A DNA stretch of 63,939 bases from Gemmatimonadaceae bacterium (GTDB lineage Bacteria; Gemmatimonadota; Gemmatimonadetes; Gemmatimonadales; Gemmatimonadaceae), in NCBI GenBank assembly GCA_025931335.1, contig JAICNG010000006.1:1-63939 (forward strand), written 5' to 3'. Position 1 is the first letter of the stretch. Each line of letters opens with the position of its first letter. Below the pieces are notes generated by a model. It made no database searches and was not told the origin of the DNA. It was given only the letters and a program-made list of their open reading frames with translations. Positions 1 through 63,939 of the stretch are shown here, piece after piece. Both the position numbers and the translations under genes were made by a program.

Positions 1-506
1 CCAGCGAGCGGCGCGCGCACCGTCGCATCGTCGAGCCGCTGCTGTGCGAGATCGAGCGAGGCATCGGCCCGCGTCACCTGCGCCTGCGCGTTCGCGTAAT
101 CGAGCTGCGCCGTCTCGAGCTCCTGCGCGGTGATGATCTGCTGCTTGAACAGATCCTCCGAGCGCTTGCGCTGTGCCTGGGCGACCGCGACGCGCGCCTG
201 CGCCGCGCGCAGATCGGCGAGCGCCTGGTTGTACTGGTTGCGCACGTCGCGCGTGTCGACCTGCACGAGCAGGTCACCCGGCTTCACGCGCGTGCCCGTC
301 TCGACGGGCATGCGCTCGATTTGCCCCGAGGCCTTCGACTTCACCTCGATGACGTTGATGGGCTCGACCACGCCAGTCGCCTCGGCGTCGACGACGATGT
401 CGAGCCGCTCCACCGGAACAGTCTGGATGTTCGAGGCCTCTTCCCGCTCCCCCTTGCACGAGGCAAGCGTGACGAGAGCTACGAGTACAAAGGGCGTAAA
501 GCGCAA
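1..506 (-). CDS. Efflux membrane fusion protein (HlyD/RND MFP family), truncated by window edge
   Basis: This is the N-terminal 168 codons of a periplasmic adaptor that would bridge an inner-membrane pump and TolC. The start is read as TTG at 506 because GGAG lies 5 nt upstream and it gives a typical lipoprotein signal ending LVTLASC. After the lipobox there is a first barrel/lipoyl stretch (ATGVVEPINVIEVKSKASG) and an Ala/Gln-rich alpha-hairpin, then the returning lipoyl half (DDATVRAPLA), where the window ends. It follows the TolC-family gene in the same direction after a hairpin at 538-593, so it probably closes or continues an efflux operon whose pump gene lies outside the window. Confidence 0.85.
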   Translation of the reverse strand, partial: MRFTPFVLVALVTLASCKGEREEASNIQTVPVERLDIVVDAEATGVVEPINVIEVKSKASGQIERMPVETGTRVKPGDLLVQVDTRDVRNQYNQALADLRAAQARVAVAQAQRKRSEDLFKQQIITAQELETAQLDYANAQAQVTRADASLDLAQQRLDDATVRAPLA

Positions 507-537
507 AGGGATCTCCGTGTGGGTAGAGCGGGCCGAG

Positions 538-593
538 GGCCAGGGGCCAGCGGCCATGACCCCTACCCTGGGCCCGCTGGCTGGCCCCTGGCC
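538..593. repeat. Intercistronic inverted repeat, CAGGGGCCAG family
   Basis: The 14-bp arms 538-551 and 580-593 (GGCCAGGGGCCAGC and its complement) are perfect, with a 28-nt loop. The arms themselves iterate GGCCAGG/GGCCAG. It lies between the TolC gene stop (611) and the membrane-fusion start (506), with no U-tract. The same word family recurs at 19105-19195. Confidence 0.8.
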
Positions 594-610
594 CCTGGCG
601 CCTGACTCGC

Positions 611-1903
611 TCAAAGCGACCTGCCAACCAAAGCTTCCAGCTGCGCTTTGGCGATACGGTAATCGTAGCGCGCCTGGATCAACGCGGCGCGGGCGTTGTT
701 CAGCTCCGTTTGCGATGTCAGCAGATCGAGCAGCCGCGACGCACCCACCGCATACCGCTGTTGCTGCACACGCACGTCCTCCTCGGCGGCCGCCACGCTC
801 GCGCTCTGAATCGCGATGCGGGCTTCCGCGGTGCGGAGGGCGCCGAGGAACTGCGAGAGCTGCTGCTGGGCGCCGAACTGCGCGTCGCGAAGCGCCGCCG
901 AGGCGTTCGCTTCCTGCACGTCCGCGCTCACCCGCTGTTCCTCGCGGTTGAGCCGGTTGAACAGCGGATATGACGCGGTGAAGCGCAGATTGCTCGAATA
1001 GCGGAAGGGATCGTTCCATCCGTACCCCAGGTCATCGCCGTTCGACCCGCGCGAGTACGACATGCTGATCGTCGGGAAGTACGACGACCGCGCCGCCCGC
1101 TGGCTGGCGCGGGCCACCTGCCACTGCGCGGCCGCCTCACGAATCGCTGGCCCGTCGAGCGCGAGCCGCTCGAGGCTCGCGCTGTCGACCGCGATGGTCT
1201 GTGCGCCGAGCGCGTCTTCCGCCGGCGTGACGGGGAAGGGCGTCGCCACCAGGCGCGTCAACGTCGCCTCGGCGGTGCGAAGCGCGTTCTGCGCGGAGAT
1301 CAGTGCCAGCTGCGCGTTGCCGATCTGGATGACGGTGCGCAGCGAGTCGCTCTTCGTCGCCGCGCCGGCGGCCATCCGCGCCGTCGCGGTGCGCATCTGG
1401 AGCTGTGCCTCCTCGAGCTGCGTGCGAGCGGCGGCCTCGGACTCACGGGCCGCCAGGCCGTCGTAGTACGCCTGCTTTACGCTGAGGGCGATCTGGAAGC
1501 GCTGATCCACGTCGTTCGCTTCGGCCGCGTCCTGCTGTGCGCGCGCGCGTCGCAGCTCGTAGAACCGGGAGCCGCCGTCGAAGAGCTGGATGCTCATCGA
1601 CGCGCCCGCCGAGCTCGACCAGGGGGATTCGTCCCCCACCGGGCGGCCGGCCTGAATGGTCCGCGTGCCTCCTTCCCACGAGCGCGACATGTTCAGGTTC
1701 ACGTCGGGGAGGAACGATGCGTAGGCACCGCGGACGGTCGCATCGCTCGTGCGAAGCTGCCCGCGCGATTGCACGGCGCTTGGCGCGTTGCGCTGCGCAA
1801 GCTGCACGGCCTCGTCGAGCGTGATCGGCCGCGGCGCTTCCTGCGCGCTCGCGAGGCCGGTCCACGCGACGGCGGCGATCGCCAGATATCGAGTACGCGA
1901 CAT
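611..1903 (-). CDS. TolC-family outer membrane efflux protein
   Basis: This 430-residue protein is the outer-membrane channel of a tripartite efflux system. An N-terminal signal peptide ends TGLASAQ, and the mature start ITLDEAVQLAQRNAP is the classic TolC-family opening. Two OEP repeats follow, with long heptad-rich helices and a C-terminal SRLLDLLTSQTELNNAR motif. The start ATG at 1903 overlaps the upstream stop by 1 nt (TGATG), indicating translational coupling to the Spy-like gene. The in-frame extension upstream to 2437 is rejected because it would run through two better-supported genes. Confidence 0.92.
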   Translation of the reverse strand: MSRTRYLAIAAVAWTGLASAQEAPRPITLDEAVQLAQRNAPSAVQSRGQLRTSDATVRGAYASFLPDVNLNMSRSWEGGTRTIQAGRPVGDESPWSSSAGASMSIQLFDGGSRFYELRRARAQQDAAEANDVDQRFQIALSVKQAYYDGLAARESEAAARTQLEEAQLQMRTATARMAAGAATKSDSLRTVIQIGNAQLALISAQNALRTAEATLTRLVATPFPVTPAEDALGAQTIAVDSASLERLALDGPAIREAAAQWQVARASQRAARSSYFPTISMSYSRGSNGDDLGYGWNDPFRYSSNLRFTASYPLFNRLNREEQRVSADVQEANASAALRDAQFGAQQQLSQFLGALRTAEARIAIQSASVAAAEEDVRVQQQRYAVGASRLLDLLTSQTELNNARAALIQARYDYRIAKAQLEALVGRSL

Positions 1904-2274
1904 CACCTGGTCTTCTTCTCCTTCTCCGAGTCCTTTCGCGCGAGCAGCTCGTCGAACTGAGCGCGCTGCGCGTCGTTGAGCACGCGGCGGATCTGCTGCC
2001 GCGCCGTGTCGCGCACGGCGACCATCTGCGGCCGCACCGTCGAGATCACCGCGCGCATCTCGCGATGGCGCCGCTCGACGATGCTGTCCACCGCCGCCGA
2101 TTGCTCGGGCGTGAGGTGGAGCTCCTCCGTCAACCATGCGAACGATCGACGGTTGTCGCCGCTCTTCGCGCATCGGTCGCTGGTGAGCACCCGATCGGCG
2201 GTAAAGCCCAGCGCTCCTCCGACGAGAAGCGCGCCCAGCAGGAACATCAGCGCGAGACTTCGCGAGCGCTGCAT
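1903..2274 (-). CDS. Spy/CpxP/CnrX-like periplasmic LTxxQ protein
   Basis: This 123-residue protein has a hydrophobic N-terminus (residues 8-25) that anchors it in or exports it across the inner membrane. The rest is charged and helical, with the signature LTPEQ near residue 54 and RRHREMRAV near residue 69. Spy/CpxP/CnrX proteins act as periplasmic chaperones or metal sensors. Its position between a candidate anti-sigma gene and an efflux TolC gene favours a sensory role. The HREM group resembles, but does not exactly match, the His/Met ligand spacing of CnrX, so metal binding is inference. Confidence 0.75.
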   Translation of the reverse strand: MQRSRSLALMFLLGALLVGGALGFTADRVLTSDRCAKSGDNRRSFAWLTEELHLTPEQSAAVDSIVERRHREMRAVISTVRPQMVAVRDTARQQIRRVLNDAQRAQFDELLARKDSEKEKKTR

Positions 2275-2288
2275 GTCGTACTCCGAGT

Positions 2289-2648
2289 TTAGGGTTCGAT
2301 GACGTAGCGGAGGGTTGCCTCACGCCCGTCCGGTTCTGTGACTTCCGTGGCGACCCGAGCGGTATACGAGATCGGCGTTTCGAGCAGCGTCGCCATCTCG
2401 CGCGCTTCCACGTCGTGCGTTCGCACCAGCGCCGCACCGGTGATGAGCGCCGCCAGCGCGGCGGCGATCAGCCCCGCGCCGGTCCACCGCGCGAAGGGCG
2501 CCGTCCAGTCCTCGTCTTCGGCCAGACGCGCCAGCATGGTGGCCTCGAGCGCGCTCCAGTAGGCCGCGTCGTCCGGCGGCGCCAGCAACGCGCGCAGCGC
2601 CGCGGTGATCCGCGGATCCTCCGGCTCGATGTGATGACTGTCGATCAT
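2289..2648 (-). CDS. Small single-pass membrane protein, candidate anti-sigma factor
   Basis: This 119-residue product starts at ATG 2648, which overlaps the sigma-factor stop by 4 nt (ATGA), so the two are coupled. About 55 N-terminal cytoplasmic residues (acidic, PEDPRITAALRALLAPPDD) precede one transmembrane segment at about residues 59-78 and a periplasmic tail of about 40 residues. No HxxxCxxC zinc motif is present, so it is not a ZAS-type anti-sigma. Calling it an anti-sigma rests on topology and coupling only. The gene order matches cnrY/cnrX-type modules in concept. Confidence 0.6.
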   Translation of the reverse strand: MIDSHHIEPEDPRITAALRALLAPPDDAAYWSALEATMLARLAEDEDWTAPFARWTGAGLIAAALAALITGAALVRTHDVEAREMATLLETPISYTARVATEVTEPDGREATLRYVIEP

Positions 2649-3247
2649 GAGTCGCTCCGTGTATCGCTCAACAAGCGCCGCAAGGTCGCGCGCGCGTGGT
2701 GCAAATCCGACCTGGCCGTTCCCTCCGGGATGCCGAGCATCTCGCCGATCTCGGCGTGCCGATAGCCCTCGACATCGTGCAGCACGATCACCGACCGTTG
2801 ACGCTCCGTCAGCCGCTCCAGTGCCGCGCTCAAGCGGCGCCTCAACTCGTCCGATTCCGCGGGATCGCGGAAGGGGAGTGCAATCGTTTCTGGCAACGTG
2901 CCCGCCGTTCGAACCTTTCGACGGCGCTGCAGATCGAGCGCCGCGTTCGCGACGATGCGATGCAGCCACGCGCCAAACGGCTCGCCCGGCCTGAAGCGCG
3001 CCAACGCGCGGTACGCGTGCAGGAACCCGTCCTGCACCGCATCCTCCGCGTCGTGATGATCGAGCACGATCGCTCGCGCGACCGCATAGACCCGCCGCTG
3101 ATACACACGAACCAGCTCCGCGAACGCCTCGCGGCTGCCCCGCTGAGCGGACAGCACGAGCTCGCGCTCGCGCGCCCGGTCATCAGGCACGTGGAGGGCG
3201 CTGCCCGCGGTGGGGCGCGTCGGAGGGGAAACGGCGGTCGCGATCAT
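2645..3247 (-). CDS. ECF-family RNA polymerase sigma factor
   Basis: This 200-residue sigma-70 factor contains only regions 2 and 4. Region 2 includes FAELVRVYQRRVY and DAEDAVQDGFLHAY (residues 40-85), with a region 2.4-like PFGAWLHRIVANAALD. Region 4 includes LTERQRSVIVLHDVEGYRHAEIGEMLG followed by IPEGTARSDLHHAR (about 142-190). It heads the operon that includes the candidate anti-sigma, Spy-like and efflux genes. Upstream, an AAC-containing and a CGTAC-containing element could be an ECF-type autoregulated promoter, but this is weak. Confidence 0.93.
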   Translation of the reverse strand: MIATAVSPPTRPTAGSALHVPDDRARERELVLSAQRGSREAFAELVRVYQRRVYAVARAIVLDHHDAEDAVQDGFLHAYRALARFRPGEPFGAWLHRIVANAALDLQRRRKVRTAGTLPETIALPFRDPAESDELRRRLSAALERLTERQRSVIVLHDVEGYRHAEIGEMLGIPEGTARSDLHHARATLRRLLSDTRSDS

Positions 3248-3304
3248 CTACCAGACGTCCTGCATCACGTACGCGCCGCTCGGGCAAAACGTTGGGTGAT
3301 GACA

Positions 3305-3931
3305 CTACCCGCCAGCCGGCGCCGGTGCCCCCTGGGCGGGTGGGGTTCCCGCGAGCCCGATCGCGACCGCCTCGCGCCGCATGGCGTCGATCACGAACTG
3401 AATGTGCGTGTCGAGGTCGACGCCCAGCTCCTCGGCGCCGCTCACGACATCCTCGCGGCTCACGCCACGGGCGAATGCCTTGTCCTTCATCTTCTTCCGC
3501 ACCGACTTCGCATCGACCTCGTGGACGCTCTTCGACGGCCTCACGAGCGCGGTGGCGGTGACCAGCCCGGTGAGCTCGTCGACCGCGAACAGCGTCTTCG
3601 CCATCCGCGACGTGCGCGCCACCCCGGAGTACTGGGCGTGGCCGAGAATCGCCTCGAGGATGTCCTCCGGCCAGCCGTGCTCCCGCAGGATGCGGACACC
3701 TTCGGCCGGGTGCCCGGTGGTCGGCGAATGCTCCTGGTTCGGCCAGCGCTCGTAGTCGAAGTCGTGGATGAGTCCGGTGAGCCCCCACCGCTCCGGATCC
3801 TCACCAAAATGCACGGCGTACGCGCGCATGGAGGCCTCGACGGCGAGCATGTGCTTTCGCAGGGAGTCGCTCTGGGTGTACTCGTGGAGGAGAGCGACGG
3901 CGGCAGGCCGCGGGGGGAGCGCCTGAGTCAT
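3305..3931 (-). CDS. HD-domain phosphohydrolase-like protein
   Basis: This 208-residue soluble protein has the HD-superfamily metal motif LTGLIHDFDYERW (about residues 51-63). A preceding His in SLRKHMLAVEASM and later HSPTTGHPAEG and LGHAQYSG supply further metal ligands typical of the YqeK/HDIG-like group. A Pro/Ala/Gly-rich C-terminal tail closes it. HD proteins of this size usually act on phosphoester or nucleotide substrates, and the specific substrate cannot be read from sequence. It runs in the same direction as the sigma operon, with a 57-bp gap between them. Confidence 0.8.
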   Translation of the reverse strand: MTQALPPRPAAVALLHEYTQSDSLRKHMLAVEASMRAYAVHFGEDPERWGLTGLIHDFDYERWPNQEHSPTTGHPAEGVRILREHGWPEDILEAILGHAQYSGVARTSRMAKTLFAVDELTGLVTATALVRPSKSVHEVDAKSVRKKMKDKAFARGVSREDVVSGAEELGVDLDTHIQFVIDAMRREAVAIGLAGTPPAQGAPAPAGG

Positions 3932-3969
3932 GAGGGGGCGTGGGCGTTAGGGACGAAGGACCTCGACGC

Positions 3970-4575
3970 TCATGCATGAAGGTAGATGACCCTCCACCTC
4001 GCCGGGAGATCGCGTGCGCCCATGAGGAGCTCGACCGTCTCCGGATTGACGCCGTGTGGAGCGAGCCACTCGTGGAGATATGCACCGGCGTCGCTGGGCG
4101 GGCGCGGTTGCGGGTGGCCGGACGGGCCGACCGCCACGCGATCCTTCACCGCCGTGATGACGTCGACCGCGCGGCCGCTCTTGAACGCGATGCCGACCAG
4201 GTGCCATGGCTTCGGGCGGGAGGCGAACCCGAATACCGTCGCGCGGCGGGAGAGCGCGCGCGCGAGCACGCTGAGCGCGGGTGGAAGCGCCATCTCCATC
4301 CGCGTCGCGGCGGGCAGTCCCTCGGCCAGCTCGAGCGCCGCGCCCCAGGCGGTCGCGTCGGCGTAGCCGGTCCATTCGCGGATGAGGGTGAGCTCCGGCT
4401 GCACGGCGTCGACGTCGAAGAAGCGCTCCTCGCTTCGAGCGATCGGCTCGGCGTGGGGCGGGGGAGGCGCAGCCGCTCTCTCGAACCCTCGTTCGCCAAG
4501 CACATCGTCGAGGGCCCTCTCCGCCTCGGCGGCCGGGAGCACTACCAGGAGCGCTTCGCGCGTTTCCGTTGCCAT
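3970..4575 (-). CDS. Conserved hypothetical protein (201 aa)
   Basis: I do not recognise this family. The 201-residue protein has no signal peptide or membrane segment. Its middle (ALPPALSVLARALSRRATVFGFASRPKPWHLVGIAFKSGRAVDVITAVKD) looks like an alpha/beta core, and it ends with an unstructured PSGHPQPRPPSD linker and a short C-terminal domain. It lies 38 nt upstream of the HD gene on the same strand and could be co-transcribed with it. Codon use is like that of its neighbours, so it is taken as a real gene. Confidence 0.6.
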   Translation of the reverse strand: MATETREALLVVLPAAEAERALDDVLGERGFERAAAPPPPHAEPIARSEERFFDVDAVQPELTLIREWTGYADATAWGAALELAEGLPAATRMEMALPPALSVLARALSRRATVFGFASRPKPWHLVGIAFKSGRAVDVITAVKDRVAVGPSGHPQPRPPSDAGAYLHEWLAPHGVNPETVELLMGARDLPARWRVIYLHA

Positions 4576-4656
4576 GGGAGGGAAGCGTCGAATGAAACGA
4601 CAGCGAGCGCAAGTCCGTAGTGATGCCCGTCAGGCGCACTTCACTCGGAGGGTGGC

Positions 4657-5097
4657 ATGCGTACCTCGTTTGTCGCCGGCTCGCTTCTGCTCACGTCGCT
4701 CGCGCTCGCCGCGTGTCGCACCGCGGAAGGAGACCCGATTCCTCGCAGCCTCCCGGGAGTGTACGAGTACGACGCCGAGGGCCGGGCCTTTGGGCACCCC
4801 TGGGAGTTCCACGTCGCGCTCGAGCTCCGTCGTGATGGCCGATACGAGATGATCACCGAGGCCAACATCGACGGCGATCGGGATCGCGATGTCGACAGCG
4901 GGCGGTACATGGTCCGCGACGGCGTGGTCTTCCTGTCCAGGAACGGCGCCCAGCGCGTCAATCCCGACGATGCGCACCAGCTCGACATTCGCGGCGATTC
5001 GCTGCGAGCCGACATGCCGTGGATCGCGAATGCGGCGCTGCGGCTTGCCGGCGCGTCCAAGCCCATCCTCGTCCGACGCGATCGCATCGGAGACTGA
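4657..5097 (+). CDS. Lipoprotein of unknown function
   Basis: This 146-residue protein has a signal peptide with lipobox LALAACR, followed by a globular beta-rich domain (GVYEYDAEGRAFGHPWEFHV, VFLSRNGAQRV). The start ATG at 4657 follows GGAGGGTGGC. The repeated 'expected value versus display' beta pattern is reminiscent of lipocalin-like or small surface lipoproteins, but no family is recognised. It is divergent from the 201-residue hypothetical and is followed 99 bp later by the SPFH-like lipoprotein. Confidence 0.65.
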   Translation: MRTSFVAGSLLLTSLALAACRTAEGDPIPRSLPGVYEYDAEGRAFGHPWEFHVALELRRDGRYEMITEANIDGDRDRDVDSGRYMVRDGVVFLSRNGAQRVNPDDAHQLDIRGDSLRADMPWIANAALRLAGASKPILVRRDRIGD

Positions 5098-5196
5098 AAC
5101 CGCGGCCAGTCGTCCATTCCTGGGGTGCGCGTTGAGGCGGAGCGCGCGCCGGACGGCCGTCCACCCGCCCCGACAATTCAGATCGAGGTAGGAAAG

Positions 5197-5991
5197 ATGC
5201 GGAGCTCATTCGCGCTGCTCGCGGCGGCCCTCGTCGTTGCGGGATGCTCATCCGTGGACACCACCGAACACTGCGTGCTCACGCGATACGGCAGGATCAT
5301 CGAGCCGCGCATGAGCACAGGGTTGAACTTCACGCCCCTGGCCAAGGCGACGTGCTTCTCGATGACCGACAAGAACTTCCCCGAGGCGGGTGGGAAGGAA
5401 ACGATGGAAGCGCAGACTCGTGATCCGATCACCGTCGTCGGTGACGTCGGCATCGTCTACGCGTACGATCCGGCGACGATTCTCCAGCTGTTCGAGGACA
5501 AGCGCACGCCGGAGGCTGCGGAGGCGGAGATCCTGAACGCGGTGCGCGAAGGGTATCGCAACGCACTCGCGAGCTGGACCGTGTCGCAGATTTTCTCCGC
5601 CGATCGGGCCTCACTCTCCGACTCCGTACGGTCGCACATTCAGCGCAAGCTGGGTGGACGTGCGATCGTGAAGCAGGTGTTCGTCCGCGACATCAAGGCG
5701 CCGGCGGCAATCGAGGCGGCGCGCATCGAGGCGGCGAAGCAGGCGCAGATTCTCGACCGGGCGATCAAGCAGTTCCAGATCGACTCGGTGAACGCGCGCG
5801 CGACGGTGATCGGCGCCGAAGCGCAGGCGACGGCGAAGCGGCTCGAGGCGCAGGCGTATTCGCAGAACCGCGAGCTACTTCAGCTGCGGATCGCCGAGGC
5901 GCAGGCGAAGGGGCTGTCGGAGGCGTGCAAGGGGGTGACGACGTGCGTCATTGGAGGCAGCGTCATCGACTCCTGGAAGTCTCCTCGCTAG
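5197..5991 (+). CDS. SPFH/prohibitin-like lipoprotein
   Basis: This 264-residue protein has a lipoprotein signal (LVVAGCSS) followed by an SPFH-type core. It shows PITVVGDVGIVYAYDPATI (about residues 78-97), a helical SIFSADRASL-type segment, and a long Ala/Glu-rich coiled coil (IEAARIEAAKQAQILDRAI and EAQATAKRLEAQAYSQN) typical of flotillin/prohibitin C-termini. Start ATG 5197 has AGGTAGGAAAG just upstream, which is better than the longer in-frame start at 5125. The likely role is a membrane-anchored oligomeric scaffold. The transcript ends at the strong terminator at 6069-6108. Confidence 0.8.
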   Translation: MRSSFALLAAALVVAGCSSVDTTEHCVLTRYGRIIEPRMSTGLNFTPLAKATCFSMTDKNFPEAGGKETMEAQTRDPITVVGDVGIVYAYDPATILQLFEDKRTPEAAEAEILNAVREGYRNALASWTVSQIFSADRASLSDSVRSHIQRKLGGRAIVKQVFVRDIKAPAAIEAARIEAAKQAQILDRAIKQFQIDSVNARATVIGAEAQATAKRLEAQAYSQNRELLQLRIAEAQAKGLSEACKGVTTCVIGGSVIDSWKSPR

Positions 5992-6020
5992 ATCGACGGC
6001 GGAGAACGCCAGGGGCCACA

Positions 6021-6150
6021 CCCGAAGACGTCAGGGATCAGACGTCAGGTTTCGGAGTTCAGCAACGACTACGGGGAGCCAGTATCGGCTCCCCGTAGGT
6101 TTTTTTTTCTGATCACTGACATCTGACGTCTGATCCCTCACGTCTTCGGG
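6021..6150. repeat. Long inverted repeat, GACGTCAG family, enclosing a terminator
   Basis: Arms 6021-6048 and 6123-6150 pair over 28 bp with one mismatch. Each contains GACGTCAGGGATCAGACGTCAG, i.e. GACGTCAG iterated. A canonical terminator hairpin sits inside the loop. The element lies between the convergent SPFH-like gene and the small membrane protein gene. The word family recurs at 15394-15506 and 37891-38010. Confidence 0.9.
6069..6108. terminator. Intrinsic terminator
   Basis: A perfect 12-bp GC-rich stem (CTACGGGGAGCC / GGCTCCCCGTAG) has a 6-nt loop AGTATC and is followed one base later by nine T residues on the plus strand. It terminates the SPFH-like gene that ends at 5991. It is the only textbook stem-plus-U-tract terminator found in the window. 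Confidence 0.92.
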
Positions 6151-6158
6151 TGTTGATC

Positions 6159-6395
6159 TCAGTGTGCGTCCGGCGCATGCCCCGCAGACGCGGTGTCTCC
6201 TGGCGGCGCGGGCGTCTGTCCCGCTGGTGCGGCCTGCGTTGCCGGAGCCGGGTGTGCCTGTTCTGCCGCGGCGTGTCCCGCGAAGGCACGGTTGGTGAGG
6301 GCGATGATCGTTGTGACAGCGGCGAGGAGGAAGATCACCGAGACCGCGAGGCCGATGAAGCCCGCGCTCATGTCGCCGGGGCGAGGAGAAGACAT
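6159..6395 (-). CDS. Small single-pass membrane protein with Ala/Pro/His-rich tail
   Basis: This 78-residue product starts at ATG 6395 (MSSPRPGDM). One transmembrane segment (GFIGLAVSVIFLLAAVTTIIAL, about residues 11-32) is followed by a low-complexity tail rich in Ala, Pro and His (HAAAEQAHPAPATQ). An upstream in-frame ATG at 6494 would add about 33 residues encoded entirely by an inverted repeat (6421-6497), so it is rejected. Function is unknown. Cyclophilin lies upstream on the same strand. Confidence 0.6.
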   Translation of the reverse strand: MSSPRPGDMSAGFIGLAVSVIFLLAAVTTIIALTNRAFAGHAAAEQAHPAPATQAAPAGQTPAPPGDTASAGHAPDAH

Positions 6396-6420
6396 GGGGT
6401 TCGAGTTTGGGTTCTGTGTC

Positions 6421-6497
6421 GGATTGCGGATTGCGGATTGCTGATTGCGGGTGCGGTTGTTCGCAATCCGCAGTCCGCAGTCAGCAATCAGCAATCG
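6421..6497. repeat. Inverted repeat, GGATTGC family
   Basis: The left arm (6421-6448) is four imperfect copies of GGATTGC. The right arm (about 6463-6497) has the complementary units GCAATCCGCAGTCC and GCAATCAGCAATC. It lies between the cyclophilin stop (6505) and the start of the small membrane protein (6395). The same words form a perfect hairpin at 24959-25020. Confidence 0.85.
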
Positions 6498-6504
6498 GGT
6501 GGCC

Positions 6505-6966
6505 TTACGAGACGCTCGCCTTGAGAATCTGATCGTTCGCCTTGATCTGCTTCATCACGTCCAGGCCCTTCGTGATGCGGCCGAAGACGGTGTGCACGCC
6601 GTCGAGGTGCTTGGTGTTCTGCTCACTGAGCACCATGAAGAACTGGCTGCCGCCGGTGTCCTTCCCGGCGTGGGCCATCGACAGCGCGCCGACGACGTGC
6701 TTCTGATTGCCGCCCTTCGTCTCGCACTTGATGGTCCATCCGGGGCCGCCGGTACCGACCGGTCCCTTGGCGTGCTCTCCGCCTTTCGAGTACGGATCGC
6801 CGCCCTGCACCACGAAGTCGGGGATGACGCGATGAAACTTCGTCCCGTCGTAGAACCCGCTGTTGGCGAGCTTCTCGAAGTTGGCCACCGTGGTCGGGGC
6901 GTCCTTGTCGTACAGTTCCGCGGTGATGGTCCCGCGGTTCGTTTCGATCGTGGCTGTTTTGGGCAT
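6505..6966 (-). CDS. Cyclophilin-type peptidyl-prolyl cis-trans isomerase
   Basis: This 153-residue cytoplasmic cyclophilin matches the compact bacterial PpiB class in length. Visible motifs are [15 protein letters not shown] (catalytic Arg and substrate groove), [27 protein letters not shown] (conserved FF, Leu, His and Phe of the active site) and [10 protein letters not shown]. The role is to speed proline isomerisation during folding. Start ATG 6966 ([12 protein letters not shown]) matches the family start. An alternative in-frame ATG at 7008 would add 14 residues with no better ribosome-binding site. Confidence 0.93.
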
Positions 6967-7023
6967 GGGCGGAAGATAGTTGGTTGGCGGCCCGGTTAGG
7001 AACCTCAATGCCCAAGGGCAACT

Positions 7024-7180
7024 GCAACGGCCCTCTTACCGCGGAGGACGCAGAGGACGCGGAGGATTGGCATCCGAAAACTTCAACGGCGGGCCTTTGC
7101 AAAGGCATTTGCAGTTGAATTCCACGGCCTGGCAATCCCTCTGCGTCCTCCGACGCCCTCTGCGGTAAAGAAGCCGTTGC
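7024..7180. repeat. Long imperfect inverted repeat, CCGCAGAGGACGC type
   Basis: Left arm 7024-7072 and right arm 7130-7180 pair over about 50 bp with some mismatches. The unit is a run of GCAGAGGACGC/GCGGAGG. The inner part holds the perfect palindrome GCCTTTGCAAAGGC. It lies between the endonuclease III stop (7203) and the cyclophilin start (6966). A related element with CCGCAGA and GCAACTGC words is at 17820-17969. Confidence 0.8.
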
Positions 7181-7202
7181 CGTTGGCGTGTCGCTAGTCC
7201 GG

Positions 7203-7955
7203 TTATCGACGCTTTCCCGCGGTACTGCGGCCGCTCGCGCTCACAGGGATCACGAGCGACGACGGACACAAGTCGCACAACGGGCACTGCTCGCACAACG
7301 GCCTTCGCGCGACGCAGATCGCGCGACCGTGAAAGATCAGCAGATGCGAGAACAGCGTCCACTTCTCCCGCGGGACGACCTTCACCAGGTCCTGCTCGAT
7401 CTTCACCGCATCGGTCGCGCGCGTGAGGCCCAGCCTGAAGGACACGCGAGTGACGTGCGTGTCGACGACGATGCCCTCGTTGATGCCGAACGCGTTGCCG
7501 AGGACGACGTTCGCTGTCTTGCGTCCCACGCCGGGGAGGTGCGTCAGCTCGTCCATCGTCCGCGGGATCTCGCCGCGGTGCTGGTCGACGACCGCGTGCG
7601 CCATCCCGAGCAGGCTCTTCGTCTTGTTGCGGAAGAAGCCGGTGCTCTTGATGCGGTTCTCGAGATCCTCCGGCTCCGCATCGGCGAGGGCGGCGGCGTC
7701 GGGGAAGCGCGCGAACAGATCGGGCGTCACCATGTTGACGCGTACGTCGGTGCACTGCGCGCTCAGGATCGTCGCGACGAGCAGCTGATAGGCGTCGTTG
7801 TGATCGAGGGAGCACTTCGCGTCCGGGTAGGTCGCCTCGAGGCGCCGGATGTACTCGAGCGCGACGTCGCGGCCTACCTGCTTCGGCTTCTTCGGCAGCG
7901 CCTTACGAGTGACGAAGGGCGGTTTTGGCGGTGCGGCACTCGCCCGTGGGCTCAT
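7203..7955 (-). CDS. nth: Endonuclease III (DNA glycosylase/AP lyase)
   Basis: This 250-residue base-excision repair enzyme removes oxidised pyrimidines and cleaves abasic sites. The HhH motif LPGVGRKTANVVLG carries the catalytic Lys, and VDTHVTRVSFRLGL carries the catalytic Asp. The C-terminus holds the complete [4Fe-4S] motif C-x6-C-x2-C-x5-C (CVARRPLCEQCPLCDLC). A basic/proline extension (APPKPPFVTRKALPKKPK) precedes the core. Start ATG 7955 overlaps the PolX stop by 4 nt (ATGA), so the two repair genes are translationally coupled. Confidence 0.96.
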   Translation of the reverse strand: MSPRASAAPPKPPFVTRKALPKKPKQVGRDVALEYIRRLEATYPDAKCSLDHNDAYQLLVATILSAQCTDVRVNMVTPDLFARFPDAAALADAEPEDLENRIKSTGFFRNKTKSLLGMAHAVVDQHRGEIPRTMDELTHLPGVGRKTANVVLGNAFGINEGIVVDTHVTRVSFRLGLTRATDAVKIEQDLVKVVPREKWTLFSHLLIFHGRAICVARRPLCEQCPLCDLCPSSLVIPVSASGRSTAGKRR

Positions 7956-15519: not shown

Positions 15520-16422
15520 CTACACGAATCCCCTCGCGATCCTGACCGTCGCGAGATGAACCCCGACCGTCTCGCGAACGTCGACCCCATACCCTCCAGC
15601 GATCGTGACCGCGACGGGAATCCCGACTTCCCTGCACGCCTCGAGCACCATCGCGTCTCTCCGCTCCAGCCCCTCGAACGTCATCTTCAGTCGGCCTAGC
15701 CTGTCGCGCTCGTGCGGGTCGGCGCCGGCCAGATAGACTACCAGGTCCGGCCTCCCGTCGTTGAGCACGCGCGGCAGCGCACGGGCGAGCTGCTCGAGAT
15801 ACTCGTCGTCGCCGGTCCCATCCGGCAGCTCGATGTCGAGCGTCCCCGGCACCTTGTGAAAGGGATAGTTCCGGCTGCCGTGCATGCTGAAGGTGAAGGT
15901 CTCGGTGTCCCCGGCGAAGATCGCGTGCGTCCCGTTTCCCTGGTGCACGTCGAGGTCGATGATCGCGGCGCGGCCGATGAGGCCCTCCGCTCGTAAGGCG
16001 CGCACCGCGATCGCGACGTCGTTGAAGACGCAGAAGCCCTCGCCGCGATCGGCGAAGGCGTGGTGCGTGCCGCCGGCCAGGTTCATCGCCACGCCATCCT
16101 CGAGCGCTCGTCGGGTCGCGCCAAGGGTTCCGCCGACAGCGCGATACGAGCGCTCGACGAGCCCCCGCGACCAGGGGAAGCCGAGCAGCCTCAGCTCGGC
16201 GTCGGTGAGGGTGCCGCTCGTCAGGCGATCGATGTAGTCGCGCGTGTGCACGCGCGCGAGCTCCTCGACGGTCGCGCGGACGGGCTCATGCACGTTCGAG
16301 CGCGCGACCAGCCCCTCCGCGATCACGGCATCGCGGAGGAGCGCATACTTCTCGATTGGAAATCGATGTCCCGCGGGGAGCGGGAAGGTATAAGACGCCG
16401 AGCTCCACGCGTGGAGCGGCAC
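15520..16422 (-). CDS. Histone deacetylase-family zinc deacetylase
   Basis: This 300-residue arginase-fold deacetylase carries GGTHHAFADRGEGFCVFNDVA (tandem His and FCxFND), the zinc-binding IIDLDVHQGNGTHAIF, YLAGADPHERDRLGRL and the C-terminal TIAGGYG. Bacterial members deacetylate small molecules such as acetoin or polyamines rather than histones. The specific substrate is inference. The start is GTG at 16422 (MPLHAWSS). It lies 8 nt downstream of the amidohydrolase stop on the same strand and is probably in one transcript with it. Confidence 0.93.
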   Translation of the reverse strand: MPLHAWSSASYTFPLPAGHRFPIEKYALLRDAVIAEGLVARSNVHEPVRATVEELARVHTRDYIDRLTSGTLTDAELRLLGFPWSRGLVERSYRAVGGTLGATRRALEDGVAMNLAGGTHHAFADRGEGFCVFNDVAIAVRALRAEGLIGRAAIIDLDVHQGNGTHAIFAGDTETFTFSMHGSRNYPFHKVPGTLDIELPDGTGDDEYLEQLARALPRVLNDGRPDLVVYLAGADPHERDRLGRLKMTFEGLERRDAMVLEACREVGIPVAVTIAGGYGVDVRETVGVHLATVRIARGFV

Positions 16423-16430
16423 CGCCGCCG

Positions 16431-17774
16431 TCAGGGAAGGGCGGCGGTCGTCGGCGTCCCCGGCTGCTTGTACACCACCCCGTCCTTCATAACGAAGATC
16501 ACCCGCTCGGCCGCCGTCACGTCGCGCGTGATGTCGCCCGGTACCGCCACGATGTCAGCCAGCTTGTTCGCGCCGAGTGTGCCGATGCGATCGTCCCAGC
16601 CGAGGAGCCTGGCCGCGCTGCTCGTTCCGGCGACGACGGCCTCCATCGGGGTGAGGCCGCCCCACTCGACCATCAGGCGAAGCTCGCGCGCGTTCGTCCC
16701 GTGCGGGATGACGCCGGCGTCGGTGCCGAGCGCGATCTTCACGTTGTTGGCCTTCGCGATCTTGATCGCGTTGCGCATCGCCGCCGCGGCCGCGAGCGCC
16801 TTCTCGGCACGCAGCCCCTTGAGCGTGCCGGCGTTCGCCGCTCGCTCCACTCCTTCGCCCGCCATCAAGGTGGGAACGAGATACGTTCCCTGCTGCGCCA
16901 TGAGACGCGCGCCCTCGACATCGAGAAAGGACCCATGCTCGATCGAGGCGACGCCGGCGCGCGTCGCGATCTTGATGCCCTCGGTGCCGTGCGCGTGCGC
17001 GGCGACCTTGCGGTCGTGCTTCGCCGCTTCGTCCACCATCGCCCGCATCTCCTCGAGGCCGTACTGCACGTTGCCCACCGCGTCGCCCTCGGAGAGCACA
17101 CCGCCCGTCGCGCAGGTCTTGATGACGTCGGCGCCGTACTTGATCTGATAGCGCACCGCGGCGCGTACCTCATCGGTGCCATCGGCGATGCCGGTGCTCG
17201 GATCGCCATCCATGAGGCCCGGCTTGAAGGCGTTGTTGTCGCAGTGCCCACCGGTGATGCCGAGCGAGTGCGCCGCACCCTGCATCCGGGGACCGGGGAG
17301 CTTCCCTTCGTTGATCGCCTTCTTGAGGGCGAGATCGGCCCAGTGATCGGACCCCACGTTGCGAATCGTCGTGAACCCCGCCATGAGCGTGCGCTCGGCG
17401 TGCACGACCGAGAGCACGGCGCCGTAGGTGTCGAAGTCCTTCACGCTTTCGAGATCGTTCCCCGGATCACCGAGCACGCGCCCACTGATGTGTGTGTGGG
17501 CGTCGATGAATCCGGGGAGCAACGTGGCGTCGCCGAGGTCGATCACCTGCGCGCCGCTGGGGATGGCGACCGAGCCGCTGCGCCCCACCGCGGTGATGCG
17601 GTTACCGGTCACGACGACGACCCCATTCGCGATCGGCGCGGCGCCGGTCCCGTCGATCACGCGTGCCGCGCGCAGGACGATTGGACGTGTCGTCGCCGGC
17701 TGCTCCTGGGCTTGTGCGACGCTCGCGGTCAGAAGTGCCGCGATGGCGATCGAGAGTCGGGTGGGGAAGGTCAT
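16431..17774 (-). CDS. Secreted metal-dependent amidohydrolase
   Basis: This 447-residue enzyme has a cleavable signal peptide (LLTASVAQAQ). Core motifs are LLPGFIDAHTHISG (HxH metal pair), HYDVNS-type HCDNNAFKPG, AHAHGTEGIKIATRAGVASIEHG (His ligands) and ALGTDAGVIPHG (catalytic Asp). It ends with the usual beta-sandwich return LADIVAVPGDITRDVTAAERVIFVMKDG. Members hydrolyse imides, X-Pro dipeptides or related amides, and the exact substrate is not readable. It is upstream of the deacetylase gene, and its 5' side is separated from the TPR gene by an inverted repeat. Confidence 0.92.
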   Translation of the reverse strand: MTFPTRLSIAIAALLTASVAQAQEQPATTRPIVLRAARVIDGTGAAPIANGVVVVTGNRITAVGRSGSVAIPSGAQVIDLGDATLLPGFIDAHTHISGRVLGDPGNDLESVKDFDTYGAVLSVVHAERTLMAGFTTIRNVGSDHWADLALKKAINEGKLPGPRMQGAAHSLGITGGHCDNNAFKPGLMDGDPSTGIADGTDEVRAAVRYQIKYGADVIKTCATGGVLSEGDAVGNVQYGLEEMRAMVDEAAKHDRKVAAHAHGTEGIKIATRAGVASIEHGSFLDVEGARLMAQQGTYLVPTLMAGEGVERAANAGTLKGLRAEKALAAAAAMRNAIKIAKANNVKIALGTDAGVIPHGTNARELRLMVEWGGLTPMEAVVAGTSSAARLLGWDDRIGTLGANKLADIVAVPGDITRDVTAAERVIFVMKDGVVYKQPGTPTTAALP

Positions 17775-17819
17775 GGCTCGCTTATTGGGTTAGTGACTGC
17801 TTTCGAGGTGAGGAACTGC

Positions 17820-17969
17820 GGAACCGCAGATGGCCGCAGAAACTGCAACTGCAACGTGCGGCCACACGTGGAGCCTTCCACGGGCCGCGAATCACCTGCG
17901 TCCCCGCGTTCATCTGCGGCCAAGAAAGCCGTTGCAGTTTCTGCGGCCTTCTGCGGCATCTGCGGTTCC
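17820..17969. repeat. Long inverted repeat, ACCGCAGA/GCAACTGC type
   Basis: The left arm (from 17820) reads GGAACCGCAGATGGCCGCAG then AAACTGCAACTGCAAC. The right arm (17931-17969) is its complement with one extra GCCTTCTGCGG unit, showing that arms gain or lose units. It lies between the TPR gene stop (17981) and the amidohydrolase start (17774). Confidence 0.82.
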
Positions 17970-17980
17970 TTCGACTCCGC

Positions 17981-19144
17981 TCACGGTGCTCCGCCCTCGA
18001 GCCCTGCGAGCCGCCGCGTCGCGAGCGCGCGGTTCTGGGCGTTGCGCGCCGCGCGAGCCAGGTAGGTGCGATACGCCGCCCGTGCTGAATCCGCCTGCTG
18101 GGCCAGCTCGTGCGCGCTCGCCTTGAACACGTACGACTCGGCGTAGTAGGGCTCCAGCGCGATCGCCTTGTTGAACTGGTCGAGGGCCTCTTGCGCACGC
18201 TTGGCCTTGAGGAGCGCCACGGCGTACTGATGGCGATAGATGGCGTCCGCCGGCGCGAGATCCACCGCCTGCGCGTACGAGGCGAGGGCGGCCTGGCGCT
18301 GGCCGGCGGCCTCGGAAAGCGCGCCGAGCGCGATGTGCGCGGGCGCGTACGCAAGATCCTCGGTGAGCGCGCGCTCGAACGCCTCCCGCGCTGCCTGACG
18401 GTTCCCGCGCGCGCCCTCGAGCTGGCCGATCGCGAACTCGTAGAAGGCCTTCGATTCGTATTCGCGGACAAGCGCCTTCTCACTCTCCTCGACCGCGCGC
18501 GCCTTGGCCAGCAGCGCCGTCATCTCCGTGAGCGCGCTGTCGTACTGCTTGAACGAGACGAAGAGGACGGCGCGGATGTATCGCAGGCGATAGTACCGGT
18601 CCGGCCGCTGCGAGATCGCCTTCCCGAAGAGCTCGTTCGCCTGCTCGAACTTCTGATTGGCGTACGCGATCCAGGCCTTCGTCAGCACGTCGGCGCGCCA
18701 ACCGCCGGGAAGCGCATCGTAGAGCGACATCTCGATCGCGCGATGCACGAACGGGTTTCGCAGGAATGCGCGGCTCACCGTCGAATCCGCGGCGCGGACG
18801 TCGCGCGCCGTGAGCACCTTCTCGCTGTTCTCGAGGTAGAGCGCGAACCGGGGGACGTCCTGAAGGTGAAACGCGACCCACTGCGCGTAGAGCGGATCAC
18901 CGCTCCATGGGGCGAGTCGTGCGGCCCAGTAGAACGCGCTGTACGCCCGCCCCGGGAATCGCTGCAGGTTCGCGATGCCGTAGTCGTAGTACGCTTCCCA
19001 GTCGTTCGTGTCGGCCCTGGAGTCGAGCTTCGGGCGACGAATTTCCTGGCTCCCCGCGGGCATGGCGGAGGCGAAGGCGACGAACAGCACCGCACAGAGG
19101 AGCCGGGTCAGGGGCCAAGGGCCAAGGGCCAGGGGGCGGGTCAC
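17981..19144 (-). CDS. TPR-repeat protein, exported
   Basis: This 387-residue protein has at least six tetratricopeptide-like helical pairs. Examples are NQKFEQANELFGKAISQRPD, GNRQAAREAFERALTEDLAYA, GQRQAALASYAQAVDLAP, ALLKAKRAQEALDQFNKAIA and LEPYYAESYVFKASAHELA. TPRs mediate protein-protein contacts. A hydrophobic N-terminus (RLLCAVLFVAFASAMPAGSQ) suggests export. Start is uncertain: GTG 19144 places PLALGPWPLTR, encoded by the hairpin at 19105-19195, before the signal sequence, while a later GTG would start inside it. Longer readings toward 19897 run over the M28 gene and are rejected. Confidence 0.8.
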   Translation of the reverse strand: MTRPLALGPWPLTRLLCAVLFVAFASAMPAGSQEIRRPKLDSRADTNDWEAYYDYGIANLQRFPGRAYSAFYWAARLAPWSGDPLYAQWVAFHLQDVPRFALYLENSEKVLTARDVRAADSTVSRAFLRNPFVHRAIEMSLYDALPGGWRADVLTKAWIAYANQKFEQANELFGKAISQRPDRYYRLRYIRAVLFVSFKQYDSALTEMTALLAKARAVEESEKALVREYESKAFYEFAIGQLEGARGNRQAAREAFERALTEDLAYAPAHIALGALSEAAGQRQAALASYAQAVDLAPADAIYRHQYAVALLKAKRAQEALDQFNKAIALEPYYAESYVFKASAHELAQQADSARAAYRTYLARAARNAQNRALATRRLAGLEGGAP

Positions 19145-19195
19145 GGGACCCACCCTCGACCCACCCCATGGCCCCTGGCCCCTGGCTCCTGACCC
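19105..19195. repeat. Inverted repeat, CAGGGGCCAG family, overlapping a gene start
   Basis: The left arm (GGGTCAGGGGCCAAGGGCCA and AGGGCCAGGGGG) pairs with right-arm CATGGCCCCTGGCCCCTGGC and TCCTGACCC. It spans the probable start of the TPR gene (19144) and ends 6 bp before the M28 stop (19201). The same unit forms the element at 538-593. Confidence 0.82.
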
Positions 19196-19200
19196 AAGGG

Positions 19201-20532
19201 TCACCCGCCTCTGCGGCCTAACGTGGCGACCAACTCCACGCGCGCGCCCTCGCGCAGCACCACGATCTTCACCGTGTCGCCCGGCTGCCGGGCCTGCATC
19301 GCCTCGGTGTACTGGTAGAGATCCTTCACCGGCTTGCCGTCGAACTCGACGACGATGTCGCCCGCCTTGATCCCCGCCTTGTCGGCCGGGCTGTCGGCGC
19401 GGACGCCCGTCAGGCGCACGCCCGGCACGTCCGGGGCGCTCATGTCCGGGATCGACCCGAGGTAGACGTTGCCCCCGCGACCGGTCGCCACGGGCGCGGG
19501 ACGGCTCACGCGTACCGGCGTTAGGCGCGCATCGCGATCGGCGATGGTCCGGACGATGCGCTCGGCCAACCCGGCGACGCGTCCGACGCCAGCGGCACTC
19601 ACCTTGTGCGCGTCGTCGGTCGAGCGGTGATAGTCCTCGTGGAGATCGGTGAAGAAATGCAGCACCGGGATCCCCTTCGCGTAGAACGACGAGTGATCCG
19701 AGGGGCCGAACCCATCCCCCACGCCGCGCACGTCGAGTCCCGTGCCCGCGATCGCGCCGTCGACGATCCCGCGCATCTCGGTCGCCGTCTCCACGCCATA
19801 CACGATCAGCCGGTCGTTCCGCAGCCGCCCCACCATGTCGAAGTTGAGCATCGCGACCACGCGATCGGTCGGCACCGGGGAATGCTCGACGAACCACTGG
19901 GAGCCGAGCAGGCCAAGCTCTTCTCCGCTGAAGGTGACGAACACGACCGAGCGCCGCGGAGCATGACGCGCGAGCAGCCGCGCCATCTCCATCACCGCCG
20001 ACGTCCCCGACGCATTGTCATCCGCGCCATTCCGAATCGCCTCGGCGGAATCGGGATCGAGCGAGCTGGCGCCGGAGCGGCCGAGGTGGTCGAAATGGGC
20101 GCCGATGACGACGTACTCGTCGGCGAGTGCCGGATCGCTTCCGCGAAGGAGAGCCACGACGTTCTGCGACGGCAGCTCCGAGGGCAGGCCGGCGTGCGCC
20201 GCCGCCGCTGACCGCGCCACGAACGGCTGGAAGTACTTTCGCTCGCAGCGCGGCTCGAGGGCGCCGTTGGAGCCATCGCAGCCGTTGGGGAGCGTCACGA
20301 GGCGAAGGCTCTCGAAGCGCCGAGCGATGTAGGAGGCCGCGCTGTCGTTACCGGCGGTGCCGGTGCCGCGGCCTTCGAGCGCGTCGCTCGCCAGGTGCTC
20401 GACGTCGCGCCGGATGGCGACCGTGTCTGGCGTTGCCCTGTCGTCGCGGGTGGCGGCCGTCGTGGTCGGCGAGGACTTGCACGCTGCGAGCGCGAGCAGC
20501 GAGAGGGCGAGCGAAACACCTGGTCGGAGCAT
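19201..20532 (-). CDS. M28-family zinc peptidase lipoprotein with C-terminal PDZ domain
   Basis: This 443-residue protein has a lipobox (LLALAACKS) and an M28 aminopeptidase domain. Zinc and catalytic motifs are VVIGAHFDHLG (His), IRNGADDNASGTSAVMEMA (bridging Asp), VTFSGEELGLLGS (catalytic Glu and ligand), MLNFDMVGR (Asp) and GPSDHSSFYAKGIP (His). The last 90 residues form a PDZ domain (GVRLTGVRADSPADKAGIKAG, DIVVEFDGKPV), so substrate or partner tethering in the periplasm is likely. The start is ATG 20532. It is divergent from the ECF transporter genes. Confidence 0.94.
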   Translation of the reverse strand: MLRPGVSLALSLLALAACKSSPTTTAATRDDRATPDTVAIRRDVEHLASDALEGRGTGTAGNDSAASYIARRFESLRLVTLPNGCDGSNGALEPRCERKYFQPFVARSAAAAHAGLPSELPSQNVVALLRGSDPALADEYVVIGAHFDHLGRSGASSLDPDSAEAIRNGADDNASGTSAVMEMARLLARHAPRRSVVFVTFSGEELGLLGSQWFVEHSPVPTDRVVAMLNFDMVGRLRNDRLIVYGVETATEMRGIVDGAIAGTGLDVRGVGDGFGPSDHSSFYAKGIPVLHFFTDLHEDYHRSTDDAHKVSAAGVGRVAGLAERIVRTIADRDARLTPVRVSRPAPVATGRGGNVYLGSIPDMSAPDVPGVRLTGVRADSPADKAGIKAGDIVVEFDGKPVKDLYQYTEAMQARQPGDTVKIVVLREGARVELVATLGRRGG

Positions 20533-20603
20533 GGGGAAGGCGTGTTGAGGGGTGGCGGTCCTCCGTATCTTACCGCCGGGTCACGCCCCTCGCCAAGCTA
20601 TCC

Positions 20604-21167
20604 GTGTCCACGATCGCCCTCGCCCTCATCCCCCGCGCCGTCGCCCTCAATCTCGCCATTGGCGCGATCGTCGCGGCGCTCAAGCTCCCGGTCTATCTGG
20701 ATTCGATCGGGACGGTGCTGGTGGCCGCGCTCGCCGGCCCCCTGGCCGGGGTCATCACCGGGGTAACGTCGAACCTCGTGCTCGGGATGCTCTCGAGCCC
20801 GATCTTCATCGCGTTCATCCCTGTGACGGCGGTCATCGGCGTCACCGCCGGGATTGCCTCACGAGTGGGCGCCTTTCGGAGCGTGCCACGCGCGCTGGTC
20901 GCGGGGGTGGTGATCGGCCTCCTCGCCGGCGCCACCTCGGTGCCGATTGTCCTCGCCCTCTTCGGCGGTGTCACAGCCGGCGGAACCGGGATCGTCACCA
21001 TCGTGCTGCGCGCGCTCGACCTGCCGCTCGCATCAGCCGCGCTGATCGCGAGCGTCAGCGTCGACGTGATCGACAAGATGCTCTCGTGCGCGATCGTGGC
21101 CGCCGTCCTGGCGAGACTTCCGCGTCGCATCGGCGCGCGCTTCGGCTTGCCACACCCCGCGGCGTGA
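20604..21167 (+). CDS. ECF transporter substrate-binding (S) component
   Basis: This 187-residue membrane protein has about six hydrophobic segments and the S-component pattern ALNLAIGAIVAALKLPVYLDSIGT, with GPLAGVITGVTSNL in the first half. S components bind a vitamin, nucleoside or trace metal for uptake by the shared energising module. The ligand cannot be inferred. The start is taken as GTG 20604, and no ATG exists in frame nearby. Its stop overlaps the T-component start (GTGA), so the three ECF genes are a coupled operon. Confidence 0.82.
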   Translation: MSTIALALIPRAVALNLAIGAIVAALKLPVYLDSIGTVLVAALAGPLAGVITGVTSNLVLGMLSSPIFIAFIPVTAVIGVTAGIASRVGAFRSVPRALVAGVVIGLLAGATSVPIVLALFGGVTAGGTGIVTIVLRALDLPLASAALIASVSVDVIDKMLSCAIVAAVLARLPRRIGARFGLPHPAA

Positions 21168-21901
21168 TCGCGCGTCTGCGCCGCATCAACCCGCTCACGG
21201 CGGTCGCCGCGGCGGTGCTGCTCGTCGCCATGACGTACGTCGTCCCGCCGCCGGTTGGACCACTCGTGGCGGTGACGCTGTCGTTCATGCTGGCGGCAAT
21301 GACCGGTGCCGGGCGTCGGGTCGCCGTTCTCGCGGCGGCCGTCGCGGTGCCGACGTGGGGCTTTCTCGTCGTGATGAACGCGCTCGTCGCCCCGGAGGGT
21401 GAGACGGTGCGCGTTGCCGGCGTCGCCTTCGCCCCCGGAGCGCTCGTGCCGGCGGCGTGGATCTCGCTGCGGCTCGGGGCCGCCGTCGCGGCGCTGGGGT
21501 GGGTGGTGATGACGACACCGCCGCAGCGCCTCGTGCGCGCACTTGCGCAGCGCGGCCTGCCCGCGTGGTCGCAGTACCTGCTCGCCGCCTCGCTTGCAGC
21601 CGTTCCCGAGGCGCGCCGACGCGCGGGGGAAGTGCTGGACGCGCAGCGCTGTCGCGGGCTCGCGGCCGGTGGCGGTCCGCTCGCCCGCTTGCGTGCGACC
21701 TTGCCTCTCGCGGGGCCGCTGATGGTCTCCCTCGTCACCGACGCGGAGCGCCGGGCCATCGCGCTCGATGCGCGCGCGTTCGATGCGCGCGGAGAGCGGA
21801 CGTCGCTCGCCGAGGTCGCCGACCCTAACGAGGAGCGGATGCTGCGCATGGTCATGTGGGGCGCGTCCGTCGCGCTCGTCCTCTGGGGATTCGTGCGGTG
21901 A
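21164..21901 (+). CDS. ECF transporter transmembrane (T) component
   Basis: This 245-residue EcfT-like coupling protein starts at GTG 21164, overlapping the S-gene stop by 4 nt. It has several N-terminal transmembrane segments (LTAVAAAVLLVAMTYVV onward), then the coupling helices with the Ala-Arg motif region EARRRAGEVLDAQRCRGLA. That region contacts the ATPases, and a second arginine motif ERRAIALDARAFDARG follows. It ends in a last membrane helix (MVMWGASVALVLWGF). Function: it links S-component toppling to ATP hydrolysis. Confidence 0.88.
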   Translation: MIARLRRINPLTAVAAAVLLVAMTYVVPPPVGPLVAVTLSFMLAAMTGAGRRVAVLAAAVAVPTWGFLVVMNALVAPEGETVRVAGVAFAPGALVPAAWISLRLGAAVAALGWVVMTTPPQRLVRALAQRGLPAWSQYLLAASLAAVPEARRRAGEVLDAQRCRGLAAGGGPLARLRATLPLAGPLMVSLVTDAERRAIALDARAFDARGERTSLAEVADPNEERMLRMVMWGASVALVLWGFVR

Positions 21902-23289
21902 CGGCGGCGCTGCGAGCGGAGCTCGAACGCGTCTCGTACGGTGATCGCGCGGTACTGCGCGACGTCGTGCTCGAGATCGGGCAGGGAGAGATCGTCGGGG
22001 TCACTGGTCCGGTGGGATCGGGGAAGACGACGCTTGCGCTCGCGTGCGCGGGTCTCCTCGGCCACGCCGTGCCGGCGCGAATCGAAGGGAAGATCCATCA
22101 CACGAGCCTCGCCCTTCCGGTGGCGGGCTACGTCTTCGACGACCCCCTCGCGCAGCTCACGGGGCTCGGCGGCACGGTGGAGGAGGAAGTCGCCGTCGGC
22201 CCGGAGAATCTCGCCATTCCACGCGATGCCATCCGCGCGCGCGTCGATCGCGCGCTTGCGGCCGCCGATGCGGTGCACCTCGCTCAGCGTCTGCCTGACG
22301 AGCTGTCGGGGGGCGAGCGCCAGCGCGTGGCCCTCGCGTGCGCCCTCGCCCTCGAGGCGCCGCTGCTCGTGCTCGACGAGCCGACGGCGCAGCTCGATCC
22401 CGACGCCACCGAGCGGTTTGGCGCGAGCCTTCGCGCGCTCGCCGCCAATGGCACGAGTGTGCTGCTCGCGTCGCAGGACGTGGACCTGTTGCGAGCGTTG
22501 GCGGCTCGCGTGCTGGTGCTCGAGGATGGTGCGACGAAGGCATTCGGACGTCCCGGCGACGTTCTCGTGACGCCAGCGCACACCAGCGCGAGCGTCGAGC
22601 CGGGCGCGCGAGGTGAGCCGCTGTTCGAGGCGCGCGAGGTCGTCGTTTCGTATTCGGACCGCACCGTCCTCGATGGCCTGACGCTCGACGTCCCTCTCGG
22701 GTCGGCTACCGCGATCCTGGGAGAGAACGGGGCGGGGAAGACGACGCTCGCGCGCGCGATCATGGGGCTCGTGCCGGCTCGTGGCGGGAGCATCAGTGTG
22801 AGCGGCCGGCCGCTCGACGGCCTCCCGGTGCACGCGCGGGCTCGGCACGTCGGGCTCGTCTTTCAGGATCCCTCGCGCCAGCTCTTCGCCCGCACGGTTC
22901 TCGAGGAGGTCGCGTTTGGCCCGCGGGTGCTGGGCGCCTCGCGCCACCAGGCACACGATCGGGCGCGAGAAGCGCTCGCGTCGGTCGAGCTGGGCGACCT
23001 GGAAGGCGTTCACCCAGGCGACCTTGCGCCTCAGACGCAGCGTCTCGTCGCCATCGCAGCCGCCATGGCGGCGAGGCCGTCCGTGCTCATCCTCGATGAG
23101 CCGACGGCCGGGCAGGACGAGGGGGGAAAACGACGCATTGCCGCCGCCATCGCACGGCAGCGGGCCCATGGGTGCGCAATGGTCATCACCCACGATCTGG
23201 ACTTCGCCCGCCGGGTGTGTGACCGAGCCGTCACGCTGCGTAACGGCCGAGCCGCCTCGCGCGTCCTCAGTAGTGCAGGTAACCGGTAG
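21898..23289 (+). CDS. ECF transporter fused double ATPase (EcfA-EcfA')
   Basis: This 463-residue tandem ABC ATPase starts at GTG 21898, overlapping the EcfT stop by 4 nt. NBD1 (1-215) has Walker A GPVGSGKTT, a normal signature ELSGGERQR and Walker B LLVLDEPTAQLD. NBD2 (about 240-463) has Walker A GENGAGKTT, Q-loop VFQDPSRQLF, Walker B VLILDEPTAGQD and the switch His in VITHDLD. Its signature is degenerate: LAPQTQR replaces LSGGQ. One composite ATP site may therefore be inactive, as in other heterodimeric ABC ATPases. Membrane-associated, cytoplasmic. Confidence 0.93.
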   Translation: MTAALRAELERVSYGDRAVLRDVVLEIGQGEIVGVTGPVGSGKTTLALACAGLLGHAVPARIEGKIHHTSLALPVAGYVFDDPLAQLTGLGGTVEEEVAVGPENLAIPRDAIRARVDRALAAADAVHLAQRLPDELSGGERQRVALACALALEAPLLVLDEPTAQLDPDATERFGASLRALAANGTSVLLASQDVDLLRALAARVLVLEDGATKAFGRPGDVLVTPAHTSASVEPGARGEPLFEAREVVVSYSDRTVLDGLTLDVPLGSATAILGENGAGKTTLARAIMGLVPARGGSISVSGRPLDGLPVHARARHVGLVFQDPSRQLFARTVLEEVAFGPRVLGASRHQAHDRAREALASVELGDLEGVHPGDLAPQTQRLVAIAAAMAARPSVLILDEPTAGQDEGGKRRIAAAIARQRAHGCAMVITHDLDFARRVCDRAVTLRNGRAASRVLSSAGNR

Positions 23290-23339
23290 GGGGCTCCCCG
23301 CCTCTGCACTTCCCGGCCGGCCGGCCGCATCGCCACGAC

Positions 23340-24959
23340 ATGGATCACTCGACGACCTTCGCCCGACACTTCGCGCGACTCGTGCACCTCTTGCTGCACG
23401 AGCCGAAGAACATCGCGAATCAGAAGGCGGCCCTCCGCCTGCTGGTGGCGATGTCGAAGGAGGGGGAGGTCCGGCTCGCGCTGCAGGACTGGCAGGTCGT
23501 GGCGAACGGGACCCTGCTTCCTCCTCAGCTCGAGGGGGTGGAGGACCTGGGGGCCCAGCTCATCGGGCACGCGGTCACCGAGCTGGTGGCACAGCAGGGT
23601 GCGTCGCCCGCCGACCTCCTGGGGATTGCCCGCACACTGGCGACGGAGCCGGTTCCCGGCGACGGCGGCCGCAACGTCGCCGACAAGCTCTCGGCGCTCG
23701 GCGCGAAGACGGTGCGGGTGACGCTGTCCGGCAACGCGCCCCTTCCGCGCGTTGCGACCGCGTCCATGCCCACGCACGGTTCGGACGTGCAGGCGACAGT
23801 TCCCAAGCCGGCGACGAATGGCGGCAGCCGCAACACGGGGGACGTGGCCGTGGTCGCGAAGACCGATGCGCCGCCGGAGCGTCGCCCATCGACGGAGCTG
23901 AGGGTGATGCACGGCCTCACCGACAGCTACCTGTCGCAGTTCGCCGCGCCCGATACCTCGAGGGGATCGATCTCGAGCGGGTTCGCGCAGCTCGACGCGA
24001 CCATCAGCGTGACCGAGACGACGAAGCTCCTCGACGGTGTCGCCGGGGGAGCGGAGGCGGCGTTCCGCGAGGGAGACGCGGAGGCGCTCGGCATCGCCAT
24101 GGCGGGCATCGTCAAGCGTGAGGCGGCCGCAACCGACTCGAACCTCCGTCGCGCGTACGGAATGGCGCTGCGCCGGCTCGCCAAGAAGCCGATGCTGGCG
24201 GCGGTCGCGGCGCTGCTGTCGTCGCACCGTGAGATGTACGACGACCTGTTCACGGTTTTCGCGCGCACCGGCGATGACGGCGCGGAGGCGCTCATCGAGC
24301 AGCTCAACGCCGCGCAGTCACTGGCCCAGCGTCGCGTGTACTTCGATTCGCTGCGCAAGCTGAACGCCGGCGTCCAGGTGCTCATCCACATGCTTGGCGA
24401 CTCGCGCTGGTACGTCGTGCGCAACGCGGCCGACCTCCTGGGCGAGATGGCGGCGAACGACGCCGAGCCGAAGCTGAGCGAGCTGCTCCAGCATGAGGAC
24501 GACCGCGTGCGAAAGGCGGCGGTGTCCGCGCTCTCGAAGATGACCGGCTCCGGCGCGGTGAAGGGACTGGCCGCCTCGCTCGATGACGGCGCTCCGGGTG
24601 TGCGCATGCGCGCCGCGGCCGCCCTCGGCGGCGCGAAGACCCCCGCCGCGGCAGCCGCCCTGATCAAGCACCTCGATCGCGAGGATGCAGCGGAAGTGCA
24701 GCACGCCTGCCTGGCGGCGTTAGGGAAGATCGCCTCCGGGGATGCGATCCGATTTCTGACGAAGGCCGCTCAGCCCGCGGGCGGGCTCTTCAACAAGAAG
24801 AAGGCGACCGCCTACCGGGTCGCCGCCGTGCGCGCGTTAGGCGAGGCGCGCACCCCCGCCGCGATGGGCGCCCTCCAGAACCTGCTCCACGACAAGGAGA
24901 AGGATGTGCGCGAGGCGGTGTTCTGGGCGGTCCGCGCTGGTAAGGGGGAGGCCGAGTAG
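23340..24959 (+). CDS. HEAT-repeat protein
   Basis: This 539-residue soluble protein has an N-terminal helical region (1-110) and a Thr/Pro/Asn-rich linker (about 130-190). A C-terminal array of at least five HEAT/PBS-lyase-like repeats runs from about 330 to 535: DSRWYVVRNAADLLGEMA, EDDRVRKAAVSALSKM, GAPGVRMRAAAALGG, DAAEVQHACLAALGKIA and EKDVREAVFWAVRAG. HEAT arrays are scaffolds, and no enzymatic motif is seen. It follows the ATPase gene by 50 bp with no obvious ribosome-binding site. Its stop codon lies in the first base triplet of an inverted repeat. Confidence 0.83.
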   Translation: MDHSTTFARHFARLVHLLLHEPKNIANQKAALRLLVAMSKEGEVRLALQDWQVVANGTLLPPQLEGVEDLGAQLIGHAVTELVAQQGASPADLLGIARTLATEPVPGDGGRNVADKLSALGAKTVRVTLSGNAPLPRVATASMPTHGSDVQATVPKPATNGGSRNTGDVAVVAKTDAPPERRPSTELRVMHGLTDSYLSQFAAPDTSRGSISSGFAQLDATISVTETTKLLDGVAGGAEAAFREGDAEALGIAMAGIVKREAAATDSNLRRAYGMALRRLAKKPMLAAVAALLSSHREMYDDLFTVFARTGDDGAEALIEQLNAAQSLAQRRVYFDSLRKLNAGVQVLIHMLGDSRWYVVRNAADLLGEMAANDAEPKLSELLQHEDDRVRKAAVSALSKMTGSGAVKGLAASLDDGAPGVRMRAAAALGGAKTPAAAAALIKHLDREDAAEVQHACLAALGKIASGDAIRFLTKAAQPAGGLFNKKKATAYRVAAVRALGEARTPAAMGALQNLLHDKEKDVREAVFWAVRAGKGEAE

Positions 24960-25020
24960 GACTGCGGATTGCGGATTGCTGATTGCGAATGAACAGCCGG
25001 CAATCCGCAATCCGCAGTCC
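24959..25020. repeat. Perfect 21-bp inverted repeat, GGATTGC family
   Basis: Arms 24959-24979 and 25000-25020 are exact complements (GGACTGCGGATTGCGGATTG and one further base) with a 20-nt loop holding another GATTGC unit. The first base is the last base of the HEAT-gene stop codon. It lies between the convergent HEAT and M42 genes. It belongs to the same family as 6421-6497. Confidence 0.93.
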
Positions 25021-25031
25021 GCAATCGTCCC

Positions 25032-26102
25032 TCAACGCGCAGTGAAGTCCGTCTTATCGCCGATCTCTCTACACGCTTCCGCGATCAACTCCGCCGTGCG
25101 CTCCACATCCTCGAGCGCCACCATCTCGTTCGGCGAGTGCATGTAGCGGTTGGGGATCGAGACGAGGGCGGTCGCGACCCCCTCGCGGGCGATGTGGATG
25201 GCGTCGGCGTTCGTGCTCGTGTCGCGACCCGCGGCGTTGATCGTGAAGGGGATCTTCTTCTTCTCGGCCGTGGAGCGCAGCAGAGAGAAGACGACGGGGT
25301 TGATCAGCGCGCCGCGGGTGAGCACGGGGCCGGAGCCGAGCTTGTGATCGCCGAGCTCCTTCTTCTCCATTCCCGGCGAGTCGCTGGCGTGGGTGACGTC
25401 GATGACGATCGCCATCTTCGGGTTGAGGCACGCGGCGCAGATCAGCGCGCCGCCGCCATGCCAGGCGATCTCCTCTTGCGTCGTCGCGACGGCGACGACG
25501 CGCGCTTTCCCGGGGTTCTTCGCGTAGCGGCGCAGTGCCTCGAGCGCGGTGAACGCGCCGATGCGATCGTCGATGGAGCGTGACACGAGGCGCTGATTGG
25601 GGAAGTCCATCGCCTTCGAGTCGATGACGCCGGGATCGCCGACCTGGAGCCGCTGCTCCGCTTCCGACTTGTTCGCCGCCCCGATGTCCACCCAGAGGTC
25701 GGTCATCTTCGACGCCTTGTCGCGGTCGTCGTTCTTCATCAGGTGGATGGGCTTCTTGCCGATGACGCCGAAGACGTCGGCATCACGACCGAGGAAGCGG
25801 ATGCGCTGGCCGACGAGCACCTGAGGGTCCCAGCCGCCGATTGGGCCCACGTGAGCGAAGCCCTCATCGTCGATGTACTGCACGATCAGCCCGATCTCGT
25901 CGATGTGCCCATCGAGCATGATCGTCGGCGATCCCTTGGGGTTGATCTCGGCGAGGCTATTGCCGGCGACGTCGCCGCGGACCTCGCTGGCGAAGGTCTT
26001 CGCCTCCTCGCGCCACACGCGGGCGGGGATGGACTCGAAGCCGGAGGGTCCCGGCGAATCGAGCAGACGCTTCAGAAAGGTGAGCGATGACTCTGGGAGC
26101 AT
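25032..26102 (-). CDS. M42-family glutamyl aminopeptidase/endoglucanase-like metallopeptidase
   Basis: This 356-residue cytoplasmic dizinc aminopeptidase forms large hollow oligomers in known members. Motifs: MLDGHIDEIGLIVQ (His/Asp), RSIDDRIGAFTALEAL (bridging Asp), ATTQEEIAWHGG (catalytic and ligand Glu), AIVIDVTHASDSP (Asp) and IPNRYMHSPNEMV (His). Start ATG 26102 (MLPESSLTFLKRLL) is preferred, and a TTG at 26153 would add a non-conserved leader. Role: turnover of short peptides released by the proteasome or Clp-type proteases. Confidence 0.93.
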   Translation of the reverse strand: MLPESSLTFLKRLLDSPGPSGFESIPARVWREEAKTFASEVRGDVAGNSLAEINPKGSPTIMLDGHIDEIGLIVQYIDDEGFAHVGPIGGWDPQVLVGQRIRFLGRDADVFGVIGKKPIHLMKNDDRDKASKMTDLWVDIGAANKSEAEQRLQVGDPGVIDSKAMDFPNQRLVSRSIDDRIGAFTALEALRRYAKNPGKARVVAVATTQEEIAWHGGGALICAACLNPKMAIVIDVTHASDSPGMEKKELGDHKLGSGPVLTRGALINPVVFSLLRSTAEKKKIPFTINAAGRDTSTNADAIHIAREGVATALVSIPNRYMHSPNEMVALEDVERTAELIAEACREIGDKTDFTAR

Positions 26103-26156
26103 GGATGTCGGTGACAGGGCGCTGTTGATGCAGCCGCCGGCTCCCCGCGTCAAGAG

Positions 26157-26197
26157 GAAGGCCCGCGGATCGCATCTTACGCGACCCGCCGGCCTTC
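26157..26197. terminator. Candidate hairpin terminator after the CsbD-like gene
   Basis: The 17-bp stem GAAGGCCCGCGGATCGC / GCGACCCGCCGGCCTTC has two mismatches and a 7-nt loop. It lies 8 bp beyond the CsbD stop on the minus strand. No U-tract follows. It is a simple hairpin, unlike the iterated-word elements. Confidence 0.5.
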
Positions 26198-26204
26198 TCC
26201 AGCA

Positions 26205-26417
26205 TCAGAGCGTCTCGTCGAGGTCCTCGACCTCTCCCTGTGCCTTCCCCAGGTTCTTCTGGGCCTTGCCCTTGAGCTCGTCCTTCTTGCCCTTGAGCTG
26301 CTCGCTGCGGTCGTCGGTGATGTCGCCGAACTTCCCGCGAACCTTGCCGGCGGTCTCCTTGAGCCCGCCCTCGATTTCGTTCTGTGCACCGCTCTTGCGA
26401 GTCGTGTCGTCAGCCAT
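26205..26417 (-). CDS. CsbD-family stress protein
   Basis: This 70-residue, highly charged helical protein has the CsbD signature NEIEGGLKETAGKVRGKFGD and a second related half (LKGKKDELKGKAQKNLGKAQ). CsbD proteins accumulate in general stress or stationary phase, and their biochemical role is not settled. The gene is divergent from the RNase gene, with a 51-bp gap that must hold both promoters. The start ATG 26417 is preceded by AGGAGG, a strong ribosome-binding site. Confidence 0.92.
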   Translation of the reverse strand: MADDTTRKSGAQNEIEGGLKETAGKVRGKFGDITDDRSEQLKGKKDELKGKAQKNLGKAQGEVEDLDETL

Positions 26418-26468
26418 GACTACCTCCTGAATCGGTAAAGGCCTCTCTTGGGAACCGCTGACAGAGCA

Positions 26469-28517
26469 ATGGATGTGCCCGAGGAACAGGCGAAGCGCCG
26501 TGCCACGACGGGCGATTTGGCGCGATTAGCCGTCACGGAAATGATCGAGCACGGATTCGTGCCCGAGTATCCTGTCGAGGCATGTCGTGAGATCGAGCGA
26601 CTCGAGCGCCGCGCAGCGCCGGCGATGGAGGATGGACGCAACGATCTGCGAAACCTGCTCTGGTCGTCGGTCGACAACCGCACATCGCGCGACCTCGATC
26701 AGGTCGAGTTCGCGGAGCTGCTGCCCGACGGCTCCATCCGGCTGATGATCGGCATCGCCGACGTCGATGCGCTGGTGGAGGCCGGCACGGCGACCGACGA
26801 GCATGCGGCGACGAACACGACCTCGGTGTACACGGGGGTGCGGGTCTTCCACATGCTCCCGACGGAGCTGTCGACGGACCTCACCTCACTCAACGAGGGT
26901 GAGGACCGCAACGCGATCGTCACCGAGATGCGCGTCGCCGCCGACGGCGAGATGACGCCGGTCGACGCCTATCGAGCGGTAGTGCACAACCACGCCAAGC
27001 TCGACTACGAGAGCGTCGGCGGCTGGCTGGCCGGGTTGGCGTCTCCTCCGCCCGCCATCGAGCGGCGTGTCGACCTCGAGGCACAGCTGCGCCTTCAGCA
27101 CGAGTGCGCGAGCCGCCTTCGCGATGTGCGGCGCGCACAGGGGGCGATCAACATCGAGTCGTCGGAGCCCCAGGCCGTCGTCGTCGACGGACGGGTCGTC
27201 GACCTCGCGGTGCCGCGACGCAACCTCGCGCGCGATCTCATCGAGGACTTCATGATCGCGGCGAACCGCGCCGCGGCGATGATCCTTCTCGAGCGCGGAT
27301 CAATGTCCATCCGGCGCATCGTGCGTCGTCCGCACCGATGGGATCGCCTCGTCCAACTTGCCGCCGACTTCGGCGAAAGCCTGCCGGACGCGCCCGACAG
27401 CGCGGCGCTCGGCGCCTTTCTCGCGCGCCGTCGTGACGCGGATCCCGCCCATTTCGCCGACCTGTCACTCACCGTCGTCAAGCTGCTCGGACCTGGGGAG
27501 TACGTGCTCGAGCGCCGCCTCGGCGACCGTCGCGACGGCGGACACTTCGGGTTGGGCATCGCTGACTACGTGCATTCGACGGCGCCGAATCGCCGCTTCG
27601 TCGACCTCGTCACGCAGCGATTGCTCAAGGCCACCGAGCGGCGCGCGGCGATGCCATATAGCGAGGTGGAGCTGGATCAGATCGCGCAGCGGTGCACCGA
27701 GCGCGAGCGCGAAGCGAAGAAGGTCGAGCGCGCGATGCGAAAGCGCATCGCCGCGCACTTCGTTCGCGATCGCGTGGGCGACTCGTTCGTCGCGACGGTG
27801 ACGGGAAAGAACGCGAACGGGACGTGGGTGCGCGTGCTGGCGCCTCCGGTGGAGGGACGGTTGGTGCGCGGCGGCGAAGGGCCCGACGTCGGTGACACGC
27901 TGCGCGTTCGCCTCGTGCGCGCCGACGCGCGCCTCGGCTTCATCGACTTCGAGCCCGAAACCGCCGCCAGCGATCTGCCGCGCAAGATCGCGCGCCAGCA
28001 CCGCAAGCGTCACGCGGCCGATGCGCTGCGCCATCGCGTCGGGGAGCGGTTCGAGGCCGTCGTCTCAGGCGTGTCGCAACACGGCGTGTGGGTGCGGCTC
28101 CTCGAGACACTCCCCGACGGAACGTCGATCGAGGGAAAGGTGGTCGCCGGCTACCACGCGCTCACCGAGGCGAGCGGCAAACGCGTGGCCGTGAAGCTCG
28201 TCGCCGTCAACACTGCGCTGGGCTTCATCGACTTCGAGTACGCCGAGGGGGTGGAGCCGCGGAAGCGGGAGCGGACTGAGCGAAAGCGTGTAGCGGCTCG
28301 TGCACTCGCGAGCCGAATCGGGGAGCGCTTCGAGGTCGAGGTCACCGGGGTGACGCCGAAAGCGGTGTGGGTTCGCGTCGTCGATCGAGGAATCGAAGGG
28401 CGACTGGTGCGAGGGGGGCAGGGGCTCTCGAAGGGAGGGCGTGTCACGGCCACGCTGCTCGACGCGGACGTGGAGCGAGGGTTCATTGATTTCGGTTCGG
28501 TAAGCAACGAGCCGTAA
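26469..28517 (+). CDS. RNase II/R-family exoribonuclease with three C-terminal OB repeats
   Basis: This 682-residue protein (start ATG 26469, MDVPEEQ) has an RNB domain. The metal motif VDNRTSRDLDQVEFAE matches three of the four canonical Asp, with Gln in the fourth position. The conserved C-terminal RNB signature YVHSTAPNRRFVDLVTQRLL supplies the His/Arg pair. After about residue 430 come three tandem units of about 80 residues, each ending GFIDFE or GFIDFG. Their openings are RVGDSFVATVTG, RVGERFEAVVSG and RIGERFEVEVTG, with GTWVRV or VWVRV strands, and they are S1/OB-like RNA-binding repeats. The last codons (NEP-stop) lie in an inverted repeat. Confidence 0.9.
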   Translation: MDVPEEQAKRRATTGDLARLAVTEMIEHGFVPEYPVEACREIERLERRAAPAMEDGRNDLRNLLWSSVDNRTSRDLDQVEFAELLPDGSIRLMIGIADVDALVEAGTATDEHAATNTTSVYTGVRVFHMLPTELSTDLTSLNEGEDRNAIVTEMRVAADGEMTPVDAYRAVVHNHAKLDYESVGGWLAGLASPPPAIERRVDLEAQLRLQHECASRLRDVRRAQGAINIESSEPQAVVVDGRVVDLAVPRRNLARDLIEDFMIAANRAAAMILLERGSMSIRRIVRRPHRWDRLVQLAADFGESLPDAPDSAALGAFLARRRDADPAHFADLSLTVVKLLGPGEYVLERRLGDRRDGGHFGLGIADYVHSTAPNRRFVDLVTQRLLKATERRAAMPYSEVELDQIAQRCTEREREAKKVERAMRKRIAAHFVRDRVGDSFVATVTGKNANGTWVRVLAPPVEGRLVRGGEGPDVGDTLRVRLVRADARLGFIDFEPETAASDLPRKIARQHRKRHAADALRHRVGERFEAVVSGVSQHGVWVRLLETLPDGTSIEGKVVAGYHALTEASGKRVAVKLVAVNTALGFIDFEYAEGVEPRKRERTERKRVAARALASRIGERFEVEVTGVTPKAVWVRVVDRGIEGRLVRGGQGLSKGGRVTATLLDADVERGFIDFGSVSNEP

Positions 28518-28732
28518 ACGCCGGCTACACCACAGAGGGGTCGACGGGATCGAAGGGGTCGAAGGGATCAACGGGATGGAAAGGCGCCGCGGCAACGCCG
28601 CGGCGCTCATCTGATGAGCGCGTCTGCCGCGAAGCGGCGACGCGCCTTCCCGCCCCCTCGATCCCGTCGATCCCTTGATCCCGTCGATCCCGCGGTGGCC
28701 GTTCTCTGTGCTACCGCTGTCAGGGCTCGTTG
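28505..28732. repeat. Very long imperfect inverted repeat between convergent genes, GGGATCGA and CAACGAGCC words
   Basis: Arms of about 110 nt pair around the centre GCGCTCAT-CTG-ATGAGCGC (28602-28621). Outer ends both begin CAACGAGCC, then (T)ACACCACAGAG/TAGCACAGAG, then runs of GGGATCGAAGGGGTCGA units. The left end encodes the last residues and stop of the RNase gene, and the right end does the same for the BtuF-like gene on the other strand. Confidence 0.9.
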
Positions 28733-29652
28733 GGCGACGAAACAGGAACCGCCGAAACAGGAACCGCCCGATCCCCCGCTGGACTCCCGAAGAGCCCGGG
28801 ATGCAGCACCCTCGCCAGCGTCTCGACGCCATCGACGATCCTCGGCCCTGGTCGGCTCGCGAGCGCGTTCGCGTCGATGGCCCACACGGCGCGCGCGCGA
28901 GCCCAACGCCATTCATCGCGGCGGAGCACGTCCTCCGCCTCACGAGCTGCCCGCTCGAGCCCGTACCCGCACGGGGCGAACACGAGCACCTCGGGCTCAG
29001 CGGCCGCCACGTCGCTCACCTTGATCGCCCGAGAGTGTGAGCCCGGCGTCGCCAGCACGTCCTGGCCGCCGGCGCGGTGCACCATCTCCGGCACCCAGTG
29101 GCCGGCCGTGTATACCGGGTCCGTCCATTCGAGAACGGCGACGCGCGGCCGCGGGGCTCGCGCGGCGCGGAGACGGTCGTGCACCGAGCGAAGGCGCGCC
29201 CGCAGGCCGGCCACGATCTCCTGGGCTTCGTCGGCCGCGTCGATCGCCGCGGCGACCCGCTCGATGTCGGCGCAGATGCCGCCGATCGACGTTCCCGAGA
29301 GCGTCACGATCGCCGGGGCGGGCGTGAGGCGCGCGGCGATCGCCCGTACGTCGGTCTCTCGAACCGCGCAGACGTCGCACAGCGCCTGCGTCACGATCAC
29401 GTCGGGGCGCAGCGAGGCGAGGAGCGTCTCGTTCACGGTGTACAGTGGGGCGCCCCGCTCCGATGCATCCCGTACGTCGCGATCGATGGCATCGGGGGCC
29501 ACCGTGCCGTCGATCCCCGTGCTCGTCAGGTGTGGCAGGCGGGCGACCTGCGGCGGATAATCACAGGCGTGCGTGACGCCGGCGAGCTGATCGAGGGCCC
29601 CGAGCGCAACGACGATCTCCGTCGCCGACGGGAGGAGCGACACGACCCGCAC
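28720..29652 (-). CDS. Cobalamin/iron-siderophore-binding protein, BtuF-like, without signal peptide
   Basis: This 310-residue class III periplasmic-binding-fold protein opens at RVVSLLPSATEIVVALGALDQLAG with no signal peptide. Typical motifs are GVTHACDYPP, LRPDVIVTQALCDVCAV, VAVLEWTDPVYTAGHWVPEMV and DVAAAEPEVLVFAPCGYGLE. Such leaderless forms are usually annotated cobalamin-binding. Export by another route or a cytoplasmic role is unresolved. The C-terminus AVPVSAVPVSSPNEP comes from a 15-bp tandem duplication (28738-28767) plus an inverted-repeat arm, and is therefore probably non-functional. Confidence 0.85.
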   Translation of the reverse strand: MRVVSLLPSATEIVVALGALDQLAGVTHACDYPPQVARLPHLTSTGIDGTVAPDAIDRDVRDASERGAPLYTVNETLLASLRPDVIVTQALCDVCAVRETDVRAIAARLTPAPAIVTLSGTSIGGICADIERVAAAIDAADEAQEIVAGLRARLRSVHDRLRAARAPRPRVAVLEWTDPVYTAGHWVPEMVHRAGGQDVLATPGSHSRAIKVSDVAAAEPEVLVFAPCGYGLERAAREAEDVLRRDEWRWARARAVWAIDANALASRPGPRIVDGVETLARVLHPGLFGSPAGDRAVPVSAVPVSSPNEP

Positions 29653-29653
29653 G

Positions 29654-30049
29654 TTACTCGCGCGTCAGCGGAAACAGGATGAAGGTGGCGAGCAGCAGGC
29701 ACATCCCCGCGATGTACCAGTTCGACTCTCCGTGAAGAAACCACACCACGCCGCCGAACAGGGCGAGACTCTCGGCCGTGGCCCAGGCGATGATGAGCAG
29801 CGTCGCGCGCCGCGCCAGGTCGACCGCCTTGCCTAACAGGCCGCGCAGGAAGGCGAGCACGACCAGAACGCTCACCCACAGGGCGTAGCCGACGAAGCGG
29901 AGCGGTCCCATGTCCGCCTCGATCGGCGGTGGCGTCTCTCGTCGCAGCCACCAGGTGACGACGCCGAAGAGGAATGCGCCCCCGAAAATCGACAGCCGAA
30001 TGACGTGGAGCGTGCGAAGCGAGGCCGTCGGGCGGTTGGGGGCGGTCAT
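29654..30049 (-). CDS. Four-helix membrane protein of unknown function
   Basis: This 131-residue protein has about four transmembrane segments: HVIRLSIFGGAFLFGVVTWWL, FVGYALWVSVLVVLAFLRGLL, LLIIAWATAESLALFGGVVWF and YIAGMCLLLATFILFPL. It starts with ATGA overlap to the upstream amidohydrolase stop (30046-30049) and ends 1 nt before the BtuF-like start, so the three are one operon. No family recognised. An accessory role is possible but unsupported. Confidence 0.72.
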   Translation of the reverse strand: MTAPNRPTASLRTLHVIRLSIFGGAFLFGVVTWWLRRETPPPIEADMGPLRFVGYALWVSVLVVLAFLRGLLGKAVDLARRATLLIIAWATAESLALFGGVVWFLHGESNWYIAGMCLLLATFILFPLTRE

Positions 30050-31761
30050 GGCTCGCCAACCGCTGCACGCGTGGTCGCCGGCGCGGGCGGTCGCTCGTAC
30101 ACCGGCCGCCCGGCGAGATAGGTCGCCAACACGCGTGTCGCGAGAATCCGTTCTGGCGCGACGCTCATGATGTCCTGATCGAGCACCACGAAATCGGCCA
30201 ACTTGCCTGGTGCGAGCGAGCCGAGCTCCGCTTCCTGAAACGCCGCGATCGCCGGCCAGAGCGTCATCGACTTGAGGGCCTCGTCACGCGTCATCCGCTG
30301 CTCGGAGAACCAGCCTCCGGTGGGCCAGTTGTGCTCATCCTGCCGCGAGACGGAGGCGTGGAAGGAGATGAGAGGGTTCACCTTCTCGACCGGAAAGTCG
30401 CTTCCATTGGGGATGATGACACCCGTCCCGAGCAGGGCGCGCCAGGCGTAGGCGCCGAGGAGGCGCGTCGGTCCGAGGCGATTCCCCGCCCAGTACATGT
30501 CGCTCGTCTGGTGGCTCGCCTGCATCGAGGGGATGACGTCGAGCTGCGCGAAGCGCGGGATGTCGGCGTAATGAAGGATCTGCGCGTGCTCCACCCGGAA
30601 CCGGTGGTCGGCCGCCGGCACCGTGCCTAACGCGGCCTCGAAGGCATCGAGAACGGTACGGTTCGCGCGATCCCCAATGGCGTGCACGTTGAGCTGAAAT
30701 CCGGAGCGAAGCGCGCGCACCGCTACCTGCTCGATGCGCTCGCGCGGCGTCGTGATCAGCCCGGAATGCTCGGGCGAATCGCTGTACGGCTCGAGGAGCG
30801 CAGCGCCGCGCGACCCCAGCGCACCGTCGGCACTGATCTTGATCGCGCGGATCCACACGCGTCCGTCGTACAGTGCGCTCTGCGGACCCCGCTTGAGATA
30901 GTGATCGAGGTTCGCGTCGTCGCTCGCGATCATCACGTAGTTGCGAAGATCGTAGCGCCCTTCCTTCGCCAGCTCCTCGTAGATGTCGATCGTCGCGCGG
31001 CCGACGCCGGCGTCGTGAATGCCGGTCAACCCCCAGCGATTCGCCTCCTTCACCGCCGCGAGAATCGCCGCCCGCACTTCGTCGCGGGGCGCCGGGGGAA
31101 TCGCGCGGCTCACGAGCCCCATCGCCCGGTCGACGAGCACCCCCGAGGGCGCCCCGTTGGCCATGCGCTCGATGCGTCCGCCCTCCGGATCGGTCGCCGT
31201 CGCGGCGAGGTTCGCCGCCGCCATCGCGCGCGCATTCACCAGTGCCGCGTGGCCGTCGACGCGCGTGAGATACACCGGATGCTGCGGCACCGCGCGCGAG
31301 AGCGCCTCGTGCGACGGGAAGCGCGTGTCTCCCCAGTCGTTCTGGTCCCAGCCGCGACCGAGAATCCAGGTACCGGCCGGAACCTCACGCGCACGTGCCG
31401 CCACGCGCGCGATCACCTCGTCGTACGACTTCGTCCCGGTGAGATCGACCGTGCGCAGCGCATTGCCGAGCCCGAGGAGATGCGCATGGGCGTCGACCAT
31501 CCCCGGGATGACGGTCCGGCCGTCGAGATCGATGACGCGTGTTCGCGGCCCCTTGAGCGCGGCTGCGCCGCGTTCGGAGCCGACAAAGCGCACGCGACCG
31601 CCGGCGATCGCCATCGCTTCGCCGAATGGCCGCCGCTCGTCGACGGTGTAGATGCGCGCGTTGGTGACGATCAGATCGGCGGGCGGCTGCTGTTGGGCGC
31701 GCGCCGCCGCGGGGACGAGAACGAGCAGCGCGGCTCGGCGCGCGAGAGGCTGGAATCTCAT
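30046..31761 (-). CDS. Secreted amidohydrolase family protein (YtcJ-like)
   Basis: This 571-residue enzyme has a signal peptide (ALLVLVPAAARAQQ). Amidohydrolase-3 motifs: TVIPGMVDAHAHLLGLG (HxH), LGRGWDQNDWG, YLTRVDGHAALVN, ILGDANLDHYLKRG-type DDANLDHYL, LNVHAIGDRANRTVLDAFE (His), RVEHAQILHYADI (His), NGSDFPVEKVNPLISF (Asp) and TLWPAIAAFQEAELGSLAPG. YtcJ-type members hydrolyse N-substituted formamides or related amides, and the substrate is unassigned. First gene of a three-gene coupled operon. Confidence 0.93.
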   Translation of the reverse strand: MRFQPLARRAALLVLVPAAARAQQQPPADLIVTNARIYTVDERRPFGEAMAIAGGRVRFVGSERGAAALKGPRTRVIDLDGRTVIPGMVDAHAHLLGLGNALRTVDLTGTKSYDEVIARVAARAREVPAGTWILGRGWDQNDWGDTRFPSHEALSRAVPQHPVYLTRVDGHAALVNARAMAAANLAATATDPEGGRIERMANGAPSGVLVDRAMGLVSRAIPPAPRDEVRAAILAAVKEANRWGLTGIHDAGVGRATIDIYEELAKEGRYDLRNYVMIASDDANLDHYLKRGPQSALYDGRVWIRAIKISADGALGSRGAALLEPYSDSPEHSGLITTPRERIEQVAVRALRSGFQLNVHAIGDRANRTVLDAFEAALGTVPAADHRFRVEHAQILHYADIPRFAQLDVIPSMQASHQTSDMYWAGNRLGPTRLLGAYAWRALLGTGVIIPNGSDFPVEKVNPLISFHASVSRQDEHNWPTGGWFSEQRMTRDEALKSMTLWPAIAAFQEAELGSLAPGKLADFVVLDQDIMSVAPERILATRVLATYLAGRPVYERPPAPATTRAAVGEP

Positions 31762-31873
31762 GGGCGAGAACGTACGGAATTCTTACGAGTGTGCGGGCCG
31801 CGAACTCTGGCCGGCGGTGATGGTGGCGCCGATACTATCGCGCGCCCCCCGTCCACTTGCAACCTCGCGGCAG

Positions 31874-33217
31874 ATGAACCCGTTCCGTCTCTCGCGTTTC
31901 GCGTTCCCCGCGCTCCTCGTCGCGTCCGCGGCGCTGGCCCAGGGCGCCCCCACCCCAACCGCCGCCGATCTCGGCGCGGCCCGCGCGGCGCAACTTCTCG
32001 AGCTGCTGCCCGATGGCGAGGAGAAACGGCGATTCGTCCTCGACTGCACCGGCTGCCACACCTTCGACGCGCGCACCGCCGCGCCAGGCGGCCGCGCGCG
32101 CACCCGCGCGCAGTGGGACTCGGCCGCACACCGCATGCTGAGCTACGCCGGCGCGACGTCCGGCTTTCCCGTCATCGCCGCCGCCCGAGAGCCGGCGACG
32201 ACGGCCGAGTGGCTCGCGCGGTGGATCACCGATTCGTCGCTGGCGACGATCGCGCCCGCGCCGCCTCGCGTAACTCCGAACGTGCGCGAGTACCTGATGC
32301 CGATGGCGCAGGACCTTCCGCATGACGTCGCCGTCGATGCCGACGGCAAGGTCGTCATCACCGGGATGTTCTCTCACACGATGTACCTGCTCGATCCCGC
32401 CAGCGGCGCGATGGACCCGGTCGCCATCCCCGCCGACCGCGCCAGCCCGCGCGCCATCGTGATCGACGATCGCGGCGCCTGGTGGGTGCTGCTCGGCGGA
32501 CCGCGTCGCATCGCCCGGCGCGATCCAGTTCTCGGCGCATGGACGATGCACGACATCGGGATGTATCCGCACAGCATCGGCGTCGATCCCGCCGGTCGCG
32601 TCTGGTTCAACGGCCACTTCACCCGCGATCCGGAGCAGATCGGGTTTCTCGATCCAACCACCGGCTCGATCACGCTGCGTGACGTGCCGCCGCATCCGGT
32701 GCTGGCGAAGGTCGCTGGCGGCCCCATCCCGTACGAGCTGCGCGTCGCCCCCGATGGCGCGGTGTGGATCTCCGAGCTCGGCGGCAACCGGCTCGTGAGG
32801 CACGATCCGGCGGCGAACACGTTCCGCGCGTTCGACATGCCCACACCACACTCCGGCCCGCGGCGATTCGACATCGACGCGGCGGGGATGCTGTGGATTC
32901 CCGAGTACGCGGGTGGAAAGCTCACGCGTCTCGATCCGGCCACGGGCCGATTCACGCAATGGGATCTGCCGGTGCGGAACGCCGCGCCATACGTCGTGCG
33001 TGTCGACCGTCAGCGCGGCGACCTGTGGATTGGCACCGGCGCCGCGGACGCCGTGTTCCGCTTCGATCCGAGAACCGCGCAGTTCACGACGTACGACCTC
33101 CCGACGCGCGGCGCGCTCGTGAGGCACCTCGACATCGACCCGCGCACCGGGGCGGTGTGGGTGGCGTACGGCGCGAGCCCGGGAGTGCCGGCGCGGGTGG
33201 CGAGGATAGAACCTTGA
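31874..33217 (+). CDS. Periplasmic beta-propeller (virginiamycin B lyase-like) with N-terminal CxxCH heme motif
   Basis: This 447-residue protein has a signal peptide (LLVASAALAQ), an N-terminal domain with the c-type heme motif CTGCH (near residue 60), and then a Vgb/SMP-30-like propeller. Propeller blades repeat LPHDVAVDADGKVVITG, SPRAIVIDDRGAWWVL, YPHSIGVDPAGRVWFNG, ELRVAPDGAVWISEL, RFDIDAAGMLWIPEY and LDIDPRTGAVWVAY. A single heme plus propeller suggests a redox or quinoprotein-like periplasmic enzyme rather than antibiotic lyase (inference). It is divergent from the amidohydrolase operon, 112 bp apart. Confidence 0.87.
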   Translation: MNPFRLSRFAFPALLVASAALAQGAPTPTAADLGAARAAQLLELLPDGEEKRRFVLDCTGCHTFDARTAAPGGRARTRAQWDSAAHRMLSYAGATSGFPVIAAAREPATTAEWLARWITDSSLATIAPAPPRVTPNVREYLMPMAQDLPHDVAVDADGKVVITGMFSHTMYLLDPASGAMDPVAIPADRASPRAIVIDDRGAWWVLLGGPRRIARRDPVLGAWTMHDIGMYPHSIGVDPAGRVWFNGHFTRDPEQIGFLDPTTGSITLRDVPPHPVLAKVAGGPIPYELRVAPDGAVWISELGGNRLVRHDPAANTFRAFDMPTPHSGPRRFDIDAAGMLWIPEYAGGKLTRLDPATGRFTQWDLPVRNAAPYVVRVDRQRGDLWIGTGAADAVFRFDPRTAQFTTYDLPTRGALVRHLDIDPRTGAVWVAYGASPGVPARVARIEP

Positions 33218-33228
33218 ACCCCGGGGTC

Positions 33229-33328
33229 GTGAGGATCGAAGGGGTCAACGGGATCGAGGGCGCTGGGGAAGATCTCGACCATTCGCCCCTTGGATCCCAT
33301 CGATCCCGTCGATTCCTTCGACCCCTTC
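33229..33328. repeat. Inverted repeat, GGGATCGA family
   Basis: The left arm GAGGATCGAAGGGGTCAACG, continuing GGATCGAGGG, pairs with a right arm made of GGATCCCATCGATCCCGTCG plus ATTCCTTCGACCCC. It lies between the propeller stop (33217) and the next start (33343). The right arm runs directly into the AGGAAGGAG ribosome-binding site of the next gene. Confidence 0.8.
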
Positions 33329-33342
33329 AGGAAGGAGCTCCC

Positions 33343-33855
33343 ATGAGACCTGCATCGTCGACGATCGCGATTCTCCTTGCGCTCGCCGCTGCGCCCATCG
33401 ATGCGCAGACGCGGCCGCCGGCGTGCACGCGCGCCGAGCACCGTCAATTCGACTTCTGGTTAGGCGAGTGGGACGTGACCCTGCCGAATGGGCGGCCGGC
33501 GGGGATCAATCGCATCCAGTCCATCAACGGTGGGTGCGCGCTGCGGGAGGAATGGAAAGGCGCTGGTGGCGGGACGGGCACCAGCCTCAACGCGTTCGAC
33601 GCGACCACGGGGCGGTGGCACCAGACCTGGGTCGGCAGCGACGGGATGGTGCTGTTCCTCGACGGCGGCCTGCGCGACGGCGCGATGGAGCTCTCCGGCA
33701 CGACCACTGGCGCCGACGGGACGAAGACGCTTCACCGAATTCGATGGACCCAGCTCGGCGGCACGCCAGCCGCGGTGCGACAACTGTGGGAGAGCTCGAC
33801 CGACGGCGGGAAGACGTGGACGGTGGCGTTCGACGGGAAGTACGTGAAGAAGTGA
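33343..33855 (+). CDS. Secreted DUF1579-like protein
   Basis: This 170-residue protein has a signal peptide (ALAAAPIDAQT). The conserved HRQFDFWLGEWDVTLPNG opening, GGCALREEWKG, WHQTWVGSDGMVLFLDGG and KTLHRIRWTQL pattern is typical of the secreted DUF1579-type beta-barrel found in Gemmatimonadota and Bacteroidota. Function unknown. The start ATG 33343 has AGGAAGGAG upstream. The gene is bracketed by two GGGATCGA-family inverted repeats. Confidence 0.83.
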   Translation: MRPASSTIAILLALAAAPIDAQTRPPACTRAEHRQFDFWLGEWDVTLPNGRPAGINRIQSINGGCALREEWKGAGGGTGTSLNAFDATTGRWHQTWVGSDGMVLFLDGGLRDGAMELSGTTTGADGTKTLHRIRWTQLGGTPAAVRQLWESSTDGGKTWTVAFDGKYVKK

Positions 33856-33860
33856 CGCAG

Positions 33861-33953
33861 GGGGCAAAGGCATCAAAGGGGTCGAGGGGATCAAGGGCGG
33901 AGGCGTGGAGTCTCACACGCCGCCCGTGATCCCCGGATCCCTCGATCCCGAGG
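33861..33953. repeat. Inverted repeat, GGGATCGA family, between convergent genes
   Basis: The left arm (GGCATCAAAGGGGTCGAGGG and GATCAAGGGCGG) pairs imperfectly with the right arm (CGCCCGTGATCCCCGGATCC and CTCGATCCCGAGG). It covers the 3' end and stop (33913) of the minus-strand membrane protein, whose last codons (GSRDPGITGGV) are encoded in the arm. Confidence 0.75.
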
Positions 33954-34332
33954 TCCCACCCTTCCCCTCCGCAAAGAACGACACCGCCACTCCGTACGCC
34001 AGGAACCAGGGCACGAACAGCGCGAACGTCGAGACGCGGCGCGGCGTGAGTCCTGGCGATGCGATGATCACCGCGAGCACGCCGAAGCCGAGACCGCGCA
34101 CGAGTCGGTTCCCCGGAATGCGTCTACGGAGGACTGCCCACACGAGAGCGAAGAGCAGCCCGAATACCACGCCCATCCCCACCACGTTGAGTGTACCGGT
34201 CCACGTCCACGTGGGGACGCGCCCCTCGACGAGGGCGACGCCACGCATGGCGACGCGGGTGCCGAGCCCGAGGAGGACGGCGCCCGCCAAGGCCCCCGCG
34301 ACGAGCGTGCGCGCGAGGCCGGCCGGCGTCAT
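33913..34332 (-). CDS. Membrane protein of unknown function (139 aa)
   Basis: This protein has about four hydrophobic segments (LARTLVAGALAGAVLLGLG, TGTLNVVGMGVVFGLLFALVWAVL, GLGFGVLAVIIASPG, ALFVPWFLAYGVAVSFF). Start ATG 34332 overlaps the methyltransferase stop by 1 nt (TGATG), and an ATG 9 nt upstream is an alternative. It is the last gene of the SDR-methyltransferase operon. Its C-terminal 15 residues are encoded by an inverted repeat. No family recognised. Confidence 0.65.
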   Translation of the reverse strand: MTPAGLARTLVAGALAGAVLLGLGTRVAMRGVALVEGRVPTWTWTGTLNVVGMGVVFGLLFALVWAVLRRRIPGNRLVRGLGFGVLAVIIASPGLTPRRVSTFALFVPWFLAYGVAVSFFAEGKGGTSGSRDPGITGGV

Positions 34333-34811
34333 CAGAACCATCGGCGCACGCGCGCTCGATAGGCGGCATACTCCTCGCCGAACGCGTCGCCAAGGTAGCG
34401 CTCCTCGCGACGGATCACGAGCGCGGACAGCGACAGGAGGACGATCGGCAGCAGAACGAGAGGCCAGACGACGCCCATAAGGAGCGACAGCCCGATGTAG
34501 ATCGCGGACATCGCGACGTACATCGGGTTGCGCGAGAAGCGATAGGGGCCCGTTGTGACGATCGAGCGCGCGGGGCGCGACGGAAGGATCGCCGTGCGCG
34601 CCCGCAGGAAGGTCAACATCGCCCACAGCAGAATCACCAGGCCCAGCGCGATGAGCAGCCAGCCGCCCACGACCAGCGCGGAGCGGCTGACGTCATCGAG
34701 ATGCAAGCGGATGACCCAACGATCGAGGGCGAGGCCGATCAGGAAGCCCGCCACGAACAGCGTCGGCGGCGGAAACCAGACGCCCGGGCTCGTCAGGCGC
34801 TCGTCACTCAC
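34332..34811 (-). CDS. Isoprenylcysteine carboxyl methyltransferase-like membrane protein
   Basis: This 159-residue multi-pass protein has the ICMT/phospholipid methyltransferase C-terminal signature: TTGPYRFSRNPMYVAMSAIYIG followed by RREERYLGDAFGEEYAAYRARVRRW. The family transfers methyl from S-adenosylmethionine to a membrane or small hydrophobic substrate. Bacterial substrates are mostly unknown. It starts with an ATGA overlap to the SDR stop and overlaps the next gene by 1 nt, so expression is coupled. Confidence 0.9.
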   Translation of the reverse strand: MSDERLTSPGVWFPPPTLFVAGFLIGLALDRWVIRLHLDDVSRSALVVGGWLLIALGLVILLWAMLTFLRARTAILPSRPARSIVTTGPYRFSRNPMYVAMSAIYIGLSLLMGVVWPLVLLPIVLLSLSALVIRREERYLGDAFGEEYAAYRARVRRWF

Positions 34812-35851
34812 GACACCCGCGCCGTCTCGCGCGTCTCCACCGAATGTCGGTCGTCCGATTCGCCAAGGTATCGTCGTGTCCGGCGCAGGTGTCGCTCGAG
34901 CTGGCGAAGGTGGCGCTCGAGGCCAGCCCGCACCCAGGCCATCTCGGGCACGACGACGGCGGCGAGGTGCTCACCCCAATCGGGGCGGCTCCCGTCCGCA
35001 TCGGTGAACCCGTAGTCGCGCGCGAGCTCCCATGAGCTATAGATGTCACCCGATCGCGCCATCACCTCCAGGTCCTGTGCGAGAGCCGCGACGGCGCGGC
35101 CGACGAACAGCGGAGACTCGGAGTGGAGAAAATGCGGATCCTTCTTCCCCGCCTTCCGCCACGTCGCCTCGGTGACGCCGAAATGCTGGAGCATCATCTC
35201 GGATCGGAGAAAGCCGGGAGTGACCGCAACCGCCGCGACGCCGTGGGAGCGCAGCGCCTCCGCGAAGCTGACGGCGAGTGACTTGTGTCCGCTCTTGGCG
35301 AGGTCGCGCATGATGTTGCCGCTGCCGCTGATGAGGAAATCCCCCTCCGTCACCTCGACGATGAGCCCGCGTCGCTTCTTGATCATGAGCGGCACGGCGT
35401 GCTTCGTCGTGATCAGGTGCGATACGACCGCCTGGCGCAGTCCTTCAGTGAGGTAGGAGAGATCGGATTTCCAGAACGACGCCCAGCTGTCCATCCGTGG
35501 ATCTTCGCCGGCGACGCTGTTGACGAGCATGTCCAGCCGCTTCTGCTCGCGCTGGACGCGCGCGAACAGTGCCGCGACTTGCGGCTCCTCGGTGTGATCG
35601 ACCCGCACCGCGATCGCCGTTCCCCCGGCGGCCACGATCATCTCGGCGGTCTCGTCGATCGTCTCCGGCCGGCCGTATGCCGACGGCTCGCCGCGCACGC
35701 TGCGCCCGGTGCAGTAGACGATCGCTCCCGCTTCGCCGAGCGCGCGGGCGATGCCGCGGCCGGCGCCGCGGGTGGCGCCGGCGACGACGGCGACGCGACC
35801 GGCGAGCGGCTTGTCGGATGTCTGTCGGCGTCGAGTGGCGCGGGCGCTCAT
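34808..35851 (-). CDS. Short-chain dehydrogenase/reductase
   Basis: This 347-residue NAD(P)-dependent oxidoreductase has a glycine-rich AGATRGAGRGIARALGEAGA cofactor loop and CTGRSVRGEP (Arg favours NADP). The catalytic region is modified: the usual Tyr-x3-Lys is not in its common form, and GNIMRDLAKSGHKSLAVSFAEALR shows the active-site Lys area with Ser in GDFLISGSG. A C-terminal helical extension (VRAGLERHLRQLERHLRRTRRYL) is unusual for the family. Start ATG 35851 has GGAGG upstream. Probably repressed by the divergent TetR. Confidence 0.85.
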   Translation of the reverse strand: MSARATRRRQTSDKPLAGRVAVVAGATRGAGRGIARALGEAGAIVYCTGRSVRGEPSAYGRPETIDETAEMIVAAGGTAIAVRVDHTEEPQVAALFARVQREQKRLDMLVNSVAGEDPRMDSWASFWKSDLSYLTEGLRQAVVSHLITTKHAVPLMIKKRRGLIVEVTEGDFLISGSGNIMRDLAKSGHKSLAVSFAEALRSHGVAAVAVTPGFLRSEMMLQHFGVTEATWRKAGKKDPHFLHSESPLFVGRAVAALAQDLEVMARSGDIYSSWELARDYGFTDADGSRPDWGEHLAAVVVPEMAWVRAGLERHLRQLERHLRRTRRYLGESDDRHSVETRETARVS

Positions 35852-35873
35852 GGGACCTCCGGGGCTGGCATTC

Positions 35874-35919
35874 ATGAATGGTCGTTCACTTACCCCTGGC
35901 ATTATGAATGGTCATTCAT
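35874..35919. promoter_or_regulatory. Twin TetR operator sites
   Basis: ATGAATGGTCATTCAT (35904-35919) has perfect 7-bp half-sites around GT. ATGAATGGTCGTTCAC (35874-35889) is the same site with two changes, 30 bp away, i.e. about three helical turns. Both lie between the divergent SDR and TetR genes, so the regulator probably binds here to repress both. Confidence 0.8.
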
Positions 35920-35931
35920 TATCTGTCAAGG

Positions 35932-36522
35932 GTGAGCCCACGCCCTCGCACCGTCACCGACGACGACATCCTCGCCGCGACCGCCCGCGCGATGTCGAAG
36001 GTCCCTCCCACGCGGTTCACGCTGGCGGAGGTGGCGCGCGAGGTGGGGCTCGCCCCCGCGACGCTGTTGCAGCGATTCGGATCGAAGCGGGGGCTGCTGC
36101 TCGCCCTGTCGGCGCAGTCGGCGGCCAGTATGGACGCGTGCTTCGACATGGTGCGTCAGGCGCACTCGTCGCCGCTCGAGGCCTTGTTCGACGCCGCCAC
36201 GCAGATGGCGCGCTTCAGCGTGACGCCGGAGGAGCTGGCGAATTCGATCGCCTACCTCCAGATCGATCTCAGCGATCCGGATTTCCACCAGCACATCCTC
36301 ACGAGCTCCCGCGCGACCCAGCGCGGCTATGCGGCGCTGCTCGACGATGCCGTCGAGGCCGGTGAGCTCGCTGCGTGCGACACGAAGCGCCTCGCGCGAG
36401 CGGTCGAGGCGGTCGCGGCCGGCTCCCTCATTGGATGGGCGATTCATCGAAAGGGCAAGGCGGAAGCGTGGGTGCGGAGCGACCTGGAGACGCTGTTGAC
36501 GCCGTACGAACGCGGGCGCTAA
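35932..36522 (+). CDS. TetR-family transcriptional repressor
   Basis: This 196-residue regulator has an N-terminal HTH (TVTDDDILAATARAM, FTLAEVAREVGLAPATLLQRFGSKRGLLLAL) and a C-terminal ligand-binding helical domain ending TLLTPYERGR. The preferred start is GTG 35932. The ATG at 35908 lies inside the operator and would add 8 residues encoded by operator DNA. It is divergent from the SDR operon with two palindromic sites between them, indicating autoregulation and control of the SDR genes. The inducer is unknown. Confidence 0.88.
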   Translation: MSPRPRTVTDDDILAATARAMSKVPPTRFTLAEVAREVGLAPATLLQRFGSKRGLLLALSAQSAASMDACFDMVRQAHSSPLEALFDAATQMARFSVTPEELANSIAYLQIDLSDPDFHQHILTSSRATQRGYAALLDDAVEAGELAACDTKRLARAVEAVAAGSLIGWAIHRKGKAEAWVRSDLETLLTPYERGR

Positions 36523-36570
36523 GGGCGCTGGGAAAGCGCTAAGAGCGCTGGCCCTGCGCTGTTCCCAGCG
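36513..36570. repeat. Inverted repeat, GCGCTGG family, overlapping two convergent stops
   Basis: It iterates GGGCGCTAAGGGCGCTGGGA, AAGCGCTAAGAGCGCTGG. CGCTGGGAA (36526-36534) pairs with TTCCCAGCG (36562-36570). It contains the TetR stop TAA (36520-36522) and the acetyltransferase stop (36539-36541), each within a GCGCTAAG unit. Confidence 0.75.
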
Positions 36571-37120
36571 TGCGAATCACCTTGCAGGGATTGCCCGCCG
36601 CGATCACACCCGACGGCACGTCTCGCGACACGACGCTCCCGGCGCCGATCGTCGTGTCATCGCCGATGGTGACGCCGGGAAGCACGATGGCGCCCCCGCC
36701 GATCCATACGCGCTTGCCGATCGTGATGGGCTTGGCGAGCTCCGGCCCGGCCACCCGGGCGCCCGCCTCACGAGGGTGATCGGCCGTGTAGAGCTGCACG
36801 CAGGGGCCCAGTTGCGTTTGCGCGCCAATGCGGATGGGCGCGGGATCCAGCATGACGCACGCGAAGTTGATGAAGACGTCCTCTCCGAGCTCGATCTGCG
36901 TTCCGTAGTCGCAATAGAACGGCGGCTCGATCCAGGCCCCCGGTCCGATCGCGCCAAGCAGGTCGACGAGAATCGCGATCCGCTCCGTCGCGTGCTCCGG
37001 CGAGGATGCGTTGAGCTTCATCCAGAGCAGCCGCGCCCGCTGTCGTGCGCCGACGAGCACGGGGTCGGAGGCGAGATACAGCTCGCCCCGCAGCATCTTC
37101 GCGCGCTCGGTGTCGGACAT
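36539..37120 (-). CDS. Maltose/galactoside O-acetyltransferase-family protein
   Basis: This 193-residue left-handed beta-helix acetyltransferase has the N-terminal Mac domain (SDTERAKMLRGELYLASDPVL) and hexapeptide coils. Catalytic and substrate features are IEPPFYCDYGTQIELGEDVFINFACVMLD, LYTADHP (catalytic His), ITIGKRVWIGGGAIVLPGVTIG and GAGSVVSRDVPSGVIAAGNPCKVIR. It transfers acetyl from acetyl-CoA to a sugar hydroxyl. Residues QGQRS at the C-terminus come from a GCGCTGG inverted repeat. The start ATG 37120 (MSDTERAK) matches the family. Confidence 0.93.
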   Translation of the reverse strand: MSDTERAKMLRGELYLASDPVLVGARQRARLLWMKLNASSPEHATERIAILVDLLGAIGPGAWIEPPFYCDYGTQIELGEDVFINFACVMLDPAPIRIGAQTQLGPCVQLYTADHPREAGARVAGPELAKPITIGKRVWIGGGAIVLPGVTIGDDTTIGAGSVVSRDVPSGVIAAGNPCKVIRTLGTAQGQRS

Positions 37121-37138
37121 GGGAGGGAAGATACGGAG

Positions 37139-37231
37139 GCGCTGGAAAAGCGCTAAGGGCGCTCGAAAAGCGCTGAGGGAGGGGCCAGGGTTCCCAGCGC
37201 GTTCCCAGCGCCCTTAACGCTTTTCCAGCGC
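37139..37231. repeat. Inverted repeat, GCGCTGG family
   Basis: The left arm GCGCTGGAAAAGCGCTAAGG, continuing GCGCTCGAAAAGCGCT, pairs with a right arm CAGCGCGTTCCCAGCGCCCT plus TAACGCTTTTCCAGCGC with few mismatches. The right arm encodes the last residues and stop of the DJ-1-like gene (KALEKR-stop, ends 37214). It lies between that gene and the acetyltransferase start. Confidence 0.88.
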
Positions 37232-37867
37232 TTTCGTACCTTCCACCGCCGCGGTCGCACGCATCAACTCCGCGAAGTACTCCGGTTTGCGCGTCGAGAA
37301 GAGCCCGTACCACGCCTCGAGCACGTCCGGCGCGTAGAGGTCGAGCCGACGGTAGATGTGGTAGGCGAACTCGAGGGGTGCCATCGACGCGGCGGTAATG
37401 ACGTCGCCATCGGTGACCGCGGGCTCCTCCTGATAGAGGTCGCCTCCCCGATAGCCGGTGGCCGCGATGTACTCGCGCGCGTTGCTGGTGTGACGAACTG
37501 CATCGAGCAGCCCGCCGCGCGCGAGGCCGGCGGTCGCGCCACAGATCGCGGCCACCGGCACGCCGCTCGCGAGAAACTCCCGCGCCTTCTCGACGGCATC
37601 GGTATTGCCGCCCTCGTCCCACGTATCACCGCCGGGCAGGATGAGCATGTGACTCTCCGACGGCGAAAGCTCCTCGAGCGTGAGGTCGGGAATGATCCGC
37701 ACGCCCCCCGCGGTGACGATCGCCTCGCGCCGCGGCCCCACGGTGCGTACTCGCCACTGGTTAGGCACCCGGTGGAACTGCGTGGTGTTGATGCCGGCGA
37801 CGGCAAAGCCGTGCTCCCAGTCGGCCAGGGTATCGAAGACGAAGCAGTGCACGGTTAATCCGCTCAT
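37214..37867 (-). CDS. DJ-1/PfpI-family protein
   Basis: This 217-residue protein has the class-I glutamine-amidotransferase-like fold. The nucleophile region is VPVAAICGATAGLARGGLL (Cys near residue 109), preceded by LILPGGDTWDEGG with a Glu/Asp support. VHCFVFDTLADWEHGFAV opens the sheet. Members act as chaperones, glyoxalases or stress proteases, and no specific activity is assigned. The C-terminal KALEKR is supplied by the adjoining inverted repeat. Confidence 0.88.
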   Translation of the reverse strand: MSGLTVHCFVFDTLADWEHGFAVAGINTTQFHRVPNQWRVRTVGPRREAIVTAGGVRIIPDLTLEELSPSESHMLILPGGDTWDEGGNTDAVEKAREFLASGVPVAAICGATAGLARGGLLDAVRHTSNAREYIAATGYRGGDLYQEEPAVTDGDVITAASMAPLEFAYHIYRRLDLYAPDVLEAWYGLFSTRKPEYFAELMRATAAVEGTKALEKR

Positions 37868-37890
37868 ACAGCCTCACACAGGGGTCATGG

Positions 37891-38010
37891 GCAACGTCCG
37901 CAGACGTCAGGTCTCAGGTGTCAGTGTGCAGAAACGGCAACAGCCCGTGCGTTTCGACGTCTCTGCTACCTGACACCTGACGTCTGATCCCCGACGTCTG
38001 CCGACGTTGC
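37891..38010. repeat. Long inverted repeat, GACGTCAG family
   Basis: The left arm GCAACGTCCGCAGACGTCAG, continuing GTCTCAGGTGTCAG, pairs with a right arm CTGACACCTGACGTCTGATC plus CCCGACGTCTGCCGACGTTGC. The right arm has one extra 7-bp unit. It lies between the lipoprotein stop (38016) and the DJ-1-like start (37867). It is almost the same text as the 15394-15506 element, though unlinked. Confidence 0.88.
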
Positions 38011-38015
38011 CTCGT

Positions 38016-38588
38016 TCACGAGCAGCCTTCGACCAGCTGCACCGCCGGCACACGGCCGGCACGGTAGGTCGTCACCAGTCCCTTGAACGTCTCGAAGATG
38101 ATGCGGTGCAGCGTGTCCCCCGGGGGCGTGACCACGACGTAGTGGCCGTCGGGGTAGGTGTATTCGTGCGGCTCGATGCGCGCCCGCGCGCCGTACAGCT
38201 CGAGCACGCGCGATTCGCTGTCACCCACCTGTGCCCCTTCCGTCGTGCGAATCCCCGCCGAGTCGATCTCCACGCGCGCGATGGTGTCGTCGATCACCAT
38301 CAGGAGAATGCCCTCCGGCATCGTCGCGGGATTCACGTGGTCGCACCCCGCCTGGGTCACGCGAAGCTCCTCGCCTAACGTGCGCGAGGCCGCCGATAGC
38401 GGGATACCGACGCGCAGGGGGCCAATGCCGTCGGCACGCACGATCCATTGCGGCGCAGTCGTGTCTCTTGCCGCCGAGTCTCGCGACGTGTCGGCCACGA
38501 CTGACGTGGTGTCCGCCGTCTCGCGCCCGGCGGGTGAGCAGGCGAGCAGCGCAACCACGACCAGCATCCTCGAATCGACCGCGATCAT
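38016..38588 (-). CDS. Lipoprotein of unknown function (190 aa)
   Basis: The protein starts at ATG 38588 (MIAVDSRMLVVVALLACSPAG) with a lipobox LLAC, followed by a Thr/Asp/Ser-rich linker (ADTTSVVADTSRDSAARDTT). The mature domain has PLRVGIPLSAASRTLGEEL, a pattern seen in SmpA/OmlA-like or DUF-type outer-membrane lipoproteins, and Cys-containing VTQAGCDHVNP plus a C-terminal EGCS. A Met 7 residues later is an alternative start. No specific function assigned. Confidence 0.7.
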   Translation of the reverse strand: MIAVDSRMLVVVALLACSPAGRETADTTSVVADTSRDSAARDTTAPQWIVRADGIGPLRVGIPLSAASRTLGEELRVTQAGCDHVNPATMPEGILLMVIDDTIARVEIDSAGIRTTEGAQVGDSESRVLELYGARARIEPHEYTYPDGHYVVVTPPGDTLHRIIFETFKGLVTTYRAGRVPAVQLVEGCS

Positions 38589-38651
38589 GCGTTCAGTGCG
38601 GTGTCGACCACCTGGGCCTCCCTCGTCGAACACCGGAGAATACCAGCGCAT

Positions 38652-39077
38652 TTACTCCTTCGCGAGGTGCTTCTGCTGGCCCACCGCGTACGCCTCGGCC
38701 ATCCACGCCCGGAATTCCGCATCGATGTCGGCGAGCTTCTCGAGGCGAAACACGTGCAAGTGATTTCGGGGAGAGAACGTCTGCACGCCGCGGAATCGCG
38801 GGCTCTCCAGCCGCCGCGCGAGGACGACGTGGCCATCGAGCCATGCCTTACGCGGCGTCACCTGCGCGAACGACATGCGCACGTGAAACGCGATACGCGT
38901 CTTTTCGGGGAGAATCTCGACCGGGCCGATGTCGCGGATCGCGGCCACCACCGCATCGAAGAGAGCGCGGATCTCCGGCGGCTTTCCCGCGAAGTGGTGC
39001 TCGAGATCGAGCCGGCCACACGCGTGCGACTGGTTGCGATTCGCGAACTCGCGACCGCACCGCTCGCACCGCCACAT
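38652..39077 (-). CDS. Zinc-finger plus DUF5655-like protein
   Basis: This 141-residue protein starts at ATG 39077 with a small zinc motif, MWRCERCGREFANRNQSHAC. The C-terminal domain EIRALFDAVVAAIRDIGPVE, LPEKTRIAFHVRMSFAQVT, KAWLDGHVVLARRLESPRF and NHLHVFRLEKLADIDAEFRAW matches the DUF5655 family. A DNA- or protein-binding role is plausible, and nothing more specific is visible. It is followed upstream by about 190 bp before the divergent oxidase gene. Confidence 0.8.
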   Translation of the reverse strand: MWRCERCGREFANRNQSHACGRLDLEHHFAGKPPEIRALFDAVVAAIRDIGPVEILPEKTRIAFHVRMSFAQVTPRKAWLDGHVVLARRLESPRFRGVQTFSPRNHLHVFRLEKLADIDAEFRAWMAEAYAVGQQKHLAKE

Positions 39078-39267
39078 CGCTGGCGGATTCAGTGCGCCAC
39101 TCGCGGACGGTCCATGCGACGATGATACGCCTATTGCCGCGGCGGCACCACGCTCACACCCGCCGTCGGCTCCGGTCGCGCGCCGAATCCATTGGCCGCC
39201 CCGCGGCGCCAGACGCGACGATGCAGGTGCGTGCGGTATTGTGTCAGGGTGTTGTTCGTCGTAGGAT

Positions 39268-41199
39268 ATGCGCTCCGCCACAGTGGGAACGGCGATGCCG
39301 CGGTCCCCCAACATCCTCGCGCTCGGCATGGTGGCGCTCATGGCGCCAGCGACGACCGGCGACGTCAACCCGTCAGCCGCCCGTGCGACGCCGCCCCGCG
39401 TCGTCCCTAACGACAACCGGTCCGCCGCCGGCACGCTGAAGGACGGCGTGCTGACGCTACGTCTGGTTGCGCAGCCTGCCGTGTGGCGCCCCGAGGGACC
39501 GGACGGCCCCGATCTGCCGATCTACGCGTTCGCGGAAGAGGGCAAGTCGCCCCGAGTGCCGGGGCCGCTCGTCCGCGTACCGATCGGTACGGAGCTTCGC
39601 ATCAGCATCCGGAATGCGGTCGCCGAGCCGCTGCGCATGTATGGCTTGCTCGATCGTCCGGCGAACAAGCCCGATAGCGTCGATGTCCCGCCCGGCCACA
39701 CCACCGTGTTCAGAATTCGCGCCGGCCTTGCTGGGACGTACTTCTACTATGCGCGCACCTCTCGCGACACCTTCCCATTCGGACAACATGCCGACGGCCA
39801 ACTGAGCGGCGCGATTATCATCGACACGATCGGCGCTCCGCAGCCGGCAAACGACCGCGTGTTCGTGGTGGGACTCTGGCGAGGGCGCGAAACGCCGTTT
39901 GGGACGCCCGTGGAACGGCGCGAAGAGGTGCTGGTATTCAATGGACTCGCCTGGCCGCACACCGAGCGCCTGGCGTACACGGTCGGCGACACGCTGCACT
40001 GGCGGTTCGTCAACACGACGCGCCGCGGTCATCCGCTTCACCTCCACGGCTTCTACTATCGAGTGGAGGCGCGCGGTACTGTGCTGCGCGACACGGTGTA
40101 TCCGGCACCGGCGCGGCGGACCGTGGTAACGGAGCATCTCCCGCGCGGAACGACGATGGCGATGTCGTGGTCGCCGCACACGGCTGGCAACTGGCTCTTC
40201 CACTGCCATCTCGTCGAGCACATCTCCGGAAAGTCGCGTCCCTCCGCACTCTACCCCTCGGCGAAGGCGAACCACGGCCCGGCGGGGCACGCGGTGCACG
40301 ACATGTCCGGTCTGGTGATGGGCATTCATGTCCGCCCGCGACCGAACGCACCTGCGGCAGCGGTCGATTCACCTCGACGGCGCCTCCGGCTGTTCGTCAA
40401 CGAGCGACCCAACGTGTACGGCCGGGCCAGCGCGTACGCCTTCGTGCTTCAGGAGGGTGAGCGCGAGCCGTCCGCGGATTCACTCCGCCTGCCCGGATCG
40501 ACGATCACGCTCGTCCGCGGAGAACCGGCCGCCATCACGGTGATCAATCGGGCCCGGGAACCGGTGAGCGTGCACTGGCACGGCATCGAGCTCGAGAGCT
40601 ACTTCGACGGTGTGGGTGGATGGAGCGGCATCGCGACGCGTCTCGCGCCTCCGATCGCCCCCGGCGATTCGTTCATCGCGCGCATGACACCGCCCCGGGC
40701 CGGGACGTTCATCTATCACACGCACGCGCACGAGCTGGCCCAAATGGGGGGCGGGCTCTACGCCCCGCTGCTGGTGCTCGAGCCTGGCCAGCGGCGCGAC
40801 ACCACTACCGATCGCGTGCTGTTGCTCAGCACCAGCGGGCCGCTCGCGCAATCCCCGCCGAACGTGAATGGGGACACGACTCCAGCGCCGCTGGAGCTGC
40901 GCAAAGGGACGACGTATCGCCTGCGGTTCATCGCCATCGCTCCAACCGACGTCAAGGTCATCCGCCTGTGGGCCGACACGGTGCTGCAGCGGTGGCGCCC
41001 GGTTGCCAAGGACGGCGCGGCGCTTCCGCCGCAGCAGGTCCGCGCGCGCCCGGCGCACCTCGTGATGGGTACCGGGGAGACGTGGGACGTCGAGGTCACT
41101 CCCACGGAGTCGCGCGACCTCGCACTCGAGATTCTCACCCTGGGACGCGTGGGGCTCGCCCCGATTCGCACGCGCATCCCCGTGCACGTGCGCGACTAG
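39268..41199 (+). CDS. Multicopper oxidase with permuted copper-motif order (paralogue 1)
   Basis: This 643-residue exported protein (start 39268; ATG 39295 possible) has four cupredoxin-like domains. Domain 1 keeps the laccase fold text (PGPLVRVPIGTELRISIRN) but has MYGL and YYART where HWHG and HSH are expected. Domain 2 has HPLHLHG (near 253) and the type-1 Cys motif WLFHCHLVEH (near 311). Domain 3 has VHWHGIE (near 435) and FIYHTHAHE (near 482). Domain 4 lacks ligands. All ligand pairs exist but in reversed order. No axial Met is visible after HCHLVEH. It likely oxidises Cu(I), Fe(II) or phenolics (family knowledge). Confidence 0.88.
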   Translation: MRSATVGTAMPRSPNILALGMVALMAPATTGDVNPSAARATPPRVVPNDNRSAAGTLKDGVLTLRLVAQPAVWRPEGPDGPDLPIYAFAEEGKSPRVPGPLVRVPIGTELRISIRNAVAEPLRMYGLLDRPANKPDSVDVPPGHTTVFRIRAGLAGTYFYYARTSRDTFPFGQHADGQLSGAIIIDTIGAPQPANDRVFVVGLWRGRETPFGTPVERREEVLVFNGLAWPHTERLAYTVGDTLHWRFVNTTRRGHPLHLHGFYYRVEARGTVLRDTVYPAPARRTVVTEHLPRGTTMAMSWSPHTAGNWLFHCHLVEHISGKSRPSALYPSAKANHGPAGHAVHDMSGLVMGIHVRPRPNAPAAAVDSPRRRLRLFVNERPNVYGRASAYAFVLQEGEREPSADSLRLPGSTITLVRGEPAAITVINRAREPVSVHWHGIELESYFDGVGGWSGIATRLAPPIAPGDSFIARMTPPRAGTFIYHTHAHELAQMGGGLYAPLLVLEPGQRRDTTTDRVLLLSTSGPLAQSPPNVNGDTTPAPLELRKGTTYRLRFIAIAPTDVKVIRLWADTVLQRWRPVAKDGAALPPQQVRARPAHLVMGTGETWDVEVTPTESRDLALEILTLGRVGLAPIRTRIPVHVRD

Positions 41200-41579
41200 T
41201 CCGGGCCTAACGCCGCGGCGAGCTTCTTCGGTGCCGCGAGGCGATACGCCTCTCGGAGGATGTCGGCGAGCTCGTCCCAGTCGCATACCTTGTCCAGGTA
41301 CACGCCCACCCAGCCGCTCGGTCCCACGTAAGGCGGGGAGAAGTAGCGATCGGGTGCCGATCGGATGAGCAGCTCCTGATTCACGTGGAGGGACTTGCAC
41401 CAGGCGGCGTGCCGGCCGTCGCCATGATGGTTGGACGCGTTCGCGTACATCGCGAACATCTTGTTGCGCACGCGAAACGTCGGCTCTCCCCACGCCTCGA
41501 CTTCGTGTGCCTCCGGGAGCGCGAGGCACATCTTGCGGAGCTTCGCCAGCGCCCGCGGCGGCTTCCCGACCCCGGCCAT
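41196..41579 (-). CDS. MmcQ/YjbR-family protein
   Basis: This 127-residue protein has the YjbR/MmcQ fold signature: CLALPEAHEVEAWGEPTFRVRNKMFAMY, SLHVNQELLIRSAPDRYFSPPYVGPSGWVGVYLDKV and ELADILREAYRLAAPKKL (read in pieces). The family is small and possibly nucleic-acid-binding, without a settled role. The start ATG 41579 has GGAGG 6 nt upstream. Its stop overlaps the convergent oxidase stop by 4 nt. Confidence 0.92.
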   Translation of the reverse strand: MAGVGKPPRALAKLRKMCLALPEAHEVEAWGEPTFRVRNKMFAMYANASNHHGDGRHAAWCKSLHVNQELLIRSAPDRYFSPPYVGPSGWVGVYLDKVCDWDELADILREAYRLAAPKKLAAALGPD

Positions 41580-41589
41580 CGTTCGCCTC

Positions 41590-42741
41590 CTACGGCGATT
41601 CGGCGCCGCTGTCCGGCAGAACGCGCACTCGCGGCGGCTGGGGGGTCGGCAGCGTCGCGCTCCACTCCCGTGCCTCCTCCGCCGTAGCCCACCTGGTCAT
41701 CGCGAGCTCTTCGCCATATCCGATGTGTATGCGGCCGAGTGGCGCGCCAAGCCTCCCTCCGGCCACCGGGAGAACGATGAGCGAGTCCGCTCGCTGTGCC
41801 AGGAGGTAGGCACCCGACGGCGATGCCGTGGCATCGAGCGCGTTCGGCAGCTGCCTCACGAGCTCGCTCCAGGGGACAGGAAGGGGCGCTTCGCCGGTGA
41901 ACGATGGCGGGATCGCCTCACCGCCTTCGGTGTCCTGTCCGCCGCGGCATACGATCGGCCCCTCGATCCACAGGCGAGCCACCCATGCGCCTTGGTGGCG
42001 CCGGATCGACCAGCTCGAGTCGATCTGTGCCCCAGGGTCTTCGGCCGGGTATCCACACCCGGCGGTATCGGAGAAGTGCTGCTCGAGCGCGGTACGTGCG
42101 CTTGGCTCGAGGAGGGGGCGCAGCGCAACTCGCTCGCTGGAGCCGAACCGCCTGACGACGTTGTCCCCCGAGGTGTAGTACTTGGCCGGGCTGCAAAACT
42201 CCGTGCTGGTGTGACGCGCCTCGACGGAGAGGACATTTGGCGACGCATACGTCACCTGGCGGGTGCTCCGGTAGCAATACAGGGTCTCGTTGCTTACCGG
42301 ATACTCCTCGGCCGCCCCGCTATCGGCTGGTGCGCGCGCCGACTTCGCCCTCTCGCGAAGGACCTCCTCCTCGGCCTGCTCGCACGGCATGCCGTCGAGT
42401 CGCACGCGTGCGTCTTCACCCCGTCGGGCGACGAACACCGCTTCGGCGAGGCTCACGAAGATGCTGTCCTCTACCCAACCACCTCCCCCCTCACCCCAGG
42501 TGCACCGGTCGACGACACCAACCCACCAGAATCCATCGTCGCGTGGCACGAGGAGGTCGGGGCGCTCGGCGACGAGGCGGGCTGTATCGTTAGGCCAGGC
42601 GATCCAGAGCGTGCGGCCGGAGGTGAGGCCGACAAGCACACCCTGGTGATCGGGCGCGATCGGGCCGCATCCGACGGCGAGAAGGAGACCGGCGACCGCG
42701 ATCGAGTGGGCGGCGGCCGGCGGGCGGGCGCGGTGGCTCAC
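41590..42741 (-). CDS. Lipoprotein of unknown function (383 aa)
   Basis: The start is GTG 42741, overlapping the GNAT stop by 4 nt (GTGA), and gives a lipoprotein signal VAGLLLAVGCGP. The mature part is Trp/Glu-rich with no recognised domain: DDGFWWVGVVDRCTWGE, AVFVARRGEDARVRLDGMPC, ARHTSTEFCSPAKYY, RLWIEGPIVCRGGQD. Five or more Cys suggest disulfides. The C-terminus is acidic/proline-rich. It is probably surface-exposed and coupled to the acetyltransferase gene upstream. Confidence 0.65.
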   Translation of the reverse strand: MSHRARPPAAAHSIAVAGLLLAVGCGPIAPDHQGVLVGLTSGRTLWIAWPNDTARLVAERPDLLVPRDDGFWWVGVVDRCTWGEGGGGWVEDSIFVSLAEAVFVARRGEDARVRLDGMPCEQAEEEVLRERAKSARAPADSGAAEEYPVSNETLYCYRSTRQVTYASPNVLSVEARHTSTEFCSPAKYYTSGDNVVRRFGSSERVALRPLLEPSARTALEQHFSDTAGCGYPAEDPGAQIDSSWSIRRHQGAWVARLWIEGPIVCRGGQDTEGGEAIPPSFTGEAPLPVPWSELVRQLPNALDATASPSGAYLLAQRADSLIVLPVAGGRLGAPLGRIHIGYGEELAMTRWATAEEAREWSATLPTPQPPRVRVLPDSGAESP

Positions 42742-43280
42742 AGCATCATCTCGAAGTACACCAGGGGATTCCCGCGATACGTCACGTTGCCGACATGCCG
42801 AAACCCCGCGCGCGCGTAAAACCCACCGGCACCGGCGTCGGCGTCGTACGCGTCGAGGCGAATGGCATCGGCCGGCCACGCACGCGCGATGCGGACGATC
42901 TCATCAACGCAGCGGCGCCCGATGCCGCGTCGCTGATAATCGGGGCGTACGGACATGCTGGTGAGATAGAGGGGACGCTCGCAGTCGGTGAAGTAGGAAC
43001 GATCGATTGCCCACGGCTTGCGCGTACTGAGCTGAAAGGTCGCAACCGTCGCGCGGCCGCTCCTCACGAGCCACACCTTCGCGATCCGCATGTCGTACGC
43101 GGCGCCGCGCTCCGACGCCTCACTCGACCAGTGGCCGCGTCCGAATCGTGTCGTGAGGTCGCGCGCTGTCGACGTGCGAAGGGCGGCGACCACGGACGCG
43201 TCGGTCGCTCGTGCCTCGCGAAAGGTCAGCCGCGTCAGGGCTCCCGCGGCGTGCGAGCGTCGGGCCTGAGCGCGGATCAT
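42738..43280 (-). CDS. GNAT-family N-acetyltransferase
   Basis: This 180-residue protein has the GNAT fold: FREARATDASVVAAL (beta1-alpha1), LYLTSMSVRPDYQRRGIGRRCVDEIVRIA (motif A with Q/RxxGxG for acetyl-CoA) and LDAYDADAGAGGFYARAGFRHVG (motif B). The acceptor substrate is unknown. Start ATG 43280 directly follows the DUF2255 stop (TGAATG), and its stop overlaps the next lipoprotein start. Confidence 0.92.
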   Translation of the reverse strand: MIRAQARRSHAAGALTRLTFREARATDASVVAALRTSTARDLTTRFGRGHWSSEASERGAAYDMRIAKVWLVRSGRATVATFQLSTRKPWAIDRSYFTDCERPLYLTSMSVRPDYQRRGIGRRCVDEIVRIARAWPADAIRLDAYDADAGAGGFYARAGFRHVGNVTYRGNPLVYFEMML

Positions 43281-43661
43281 TCAGAGGGGAATGAGCTCAG
43301 TCGTGGTCGCGCGCGACTTGGCTCCGGCGAGGTCGCGCGCGTACTTCACCGAGCCGGGCGTGTGGTATTTCTCGAGGTAGGCGCGTGAGACGGCGTCCTT
43401 GAGTGGCTCGCTGCGCGTGCGCACCGCGCGCACCGGGATCTCGCGATCGTTCACGGTGACGATACCGCGCGGCTCCTCGAGGAACGTGCGAAACCAGCTC
43501 CGCGGCTTCACGCTCCAAGACCTGACGAAGACGCGGCCCTGGACCACCACCGCCCAGATCCCGATGACGCGGTGTGGCTGCGTGCCGGCGCGAATGCCGA
43601 TGACCTGGCCATCGCGGATGGCGGCGAGGACCTTCGGCGCAAACGTGCGACGAGCGCCCAT
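43281..43661 (-). CDS. DUF2255-family protein
   Basis: This 126-residue soluble protein matches the DUF2255 pattern: FAPKVLAAIRDGQVIGIRAG, HRVIGIWAVVVQGRVFVRSW, SWFRTFLEEPRGIVTVNDREI and DAVSRAYLEKYHTPGSVKYARDL. It is related in fold to flavin-binding split barrels of nitroreductase type, but catalysis is unproven. First gene of a three-gene coupled cluster (DUF2255, GNAT, lipoprotein). The start ATG 43661 lies 14 bp beyond the Bor-like stop. Confidence 0.82.
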   Translation of the reverse strand: MGARRTFAPKVLAAIRDGQVIGIRAGTQPHRVIGIWAVVVQGRVFVRSWSVKPRSWFRTFLEEPRGIVTVNDREIPVRAVRTRSEPLKDAVSRAYLEKYHTPGSVKYARDLAGAKSRATTTELIPL

Positions 43662-43674
43662 CGGCCGTGCGCGC

Positions 43675-43968
43675 CTACCGGATCTCCGCGCAGGTCACCT
43701 GGATCGACATGGGTGTGTAGATCCCGAGCGTCAGCGCGCCGACGAGCTGATTCAGAAAGGACAGCTTCGTCTCCACGCGCGCGATCCCGCTGGTGCACCG
43801 CTGCATCGGATTGATCGTATCCGGCGGCACGAGGCCGTAAATCCAGGAATCGGCCCACTTGTCCTCGACGGTCACGGTTGATGGCGTGCTCCCGGTCTCG
43901 ATCGTGGCATGGTAGCAGCCCGCCAGAATCAAGGCGAGCGCCACGGTGGCGGTGCGGGTGCGATGCAT
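43675..43968 (-). CDS. Bor/Iss-like lipoprotein
   Basis: This 97-residue lipoprotein (start ATG 43968 with GGAG 6 nt upstream; lipobox LILAGCYH) aligns with the phage-lambda Bor family. It has CTSGIARVETKLSFLNQLVG and ALTLGIYTPMSIQVTC, corresponding to Bor's VKTE...NGLLGFITLGIYTP...C. Bor lipoproteins sit in the outer membrane and aid serum resistance in E. coli, a role unlikely here. It is divergent from the TonB receptor gene, with the shared promoter region at 43969-44109. Confidence 0.85.
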   Translation of the reverse strand: MHRTRTATVALALILAGCYHATIETGSTPSTVTVEDKWADSWIYGLVPPDTINPMQRCTSGIARVETKLSFLNQLVGALTLGIYTPMSIQVTCAEIR

Positions 43969-44109
43969 GACCGGCTCCACGTTAGGGTGACTCATAGTAC
44001 GGCTCGCTGGGCAGGTGGGTAAGTAGGCACACTTGCTCGCCTTGACGCTGTGACCCGGCTGCCGTATGCCATCTCCAGGGCAATCCACCCGGCTCCCGAA
44101 GGAGGCACT

Positions 44110-46929
44110 ATGCGGCGCGTTGTGAGGCTCGCGGCGTTGGCGCTGGCGATGGGCGTGCTCGTCGCCACTCGAGCATCGGCGCAGGGCGGGACGATCCGCG
44201 GTCGTGTGGCGGATACGGCCGGCACACCGGTGGCCGACGCGCTGGTGTGGGTCGAGGCCACGGCGCTTCGTGCGATGACCGCCGGGAATGGCGAGTACGT
44301 CATCAGTGCGGTGCCGGCGGGCGCGGCCATCCTCCGTGTGCGCCGCATCGGCTACGTCGACATCGCCCCCGCCGCGCGCGTCACCGTCGTCGCGGGCGGG
44401 ACGGTGGAGCACGACTTCACGCTGCGCAACGTCGCCAACACACTGGCGCCGATCGTCGTCGGATCCCGCGCGACGCACACCGCCGCCGACGAGCTGGCGG
44501 TGCCCGTCGACGTGTTCACTCCGCAGCAGATTCGCTCCCAGGGGACGACGGAGACGGCGCAGATCCTGGCGCAGCTCGCCCCCTCGGTGAACTTCCCCCG
44601 GCAGAGCGTCTCCGACGCGTCGGAGATCGTTCGGCCCTTCACCATGCGCGGCCTGAGTCCGGACCACACGCTCGTGCTGCTCAACGGGAAGCGTCGGCAT
44701 CACACGGCGCTCATTCATTACTACGGCGCGGGGCAGGCGGCGGGATCGAGCGGCGTGGACATGAACGCGTTCCCGGCGAGCGCCATCGAGCGACTGGAAG
44801 TGTTGCGCGACGGCGCCGCGGCGCAGTACGGGTCCGACGCGATCGCGGGCGTCGTCAACGTCGTCCTCAAGGAGGGCGCGTTCGCACCCTTCTTCAGCGT
44901 CGACCTCGGCGAGTACATGACGAGTGAGGAGAATCCGGCGGCGCTGCCGAGCAATGGCGAGCGTCCCAGCTTCCCGCGCGATGGGCGCACGATCGACGTC
45001 AACGGCGGCTGGGGAGTCCCGCTCGGACGCGGCTCGCTCAGCCTCTTCGCCGAGTATCGCGATCGCGATCCCACCAACCGCGCCGGGCCGGATGCGTCGG
45101 ACATGTTCGGCGCGGATGCGGACGAGGTGGTCGACGGGGAGCTCGTGACGAAGAACAACTCCATCCCGATGCCGAACCACCACTGGGGCGACGGCGCATC
45201 GAAGGACCTCATGACCTTCGCGACGCTCCGTCTTCCGCTCGGCGCCGCCGGCGCGGCCGGATTGTACGGATTCGGGGGATACAGCAAACGGGAGGGGACC
45301 GGCTTTGGCTACTTCCGCGCGCCCTCGAGCGAACGCAACTGGACGCAGATCTATCCGAACGGCTTCCTGCCTCGGTTCGCGCCCGACGTCGTCGACCTCT
45401 CCGCCGTGGTCGGGGCGCGAGGCGTCGGCGGAGGGTGGTCGTACGACTTCGGCATCACCTATGGGCACAACGCGTTCGAGTACACGCTCGACAACACGCT
45501 CAATACGTCGTTAGGCCCGTGCCGCGACGCCCCCTGCGCCCCCGGACAGGACGGCATCCTCGGCAACTCGGACGACCCGGGCATCCCCAACCAGACGAGC
45601 TTCTTCGCCGGAGAGCTGCGCCTCTCGGAGGGCATCTTCAGCGTCGACGTGAACCGCGAGTTCGAGGTCGGACTCGCCTCGCCCCTCAACGTTGCGATCG
45701 GAGCGGCGTACCGGCGAGAGAACTACGAGATTCTGGCCGGAGAGCGCGCATCGTACATCAACGGGTTCCACCCCGCCTCGGACGGGAGCATTGCGCCGTC
45801 GGGCTCGCAGGTCTTCCCCGGATTCCGTCCCGAAGACGCCGCCGACGCCGATCGGAGCAACATCGGTGCGTACTTCGACCTCGAGGGTGACCTCGTGCCG
45901 AGGCTGCTCGCGAACGTCGCCGCGCGCTTCGAGAACTACAGCGACTTCGGCTCCAAGATCACCGGCAAGCTCGCGATGCGCTTTCAGCCCACGCCGAAGC
46001 TGACCCTGCGCTCGGCAGTGAGCACGGGATTTCGCGCGCCGTCGCTCAATCAGAGCTTCTACTCCAGCGTCGTGACGAACTTCAAGCCGGATGAGATCAC
46101 CGGCGAGCCGGTGCCGTTCGAGATCGGCATCTTCCCGGTGAATTCGCGAGAGGCTCGGGCGCTCGGGGCCCGGGATCTCGAGGCGGAATCGTCGCGGAAC
46201 TTCAGCGCCGGCGCGGCGCTCTCGCCGACGGAGAACCTCACCTTCACCGCCGACTTCTTCCTCGTCAACGTCGACGATCGGATCGTTCTCACGGGGTTTC
46301 TGGATACCGACAGCGTCGCGGCGATCCTCCGCGGCACCGGGTCCCGCGCCGAGGCTGCGCAGTATTTCACGAACGCGATCGATACGAGAACGCGCGGCGT
46401 CGACTTCACCGCTGCGTATCGAATGCCGACGATGACCGGGGAATTCGGCCTGACCGCGGCGTTCAACTACACGAAGACCACGATCCCGAACGAGTGCTGC
46501 ATTCCGCTGCCTCCCGAGCTTCAGGGGACGGACGAGGAGCTGATCGGCCGATACGACGAAGGCGGATTGCTGGCGATGACGCAGGAGCGGCCCAAGTGGC
46601 GAGGCACGGTCACGGGGCAGTACCGGTACGGCGCGTGGAATGGACTCGCGCGGTACTCGCATTACGGGAAGTACACCTCATCGCTGTACAGCTACAGTGG
46701 CGACGACGTCGCGACGTACAGCGCCAAGGGATTGGTCGACGTCGAGCTCGGCTACACGGCGGCGCGTGTGTTCAAGATTGCGATCGGTGCGCGCAACCTG
46801 CTCGACACCTATCCGGACCGAATGAGCTACAACAACGGCTTCGACATTTTCCCGTTCCCGCCCGCGTCGCCGTTCGGGTACAATGGGCGGTTCGTGTACA
46901 CGCGGGTCGACCTCGACTTCGGGCGGTAA
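44110..46929 (+). CDS. TonB-dependent receptor with N-terminal carboxypeptidase-like domain
   Basis: This 939-residue outer-membrane receptor starts at ATG 44110 after GGAGG. A signal peptide (LVATRASAQG) is followed by a CarboxypepD_reg-like domain (GTIRGRVADTAGTPVADALV, IRRIGY-type RVRRIGYVDI), the plug (RPFTMRGLSPDHTLVLLNGK, AIERLEVLRDGAAAQYGSDA) and a 22-strand-type barrel ending in Phe-Gly-Arg (VDLDFGR). It has no discernible ligand motif. The oxidase gene starts 34 bp downstream, so receptor and oxidase are probably co-transcribed, suggesting linked metal or organometal handling. Confidence 0.94.
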   Translation: MRRVVRLAALALAMGVLVATRASAQGGTIRGRVADTAGTPVADALVWVEATALRAMTAGNGEYVISAVPAGAAILRVRRIGYVDIAPAARVTVVAGGTVEHDFTLRNVANTLAPIVVGSRATHTAADELAVPVDVFTPQQIRSQGTTETAQILAQLAPSVNFPRQSVSDASEIVRPFTMRGLSPDHTLVLLNGKRRHHTALIHYYGAGQAAGSSGVDMNAFPASAIERLEVLRDGAAAQYGSDAIAGVVNVVLKEGAFAPFFSVDLGEYMTSEENPAALPSNGERPSFPRDGRTIDVNGGWGVPLGRGSLSLFAEYRDRDPTNRAGPDASDMFGADADEVVDGELVTKNNSIPMPNHHWGDGASKDLMTFATLRLPLGAAGAAGLYGFGGYSKREGTGFGYFRAPSSERNWTQIYPNGFLPRFAPDVVDLSAVVGARGVGGGWSYDFGITYGHNAFEYTLDNTLNTSLGPCRDAPCAPGQDGILGNSDDPGIPNQTSFFAGELRLSEGIFSVDVNREFEVGLASPLNVAIGAAYRRENYEILAGERASYINGFHPASDGSIAPSGSQVFPGFRPEDAADADRSNIGAYFDLEGDLVPRLLANVAARFENYSDFGSKITGKLAMRFQPTPKLTLRSAVSTGFRAPSLNQSFYSSVVTNFKPDEITGEPVPFEIGIFPVNSREARALGARDLEAESSRNFSAGAALSPTENLTFTADFFLVNVDDRIVLTGFLDTDSVAAILRGTGSRAEAAQYFTNAIDTRTRGVDFTAAYRMPTMTGEFGLTAAFNYTKTTIPNECCIPLPPELQGTDEELIGRYDEGGLLAMTQERPKWRGTVTGQYRYGAWNGLARYSHYGKYTSSLYSYSGDDVATYSAKGLVDVELGYTAARVFKIAIGARNLLDTYPDRMSYNNGFDIFPFPPASPFGYNGRFVYTRVDLDFGR

Positions 46930-46963
46930 GACACCTGGAGCACGACCTCTCCTGGAGGGCGCG

Positions 46964-48862
46964 ATGCGGCGTCACGCTTCGGTCGCAGTTCTGGCACTCG
47001 CGTTTCTGACGTCGGCGGCAGGCGTTAGGCCCGGGACGGCCCCCGAGCGCATTCAGACGCACGACAACGAGCAGGCGGCGGGAACGCTGACGGGGGGGAT
47101 CCTGCGCCTCCAGCTCGACACGCGAGTGGGAACGTGGTATCCCCACGGTGACGACGGCCCCTCAGTCGAGATGGTGGCGTTCGGCGAAATCGGACGGCCG
47201 CTTCAGATTCCCAGTCCGCTGATCCGGGTGCCCGCGGGAACCGAAGTCATCGTATCGATTCGGAACTCGTTGCCCGACAGCACACTGACGGTGCACGGAC
47301 TCGTTTCACGCCCGGTACCGGCGGGCGTGACTCCGGTCCCAGTGACGATCGCTCCGGGTGCTAGACGCGAGTTGAGATTCCGGCTCGACGTGCCGGGGGC
47401 GTACTACTACTGGGGCACCACGATGGGCCGGCAGCTTCCATTCCGCGCTCGAGAGGACGGTCAGCTCTCCGGGGCGATCATCGTCGATGCCTCCCGCCGC
47501 GCCGCACGGCAGGATCGCGTCATCGTCTTCGGCGAGCTCGCGGATACGGCTGCCGGGGCGAATACGCCAGTCCAGCAACGCCTTCTTCTCGTCATGAACG
47601 GCCGCTCCTGGCCGCACACGTCGCGACTGACGCAGCGCGTCGGTGACACCGTGCACTGGCGGCTGATCAACGCGTCCCCCGAGGTCCACCCGATGCACCT
47701 CCACGGGTTCTACTTTCGCGTCGACAGTCGTGGCGACGGCATGGGGGATACCGCGTACGCGCCGGCGGCCCGCGACATGGTGGTGACGGAGCGCGTCGGT
47801 TCCGGGGCCACCGCGTCGATCACCTGGGTGCCGGAGCGCCCCGGAAACTGGCTCTTCCACTGCCATTTCACGGCCCACTTCGCCGCCCGGGGACCGTTAG
47901 GCATCGCTCGGCCACGGCCGACGGATGGGGCGCACGCGCAACATGGCGGCAATCACGCGCTGGAGGGGATGAACGGGCTCGTGATGGGCGTGCAGGTGGA
48001 GCCGCGCGCGGGCGACTCCGACCGCGAGGACGCAAGTGATGCCGGGCGGCGGCGTCTGCGATTGCTGGCACGTCCCGCTGGCGGAACCGTGGACGCGCCC
48101 TTCTACGCGTTCACGGTTCAAGAGCGCGGTGCGGAGCCGCCGATCGATACCAGCGTTCGCAGTGGGCCGCCGATCGTGCTCGTGCGGAATCAGCCGGTAT
48201 CGATCACGGTCGTGAATCGCACGCCCGAGCCGACCGCGGTGCACTGGCATGGGATCGAGCTGGACAGCTACTTCGACGGTGTCGCGGGATTCAGCGGCAG
48301 GGGTCGGCGGCTGTCGCCAGTGATTGCCCCTGGCGATTCGTTCGAGGCGCGGTTCACACCCCCGCGCTCGGGGACGTTCATCTATCACACGCACGTAGAC
48401 GAGCCGCGTCAGCAGCCGGCCGGTCTCTCCGGTGCGCTGCTCGTCGTCGACGCCGATCGGCCCTACGATCCGTCGACCGACATCCCCGTGCTGATCTCGA
48501 CGCCCCGCAGCCCCGAAACGGCGCGGCGTGCCGTGCTCCTCAACGGGCGGTTGCCCGCGGCACCGGTCGAGCTGCGGACGGGAGTGCCACACCGTTTTCG
48601 GCTGATCAACATCACGATCAGCCGGCCGAACATCCGAGTGGAGGTCCGCCGCGACACGTCGCTCGTGGAATGGCGTGCCTTGGCCAAGGACGGCGCGGAC
48701 CTGCCCGACGAGCGGCGGCTCCTGGGGCGTGCGCGCGCGTTGATCAGCATCGGCGAGACGTACGACTTCGAGCTGATGCCGCGAGCGCCGGGCGACCTCC
48801 GGCTCGAGGTGCGCTCGGCCGCCGGCGTCCTCATTGCGACGATGCCGCTCGTGGTGAAGTGA
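46964..48862 (+). CDS. Multicopper oxidase with permuted copper-motif order (paralogue 2)
   Basis: This 632-residue exported protein (start ATG 46964, GGAGG upstream) is a paralogue of the 39268-41199 oxidase, with the same four-domain plan. Domain 1 has only VHGL and YYYWGTT in place of HWHG/HSH. Domain 2 carries HPMHLHG (near 241) and WLFHCHFTAH (near 299). Domain 3 carries VHWHGIE (near 426) and FIYHTHVDE (near 473). Domain 4 lacks ligands. A His/Gly-rich loop (AHAQHGGNHALEGMNG) follows domain 2. It lies immediately downstream of the TonB receptor. Confidence 0.9.
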   Translation: MRRHASVAVLALAFLTSAAGVRPGTAPERIQTHDNEQAAGTLTGGILRLQLDTRVGTWYPHGDDGPSVEMVAFGEIGRPLQIPSPLIRVPAGTEVIVSIRNSLPDSTLTVHGLVSRPVPAGVTPVPVTIAPGARRELRFRLDVPGAYYYWGTTMGRQLPFRAREDGQLSGAIIVDASRRAARQDRVIVFGELADTAAGANTPVQQRLLLVMNGRSWPHTSRLTQRVGDTVHWRLINASPEVHPMHLHGFYFRVDSRGDGMGDTAYAPAARDMVVTERVGSGATASITWVPERPGNWLFHCHFTAHFAARGPLGIARPRPTDGAHAQHGGNHALEGMNGLVMGVQVEPRAGDSDREDASDAGRRRLRLLARPAGGTVDAPFYAFTVQERGAEPPIDTSVRSGPPIVLVRNQPVSITVVNRTPEPTAVHWHGIELDSYFDGVAGFSGRGRRLSPVIAPGDSFEARFTPPRSGTFIYHTHVDEPRQQPAGLSGALLVVDADRPYDPSTDIPVLISTPRSPETARRAVLLNGRLPAAPVELRTGVPHRFRLINITISRPNIRVEVRRDTSLVEWRALAKDGADLPDERRLLGRARALISIGETYDFELMPRAPGDLRLEVRSAAGVLIATMPLVVK

Positions 48863-48878
48863 AGCGGCGGCGGGTTGT

Positions 48879-49277
48879 TCACTCGCCCTCGACCAGCGAC
48901 GCGCCCGCGTCGGCGAGGAGCGCCCGCAGCAGGATTCGGTGGCAGCGCGTCGCATCGTCGCAGTAGCACCCCACGGAGAAGTCGGTCTGGTGTGAGAGCG
49001 CCGCGAGCAGCTCGATGAGGCGCCGCGCGCCTGGCTCGCCCATCTCCTTGTGATAGCGCCTGGTGAACTGCCGCCAACGCGCGCCGGTCCACGGCTCCGA
49101 GAGCGCCCACGACACCACCTCCTGGCTCGGCGCCAGCTCAGGGAGCCATACGTCGAAGTAGTCCCGCGACGCGATCTCCTCCTTTCGTACGCCTCGCGGC
49201 GGCCGCCTAACGGTGCCGAGTCGTGTGCCTTCGCCCGGGGATCTTGGGGAGCCGAGCTGGACGACGCGGATGGCCAC
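48879..49277 (-). CDS. DUF488-family protein
   Basis: This 132-residue protein starts at GTG 49277 (VAIRVVQLGSPRSPGEG). It shows the DUF488 pattern: RLGTVRRPPRGVRKEE, SRDYFDVWLPELAPSQE, WRQFTRRYHKEMGEPGARRLIELLAAL and the metal/Cys signature GCYCDDATRCHR. The family is small, uncharacterised and possibly nucleotide- or DNA-related. It is convergent with the oxidase gene (16-bp gap) and lies 4 nt downstream of the lipoprotein stop. Confidence 0.88.
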   Translation of the reverse strand: MAIRVVQLGSPRSPGEGTRLGTVRRPPRGVRKEEIASRDYFDVWLPELAPSQEVVSWALSEPWTGARWRQFTRRYHKEMGEPGARRLIELLAALSHQTDFSVGCYCDDATRCHRILLRALLADAGASLVEGE

Positions 49278-49281
49278 GGCG

Positions 49282-50040
49282 TCAGGGGGCGGGGGCAGGC
49301 CGATTGGCGGACGCAGCCGTGCGGGGCTCCACGCGAAGCACACGCCATGATTGCCGATCGATCTCCGCGCGCGCCTCACCCCCATCGAACACGATCGCTC
49401 CGTCCTGCGCGAAGGGAGGCCCGTAGTGGAAGCGGTAGTCGGTCGCCGGAGACTCTTCGCGGAGGAAGAGTGAATCGAGCCGGCCCTCACGCGGGGCGTA
49501 CCGCATGGCGTACAGTCGATACCGGCCCTGATCGTTCTGCGGCTTCATCCCCCAGTAATGCACGGCCGAGTCGATCACCGAGGGCGAGGAGAACCCGGAG
49601 TTGAAGTGCGGCACGAGCTCACTCAGCGGGCGACGGCCGTCCGGGGTGCAGAGCACATGATCGGCGGGCCACGCCGCGGGCGCGGACATCATCGCCGCCT
49701 CGGCCGAGTCGACCTCGTAGGCGAGGACGGGAAGGAAGACGAGGGAATCTCGGCCGACGGGATGCACGCCGAACAGCACGTCGACGGTGTCGATGATCGC
49801 GGGCCCGGCGCGCAGAACGGCGCGCTTTCCCTCCTCGATCATCGTCGCCCAGTCACTGGTGTCACCGAGGGCGTACGTCGCGCCGGCGGGGCAGGGTGTC
49901 GTCGAGGGAGTGAAGTCTCCCGAGATGACTACCGGCGAGTCGGCGCCGGCGCTCGTGTCGCCTGCGGGCGGGTCATCGGCCCTCCCGCACCCGACCGACC
50001 ACAGGAGCGCGGGCAGGAGGCAAACCGTTAGGTGGCGCAT
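49282..50040 (-). CDS. Lipoprotein of unknown function (252 aa)
   Basis: Signal peptide with lipobox LLWSVGCGR (start ATG 50040). The mature domain has a two-Cys N-terminal part (STTPCPAGATY, ADHVLCTPDGRRPLSEL), a helical middle and a C-terminal beta region (YRLYAMRYAPREGRLDSLFL, GEARAEIDRQSWRVLRVEP). No family recognised. It is cotranscribed with DUF488 and preceded by an inverted repeat at 50067-50157. Confidence 0.65.
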   Translation of the reverse strand: MRHLTVCLLPALLWSVGCGRADDPPAGDTSAGADSPVVISGDFTPSTTPCPAGATYALGDTSDWATMIEEGKRAVLRAGPAIIDTVDVLFGVHPVGRDSLVFLPVLAYEVDSAEAAMMSAPAAWPADHVLCTPDGRRPLSELVPHFNSGFSSPSVIDSAVHYWGMKPQNDQGRYRLYAMRYAPREGRLDSLFLREESPATDYRFHYGPPFAQDGAIVFDGGEARAEIDRQSWRVLRVEPRTAASANRPAPAP

Positions 50041-50066
50041 GTGGTGCCCGCGAACGACATCGGTTG

Positions 50067-50157
50067 ATGAGGAATGAGGGCGGAGGAGTGAGCAAATCGA
50101 TGGAGGGCGACGCGTCGCCCGATCGAGCTTCCTCACTCCTCAGTCCTCGCTCCTCAT
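50067..50157. repeat. Inverted repeat, GAGGAGTGAG family, with palindromic centre
   Basis: The left arm ATGAGGAATGAGGGCGGAGG, continuing AGTGAG, pairs with the right arm CTCACTCCTCAGTCCTCGCT plus CCTCAT. The centre GGGCGACGCGTCGCCC is a perfect 16-bp palindrome. It is the same family as 14716-14774. It lies between the membrane-protein stop (50168) and the lipoprotein start (50040). Confidence 0.85.
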
Positions 50158-50167
50158 TGTCATTCGC

Positions 50168-50728
50168 TTACGATGGCCACAGCCACCCGAACGTCCCCGC
50201 GACGAGAGTGCCATAGACCAGCGCATCGATCGTCGACTTGAGCGTCGTGCTCCACTTGCGACTCCACCAGATCGAGTCCTGCCACAGCCCGCCGGCGAAG
50301 GCGATGAACGCAACCGTCCCCACGATGCGAAAGACTGACAGGTATGGTGCGCCGGGCGCGAGCGTCCGGCTCGCCACGTAGGCGGCGAACAGCGCGATGA
50401 CGACGCAGTAGACAAACCACTGACCGAGGCTCTTCCCCATGTTGACCGGCCCGGTTGGAAGGACCGTCATCACCGCGACAGGGCCCTGCCTCAGCTTCTC
50501 CGTGAAGGCGGGCTCCTTCATCTCCTTCATCGACGCCGCCCGCGGCATCATGTAATCACCCGGGGGGATGTTGAACGGGCGAAGCGCGGCCATCACCCCC
50601 GCTTCGTTCGGCACGCTGGCGACATCGCTCATGTGGTACGTGAGCATCATGTGCATCACGGAGCTCGCGAGGAAGACGAGCACCGCCGCCAGCAGAATCG
50701 GGATGAGCAATGACGTCAGCGGGACCAT
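50168..50728 (-). CDS. Membrane protein of unknown function (186 aa)
   Basis: This protein has about four transmembrane segments (LTSLLIPILLAAVLVFLASSVMHMM, WFVYCVVIALFAAYVAS, LSVFRIVGTVAFIAFAGGLW, DALVYGTLVAGTFGWLW) and a Met-rich loop (YMMPRAASMKEMKEP) after helix 1. Start ATG 50728 has GGAGG at 5-nt spacing. No family recognised. A hairpin at 50784-50819 separates it from the upstream lipoprotein. Confidence 0.7.
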   Translation of the reverse strand: MVPLTSLLIPILLAAVLVFLASSVMHMMLTYHMSDVASVPNEAGVMAALRPFNIPPGDYMMPRAASMKEMKEPAFTEKLRQGPVAVMTVLPTGPVNMGKSLGQWFVYCVVIALFAAYVASRTLAPGAPYLSVFRIVGTVAFIAFAGGLWQDSIWWSRKWSTTLKSTIDALVYGTLVAGTFGWLWPS

Positions 50729-50783
50729 CGCCACCTCCGGAACAATGAGGGCGAGTGGACTTCGGACGGGGACAGCGGTGCGA

Positions 50784-50819
50784 CGCGTCCCGGCCGGCTC
50801 GTCGGCCGGCCGGGACGCG
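50784..50819. terminator. Candidate hairpin terminator
   Basis: A perfect 14-bp stem (CGCGTCCCGGCCGG / CCGGCCGGGACGCG) with an 8-nt loop lies directly beyond the minus-strand lipoprotein stop (50825). There is no clear U-tract. It is a simple hairpin without the word iteration seen in the other elements. Confidence 0.6.
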
Positions 50820-50824
50820 CCCGA

Positions 50825-51292
50825 TTACGGCGCGCGCGTGCCTTCAGTGCGAAGCGTGAGCGCGGTGTCCGCTCCGGTGGTGGCGTAGGTCGCGTGCGTC
50901 GTTCCGACGAGGCGATCGCCCTCTCGGCGCAGGATGCTGTGCGTCGTCACCTGCACGCCGCGGCGGCGCACGCTCTCGAAGGGTCCTGCCGTCAGCACGA
51001 TGCTGTCACCGGCGACCGAAACCACGCGGGTGGGAATCGGATCGCGGTTCGGGAAACCGATCGTCCATCCGGTGGTGTCAGCGGTCGCCGTGAGCACGTA
51101 CAAGGTCGGCGTGGTGTCCCCGCTCACCGGCGTGGCCACCACGTTCCACCTGCCGGCGACGTCGGCGAGCGAGATCGGCGCGGCGGTGGCGGTCTCCGTC
51201 ATCCCAGTGGCACTATCGGTTGCGGCGTCATCACCAGCTCTGGCGCACGCGACGACGAGTGCGATGCAGCAGCTTAGCCCAAGAATACGCAT
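50825..51292 (-). CDS. Lipoprotein of unknown function (155 aa)
   Basis: Signal with lipobox ALVVACAR, then a Thr/Ala/Ser-rich linker. The mature beta-rich domain (DVAGRWNVVATPVSGDTTPT, VLTATADTTGWTIGF, DSIVLTAGPFESVRRRGVQVTT) fits a small lipocalin-like or calycin fold. No function assigned. Its transcript likely ends at the hairpin 50784-50819. Confidence 0.65.
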   Translation of the reverse strand: MRILGLSCCIALVVACARAGDDAATDSATGMTETATAAPISLADVAGRWNVVATPVSGDTTPTLYVLTATADTTGWTIGFPNRDPIPTRVVSVAGDSIVLTAGPFESVRRRGVQVTTHSILRREGDRLVGTTHATYATTGADTALTLRTEGTRAP

Positions 51293-51349
51293 GTGACCCC
51301 CCAGGGTGGTCAGCGGGGAAAAACGCTTCGCAGCGCGAAGCGTGCGAAC

Positions 51350-51478
51350 TTATCCTCCCGGCGCGACGACGGCCAGCCCGAAACGGGTGATGACACGCTC
51401 GGCCAGGTCCGTGGCGAGCAAATCCGTGCTGTCGATGCGGAAGTAGTCCGCACGGCGATGTAACCCGTCTGGCGTCAC
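51350..51478 (-). CDS. Tiny coupled ORF, possible kinase C-terminal remnant (42 codons)
   Basis: GTG 51478 overlaps the AGCS stop by 4 nt (GTGA), and the ORF ends at TAA 51350. The 42-residue sequence (GLHRRADYFRIDSTDLLATD, then LAERVITRFG) resembles the C-terminus of small P-loop kinases or chloramphenicol phosphotransferases. It is either a degraded leftover or a short coupled product. It is too short for confident judgment. Confidence 0.3.
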   Translation of the reverse strand: MTPDGLHRRADYFRIDSTDLLATDLAERVITRFGLAVVAPGG

Positions 51479-52845
51479 CCTGAATCAGTCCCTACGACGC
51501 GGCCGGCGCCCCGTCCAAAGAACTCACGCTGGAGGCGCAACAGCACCGGGATGGAGATCAGCACGGAGACGAGGTTCGGGATCGCCATCAGCCCGTTCAG
51601 CGTGTCGGCGACGTCCCACACCAGGTGCAGCGAGCCGGTGGCGCCGAGGTAGATGAACACCAACCAGAGCAGGCGATAGGGGAACGCGCTGCGGGCGCCT
51701 AACAGGTAGACGATGCCCGTCTCGCCGTAGTAGCTCCATCCAATGATGGTCGAGAACGCGAACAGGACGAGCCCACCGGTGACGATGATGTCGCCCCACG
51801 TGCCGGGGAGGCCGGTCTCGAACGCGCGGACGCTGAGCGCGGCGCCGGTTGCGCCACTGTCCCATACCCCCGTCACGAGAATCACCAGCCCCGTCGTCGT
51901 GCAGACGAGCAGCGTGTCGACGAACACCTCGAAGATGCCGTACATACCTTGACGGACGGGATGATCGGTGTTGGCGGCCGCGTGGACCATCGGAGCGCTG
52001 CCGAGACCGGCTTCGTTGGAGAAGAGCCCGCGCGCGACTCCGTATCGCAACGCCATCATGATCGTGGCCCCGGCGAACCCTCCCGCCGCCGCGGACCCGC
52101 TGAACGCGCTGTCGAAGACGAGGCCAAACGCACCGGGGAGCGCGCCGGCGTGCAGGATGAGGATCACCAGCCCGCCGACGAGGTAGAGGATGCACATGAA
52201 CGGTACGAGCACCTCGGCGAACGCGGCGATGCGCTTGATGCCGCCGAGGATCACGGCGCCCGCCACCACGACCAGCACGAGGCCGACGATCCAGGGCTCC
52301 GCTCCGAAGCTCGCCTTGAGGCTCTCGGCCACCGAATTCGCCTGGACCATGTTGCCGATGCCGAACGCGGCCACCGCCGTGAGCCCGGCGAAGATCGCGC
52401 CGAGCCATCCGAGGCCGCGCTTGCGGAGGGTATACATCGCGCCGCCACGCATCACACCCGCCGCGTCCTTTTCGCGATAGTGCAGCGCGATGACGATCTC
52501 GGCGTACTTGGTCGCCATGCCTAACAAGCCGGAGACCCAGAGCCAGAAGAGCGCGCCGGGGCCCCCGAGGAAGATCGCCGTCGCGACGCCGGCGATGTTG
52601 CCGACGCCAACGGTGGATGCGAGCGCGGTCGCGACCGCCTGGAACGGGGTGACGCTCCCTTCGCCGGTGCCCTTCTTCCGGAGCTTGCCCAGCACTTCGC
52701 CCAACGCCGTGCCGAGGTGGCGGAACTGCACCGCACCGGTCAACACCGTGAGCAGGATGCCGGTGCCCATGAGGAGGATGAGCATCGGCGGTCCCCAGAC
52801 GATGCCATTCAGCCACTGATTGGCACTCGTGATCGCGTCGGTCAT
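51475..52845 (-). CDS. Alanine/glycine:cation symporter (AGCS family)
   Basis: This 456-residue sodium-coupled amino-acid transporter has about 11 transmembrane segments and family motifs VTPFQAVATALASTVGVGNIAGVATAIFLGGPGALFW, KYAEIVIALHYRE, ALRYGVARGLFSNEAGLGSAPMVHAAA and VDTLLVCTTTGLVIL (in pieces). Role: uptake of alanine or glycine with Na+ or H+. Start ATG 52845. Upstream lies the inverted repeat 52941-53087, and no second gene is coupled except the 42-codon ORF. Confidence 0.96.
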   Translation of the reverse strand: MTDAITSANQWLNGIVWGPPMLILLMGTGILLTVLTGAVQFRHLGTALGEVLGKLRKKGTGEGSVTPFQAVATALASTVGVGNIAGVATAIFLGGPGALFWLWVSGLLGMATKYAEIVIALHYREKDAAGVMRGGAMYTLRKRGLGWLGAIFAGLTAVAAFGIGNMVQANSVAESLKASFGAEPWIVGLVLVVVAGAVILGGIKRIAAFAEVLVPFMCILYLVGGLVILILHAGALPGAFGLVFDSAFSGSAAAGGFAGATIMMALRYGVARGLFSNEAGLGSAPMVHAAANTDHPVRQGMYGIFEVFVDTLLVCTTTGLVILVTGVWDSGATGAALSVRAFETGLPGTWGDIIVTGGLVLFAFSTIIGWSYYGETGIVYLLGARSAFPYRLLWLVFIYLGATGSLHLVWDVADTLNGLMAIPNLVSVLISIPVLLRLQREFFGRGAGRVVGTDSG

Positions 52846-52940
52846 GTGAGGATCGGGGTGGCGGGTTCGCGAGAGGCGGGGTGGGCGCGCCTAATCTACG
52901 GGTGGCGGGGCGGGGCGCGACCCCTGAGAGGTTCTTGCCG

Positions 52941-53087
52941 CAACGAGCCCTGAGAGCAGTTACACAGAGAGCACAGAGAGCGGCCACAGAGAGCACAGAG
53001 AACGGCGAACTGCGCTTGGCAGTTCGGCGTTCTCTGTCTCTCTGTGGCCGTTCTCTGTGTCTTCTGTGCTACTGCTGCTACGGCTCG
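52941..53087. repeat. Long inverted repeat, CAACGAGCC/ACACAGAG family, between divergent genes
   Basis: About 70-nt arms (CAACGAGCCCTGAGAGCAGT, TACACAGAGAGCACAGAGAG, CGGCCACAGAGAGCACAGAG, AACGGCGAACTGC) pair around CGAACTGCGCTTGGCAGTTCG. It lies between the divergent AGCS and membrane-protein genes. The same end words (CAACGAGCCCTGA and ACACAGAG) form elements at 28505-28732 and 60617-60682. Confidence 0.88.
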
Positions 53088-53279
53088 TGGCGCATAGAGC
53101 TTTCTCTACCGCACCCGGCCTCACGGACATCGCCGCGACGCCGGGCCACCGAGCGCCCTGTTGATGCGCCGGACGCAGGGTGATCTGACCCACTTCCTCC
53201 TCACATCCCTCTGCGATTCCGTCGACTCCATCAAACGCTCTGCCGAGGGACGGCTCAGCCAGAGTGCAGGAAAGGACGC
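53088..53279. other. Intergenic, no feature seen
   Basis: This stretch between the long inverted repeat and the promoter-operator of the XRE pair holds no convincing gene. Short ORFs here have no ribosome-binding site or family likeness. Confidence 0.6.
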
Positions 53280-53308
53280 TTGACAGATTGTCAAGTGAGC
53301 TTTACATT
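53279..53308 (+). promoter_or_regulatory. Near-consensus promoter overlapped by a palindromic operator
   Basis: TTGACA (53280-53285) and TACATT (53303-53308) are spaced by exactly 17 bp, a near-consensus sigma-70 promoter. The palindrome CTTGACA-GAT-TGTCAAG (53279-53295) covers the -35 box. The downstream XRE protein is the likely repressor, giving negative autoregulation of the pair. Confidence 0.82.
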
Positions 53309-53337
53309 CCTGCCGTCCACTTTCGAGGGGGTCTATC

Positions 53338-53757
53338 ATGATCGCAGCCGAGTCACGCGCCGAGCCCCACCCGCCTGGGGCGTCCCTGTACGGGCTGTAC
53401 GTGGTCGCTCTCGCGACTTCCCTCCTCGGGAATCTCATGATCCGCCTGGGCGACCGAGGCGGATGGCTGCCGCCCTGGGGCCAGATCGTTTTGGGGGCGC
53501 TCACCGTCGCTCCCCTGATGGTCGCGGCCGTCATGTTCTGGCGGTTGCTGAGGCGCGACCTCGACGAGATGCTTCAGCGCATCGTGCTCGAGGGGCTCGC
53601 GTTCGCGCTGGTCGTGTACGTGCCGCTCGCCGCGCTGTACGTCAACATGCGAACGGCCGGAGCGTGGGCACCGCGCCTCGACGCGCCGGACATCGTCCTG
53701 GCTCCCGCGGTTCTCGTGGCGATCGGCATCGCGATCGCGCGCCGGCGGTACGAATGA
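53338..53757 (+). CDS. Four-helix membrane protein coupled to XRE regulator
   Basis: This 139-residue protein has about four transmembrane segments (LYGLYVVALATSLLGNLMI, GQIVLGALTVAPLMVAAVMFW, IVLEGLAFALVVYVPLAAL, IVLAPAVLVAIGIAIA). It resembles DUF2178/DUF2975-like membrane proteins that are paired with small XRE repressors. Start ATG 53338 has GAGGGGG upstream. Its stop overlaps the XRE start by 4 nt (ATGA). In such pairs the membrane protein may sense a signal, but its function is unknown. Confidence 0.78.
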   Translation: MIAAESRAEPHPPGASLYGLYVVALATSLLGNLMIRLGDRGGWLPPWGQIVLGALTVAPLMVAAVMFWRLLRRDLDEMLQRIVLEGLAFALVVYVPLAALYVNMRTAGAWAPRLDAPDIVLAPAVLVAIGIAIARRRYE

Positions 53758-53960
53758 AGAACACACTTCCCGTGCTGCGAGCCGAGCGCGGGTGGTCGCA
53801 GGGCGATCTGGCCGAGCGGCTCGAGGTGTCTCGGCAGACGGTGAACGCGCTGGAGCGGGGGAAGTACGATCCGAGTCTCCCGCTCGCGTTCAAGATCGCC
53901 CGGCTGTTCGGCCAGCCGATCGAGCGGATCTTCGAGCCCGACGAAGCAGACCGACGCTGA
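53754..53960 (+). CDS. XRE-family HTH transcriptional regulator (68 aa)
   Basis: This single-domain HTH protein shows NTLPVLRAERGWSQGDLAERLEVSRQTVNALERGKYDPSL, then FKIARLFGQPIERIFEPDEADRR, i.e. only the DNA-binding domain, with no effector domain. Start ATG 53754 overlaps the upstream stop. The palindrome over the operon's -35 box fits this regulator as an autorepressor, probably as a dimer. Confidence 0.92.
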   Translation: MKNTLPVLRAERGWSQGDLAERLEVSRQTVNALERGKYDPSLPLAFKIARLFGQPIERIFEPDEADRR

Positions 53961-54032
53961 TCGAGGTCAACCGCGCTCCCATCACGAGCGTGGTTGACCT
54001 CGAGGCACGTCATCGCTTGTGAGGATCGTACT

Positions 54033-54401
54033 CTAGAGGACGCTCAGGTTTCTTCGGCGGACGCCGGCGCTGATCGCTTCCGCCGGCTCCGCGGACAGCG
54101 CGCGATACTCGCCGGCGACGGTGCGGACGAGCGAGGCGTACGTGCACAGGGCGTCGTAGAAGGCGCGGGTGTCCTCGGTGACGTCCCACTTGCTGTGCGA
54201 CCCGCGACACTCGGAGATCGAATGACGCCCCAGCGCCGCGAGGGCGCGGGAGACGACGCTCATGGCGCCGTTCAGCTCATCGAGCCGCGCGAGGCGATGG
54301 GCCTCCTGGCCGCGGTCGTCGAACCGCGCCGCCGTGAGGCGGGCGAGCACGTCGAGGTCGGACGACGCGAGCGTGATCCGGTCTTCCCGGTAATCGGTCA
54401 C
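54033..54401 (-). CDS. Conserved hypothetical protein (122 aa)
   Basis: The start is GTG 54401 (MTDYREDRITLASSD). The protein is helical and Ala/Arg-rich, with no membrane segment or recognised domain (LDVLARLTAARFDDRGQEAH, FYDALCTYASLVRTVAGEYRAL). It is convergent with the XRE pair. Coding quality is ordinary. Confidence 0.5.
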   Translation of the reverse strand: MTDYREDRITLASSDLDVLARLTAARFDDRGQEAHRLARLDELNGAMSVVSRALAALGRHSISECRGSHSKWDVTEDTRAFYDALCTYASLVRTVAGEYRALSAEPAEAISAGVRRRNLSVL

Positions 54402-54981
54402 CGCATGATCGGGCTGGGGTTTCGGTGTCTGTCCCAGGGTAACGCCATCGCCGCGAGGCTGTCAACCACTTCGCGTCGTTTCGTGTAATCGTTAGGCAGG
54501 GGCGCACTGGCGCACGCCGACCCCGTTCCCCCCGGGGATGGCGCCGTCCGAGGAACGCACGTTTTAGGGTTGGCGACGCGAGCGACGGCGCCGAGCTCGA
54601 CCTGCCGGTGGACGGGCCGCCGGCAATTCGGCGGCGAGCATTGTCGAATTTGCGCGGCGCCGTTCGACGAAGTGGTGTGGGACGGATTGTCACGAAACGA
54701 AGTGGGCGGGAGCGACCAGGAACAAGCCAAGGCCGGAGTCGGTTGGTGCAGGTATGAATAGTCGGCATTACTTCGAGCCTGGGTTTCGAGTGCGGGCGCC
54801 TAAGAAGCGCGAGGGGCGCTGGAAGAGCGCTGGAAGACCTTTACGCACACATAGTTAGCGCTTTCCCAGCGCCCTCAGCGCGCTTCCAGCGCCGTCGTTC
54901 GTCATCCCTTGCCCCACATCTGTTTCGGTTTATGTTCGGGTTCCTTGCAGTCCGGAAAACTGAGCTCCCGAGGGAACGCTG
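54402..54981. other. Intergenic region upstream of the RND operon
   Basis: About 580 bp without a convincing gene. It contains the GCGCTGG inverted repeat at 54796-54893 and the leader of the RND gene. Short ORFs here are judged chance. Confidence 0.6.
54796..54893. repeat. Inverted repeat, GCGCTGG family, between divergent genes
   Basis: The left arm (GCGCCTAAGAAGCGCGAGGG and GCGCTGGAAGAGCGCT) pairs with the right arm (AGCGCTTTCCCAGCGCCCTC plus AGCGCGCTTCCAGCGCC). Same family as 36513-36570 and 37139-37231, but here upstream of a plus-strand gene and behind a minus-strand start. Confidence 0.8.
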
Positions 54982-57900
54982 ATGCGATTCACTGAACGAT
55001 TCATCCGACGGCCGGTGCTGGCGAGCATGGTCAGTCTCGGGCTCGTGCTGGTCGGCCTCATCGGGTACTCCGGCCTCCCGGTTCGCGAGTTCCCGGACGC
55101 CGATCCACCGATCGTCTCCGTCACGGTCATGCTCCCGGGCGCCAGCCCCCAGGTCGTCGAGTCCGCGGTGACCGACGTGCTCGAGGAAGAGCTGTCGAGC
55201 CTCGAGGGGCTTCGCACCATGACCAGCGCCAGCCAGGAGCAGCTCAGCCTCATCACCCTCGAGTTCACGCTCGACCGCGAGATCGAGGCGGCCGCGCAGG
55301 ACGTGCGCGACAAGGTTTCGCGCGTCCGCGGCTTTCTCCCCGAGGACGTCGAGGAGCCGGTGATCGCGAAGCAGGAAGCCGACGCGTTCCCGGTCATGTT
55401 CCTCGCACTGACCTCGACGAGCTACGACCTGATGGAGCTGTCCGACATCGCCGACCGCCAGGTCAAGCCTCGGCTGCAGACGATTCCCGGTGTCGCCGGC
55501 GCGCCCATCTTCGGCGAGCGCCGGTTCGCGATGCGGGTATGGCTGTCGCCGAGCGAGCTGAATGCGCGCGGCCTCACCGCGCAGGACGTGGAGAACGCGA
55601 TCCAGACGCGCAGTGTGGAGATTCCCGCCGGCCGCATCGAGTCGGCGCGACGGGAGTTCTCGGTGCGGTATCTGGGAGAGATGAAAACGCCTGACGAGTT
55701 CGCCAACCTCACCGTCGCCGCCGGTGACGGCGAGCTGGTGAAGCTCGGCGATGTCGCGCGCGTGGAGCCGGGTCCGGAAAGCGAACGGTCGGTCGTGCGA
55801 TACTCCCAGAAGCCGGGAGTGTTCATCGGCGTCGTCAGGCAGTCGAAGGCGAACGTCATCGAGGTGGCGGAGGCGGTGTACGAGCAGCTTCCCGCCGTGC
55901 GCGCGGCACTCCCGGCGGGCGTCGAGCTCCACATGGCGTTCGACGGCACCACGTTCATCCAGCGCTCGATCCTGGAGGCCAAGGAGACACTGCTGATCAC
56001 CGCCGGCCTCGTGATCCTCATCATCTTCCTGTTCCTGGCGTCGCTGCGCGCCACGATCATCCCAGCGCTGGCGATCCCGGTGTCGATCATCGCGACGTTC
56101 GCCATTCTCGGCGCGCTCGGCTACACGGTCAACACGTTCACGCTCCTCGGGTTGATCCTGGCGATCGGCATCGTGGTCGATGACGCGATCATCGTCCTCG
56201 AGAATGCCCATCGACATCAGGAGGAGCTGAAGAAGGATCCGGAGACGGCGGCGATCGACGGGACGCGTGAGATCACGACTGCCGTCATCGCCACGACGAT
56301 CGCGCTCGTCGCCGTATTCTCTCCGTTGCTGTTCCTCACCGGTGCGACGGGACGGCTGTTCAACGAGTTCGGCGTCGCCGTCGGCGGTGCGGTCATCGTC
56401 TCCGGTATCGTCGCGCTGACGCTGACGCCGATGCTGTCGGCGAAGATTCTCCGCGTGTCGGCGCGCGAGTCGCGCTTCCATCACGTCGTGGGCTCGGTGC
56501 TGAACGCCGTCACCAGCCGGTATTCGCGCGCGCTCGATCGGGCGCTGAAGCGTTCGCTGTGGGTGATTGGCGGCGGAGTGGTCCTCACCGCGAGCGCGGT
56601 GCTCCTCTTCCGCGCGCTGGAGCGCGAGTTCGTGCCGCCGGATGACCGAGGGTTCTTCTTCACCTTCGTGGTCGCGCCCGAGGGCGCCACGGTGGAGTAC
56701 ACCGACCATTACGTGCGCCAGCTGGAGGAGATCATCCATCGCACCGCCGACGTGCGCTCGTCGTTCGCGGTCATCGGCTGGGACGGGCCGCCGAGCTCCG
56801 GCGTGGTGGGGCCGATTCTCGAGGATTGGGACAAGCGTGACCGGTCGGCACAGGACATCATCGGCGAGGTGCAGCCGCAGTTTTTCGGCGTGCCCGGAGT
56901 GTTCGCCTTCGCCATCAACCCGCCGGCGTTCGGCGGCTTCACCCCGCCGGTCCAGTTCGTCGTCCAGAACCGCGACTTCGAGGCGCTGGTGCAGGGGATG
57001 GACGCGCTCGTCGCGCGCGCGAGCACGATTCCGGGGCTGATGAACGTCGACACGGACCTGCGCGTGACCAAGCCGGAGCTGGTGGTCACGCTCGATCGCG
57101 ACCGCGCCGAGGATCTGGGCGTGCCGGCGCGCGACATCGCGACCACGCTGCAGACCCTGTTAGGCGGGCGCGACGTGAGCCGGTTCACCTCGGACAACAA
57201 GCTCTATGATGTGATCCTGCGCCTCGACCCGCAGGATCGCGCGACGCCGTCCGACATTACCGGGCTCCACGTCCGCGGCAGGAACGACGTGCTCGTGCCG
57301 CTCGATGCGGTGACCCGGGTGGAGGAGCGCGTCGGGCCCCGTCAGCTCAATCACTACAATCGAGTTCGCTCGTTCACGCTCTCCGCCAGCATGGCGCCCG
57401 GCTTCACGCTCGGGCAGGCGCTGGACTCGCTGAACGCCGCCGCGGCGGAAGTGCTTCCCGCCGGTAGCACGGTGGAGTTGGCGGGTGAATCGCGCGAGTT
57501 CCGCGAGAGCGGCAGCGCGCTCTATTTCGCGTTCGCCATCGCCCTCGTCTTCGTGTTCATGGTGCTCGCCTCGCAGTTCGAGTCGGTGGTCCATCCGTTC
57601 ACGGTTCTGTTGGCGGTGCCTCTGGCGGTCACGGGAGCGCTGGGCGCGCTCTGGCTCGCCGACTCGACGCTGAACGTCTACAGCCAGGTCGGCATGATCC
57701 TGCTGATCGGGCTTGTGACGAAGAACTCGATTCTGCTCGTGACGTATGCGACGGACCTGCGTGAGCGCGGATACGATGCGCTCGCCGCCATGCGTGAGGC
57801 GGGCCGCATCCGCCTGCGCCCCATTCTCATGACGTCGGTCGCATCGATCTTCGGTGCGCTCCCGATCGCGCTCGGCCTCGGCGCGGGCGCGGGAAGCCGC

Positions 57901-58095
57901 CGCCCCCTCGGCTACTCGATCATCGGGGGCCTGGTCGTTTCAACGCTGCTCACGCTGTTCCTCGTGCCGGTCGTGTACGTGCTGTTCGAGCGGCTGCACG
58001 AGCGGCGTGCGCGGGCCCGAGCGGCCAGTGGTTCCGCTGTTATCCCAGGAGAGTATCAACCCGTCACCGCGACGGTTTCAATGGAGGGAAGATGA
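54982..58095 (+). CDS. RND-family multidrug efflux pump, AcrB/HAE1-like
   Basis: This 1037-residue inner-membrane proton-antiport pump starts at ATG 54982 (MRFTERFIRRPVLASMVSLG), preceded by GAGGG. The TM4 proton-relay pair is in GIVVDDAIIVLENAHRH (near residue 397). Porter-domain text includes GASPQVVESAVTDVLEE and SARREFSVRYLGEM. The C-terminal half ends GYSIIGGLVVSTLLTLFLVPV. Substrates cannot be read from sequence. The next two genes provide its TolC partner (4-nt overlap) and its adaptor, so a full tripartite efflux system is encoded. Confidence 0.96.
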   Translation: MRFTERFIRRPVLASMVSLGLVLVGLIGYSGLPVREFPDADPPIVSVTVMLPGASPQVVESAVTDVLEEELSSLEGLRTMTSASQEQLSLITLEFTLDREIEAAAQDVRDKVSRVRGFLPEDVEEPVIAKQEADAFPVMFLALTSTSYDLMELSDIADRQVKPRLQTIPGVAGAPIFGERRFAMRVWLSPSELNARGLTAQDVENAIQTRSVEIPAGRIESARREFSVRYLGEMKTPDEFANLTVAAGDGELVKLGDVARVEPGPESERSVVRYSQKPGVFIGVVRQSKANVIEVAEAVYEQLPAVRAALPAGVELHMAFDGTTFIQRSILEAKETLLITAGLVILIIFLFLASLRATIIPALAIPVSIIATFAILGALGYTVNTFTLLGLILAIGIVVDDAIIVLENAHRHQEELKKDPETAAIDGTREITTAVIATTIALVAVFSPLLFLTGATGRLFNEFGVAVGGAVIVSGIVALTLTPMLSAKILRVSARESRFHHVVGSVLNAVTSRYSRALDRALKRSLWVIGGGVVLTASAVLLFRALEREFVPPDDRGFFFTFVVAPEGATVEYTDHYVRQLEEIIHRTADVRSSFAVIGWDGPPSSGVVGPILEDWDKRDRSAQDIIGEVQPQFFGVPGVFAFAINPPAFGGFTPPVQFVVQNRDFEALVQGMDALVARASTIPGLMNVDTDLRVTKPELVVTLDRDRAEDLGVPARDIATTLQTLLGGRDVSRFTSDNKLYDVILRLDPQDRATPSDITGLHVRGRNDVLVPLDAVTRVEERVGPRQLNHYNRVRSFTLSASMAPGFTLGQALDSLNAAAAEVLPAGSTVELAGESREFRESGSALYFAFAIALVFVFMVLASQFESVVHPFTVLLAVPLAVTGALGALWLADSTLNVYSQVGMILLIGLVTKNSILLVTYATDLRERGYDALAAMREAGRIRLRPILMTSVASIFGALPIALGLGAGAGSRRPLGYSIIGGLVVSTLLTLFLVPVVYVLFERLHERRARARAASGSAVIPGEYQPVTATVSMEGR

Positions 58096-59423
58096 GCTCG
58101 CACGCATGGATCGCCTCGCTTCTGGTGGCGGGCGCGATCCTCGGCACCAAGCCAGCCGAGGGTCAGGCGCAGGAACAGAACATCCCAGTCGTCACGCTGA
58201 CCGAGGCGCGGCGGCGAGCCAATTCCGTGGACCCGAATGCGGTCGCGGCGCGCAGCCAGGTGGCGACGGCGTCATGGGAACGGCGCGCCGCGCTCGCCGA
58301 TGTGATCACGCCGAGGGTGACCGCCGGCGGCAGCTACACGCACTTTTCGGAGCCGTTCTTCAACTTCGGGACGGGAACCATCAGTCCGAACGCGACGAGC
58401 GCGACGCTCGAGGCGAGCTACACCGTGTTAGGCGCCGGCAAGCTCGGAGGGCTCAAGAGTGCGCGCGCCTCGGTCGAGAGTGCCGAGGCGAGCGAGACGG
58501 CCTCGCGGTTCCGGACCGCGCTCGAGACGGACGCCGCGTACTTCGCGGTACTCGCCGACCGCGAGCTGTCGCGCGTAGCCGCCGATCGTTTGCGGCGCGC
58601 GCAGGAGCAGTTCGAGATCGCCCGGGTGCGCGTGCTGGCCGGTGAAGCGATCGCGCCGGACTCGCTTCAGCTGCTGCTCGAGGTGAACCGGGCGCGGCTC
58701 GAAGTATTGAGTCGTGATTCGGCGCTCGTGACGTCGCGGCTTCGACTCGGCCGGCAGATCGGCCTGTCCGGGCCGGTGGACGCCGCGCCGATCGACACGA
58801 CTCCACCGCCACCTCCTCCGATGACGCTCGAGGAAGCGGTGGCGGAGATGCGCACACGCGGACCCGACATCGAGGCCGCACGCGCGGCCGAGCGGCGCGC
58901 GGACGCCATCGTGCTCGCCGAGCGGGAGCAGTATCTGCCGGCGATTACGGTGGGAGCGGTGACCGGCGCGTACGACGCGGAGCTCTTTCCGTCGGCAACG
59001 CGACGGACGCAGCTCGCCGTCACCGTGTCGCTTCCCATCTGGAACGGGGGACAGCGCGAGCTGGCGGTCGCACGGGCGCGTGCGGAGCGCGACGTGGCGC
59101 GCGCCACGCGTCAGGACAGCGAGCGCGGCGCCGCGGAGCTCATGGCGCGGACGTACCACGGATACCTGACGTCGCGCGCCGGCATCGAGCTGGCGCTCGT
59201 GGGGGTGACGGTGTCGACCGAGAATTTCCGCGTGCAGCGCGCGCGGTATCGGGAGGGCGCGACGACCATTCTCGATCTGCTGGAGGCGCAGGTCGGGTTG
59301 AGCGCGGCCGAGGCGTCGCTGGTGCAGGCGCGGTATTCGACGCGGCTGGCGCTGGCGCAGATCGAGGCACTGCTGGGACGACGAATTGGTGAACCATCGA
59401 CGATGGACCGACCTGACCGGTGA
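58092..59423 (+). CDS. TolC-family outer membrane protein
   Basis: This 443-residue outer-membrane channel starts at ATG 58092, overlapping the RND stop by 4 nt. Signal AILGTKPAEGQAQ is followed by the two OEP repeats, with long helices (RLRRAQEQFEIARVRVLAGE, RARYREGATTILDLLEAQVG) and a conserved domain around TLEEAVAEMRTRGPDIEAAR. It pairs with the pump and adaptor genes. The gene order pump-channel-adaptor is less common than adaptor-pump-channel. Confidence 0.93.
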   Translation: MSSHAWIASLLVAGAILGTKPAEGQAQEQNIPVVTLTEARRRANSVDPNAVAARSQVATASWERRAALADVITPRVTAGGSYTHFSEPFFNFGTGTISPNATSATLEASYTVLGAGKLGGLKSARASVESAEASETASRFRTALETDAAYFAVLADRELSRVAADRLRRAQEQFEIARVRVLAGEAIAPDSLQLLLEVNRARLEVLSRDSALVTSRLRLGRQIGLSGPVDAAPIDTTPPPPPPMTLEEAVAEMRTRGPDIEAARAAERRADAIVLAEREQYLPAITVGAVTGAYDAELFPSATRRTQLAVTVSLPIWNGGQRELAVARARAERDVARATRQDSERGAAELMARTYHGYLTSRAGIELALVGVTVSTENFRVQRARYREGATTILDLLEAQVGLSAAEASLVQARYSTRLALAQIEALLGRRIGEPSTMDRPDR

Positions 59424-60601
59424 GGATGAGGCATATGGCACGCACAGTGAGAGCAGACGGGAAGGGGCGCTGGTCGCGGCGGCGCGGAATCGTGGTGACC
59501 GCCGGTCTGGTGGTCGTGTTAGGCGTCGTCGCGAGCGTCATCAAGTTCCGCGGTGGTGGCGAGGCGATCGCGCAGGACGGCAGCGCCGCCGGCCCGCCAT
59601 CGATGCCACCGATGCCGGTGGATGTCGACACGGCGCGTCAGCGCCCGGTGGTGGACGCCGTGCGCGCGACGGGCCGCGTGGATGCGGTGCAAGCGGTAGA
59701 GCTTCGGCCGGACGAGCAGGGGCGCATCACGGCGCTGCTCTTCCGCGAGGGAGAGTACGTGGGCGCGGGCGCGCCGCTGATCAAGATCGACGACGAGATG
59801 CTTCGCGCCCAGGCGGAGCGAGCGAAAGCCGATCGCGACCTGGCGCGCCAGCAGCTGGAGCGCATGCGCCGGCTTCGCGAGCAGAACGCGTCGTCGCCGG
59901 CGGATCTCGAGCGCGCCGAGGCCGCGGCCCGTAGCGCCGAGGCGGCGCTGGCGGTGCTGGAGCTGCAGATCGCGCGGACCACCGTGCGCGCGCCGTTCGC
60001 GGGCGTGGTGGGTCAGCGCTTCGTGAGCGCCGGCGACTACGTCACGACGGCGACGAGGCTGCTCACGCTTCAGACGGTGAATCCGCAGCGCGTGGTGATC
60101 GAGGTGCCGGAGCGGCACGCCGTGCGGCTGCGTCCGGGGCAGACGCTGGAGTTCACCGTGGCGGCGGAGCCCGATCGTACGTTCCGCGCGCGTGTGGACT
60201 TCATCGATCCGGTGGTGCAGCACGACAACCGGACGATCGTGGTGAAGGCGCTGGCGCCGAATCGCGACGGCGTGCTCAAGCCGGGCATGTTCGTCGAGGC
60301 GCGACTGGCGACGGCGACGCGATCCAACGCGACCGTGATCCCCGAGGATGCGGTGCAGCCGCTGCGCACCGCGAACGTGGTGTGGGCGGTGGCCGACGGG
60401 AAGGCGAGCCGGCGGGTGGTGCAGCTCGGCGCGCGCTCACAGGGCGTGGTGGAGGTGTTGAGTGGTGTCGAGGCCGGCGAGCTGGTGGTCGTCGGCGGGC
60501 TGGAGCGGATGGCGGAGGGAATGCCGTTGGCGGCGCAGCCGCGCGAGAAGGGAGGGGCGGCGCCTAACGCGGAAGGGTCGGGGCAGGCAGTCAAGGGGTG
60601 A
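59420..60601 (+). CDS. RND efflux membrane fusion protein (adaptor)
   Basis: This 393-residue periplasmic adaptor is anchored by an N-terminal transmembrane helix (RGIVVTAGLVVVLGVVASVI). Lipoyl half 1 is VELRPDEQGRITALLFREGEYVGAGAPLIKID, the alpha-hairpin runs about residues 130-170, and lipoyl half 2 is RTTVRAPFAGVVGQRFVSAGDYV (read in pieces). A beta-barrel and membrane-proximal domain follow. The start is GTG 59420, overlapping the TolC stop; ATG 59435 (MARTVRADG) is an alternative. Function: docks the pump to TolC. Confidence 0.92.
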   Translation: MRMRHMARTVRADGKGRWSRRRGIVVTAGLVVVLGVVASVIKFRGGGEAIAQDGSAAGPPSMPPMPVDVDTARQRPVVDAVRATGRVDAVQAVELRPDEQGRITALLFREGEYVGAGAPLIKIDDEMLRAQAERAKADRDLARQQLERMRRLREQNASSPADLERAEAAARSAEAALAVLELQIARTTVRAPFAGVVGQRFVSAGDYVTTATRLLTLQTVNPQRVVIEVPERHAVRLRPGQTLEFTVAAEPDRTFRARVDFIDPVVQHDNRTIVVKALAPNRDGVLKPGMFVEARLATATRSNATVIPEDAVQPLRTANVVWAVADGKASRRVVQLGARSQGVVEVLSGVEAGELVVVGGLERMAEGMPLAAQPREKGGAAPNAEGSGQAVKG

Positions 60602-60616
60602 GTTGTGGGTTCATCA

Positions 60617-60682
60617 CGCAACGGGCCCTGACAGCGGTTACACAGAGTGTCCTCTGTGTAACCGCTGTCAGGGCTCGTTGCG
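60617..60682. repeat. 31-bp inverted repeat with 4-nt loop, CAACGAGCC/ACACAGAG family
   Basis: Arms 60617-60647 and 60652-60682 pair over 31 bp with one mismatch. The arms contain CCCTGACAGCGGTTACACAG. It lies between the convergent adaptor gene and a small membrane protein, whose last codons and stop (RNEP-stop, ends 60668) are inside the right arm. Confidence 0.95.
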
Positions 60683-60952
60683 AGACCGACCGCGACTCTG
60701 GTCTGACGGCTCGTCGGTGTCCTCGATCTCGATGATGTAGGCCGGCAGCTTCCCGGTCGACATGAGCCACAGCATCACGCCGACCAGCGCGAAGACGATC
60801 GTCACTACGGCCCATCCCACGAGACCGAGCTCGTCTCGCCCAGAGGGCGTTGCGAACGCCGAGTAAGTGATGAACGCCCACATCAGCAGGATGACAGGCA
60901 GAATCACCCGCGGGATCCATCGCGGCAGGTACGCCTTCATCTTCTTCGCCAT
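60668..60952 (-). CDS. Small membrane protein of unknown function (94 aa)
   Basis: This 94-residue protein has two transmembrane segments (PRVILPVILLMWAFITYSAFA, LGLVGWAVVTIVFALVGVMLW) and a cytoplasmic acidic C-terminal tail (EIEDTDEPSDQSRGRSRNEP). The C-terminal RNEP and the stop come from the inverted-repeat arm. Start ATG 60952 (MAKKMKAYLPRW) is plausible. Function unknown. Confidence 0.6.
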   Translation of the reverse strand: MAKKMKAYLPRWIPRVILPVILLMWAFITYSAFATPSGRDELGLVGWAVVTIVFALVGVMLWLMSTGKLPAYIIEIEDTDEPSDQSRGRSRNEP

Positions 60953-61066
60953 GCGGCCCTCCGATATGGATTACCGTCGCAGTCGGTCACCAGCGCTGGT
61001 CGAGGATTCCCTCGAGCACCTCGAGACATCAGAGTTCTCCTTGTCGCCCGACGAGCCCATGGCATT
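60953..61066. other. Short intergenic segment, no feature seen
   Basis: This is the 5' leader of the small membrane protein gene on the minus strand. No promoter-like or operator-like sequence was recognised beyond the neighbouring inverted repeat. Confidence 0.5.
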
Positions 61067-61270
61067 CCGGCATCCAAGTTCAAAGGACATACGGATGCAG
61101 CCGATACAGCGAATCCGGCGGATTGCTCCCGGCGGCGATCACCGTCCTCGCCCACCCCAAAGGAATTGCCTCTTGCTCCTGTAGAGGAGGGATCAATGCG
61201 CCAGGTGCGATCCGCCGGATCCGTTGCATCCGCGGCATCCGCGTCCCCCCTTTGAACTTGGATGCCCGGG
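61067..61270. repeat. Long inverted repeat, GGATGC/GATCCGCCGG words
   Basis: The left arm CCGGCATCCAAGTTCAAAGG, then CATACGGATGCAGCC, pairs with a right arm containing CCCTTTGAACTTGGATGCCCGG, CGCGGCATCCGCG and GATCCGCCGGATCCG, about 66 bp in each arm. It lies between the S9 peptidase stop (61276) and the small membrane protein gene. No second copy of this word family is in the window. Confidence 0.85.
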
Positions 61271-61275
61271 GCCGG

Positions 61276-63639
61276 CTACGGAGCCCGATCGACGACATCA
61301 GCTTGCGCCGCCACACGAGCAGGCAGCCATCGCTCGAACAGCTCGAAGATGCGACGGTACTCGTCGGTCCACGAATCGGGGCGCACGAAGCCGTGGTCCT
61401 CCACCGGATAGACCGCCATCTCCCACTCCGTCTTGTGGAGCTCGATCAGCCGCTGCGCCAGGCGCACCACGTCCTGGAAGTGCACGTTGACGTCGACCAT
61501 GCCGTGCGCGATGAGCAGCGGATCGCGCAGCCCCTCGGCGAAGTAGATCGGCGACGAGCGGCGATAGGCGACCGTGTCGGCGTAGGGAAGATTCAGGATG
61601 CGTGAGGTATACGGATGATTATAGTGCTGCCAGTCGGTGACCGAGCGTAAGGCGGCGCCGGCACCGAACCACTCCGGCTCGGTGAAGAGCGCCATCAGCG
61701 TGATGAACCCGCCGTAGCTGCCGCCGTAGATGCCGACCCGCTCCGGATCGATCCCGAACTCCTTCTGGAGGTAGCGCGCGCCGTCGACGTGATCCTGGAG
61801 GTCGCGTCCTCCCATGTGACGATAGATCGCGGTGCGCCAGTCGCGCCCATAGCCCGCCGAGCCGCGATAGTCGATATCGAGGACGACGTAGCCGCGCGAG
61901 GCGAGGAAGTGGTTGAACATGTACTCGCGATAGTACGTCGACCACCAGTTGTGCACGTTGTGCAGGTACCCGGCGCCGTGGACGAAGATCACTCCTGCGC
62001 CGTTAGGCGTGCCGCCCACGTCGGCCGGCCGATAGATCCGCGCCGGCACGGGAACGCCATCCGACGCGGGGATCATCACGATCTCCGGCTTGATCCACGG
62101 AAAGGCCAGCCACTCCTTCGTCGGCGACGTCGTCAGCTGCGCCAGCGCGGTGTTCGCGGTGAGCGGCGCCACGAACAGCTCCGGTGGACGGTTCGCGCTC
62201 GAGTGGACGTTGGCGATGAGCCGGCCATCGGGGGAGACGGTGACGTCGTGCTGCCCCACCTCCGTTGTGATGCGCTCGCGCGCGCCCCCGGCCGTCGGGA
62301 TGCGATAGAAGTGCTGCTCGAACGGGGACACCTCGCTCGTGTGCAGCCAGAACCAGCGCTTGTCCGGCGACACCTCGGCTCCGACGACCTCCCACTTGCC
62401 CTTCGTGAGCTGGCGCCGCCCCTCACCGTTTGCGCCGAGCGTGTAGAGATGAGCGTAGCCGTCGGCCTCGGAGATGAACCAGAGGCGCTGGTCATCGACC
62501 CAGCCCGCGCAGTTGCCGCAGGGACCGCCCACCCAGGCGGTGTCGCGCAGCACGTCGACCGTCTTGAGGGCGCCGTCGGTCACGCTGACCGTGTGGAGAT
62601 ACCGCGTCTTCCAGTCGTTCGTCACCGCCGACACGAGCGCCGCGGTGCCGGCGTGGTTCCAGCCGCGCACCGCCACCTGCGCGGCGACGCGGGTGGTGTC
62701 GCCGGCCACGATGCGCAGCCACTTCACATCGCCGGAGGGCAGCGATACGAACGCCACACGCCCGGAGTCCTGCGAATCGCCCACCTTCGTGCGAACGCGC
62801 AGCTCGTCGGTGTAGCCGGTGCGCGTGACGTACTGCGGAACGATCGTCTGACGCGCACTGTCGGGACCGCGGATGGCCGTGACGAGGAGGAGTGCGTGCC
62901 CGTTAGGCGAGATACTGATCGTCGTCACGCGCTCGCCGCGCTTCAGCCAGAACGGCTTGGTGCGCAGCGAGTCGCGGCGCTCGCGCTCCGCCTTCTCGAT
63001 GCTGTCGCGACGGAGCTGATCGCGGATGACCTCGAACAGCGCGCTCTGCTCGCGCTGGAGCGCACCGCGCATCCCTCGCGGCGTCGAGTCGCGCGGCGGG
63101 CTGCCCGTCCGGATGTCGGTGAGCTGCCGAACGATCCCATCGGTGAGGTCGATCGAGAACGCGTTGTCGTTGCGCAGGAAGAACACGCGCTGGCTGCTGG
63201 CGTCGAAGCGCGGCGATGACTCTCGGTCGCGCGTGTCGGTGAGCCGGCGCACCGCCGAGCGCCGCATGTCGATCACGTAGAGGTCGCCGTCCCATTCGAC
63301 CGCGCGAAGCAGCCCGTTGCGCGACAGGTCTCCGTTGGCCACCAGCGGCGCGAGGGTATCCATCTGCGCCGGGGTGAGCCGCTCGGGGCGCGAGCCGGCG
63401 ACGGCGCGCACCCGGTAGGGCTTGAGATCCTCACGCCATGACGTGCCCGGCTCGACCCACCGGAAATAGATCCAGCGCGCGTCGGGACTCCAGCGCACGT
63501 CGGCCGGCGGTCGTCCGACGAGCTCCGGGCCGCGCATGATGTTCCTGATGGTGAAGTCGAACGAGCCCGCGGCGGGGGCGGTCTGTGCGCCGAGCGGGAG
63601 TCCCGCGACGAGCAGAACGGCGGCGAGGAAGAGACGCAT
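61276..63639 (-). CDS. S9-family prolyl oligopeptidase/dipeptidyl peptidase
   Basis: This 787-residue exported serine peptidase (start ATG 63639, signal VAGLPLGAQT) has an N-terminal beta-propeller with repeated strand text (GPELVGRPPADVRWSPDARWIYF, RLTDTRDRESSPRFDASSQRVF). The C-terminal alpha/beta-hydrolase domain has GIYGGSYGGFITLMA (nucleophile Ser near residue 641), the Asp in AHGMVDVNVHF (near 714) and His in VEDHGFVRPD (near 748). It likely cleaves short proline-containing peptides in the periplasm. Confidence 0.94.
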   Translation of the reverse strand: MRLFLAAVLLVAGLPLGAQTAPAAGSFDFTIRNIMRGPELVGRPPADVRWSPDARWIYFRWVEPGTSWREDLKPYRVRAVAGSRPERLTPAQMDTLAPLVANGDLSRNGLLRAVEWDGDLYVIDMRRSAVRRLTDTRDRESSPRFDASSQRVFFLRNDNAFSIDLTDGIVRQLTDIRTGSPPRDSTPRGMRGALQREQSALFEVIRDQLRRDSIEKAERERRDSLRTKPFWLKRGERVTTISISPNGHALLLVTAIRGPDSARQTIVPQYVTRTGYTDELRVRTKVGDSQDSGRVAFVSLPSGDVKWLRIVAGDTTRVAAQVAVRGWNHAGTAALVSAVTNDWKTRYLHTVSVTDGALKTVDVLRDTAWVGGPCGNCAGWVDDQRLWFISEADGYAHLYTLGANGEGRRQLTKGKWEVVGAEVSPDKRWFWLHTSEVSPFEQHFYRIPTAGGARERITTEVGQHDVTVSPDGRLIANVHSSANRPPELFVAPLTANTALAQLTTSPTKEWLAFPWIKPEIVMIPASDGVPVPARIYRPADVGGTPNGAGVIFVHGAGYLHNVHNWWSTYYREYMFNHFLASRGYVVLDIDYRGSAGYGRDWRTAIYRHMGGRDLQDHVDGARYLQKEFGIDPERVGIYGGSYGGFITLMALFTEPEWFGAGAALRSVTDWQHYNHPYTSRILNLPYADTVAYRRSSPIYFAEGLRDPLLIAHGMVDVNVHFQDVVRLAQRLIELHKTEWEMAVYPVEDHGFVRPDSWTDEYRRIFELFERWLPARVAAQADVVDRAP

Positions 63640-63939
63640 ATTAGACTGGGTTCGAGGCCGGTTGAAGATAACGGATTTCCTCAATCCTGATTACTCGTTC
63701 CTCGTCGTGTTCGTTGACCCGCCCGCGCTCCCAGCCCATATTGAAAGAGCAGCGTCGAAACACCGACTGCCGGCTTGAGATCCTGCTCCCTGCCTCGAGG
63801 TCGCCTGACGACCTTCCTCCTGACACCGAGCGCCGCCTCGCACCATTCGGCTGGCGGTCGTTTTTTTTTTCGGTTCATCTGGCATTCCCGGGGAGACCCT
63901 GGTGGCGGGCCACGGACAGCTTGGACTGCCGAATGACCC
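63640..63939. other. Upstream region of the peptidase, no gene recognised
   Basis: No convincing ORF is seen here. A run of ten T residues (63861-63870) stands out in GC-rich DNA, but no stem precedes it, so it is not called a terminator. Small minus-strand ORFs here lack family likeness. Confidence 0.5.

Follow-up and report, generated by a model that had tools for sequence, protein, structure and literature searches.

REPs are described as high-copy intergenic hairpins that adjoin stop codons, chiefly in convergent and tandem gaps (PMC3733652), and it has been reported that they stabilise the 3' ends of RNA but do not mediate termination (PMC13289151). The paired tandem-repeat sites of Geobacter metallireducens (classes 1-3) are inverted pairs of arms made of 3-5 tandem 7-8-mers, which were read as possible IHF/HU sites, as a proposal only (PMC2700814), and the DNA uptake sequence (DUS) of Neisseria is a genome-wide word whose inverted pairs act as terminators (PMC2397512).

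The DNA studied here, called the window, is a stretch of 63,939 nucleotides from a Gemmatimonadaceae bacterium, and its intergenic spaces hold long inverted repeats whose arms iterate short words. Like REP, BIME and REPIN elements, these hairpins are intergenic, present in high copy and adjacent to stop codons, mainly in convergent and tandem gaps, but their arms are longer and built from iterated words of about a dozen families per genome, they have no GTAG/CGTC foot, no RAYT was found in the genome of the window or in Gemmatirosa, and the place is retained while species exchange the word. They share the paired layout of the Geobacter sites, although the account of those sites, in the part available, describes no gene-end rule or cross-species word exchange (PMC2700814). 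The Neisseria DUS is one short word, whereas here there are many words, rare inside genes (PMC2397512). Intrinsic terminators likewise place a hairpin directly after genes, and some of our elements enclose a U-tract terminator; most elements, however, are without a U-tract, their arms reach 72 bp and they show no G-U bias, in contrast to the terminators of Bacillus cereus, where G-U is given as the commonest intermediate (PMC5381666).

Methods

The genome of the window (G000, 81% complete) was compared with a congeneric sister species (G001), whose flanks are 83% identical to those of G000, with Gemmatirosa (G017) and with genomes G002, G004 and G016. Inverted repeats (IRs) were scored in an ungapped scan (+1/-2 scoring, loop at most 120), and a score of at least 13 defined an element. 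The gene context of the hairpins was assigned with our own gene caller, and gaps of at least 60 bp were counted by class in 434 kb of G000 and 728 kb of the sister. Words were counted in 665 kb (about 0.66 Mb) of G000, of which 91% is coding, and in 728 kb of the sister.

Results

The scan of the window found 22 IRs with a score of at least 13, in comparison to 1, 1, 1, 1 and 4 in five Markov shuffles, none of which scored above 15, while 13 of the window IRs reached at least 16. The word-repeat hairpins noted in the first-pass annotation of the window are thus real. Eighteen of the 22 are among the twenty hairpins of that annotation, and the other four lie at 3233, 37454, 50784 and 53961. The two listed sites below threshold are 33861 and 36513; the folding z was -2.0 to -9.8 for 18 listed sites, with 538 and 36513 outside this range. 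The twenty hairpins are as follows.

539-599, unstranded, hairpin of GGGGCCA words, IR score 15, folding z -1.6; CGAACTG words at the sister gene end
6018-6153, unstranded, hairpin of GACGTCAG words, IR score 28; encloses a U-tract terminator (6069-6098)
6429-6496, unstranded, hairpin of GGATTGC words, IR score 16; sister ortholog GGACTGC/GAACTGC
7042-7152, unstranded, hairpin of CGCAGAGGA words, IR score 15; sister hairpin scores 14
14715-14775, unstranded, hairpin of GAGGACT words, IR score 27; divergent gap; sister ortholog GAACGAGG
15389-15511, unstranded, hairpin of GACGTCAG words, IR score 37
17824-17956, unstranded, hairpin of CCGCAGA and AACTGC words, IR score 23; ortholog compared
19105-19195, unstranded, hairpin of GGGCCAA words, IR score 23; sister ortholog empty
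24959-25020, unstranded, hairpin of GGATTGC words, IR score 21; occupies the whole convergent gap; GAGGAACGAGG words in the sister
28536-28675, unstranded, hairpin of GGGATCGAA words, IR score 17; composite three-hairpin core with centre CATCTGATGA
33236-33321, unstranded, hairpin of GGGATCGAA words, IR score 13
33861-33945, unstranded, weaker hairpin of GGGGTCGAG/GGGATCAAG words, IR score 12, z -2.5
36513-36600, unstranded, weak or eroded hairpin of GCGCTGG words, IR score 9, z -1.1
37126-37244, unstranded, hairpin of GCGCTGGAAAA words, IR score 29; only a short 9-bp hairpin in the sister
37890-38011, unstranded, hairpin of GACGTCAG words, IR score 17; GGAGTCA words in the sister
50067-50157, unstranded, hairpin of GAGGAATGAGG words, IR score 14
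52939-53092, unstranded, hairpin of CACAGAGAG words, IR score 22
54815-54893, unstranded, hairpin of GCGCTGGAA words, IR score 15
60617-60682, unstranded, hairpin of CACAGAG words, IR score 28; outer ends resemble those of 52939
61092-61241, unstranded, hairpin of GGATGC type with its core, IR score 19

The last of these had been placed at 61067; the hairpin exists, but its better position is the one given here. The gene contexts had been put at 7 convergent, 10 tandem and 3 divergent, of which the recount (8, 9 and 3) left only the divergent number unchanged. A phage origin of the element at 15380-15520 was considered and rejected, a search having given 0 matches among 50,697 phage records (E 1e-5).

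Hairpin words in G000 are 6-9 letters long, and among the periodic arms of at least 24 nt in the two species (n=181) the best period was 7 in 114 and 9 in 48, with a median periodic identity of 0.64 in comparison to 0.41 for shuffled arms; the agreement with the Geobacter sites concerns the general layout only. The recurrence of words between loci claimed by the first-pass annotation holds well beyond the window, since GACGTCAGNNGTCAG was counted 78 times in the whole assembly and its reversed control not once, and 12 named families recur within the 0.66 Mb sample. Some of the breaks in the assembly also appear to coincide with elements. Eleven word-dimer patterns gave 197 noncoding and 24 coding matches there, and only 6 of 153 word matches in the sister fell in coding sequence, even though both are 91% coding. 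The word set is specific to each genome: the GGGCCA dimer was counted 48 times in G000 (665 kb) and 0 times in the sister (728 kb), GGGATCGAA 33 times and once, GGAGTCA 3 and 68 times, and GAACTGC 0 and 33 times. The labels used for naming the families do not separate GGAGTCA from GACGTCAG in the sister. A single word of this sort, 19 nt long, has exact copies in many phyla, and G000 lacks it in exact form. Six word strings were sought as text in papers and none was found. The elements have a 5'-purine polarity, to which the family GGGTCCTC of the sister is an exception, making up 5 of the 6 non-purine-rich elements there.

These long, imperfect, word-built inverted repeats lie just past stop codons and at some tRNA 3' ends. 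In the 434 kb of G000, most stretches of which were picked for such words, an element was found in 26 of 30 convergent, 51 of 93 tandem and 5 of 37 divergent gaps, and the sister stretches, also mostly picked for containing such words, gave 42/60, 68/155 and 13/71. The unselected G000 stretches, counted separately, gave 7/11, 19/45 and 5/24 alone and 13/17, 27/59 and 8/32 together with the window. In tandem gaps the G000 elements lie a median of 11 bp past the upstream stop, and the upstream stop is the closer one for 41 of 51 elements in G000 and 59 of 68 in the sister. For tRNA genes, an element lies at most 16 bp from the 3' end in 4 of 10 and on the 5' side, 54 bp off, in 1. Convergent gaps usually hold one element, with 0, 1 and 2 elements in 8, 29 and 4 gaps of G000 (n=41) and in 18, 42 and 0 gaps of the sister (n=60), which is more even than Poisson (variance/mean 0.32 and 0.31, respectively). 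Gemmatirosa, with different words, gave 7/9 convergent, 9/18 tandem and 2/12 divergent in 100 kb picked for its word, while G016 departs from the placement rule (2/6, 6/15 and 4/6).

Among the 61 orthologous gap pairs, 19 held a hairpin in both species, 8 in G000 only, 4 in the sister only and 30 in neither (p 3.3e-6); taken separately, neither convergent gaps (p 0.23, n=9) nor divergent gaps (p 0.12, n=17) gave a significant association. Operon-internal versus operon-end gaps could account for part of the place association. In convergent and tandem gaps, a sister hairpin scoring at least 9 was found opposite 21 of 24 G000 elements, 5 of 8 G000 repeats scoring 9-12 and 2 of 12 gaps scoring below 9. 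The word differed at 8 of the 19 shared loci, as judged by eye, and at 17 of the 19 the arm resembled paralogs within the same genome more closely than it did the ortholog, on both sides. At the 33236 locus, also compared by eye, the sister carries a GGGGTCCTC hairpin after the same upstream gene, with the next gene inverted. Gain or loss leaving no hairpin at all was seen at 19105 and at L183:4274. Because the sister usually keeps a hairpin, often with a different word, these comparisons suggest that the shape and place of a gene-end hairpin count for more than its letters.

The first-pass annotation had set these elements apart from ordinary terminators for want of U-tracts, which is a fair description of most of them, with a minority enclosing an ordinary terminator, as at 6069-6098. 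In G000 a canonical U-tract terminator was found in 4/33 convergent and 3/70 tandem regions holding an element, and in 1/8 and 3/68 of those without; the values for the sister were 4/42 and 7/68 with an element and 2/18 and 1/87 without. Selection for an RNA hairpin on one strand would be expected to leave a G-U bias. In tandem gaps no sense-strand G-U bias was observed (67 sense versus 64 antisense in G000, 48 versus 46 in the sister), and per element 46 leaned each way and 53 neither. Rho matches were over the cut-off in G001, G002, G016 and G017 and only below it in G004 and in G000, where the best one had 449.7 bits and covered positions 63-411 of 415; as G000 is 81% complete and has these sub-cut-off matches, no loss of Rho is claimed.

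Discussion

With modest confidence, and judging from sequence, we favour a candidate role as REP-like transcript-end hairpins, whose sequence would spread between loci while each locus retains a hairpin. The hairpin would seal the 3' end of the transcript, either by helping RNA polymerase to stop or, alternatively, by blocking 3'-to-5' exonucleases after a Rho-dependent ending, in the manner of REP capping. An inverted repeat reads alike from either strand, so a single element can act for the two genes of a convergent pair. Words may be copied from other gene ends through template switching, ectopic gene conversion or a hairpin-borne mobile element, and selection would retain some hairpin at the locus, so that sequence turns over and structure stays. 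Position, even occupancy and kept place agree with the RNA-end hairpins proposed at first pass; the missing sense-strand G-U bias does not. Also counting against the favoured reading are the scarcity of U-tracts, the elements in divergent gaps, the gains or losses that leave no hairpin and the departure of G016 from the placement rule.

A less probable account, which nevertheless deserves serious weight, is that these are dispersed selfish REP- or MITE-like repeats tolerated at gene ends, with shared occupancy the result of both species filling the only places that do no harm. REPs, which are thought to be mobile, are placed likewise just downstream of genes (PMC3733652), and position alone therefore proves no function. 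The spread of words within genomes (the 17 of 19 arms nearer to paralogs) would fit such repeats, as would the cores seen by eye in the GGATGC and GAATGAC families, among at most 14 listed copies per family, and the CATCWGATGA cores; the first two look like small transposon relics, the GGATGC core occurs in either orientation, and composite cores were found inside three different arm words. The same inspection gave no shared core of MITE type for GGATTGC, GAGGAATGAGG, GGTGCTCGA and GCGCT. The evenness of element numbers per convergent gap and the alternation of different families at one place argue against selfish repeats. REP tags do not mark the hairpin foot either, with GTAG at 19 and CGTC at 13 of 235 intergenic elements in comparison to 5 and 35 in a control 60 bp farther out, and the search for Y1/RAYT (PF01797) gave 0 in G000 (81% complete), Gemmatirosa and G002, though 1 in G001, 1 in G016 and 3 in G004. 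The non-autonomous mobile family first suggested is supported in part, by the spreading words and by the cores seen by eye, while the dozen or so families, the lack of RAYT matches in G000 and Gemmatirosa and a place kept better than sequence speak against it.

It is improbable that the hairpins are a functionless by-product of replication, in which template switching makes and corrects gene-end hairpins and slippage expands the words. That route to hairpin creation and maintenance is published (PMC8794818), and arm mismatches without G-U bias are what a DNA process that keeps pairing would leave, but gene-end placement, even occupancy and the presence of one word at dozens of loci go unexplained. 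It is very unlikely that the hairpins bind a nucleoid protein or a global regulator, the role proposed for the Geobacter sites: the anatomy is similar (tandem 7-8-mers, 3-5 per arm, on the two strands, with spacing that varies in classes 1 and 2), and the class 3 word MTYCTGA resembles by eye the TCAGAAT dialect of the sister (PMC2700814), yet each genome has some twelve word families and one word is replaced by another at the same place. For the nucleoid or repair-factor sites suggested at first pass, too, a locus bearing different words makes a single sequence-reading protein unlikely. DNA uptake sequences are the least likely of all, even though words peculiar to a genome, set as inverted pairs where genes end, have their parallel in Neisseria (PMC2397512). 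Many words are found instead of one dialect, and coding matches are few (24/221 in G000, 6/153 in the sister, 91% coding). True uptake words are generally frequent inside genes, and the uptake reading was rejected.

Beyond the transcript-end role favoured above, it is plausible, though we incline slightly against it, that the hairpins form a genome-wide punctuation, which asks for a hairpin at each gene end but for no particular sequence, and rival word families sweep, overwrite one another at fixed addresses and diverge as species dialects. Given the one exact 19-nt word in many phyla, such a punctuation may be ancient and common, or words may cross phyla. Should gene ends hold on to a hairpin whose letters are swapped, a bacterial genome would throughout conserve structure and not sequence, and terminator finders based on motifs or alignments would probably miss such gene ends. 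If true, this would require some way of copying hairpin arms from one locus to another with no known transposase involved, might be relevant to the tandem-heptamer families of Geobacter, and would serve as a natural experiment on the requirements of a transcript end.

Reality and number of the hairpins

The ungapped inverted-repeat scan returned 22 inverted repeats (IRs) with a score of 13 or more in the window in comparison to 1, 1, 1, 1 and 4 in five shuffles, and 13 with a score of 16 or more in comparison to none in the shuffles. The long intergenic hairpins listed in the first-pass annotation are real, as 18 of its 20 sites were among these 22 IRs; gene context and folding z-scores were determined for all 20, and the site at 36513 was found to be a weak hairpin. 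The window's own genome (G000) is a 3.73 Mb draft assembly of 189 contigs that is 81% complete. Twenty of its stretches, picked for the GACGTCAG word (370,350 bases), held 76 IRs scoring at least 15 in comparison to none in one shuffle, while 20 stretches taken irrespective of words (230,913 bases) held 32 at that score and 45 at 13 or more, several of the 45 being intragenic and resembling chance hairpins. The window and the unselected stretches together held 67 IRs of score 13 or more, whereas shuffling this sequence once gave 6. Extrapolation from the 51 IRs that score at least 15 in these 295 kb suggests that the whole genome would contain some 600.

Placement at gene ends

The elements were compared with gene order in G000 and in G001, the sister genome from the same genus.

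Occupied/total gaps, for gaps of at least 60 bp and elements scoring at least 13 (gene calls from a purpose-written gene caller with no independent check)
Sample; convergent; tandem; divergent
G000, 434 kb; 26/30; 51/93; 5/37
G000, unselected stretches only; 7/11; 19/45; 5/24
G000, unselected stretches and window; 13/17; 27/59; 8/32
G001, 728 kb; 42/60; 68/155; 13/71
G001, contig C136 alone; 7/13; 10/23; 3/15

Tandem elements lay a median of 11 bp (G000) and 6.5 bp (G001) past the upstream stop, with 54 bp and 46.5 bp to the next start. Exactly one element was present in 29/41 convergent gaps of G000 and 42/60 of G001, a spread more even than Poisson, although this evenness is partly raised by the method, as the scan reports no overlapping repeats and the gaps are short. 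Several of the convergent gaps in which no element was scored nonetheless showed eroded arrays or an ordinary hairpin. Four of ten tRNA genes had an element no more than 16 bp from the 3' end, so that the rule covers transcript ends, beyond stop codons alone.

Same place, different word in the sister genome

The available G001 sequence offered a counterpart for 61 of the 277 G000 gaps that measure at least 40 bp, with a mean flank identity of 83%. Hairpins of score 13 or more were present in both species in 19 pairs, in G000 only in 8, in G001 only in 4 and in neither in 30 (p 3.3e-6); the corresponding counts were 21, 8, 3 and 29 at threshold 12, and 15, 9, 5 and 32 at threshold 15 (p 1.7e-4). 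Taken alone, neither the convergent (5, 1, 1, 2) nor the divergent pairs (2, 1, 2, 12) reached significance. Among convergent and tandem gaps, a hairpin, weak or stronger, was present in G001 in 21/24 of those with an element in G000, in 5/8 of those with a G000 score of 9-12 and in 2/12 of those with a G000 score below 9.

The word sets of the two genomes differ, and the words were judged different by eye at eight of the 19 shared loci (L-handles denote sampled stretches):

Window 557, different words
Window 24959, stop-to-stop gap filled by the hairpin in both species; GGATTGC arrays in one, GAGGAACGAGG in the other
Window 37867, GTCAG common to both species' words
L034:11109, different words
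L039:12350, different words
L040:15764, different words
L041:12220, different words
L175:9516, core common to both species but inverted; arms differ

At 17 of the 19 shared loci the arm was closer to a paralog than to the ortholog on both sides; the test sets the best of many paralogs against one ortholog, yet margins such as 49 vs 17 are large. Outside the 17 were L183:11962, an ordinary hairpin identical in G000 and G001, and window 17774, where paralog and ortholog tie on the G000 side. On comparing window 33217-33855 with G001 C24:27574-28130, the 33236 hairpin was seen to be followed by a gene that is inverted in the sister, with a hairpin at the junction.

Arm anatomy and the composite core

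Arms of 24 nt or more were imperfect tandem arrays, with a best period of 7 in 114/181 and of 9 in 48/181. Thirteen word families were named over the two genomes, 12 of them present in the G000 sample, and 23 elements in G000 and 30 in G001 fitted none. The purine-rich strand of the word formed the 5' arm in 114/117 (G000) and 112/118 (G001) intergenic elements of score 15 or more, one exception being a GGGTCCTC family in G001; among 62 short control hairpins, 38 were over one half and 22 under. By the symmetry of an IR this polarity is valid on both strands, so that a transcript from either side meets the purine-rich arm first and the pyrimidine-rich arm second. Some loops enclose an ordinary terminator, e.g. 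window 6069-6098. The CACAGAG elements at window 52939-53092 and 60617-60682 have similar outer ends (CGCAACGRGCCCTGA...), one being rich in word units and the other almost without.

Other loops hold a composite core in the order GGAAAGG, hairpin A, TCATCWGATGA, hairpin B, CCTTTCC. Searching by the centre found 25 cores (6 in G000, 19 in G001), within GGGATCGAA, GGGCCA or GGAGTCA arms and in both orientations. In an alignment of 22 of the 25 (L170:4170, L085:13475 and L131:19263 left out), with pairing counted over hairpin A and the centre only, this part was 97.4% paired in comparison to 31-55% in slid controls, with 43 doubly changed cells vs 15.8 and a covariation of 0.319 vs 0.075 in shuffles; the number of core pairs with a double change was not unusual (6 vs 5.0, with 123 of 500 shuffles reaching 6). 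Between the two species, at L175:9516-9654 and L111:4712-4862, the core faces opposite ways with respect to the genes on either side, and the surrounding arm words differ. Several core hairpins (window 28608, L084, L111 and others) have three-base GAA or TTC loops in the context GCGAAGC/GCTTCGC, a type of unusually stable DNA mini-hairpin.

Distribution in relatives and other phyla

The word GACGTCAGNNGTCAG occurred 78 times in G000, 33 times in G001 and 0-2 times in the remaining 58 relatives, where its reversed control likewise gave 0-2. One contig of G017, a genome of the same family, matched plasmid NZ_CP007129.1 of Gemmatirosa kalamazoonensis base for base over the 6,000 bases compared, which places the window in a member of the Gemmatimonadaceae. 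Among 150 genomes of the phylum, CGCAGAGGACGCAGAGG occurred 225 times in Gemmatirosa (G017), 18 in G001, 13 in G116 and 2 in G079, and was absent from the other 146, G000 among them; its reversed control gave 8 in G012 and 0 elsewhere. Elements occupied 7/9 convergent, 9/18 tandem and 2/12 divergent gaps in 100 kb of Gemmatirosa picked around its word, and 2/4, 4/8 and 0/8 in G116. Two genomes had words of their own, G050 (1/5, 1/17, 0/8) and G038 (2/2, 1/12, 0/4). G016 breaks the gene-end rule (2/6, 6/15, 4/6). In G002, G004, G005, G012 and G030 pooled (4/8, 1/38, 1/18), the hairpins had short arms and did not appear word-built.

At least 119 stretches in the genome collection carried the 19-mer ACCGCAGAGGACGCAGAGG, where the sheer length of 257 billion bases, with both strands counted and composition ignored, would predict about 2; hosts among the matches listed were Cyanobacteria, Acidobacteria, Planctomycetota, Chloroflexi, Verrucomicrobia, several proteobacterial classes and others. 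Taking the first match at 80 of these loci, 25 were within an IR scoring at least 13. A crude ORF rule assigned 14 of the 80 to convergent, 29 to tandem and 8 to divergent gaps, with 22 falling within ORFs and 7 at edges. In several cyanobacteria (L223, L250, L256, L262, L276) CGCAGAGGACGCAGAGG sits within or next to a small repeat whose ends resemble AGGACTTACGCA and TGCGTAAGTCCT, as if borne by a MITE-like element. An anatomy similar to that of these word-repeat elements has been described for sites in Geobacter metallireducens (PMC2700814). An exchange of words at gene ends from one species to another was not found described in the parts of the open-access literature covered, which is weak evidence of absence as subscription journals are mostly outside it.

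Possible function

The place at gene ends, the even occupancy and the conservation of place fit a putative role at transcript ends. Pyrimidine RNA on purine DNA is the weaker kind of hybrid, and the pyrimidine-rich 3' arm might thus favour transcript release without a U-tract. The arm mismatches of tandem elements showed no sense-strand G-U excess (67 vs 64 antisense in G000, 48 vs 46 in G001), a result that argues against selection acting on a single RNA strand and weighs against a simple terminator reading, although arm copying among loci of both orientations could erase any such bias.

The best Rho match of G000 is below the family cut-off and covers positions 63-411 of 415 (G000:C77:24060-25124; G000:C76:6491-7264), while G001, G002, G016 and G017 each have a match over the cut-off plus a similar second one under it. 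As the over-cut-off match in G001 places Rho within the window's genus, these elements could equally well provide REP-like capping of transcripts ended by Rho or bring about termination themselves.
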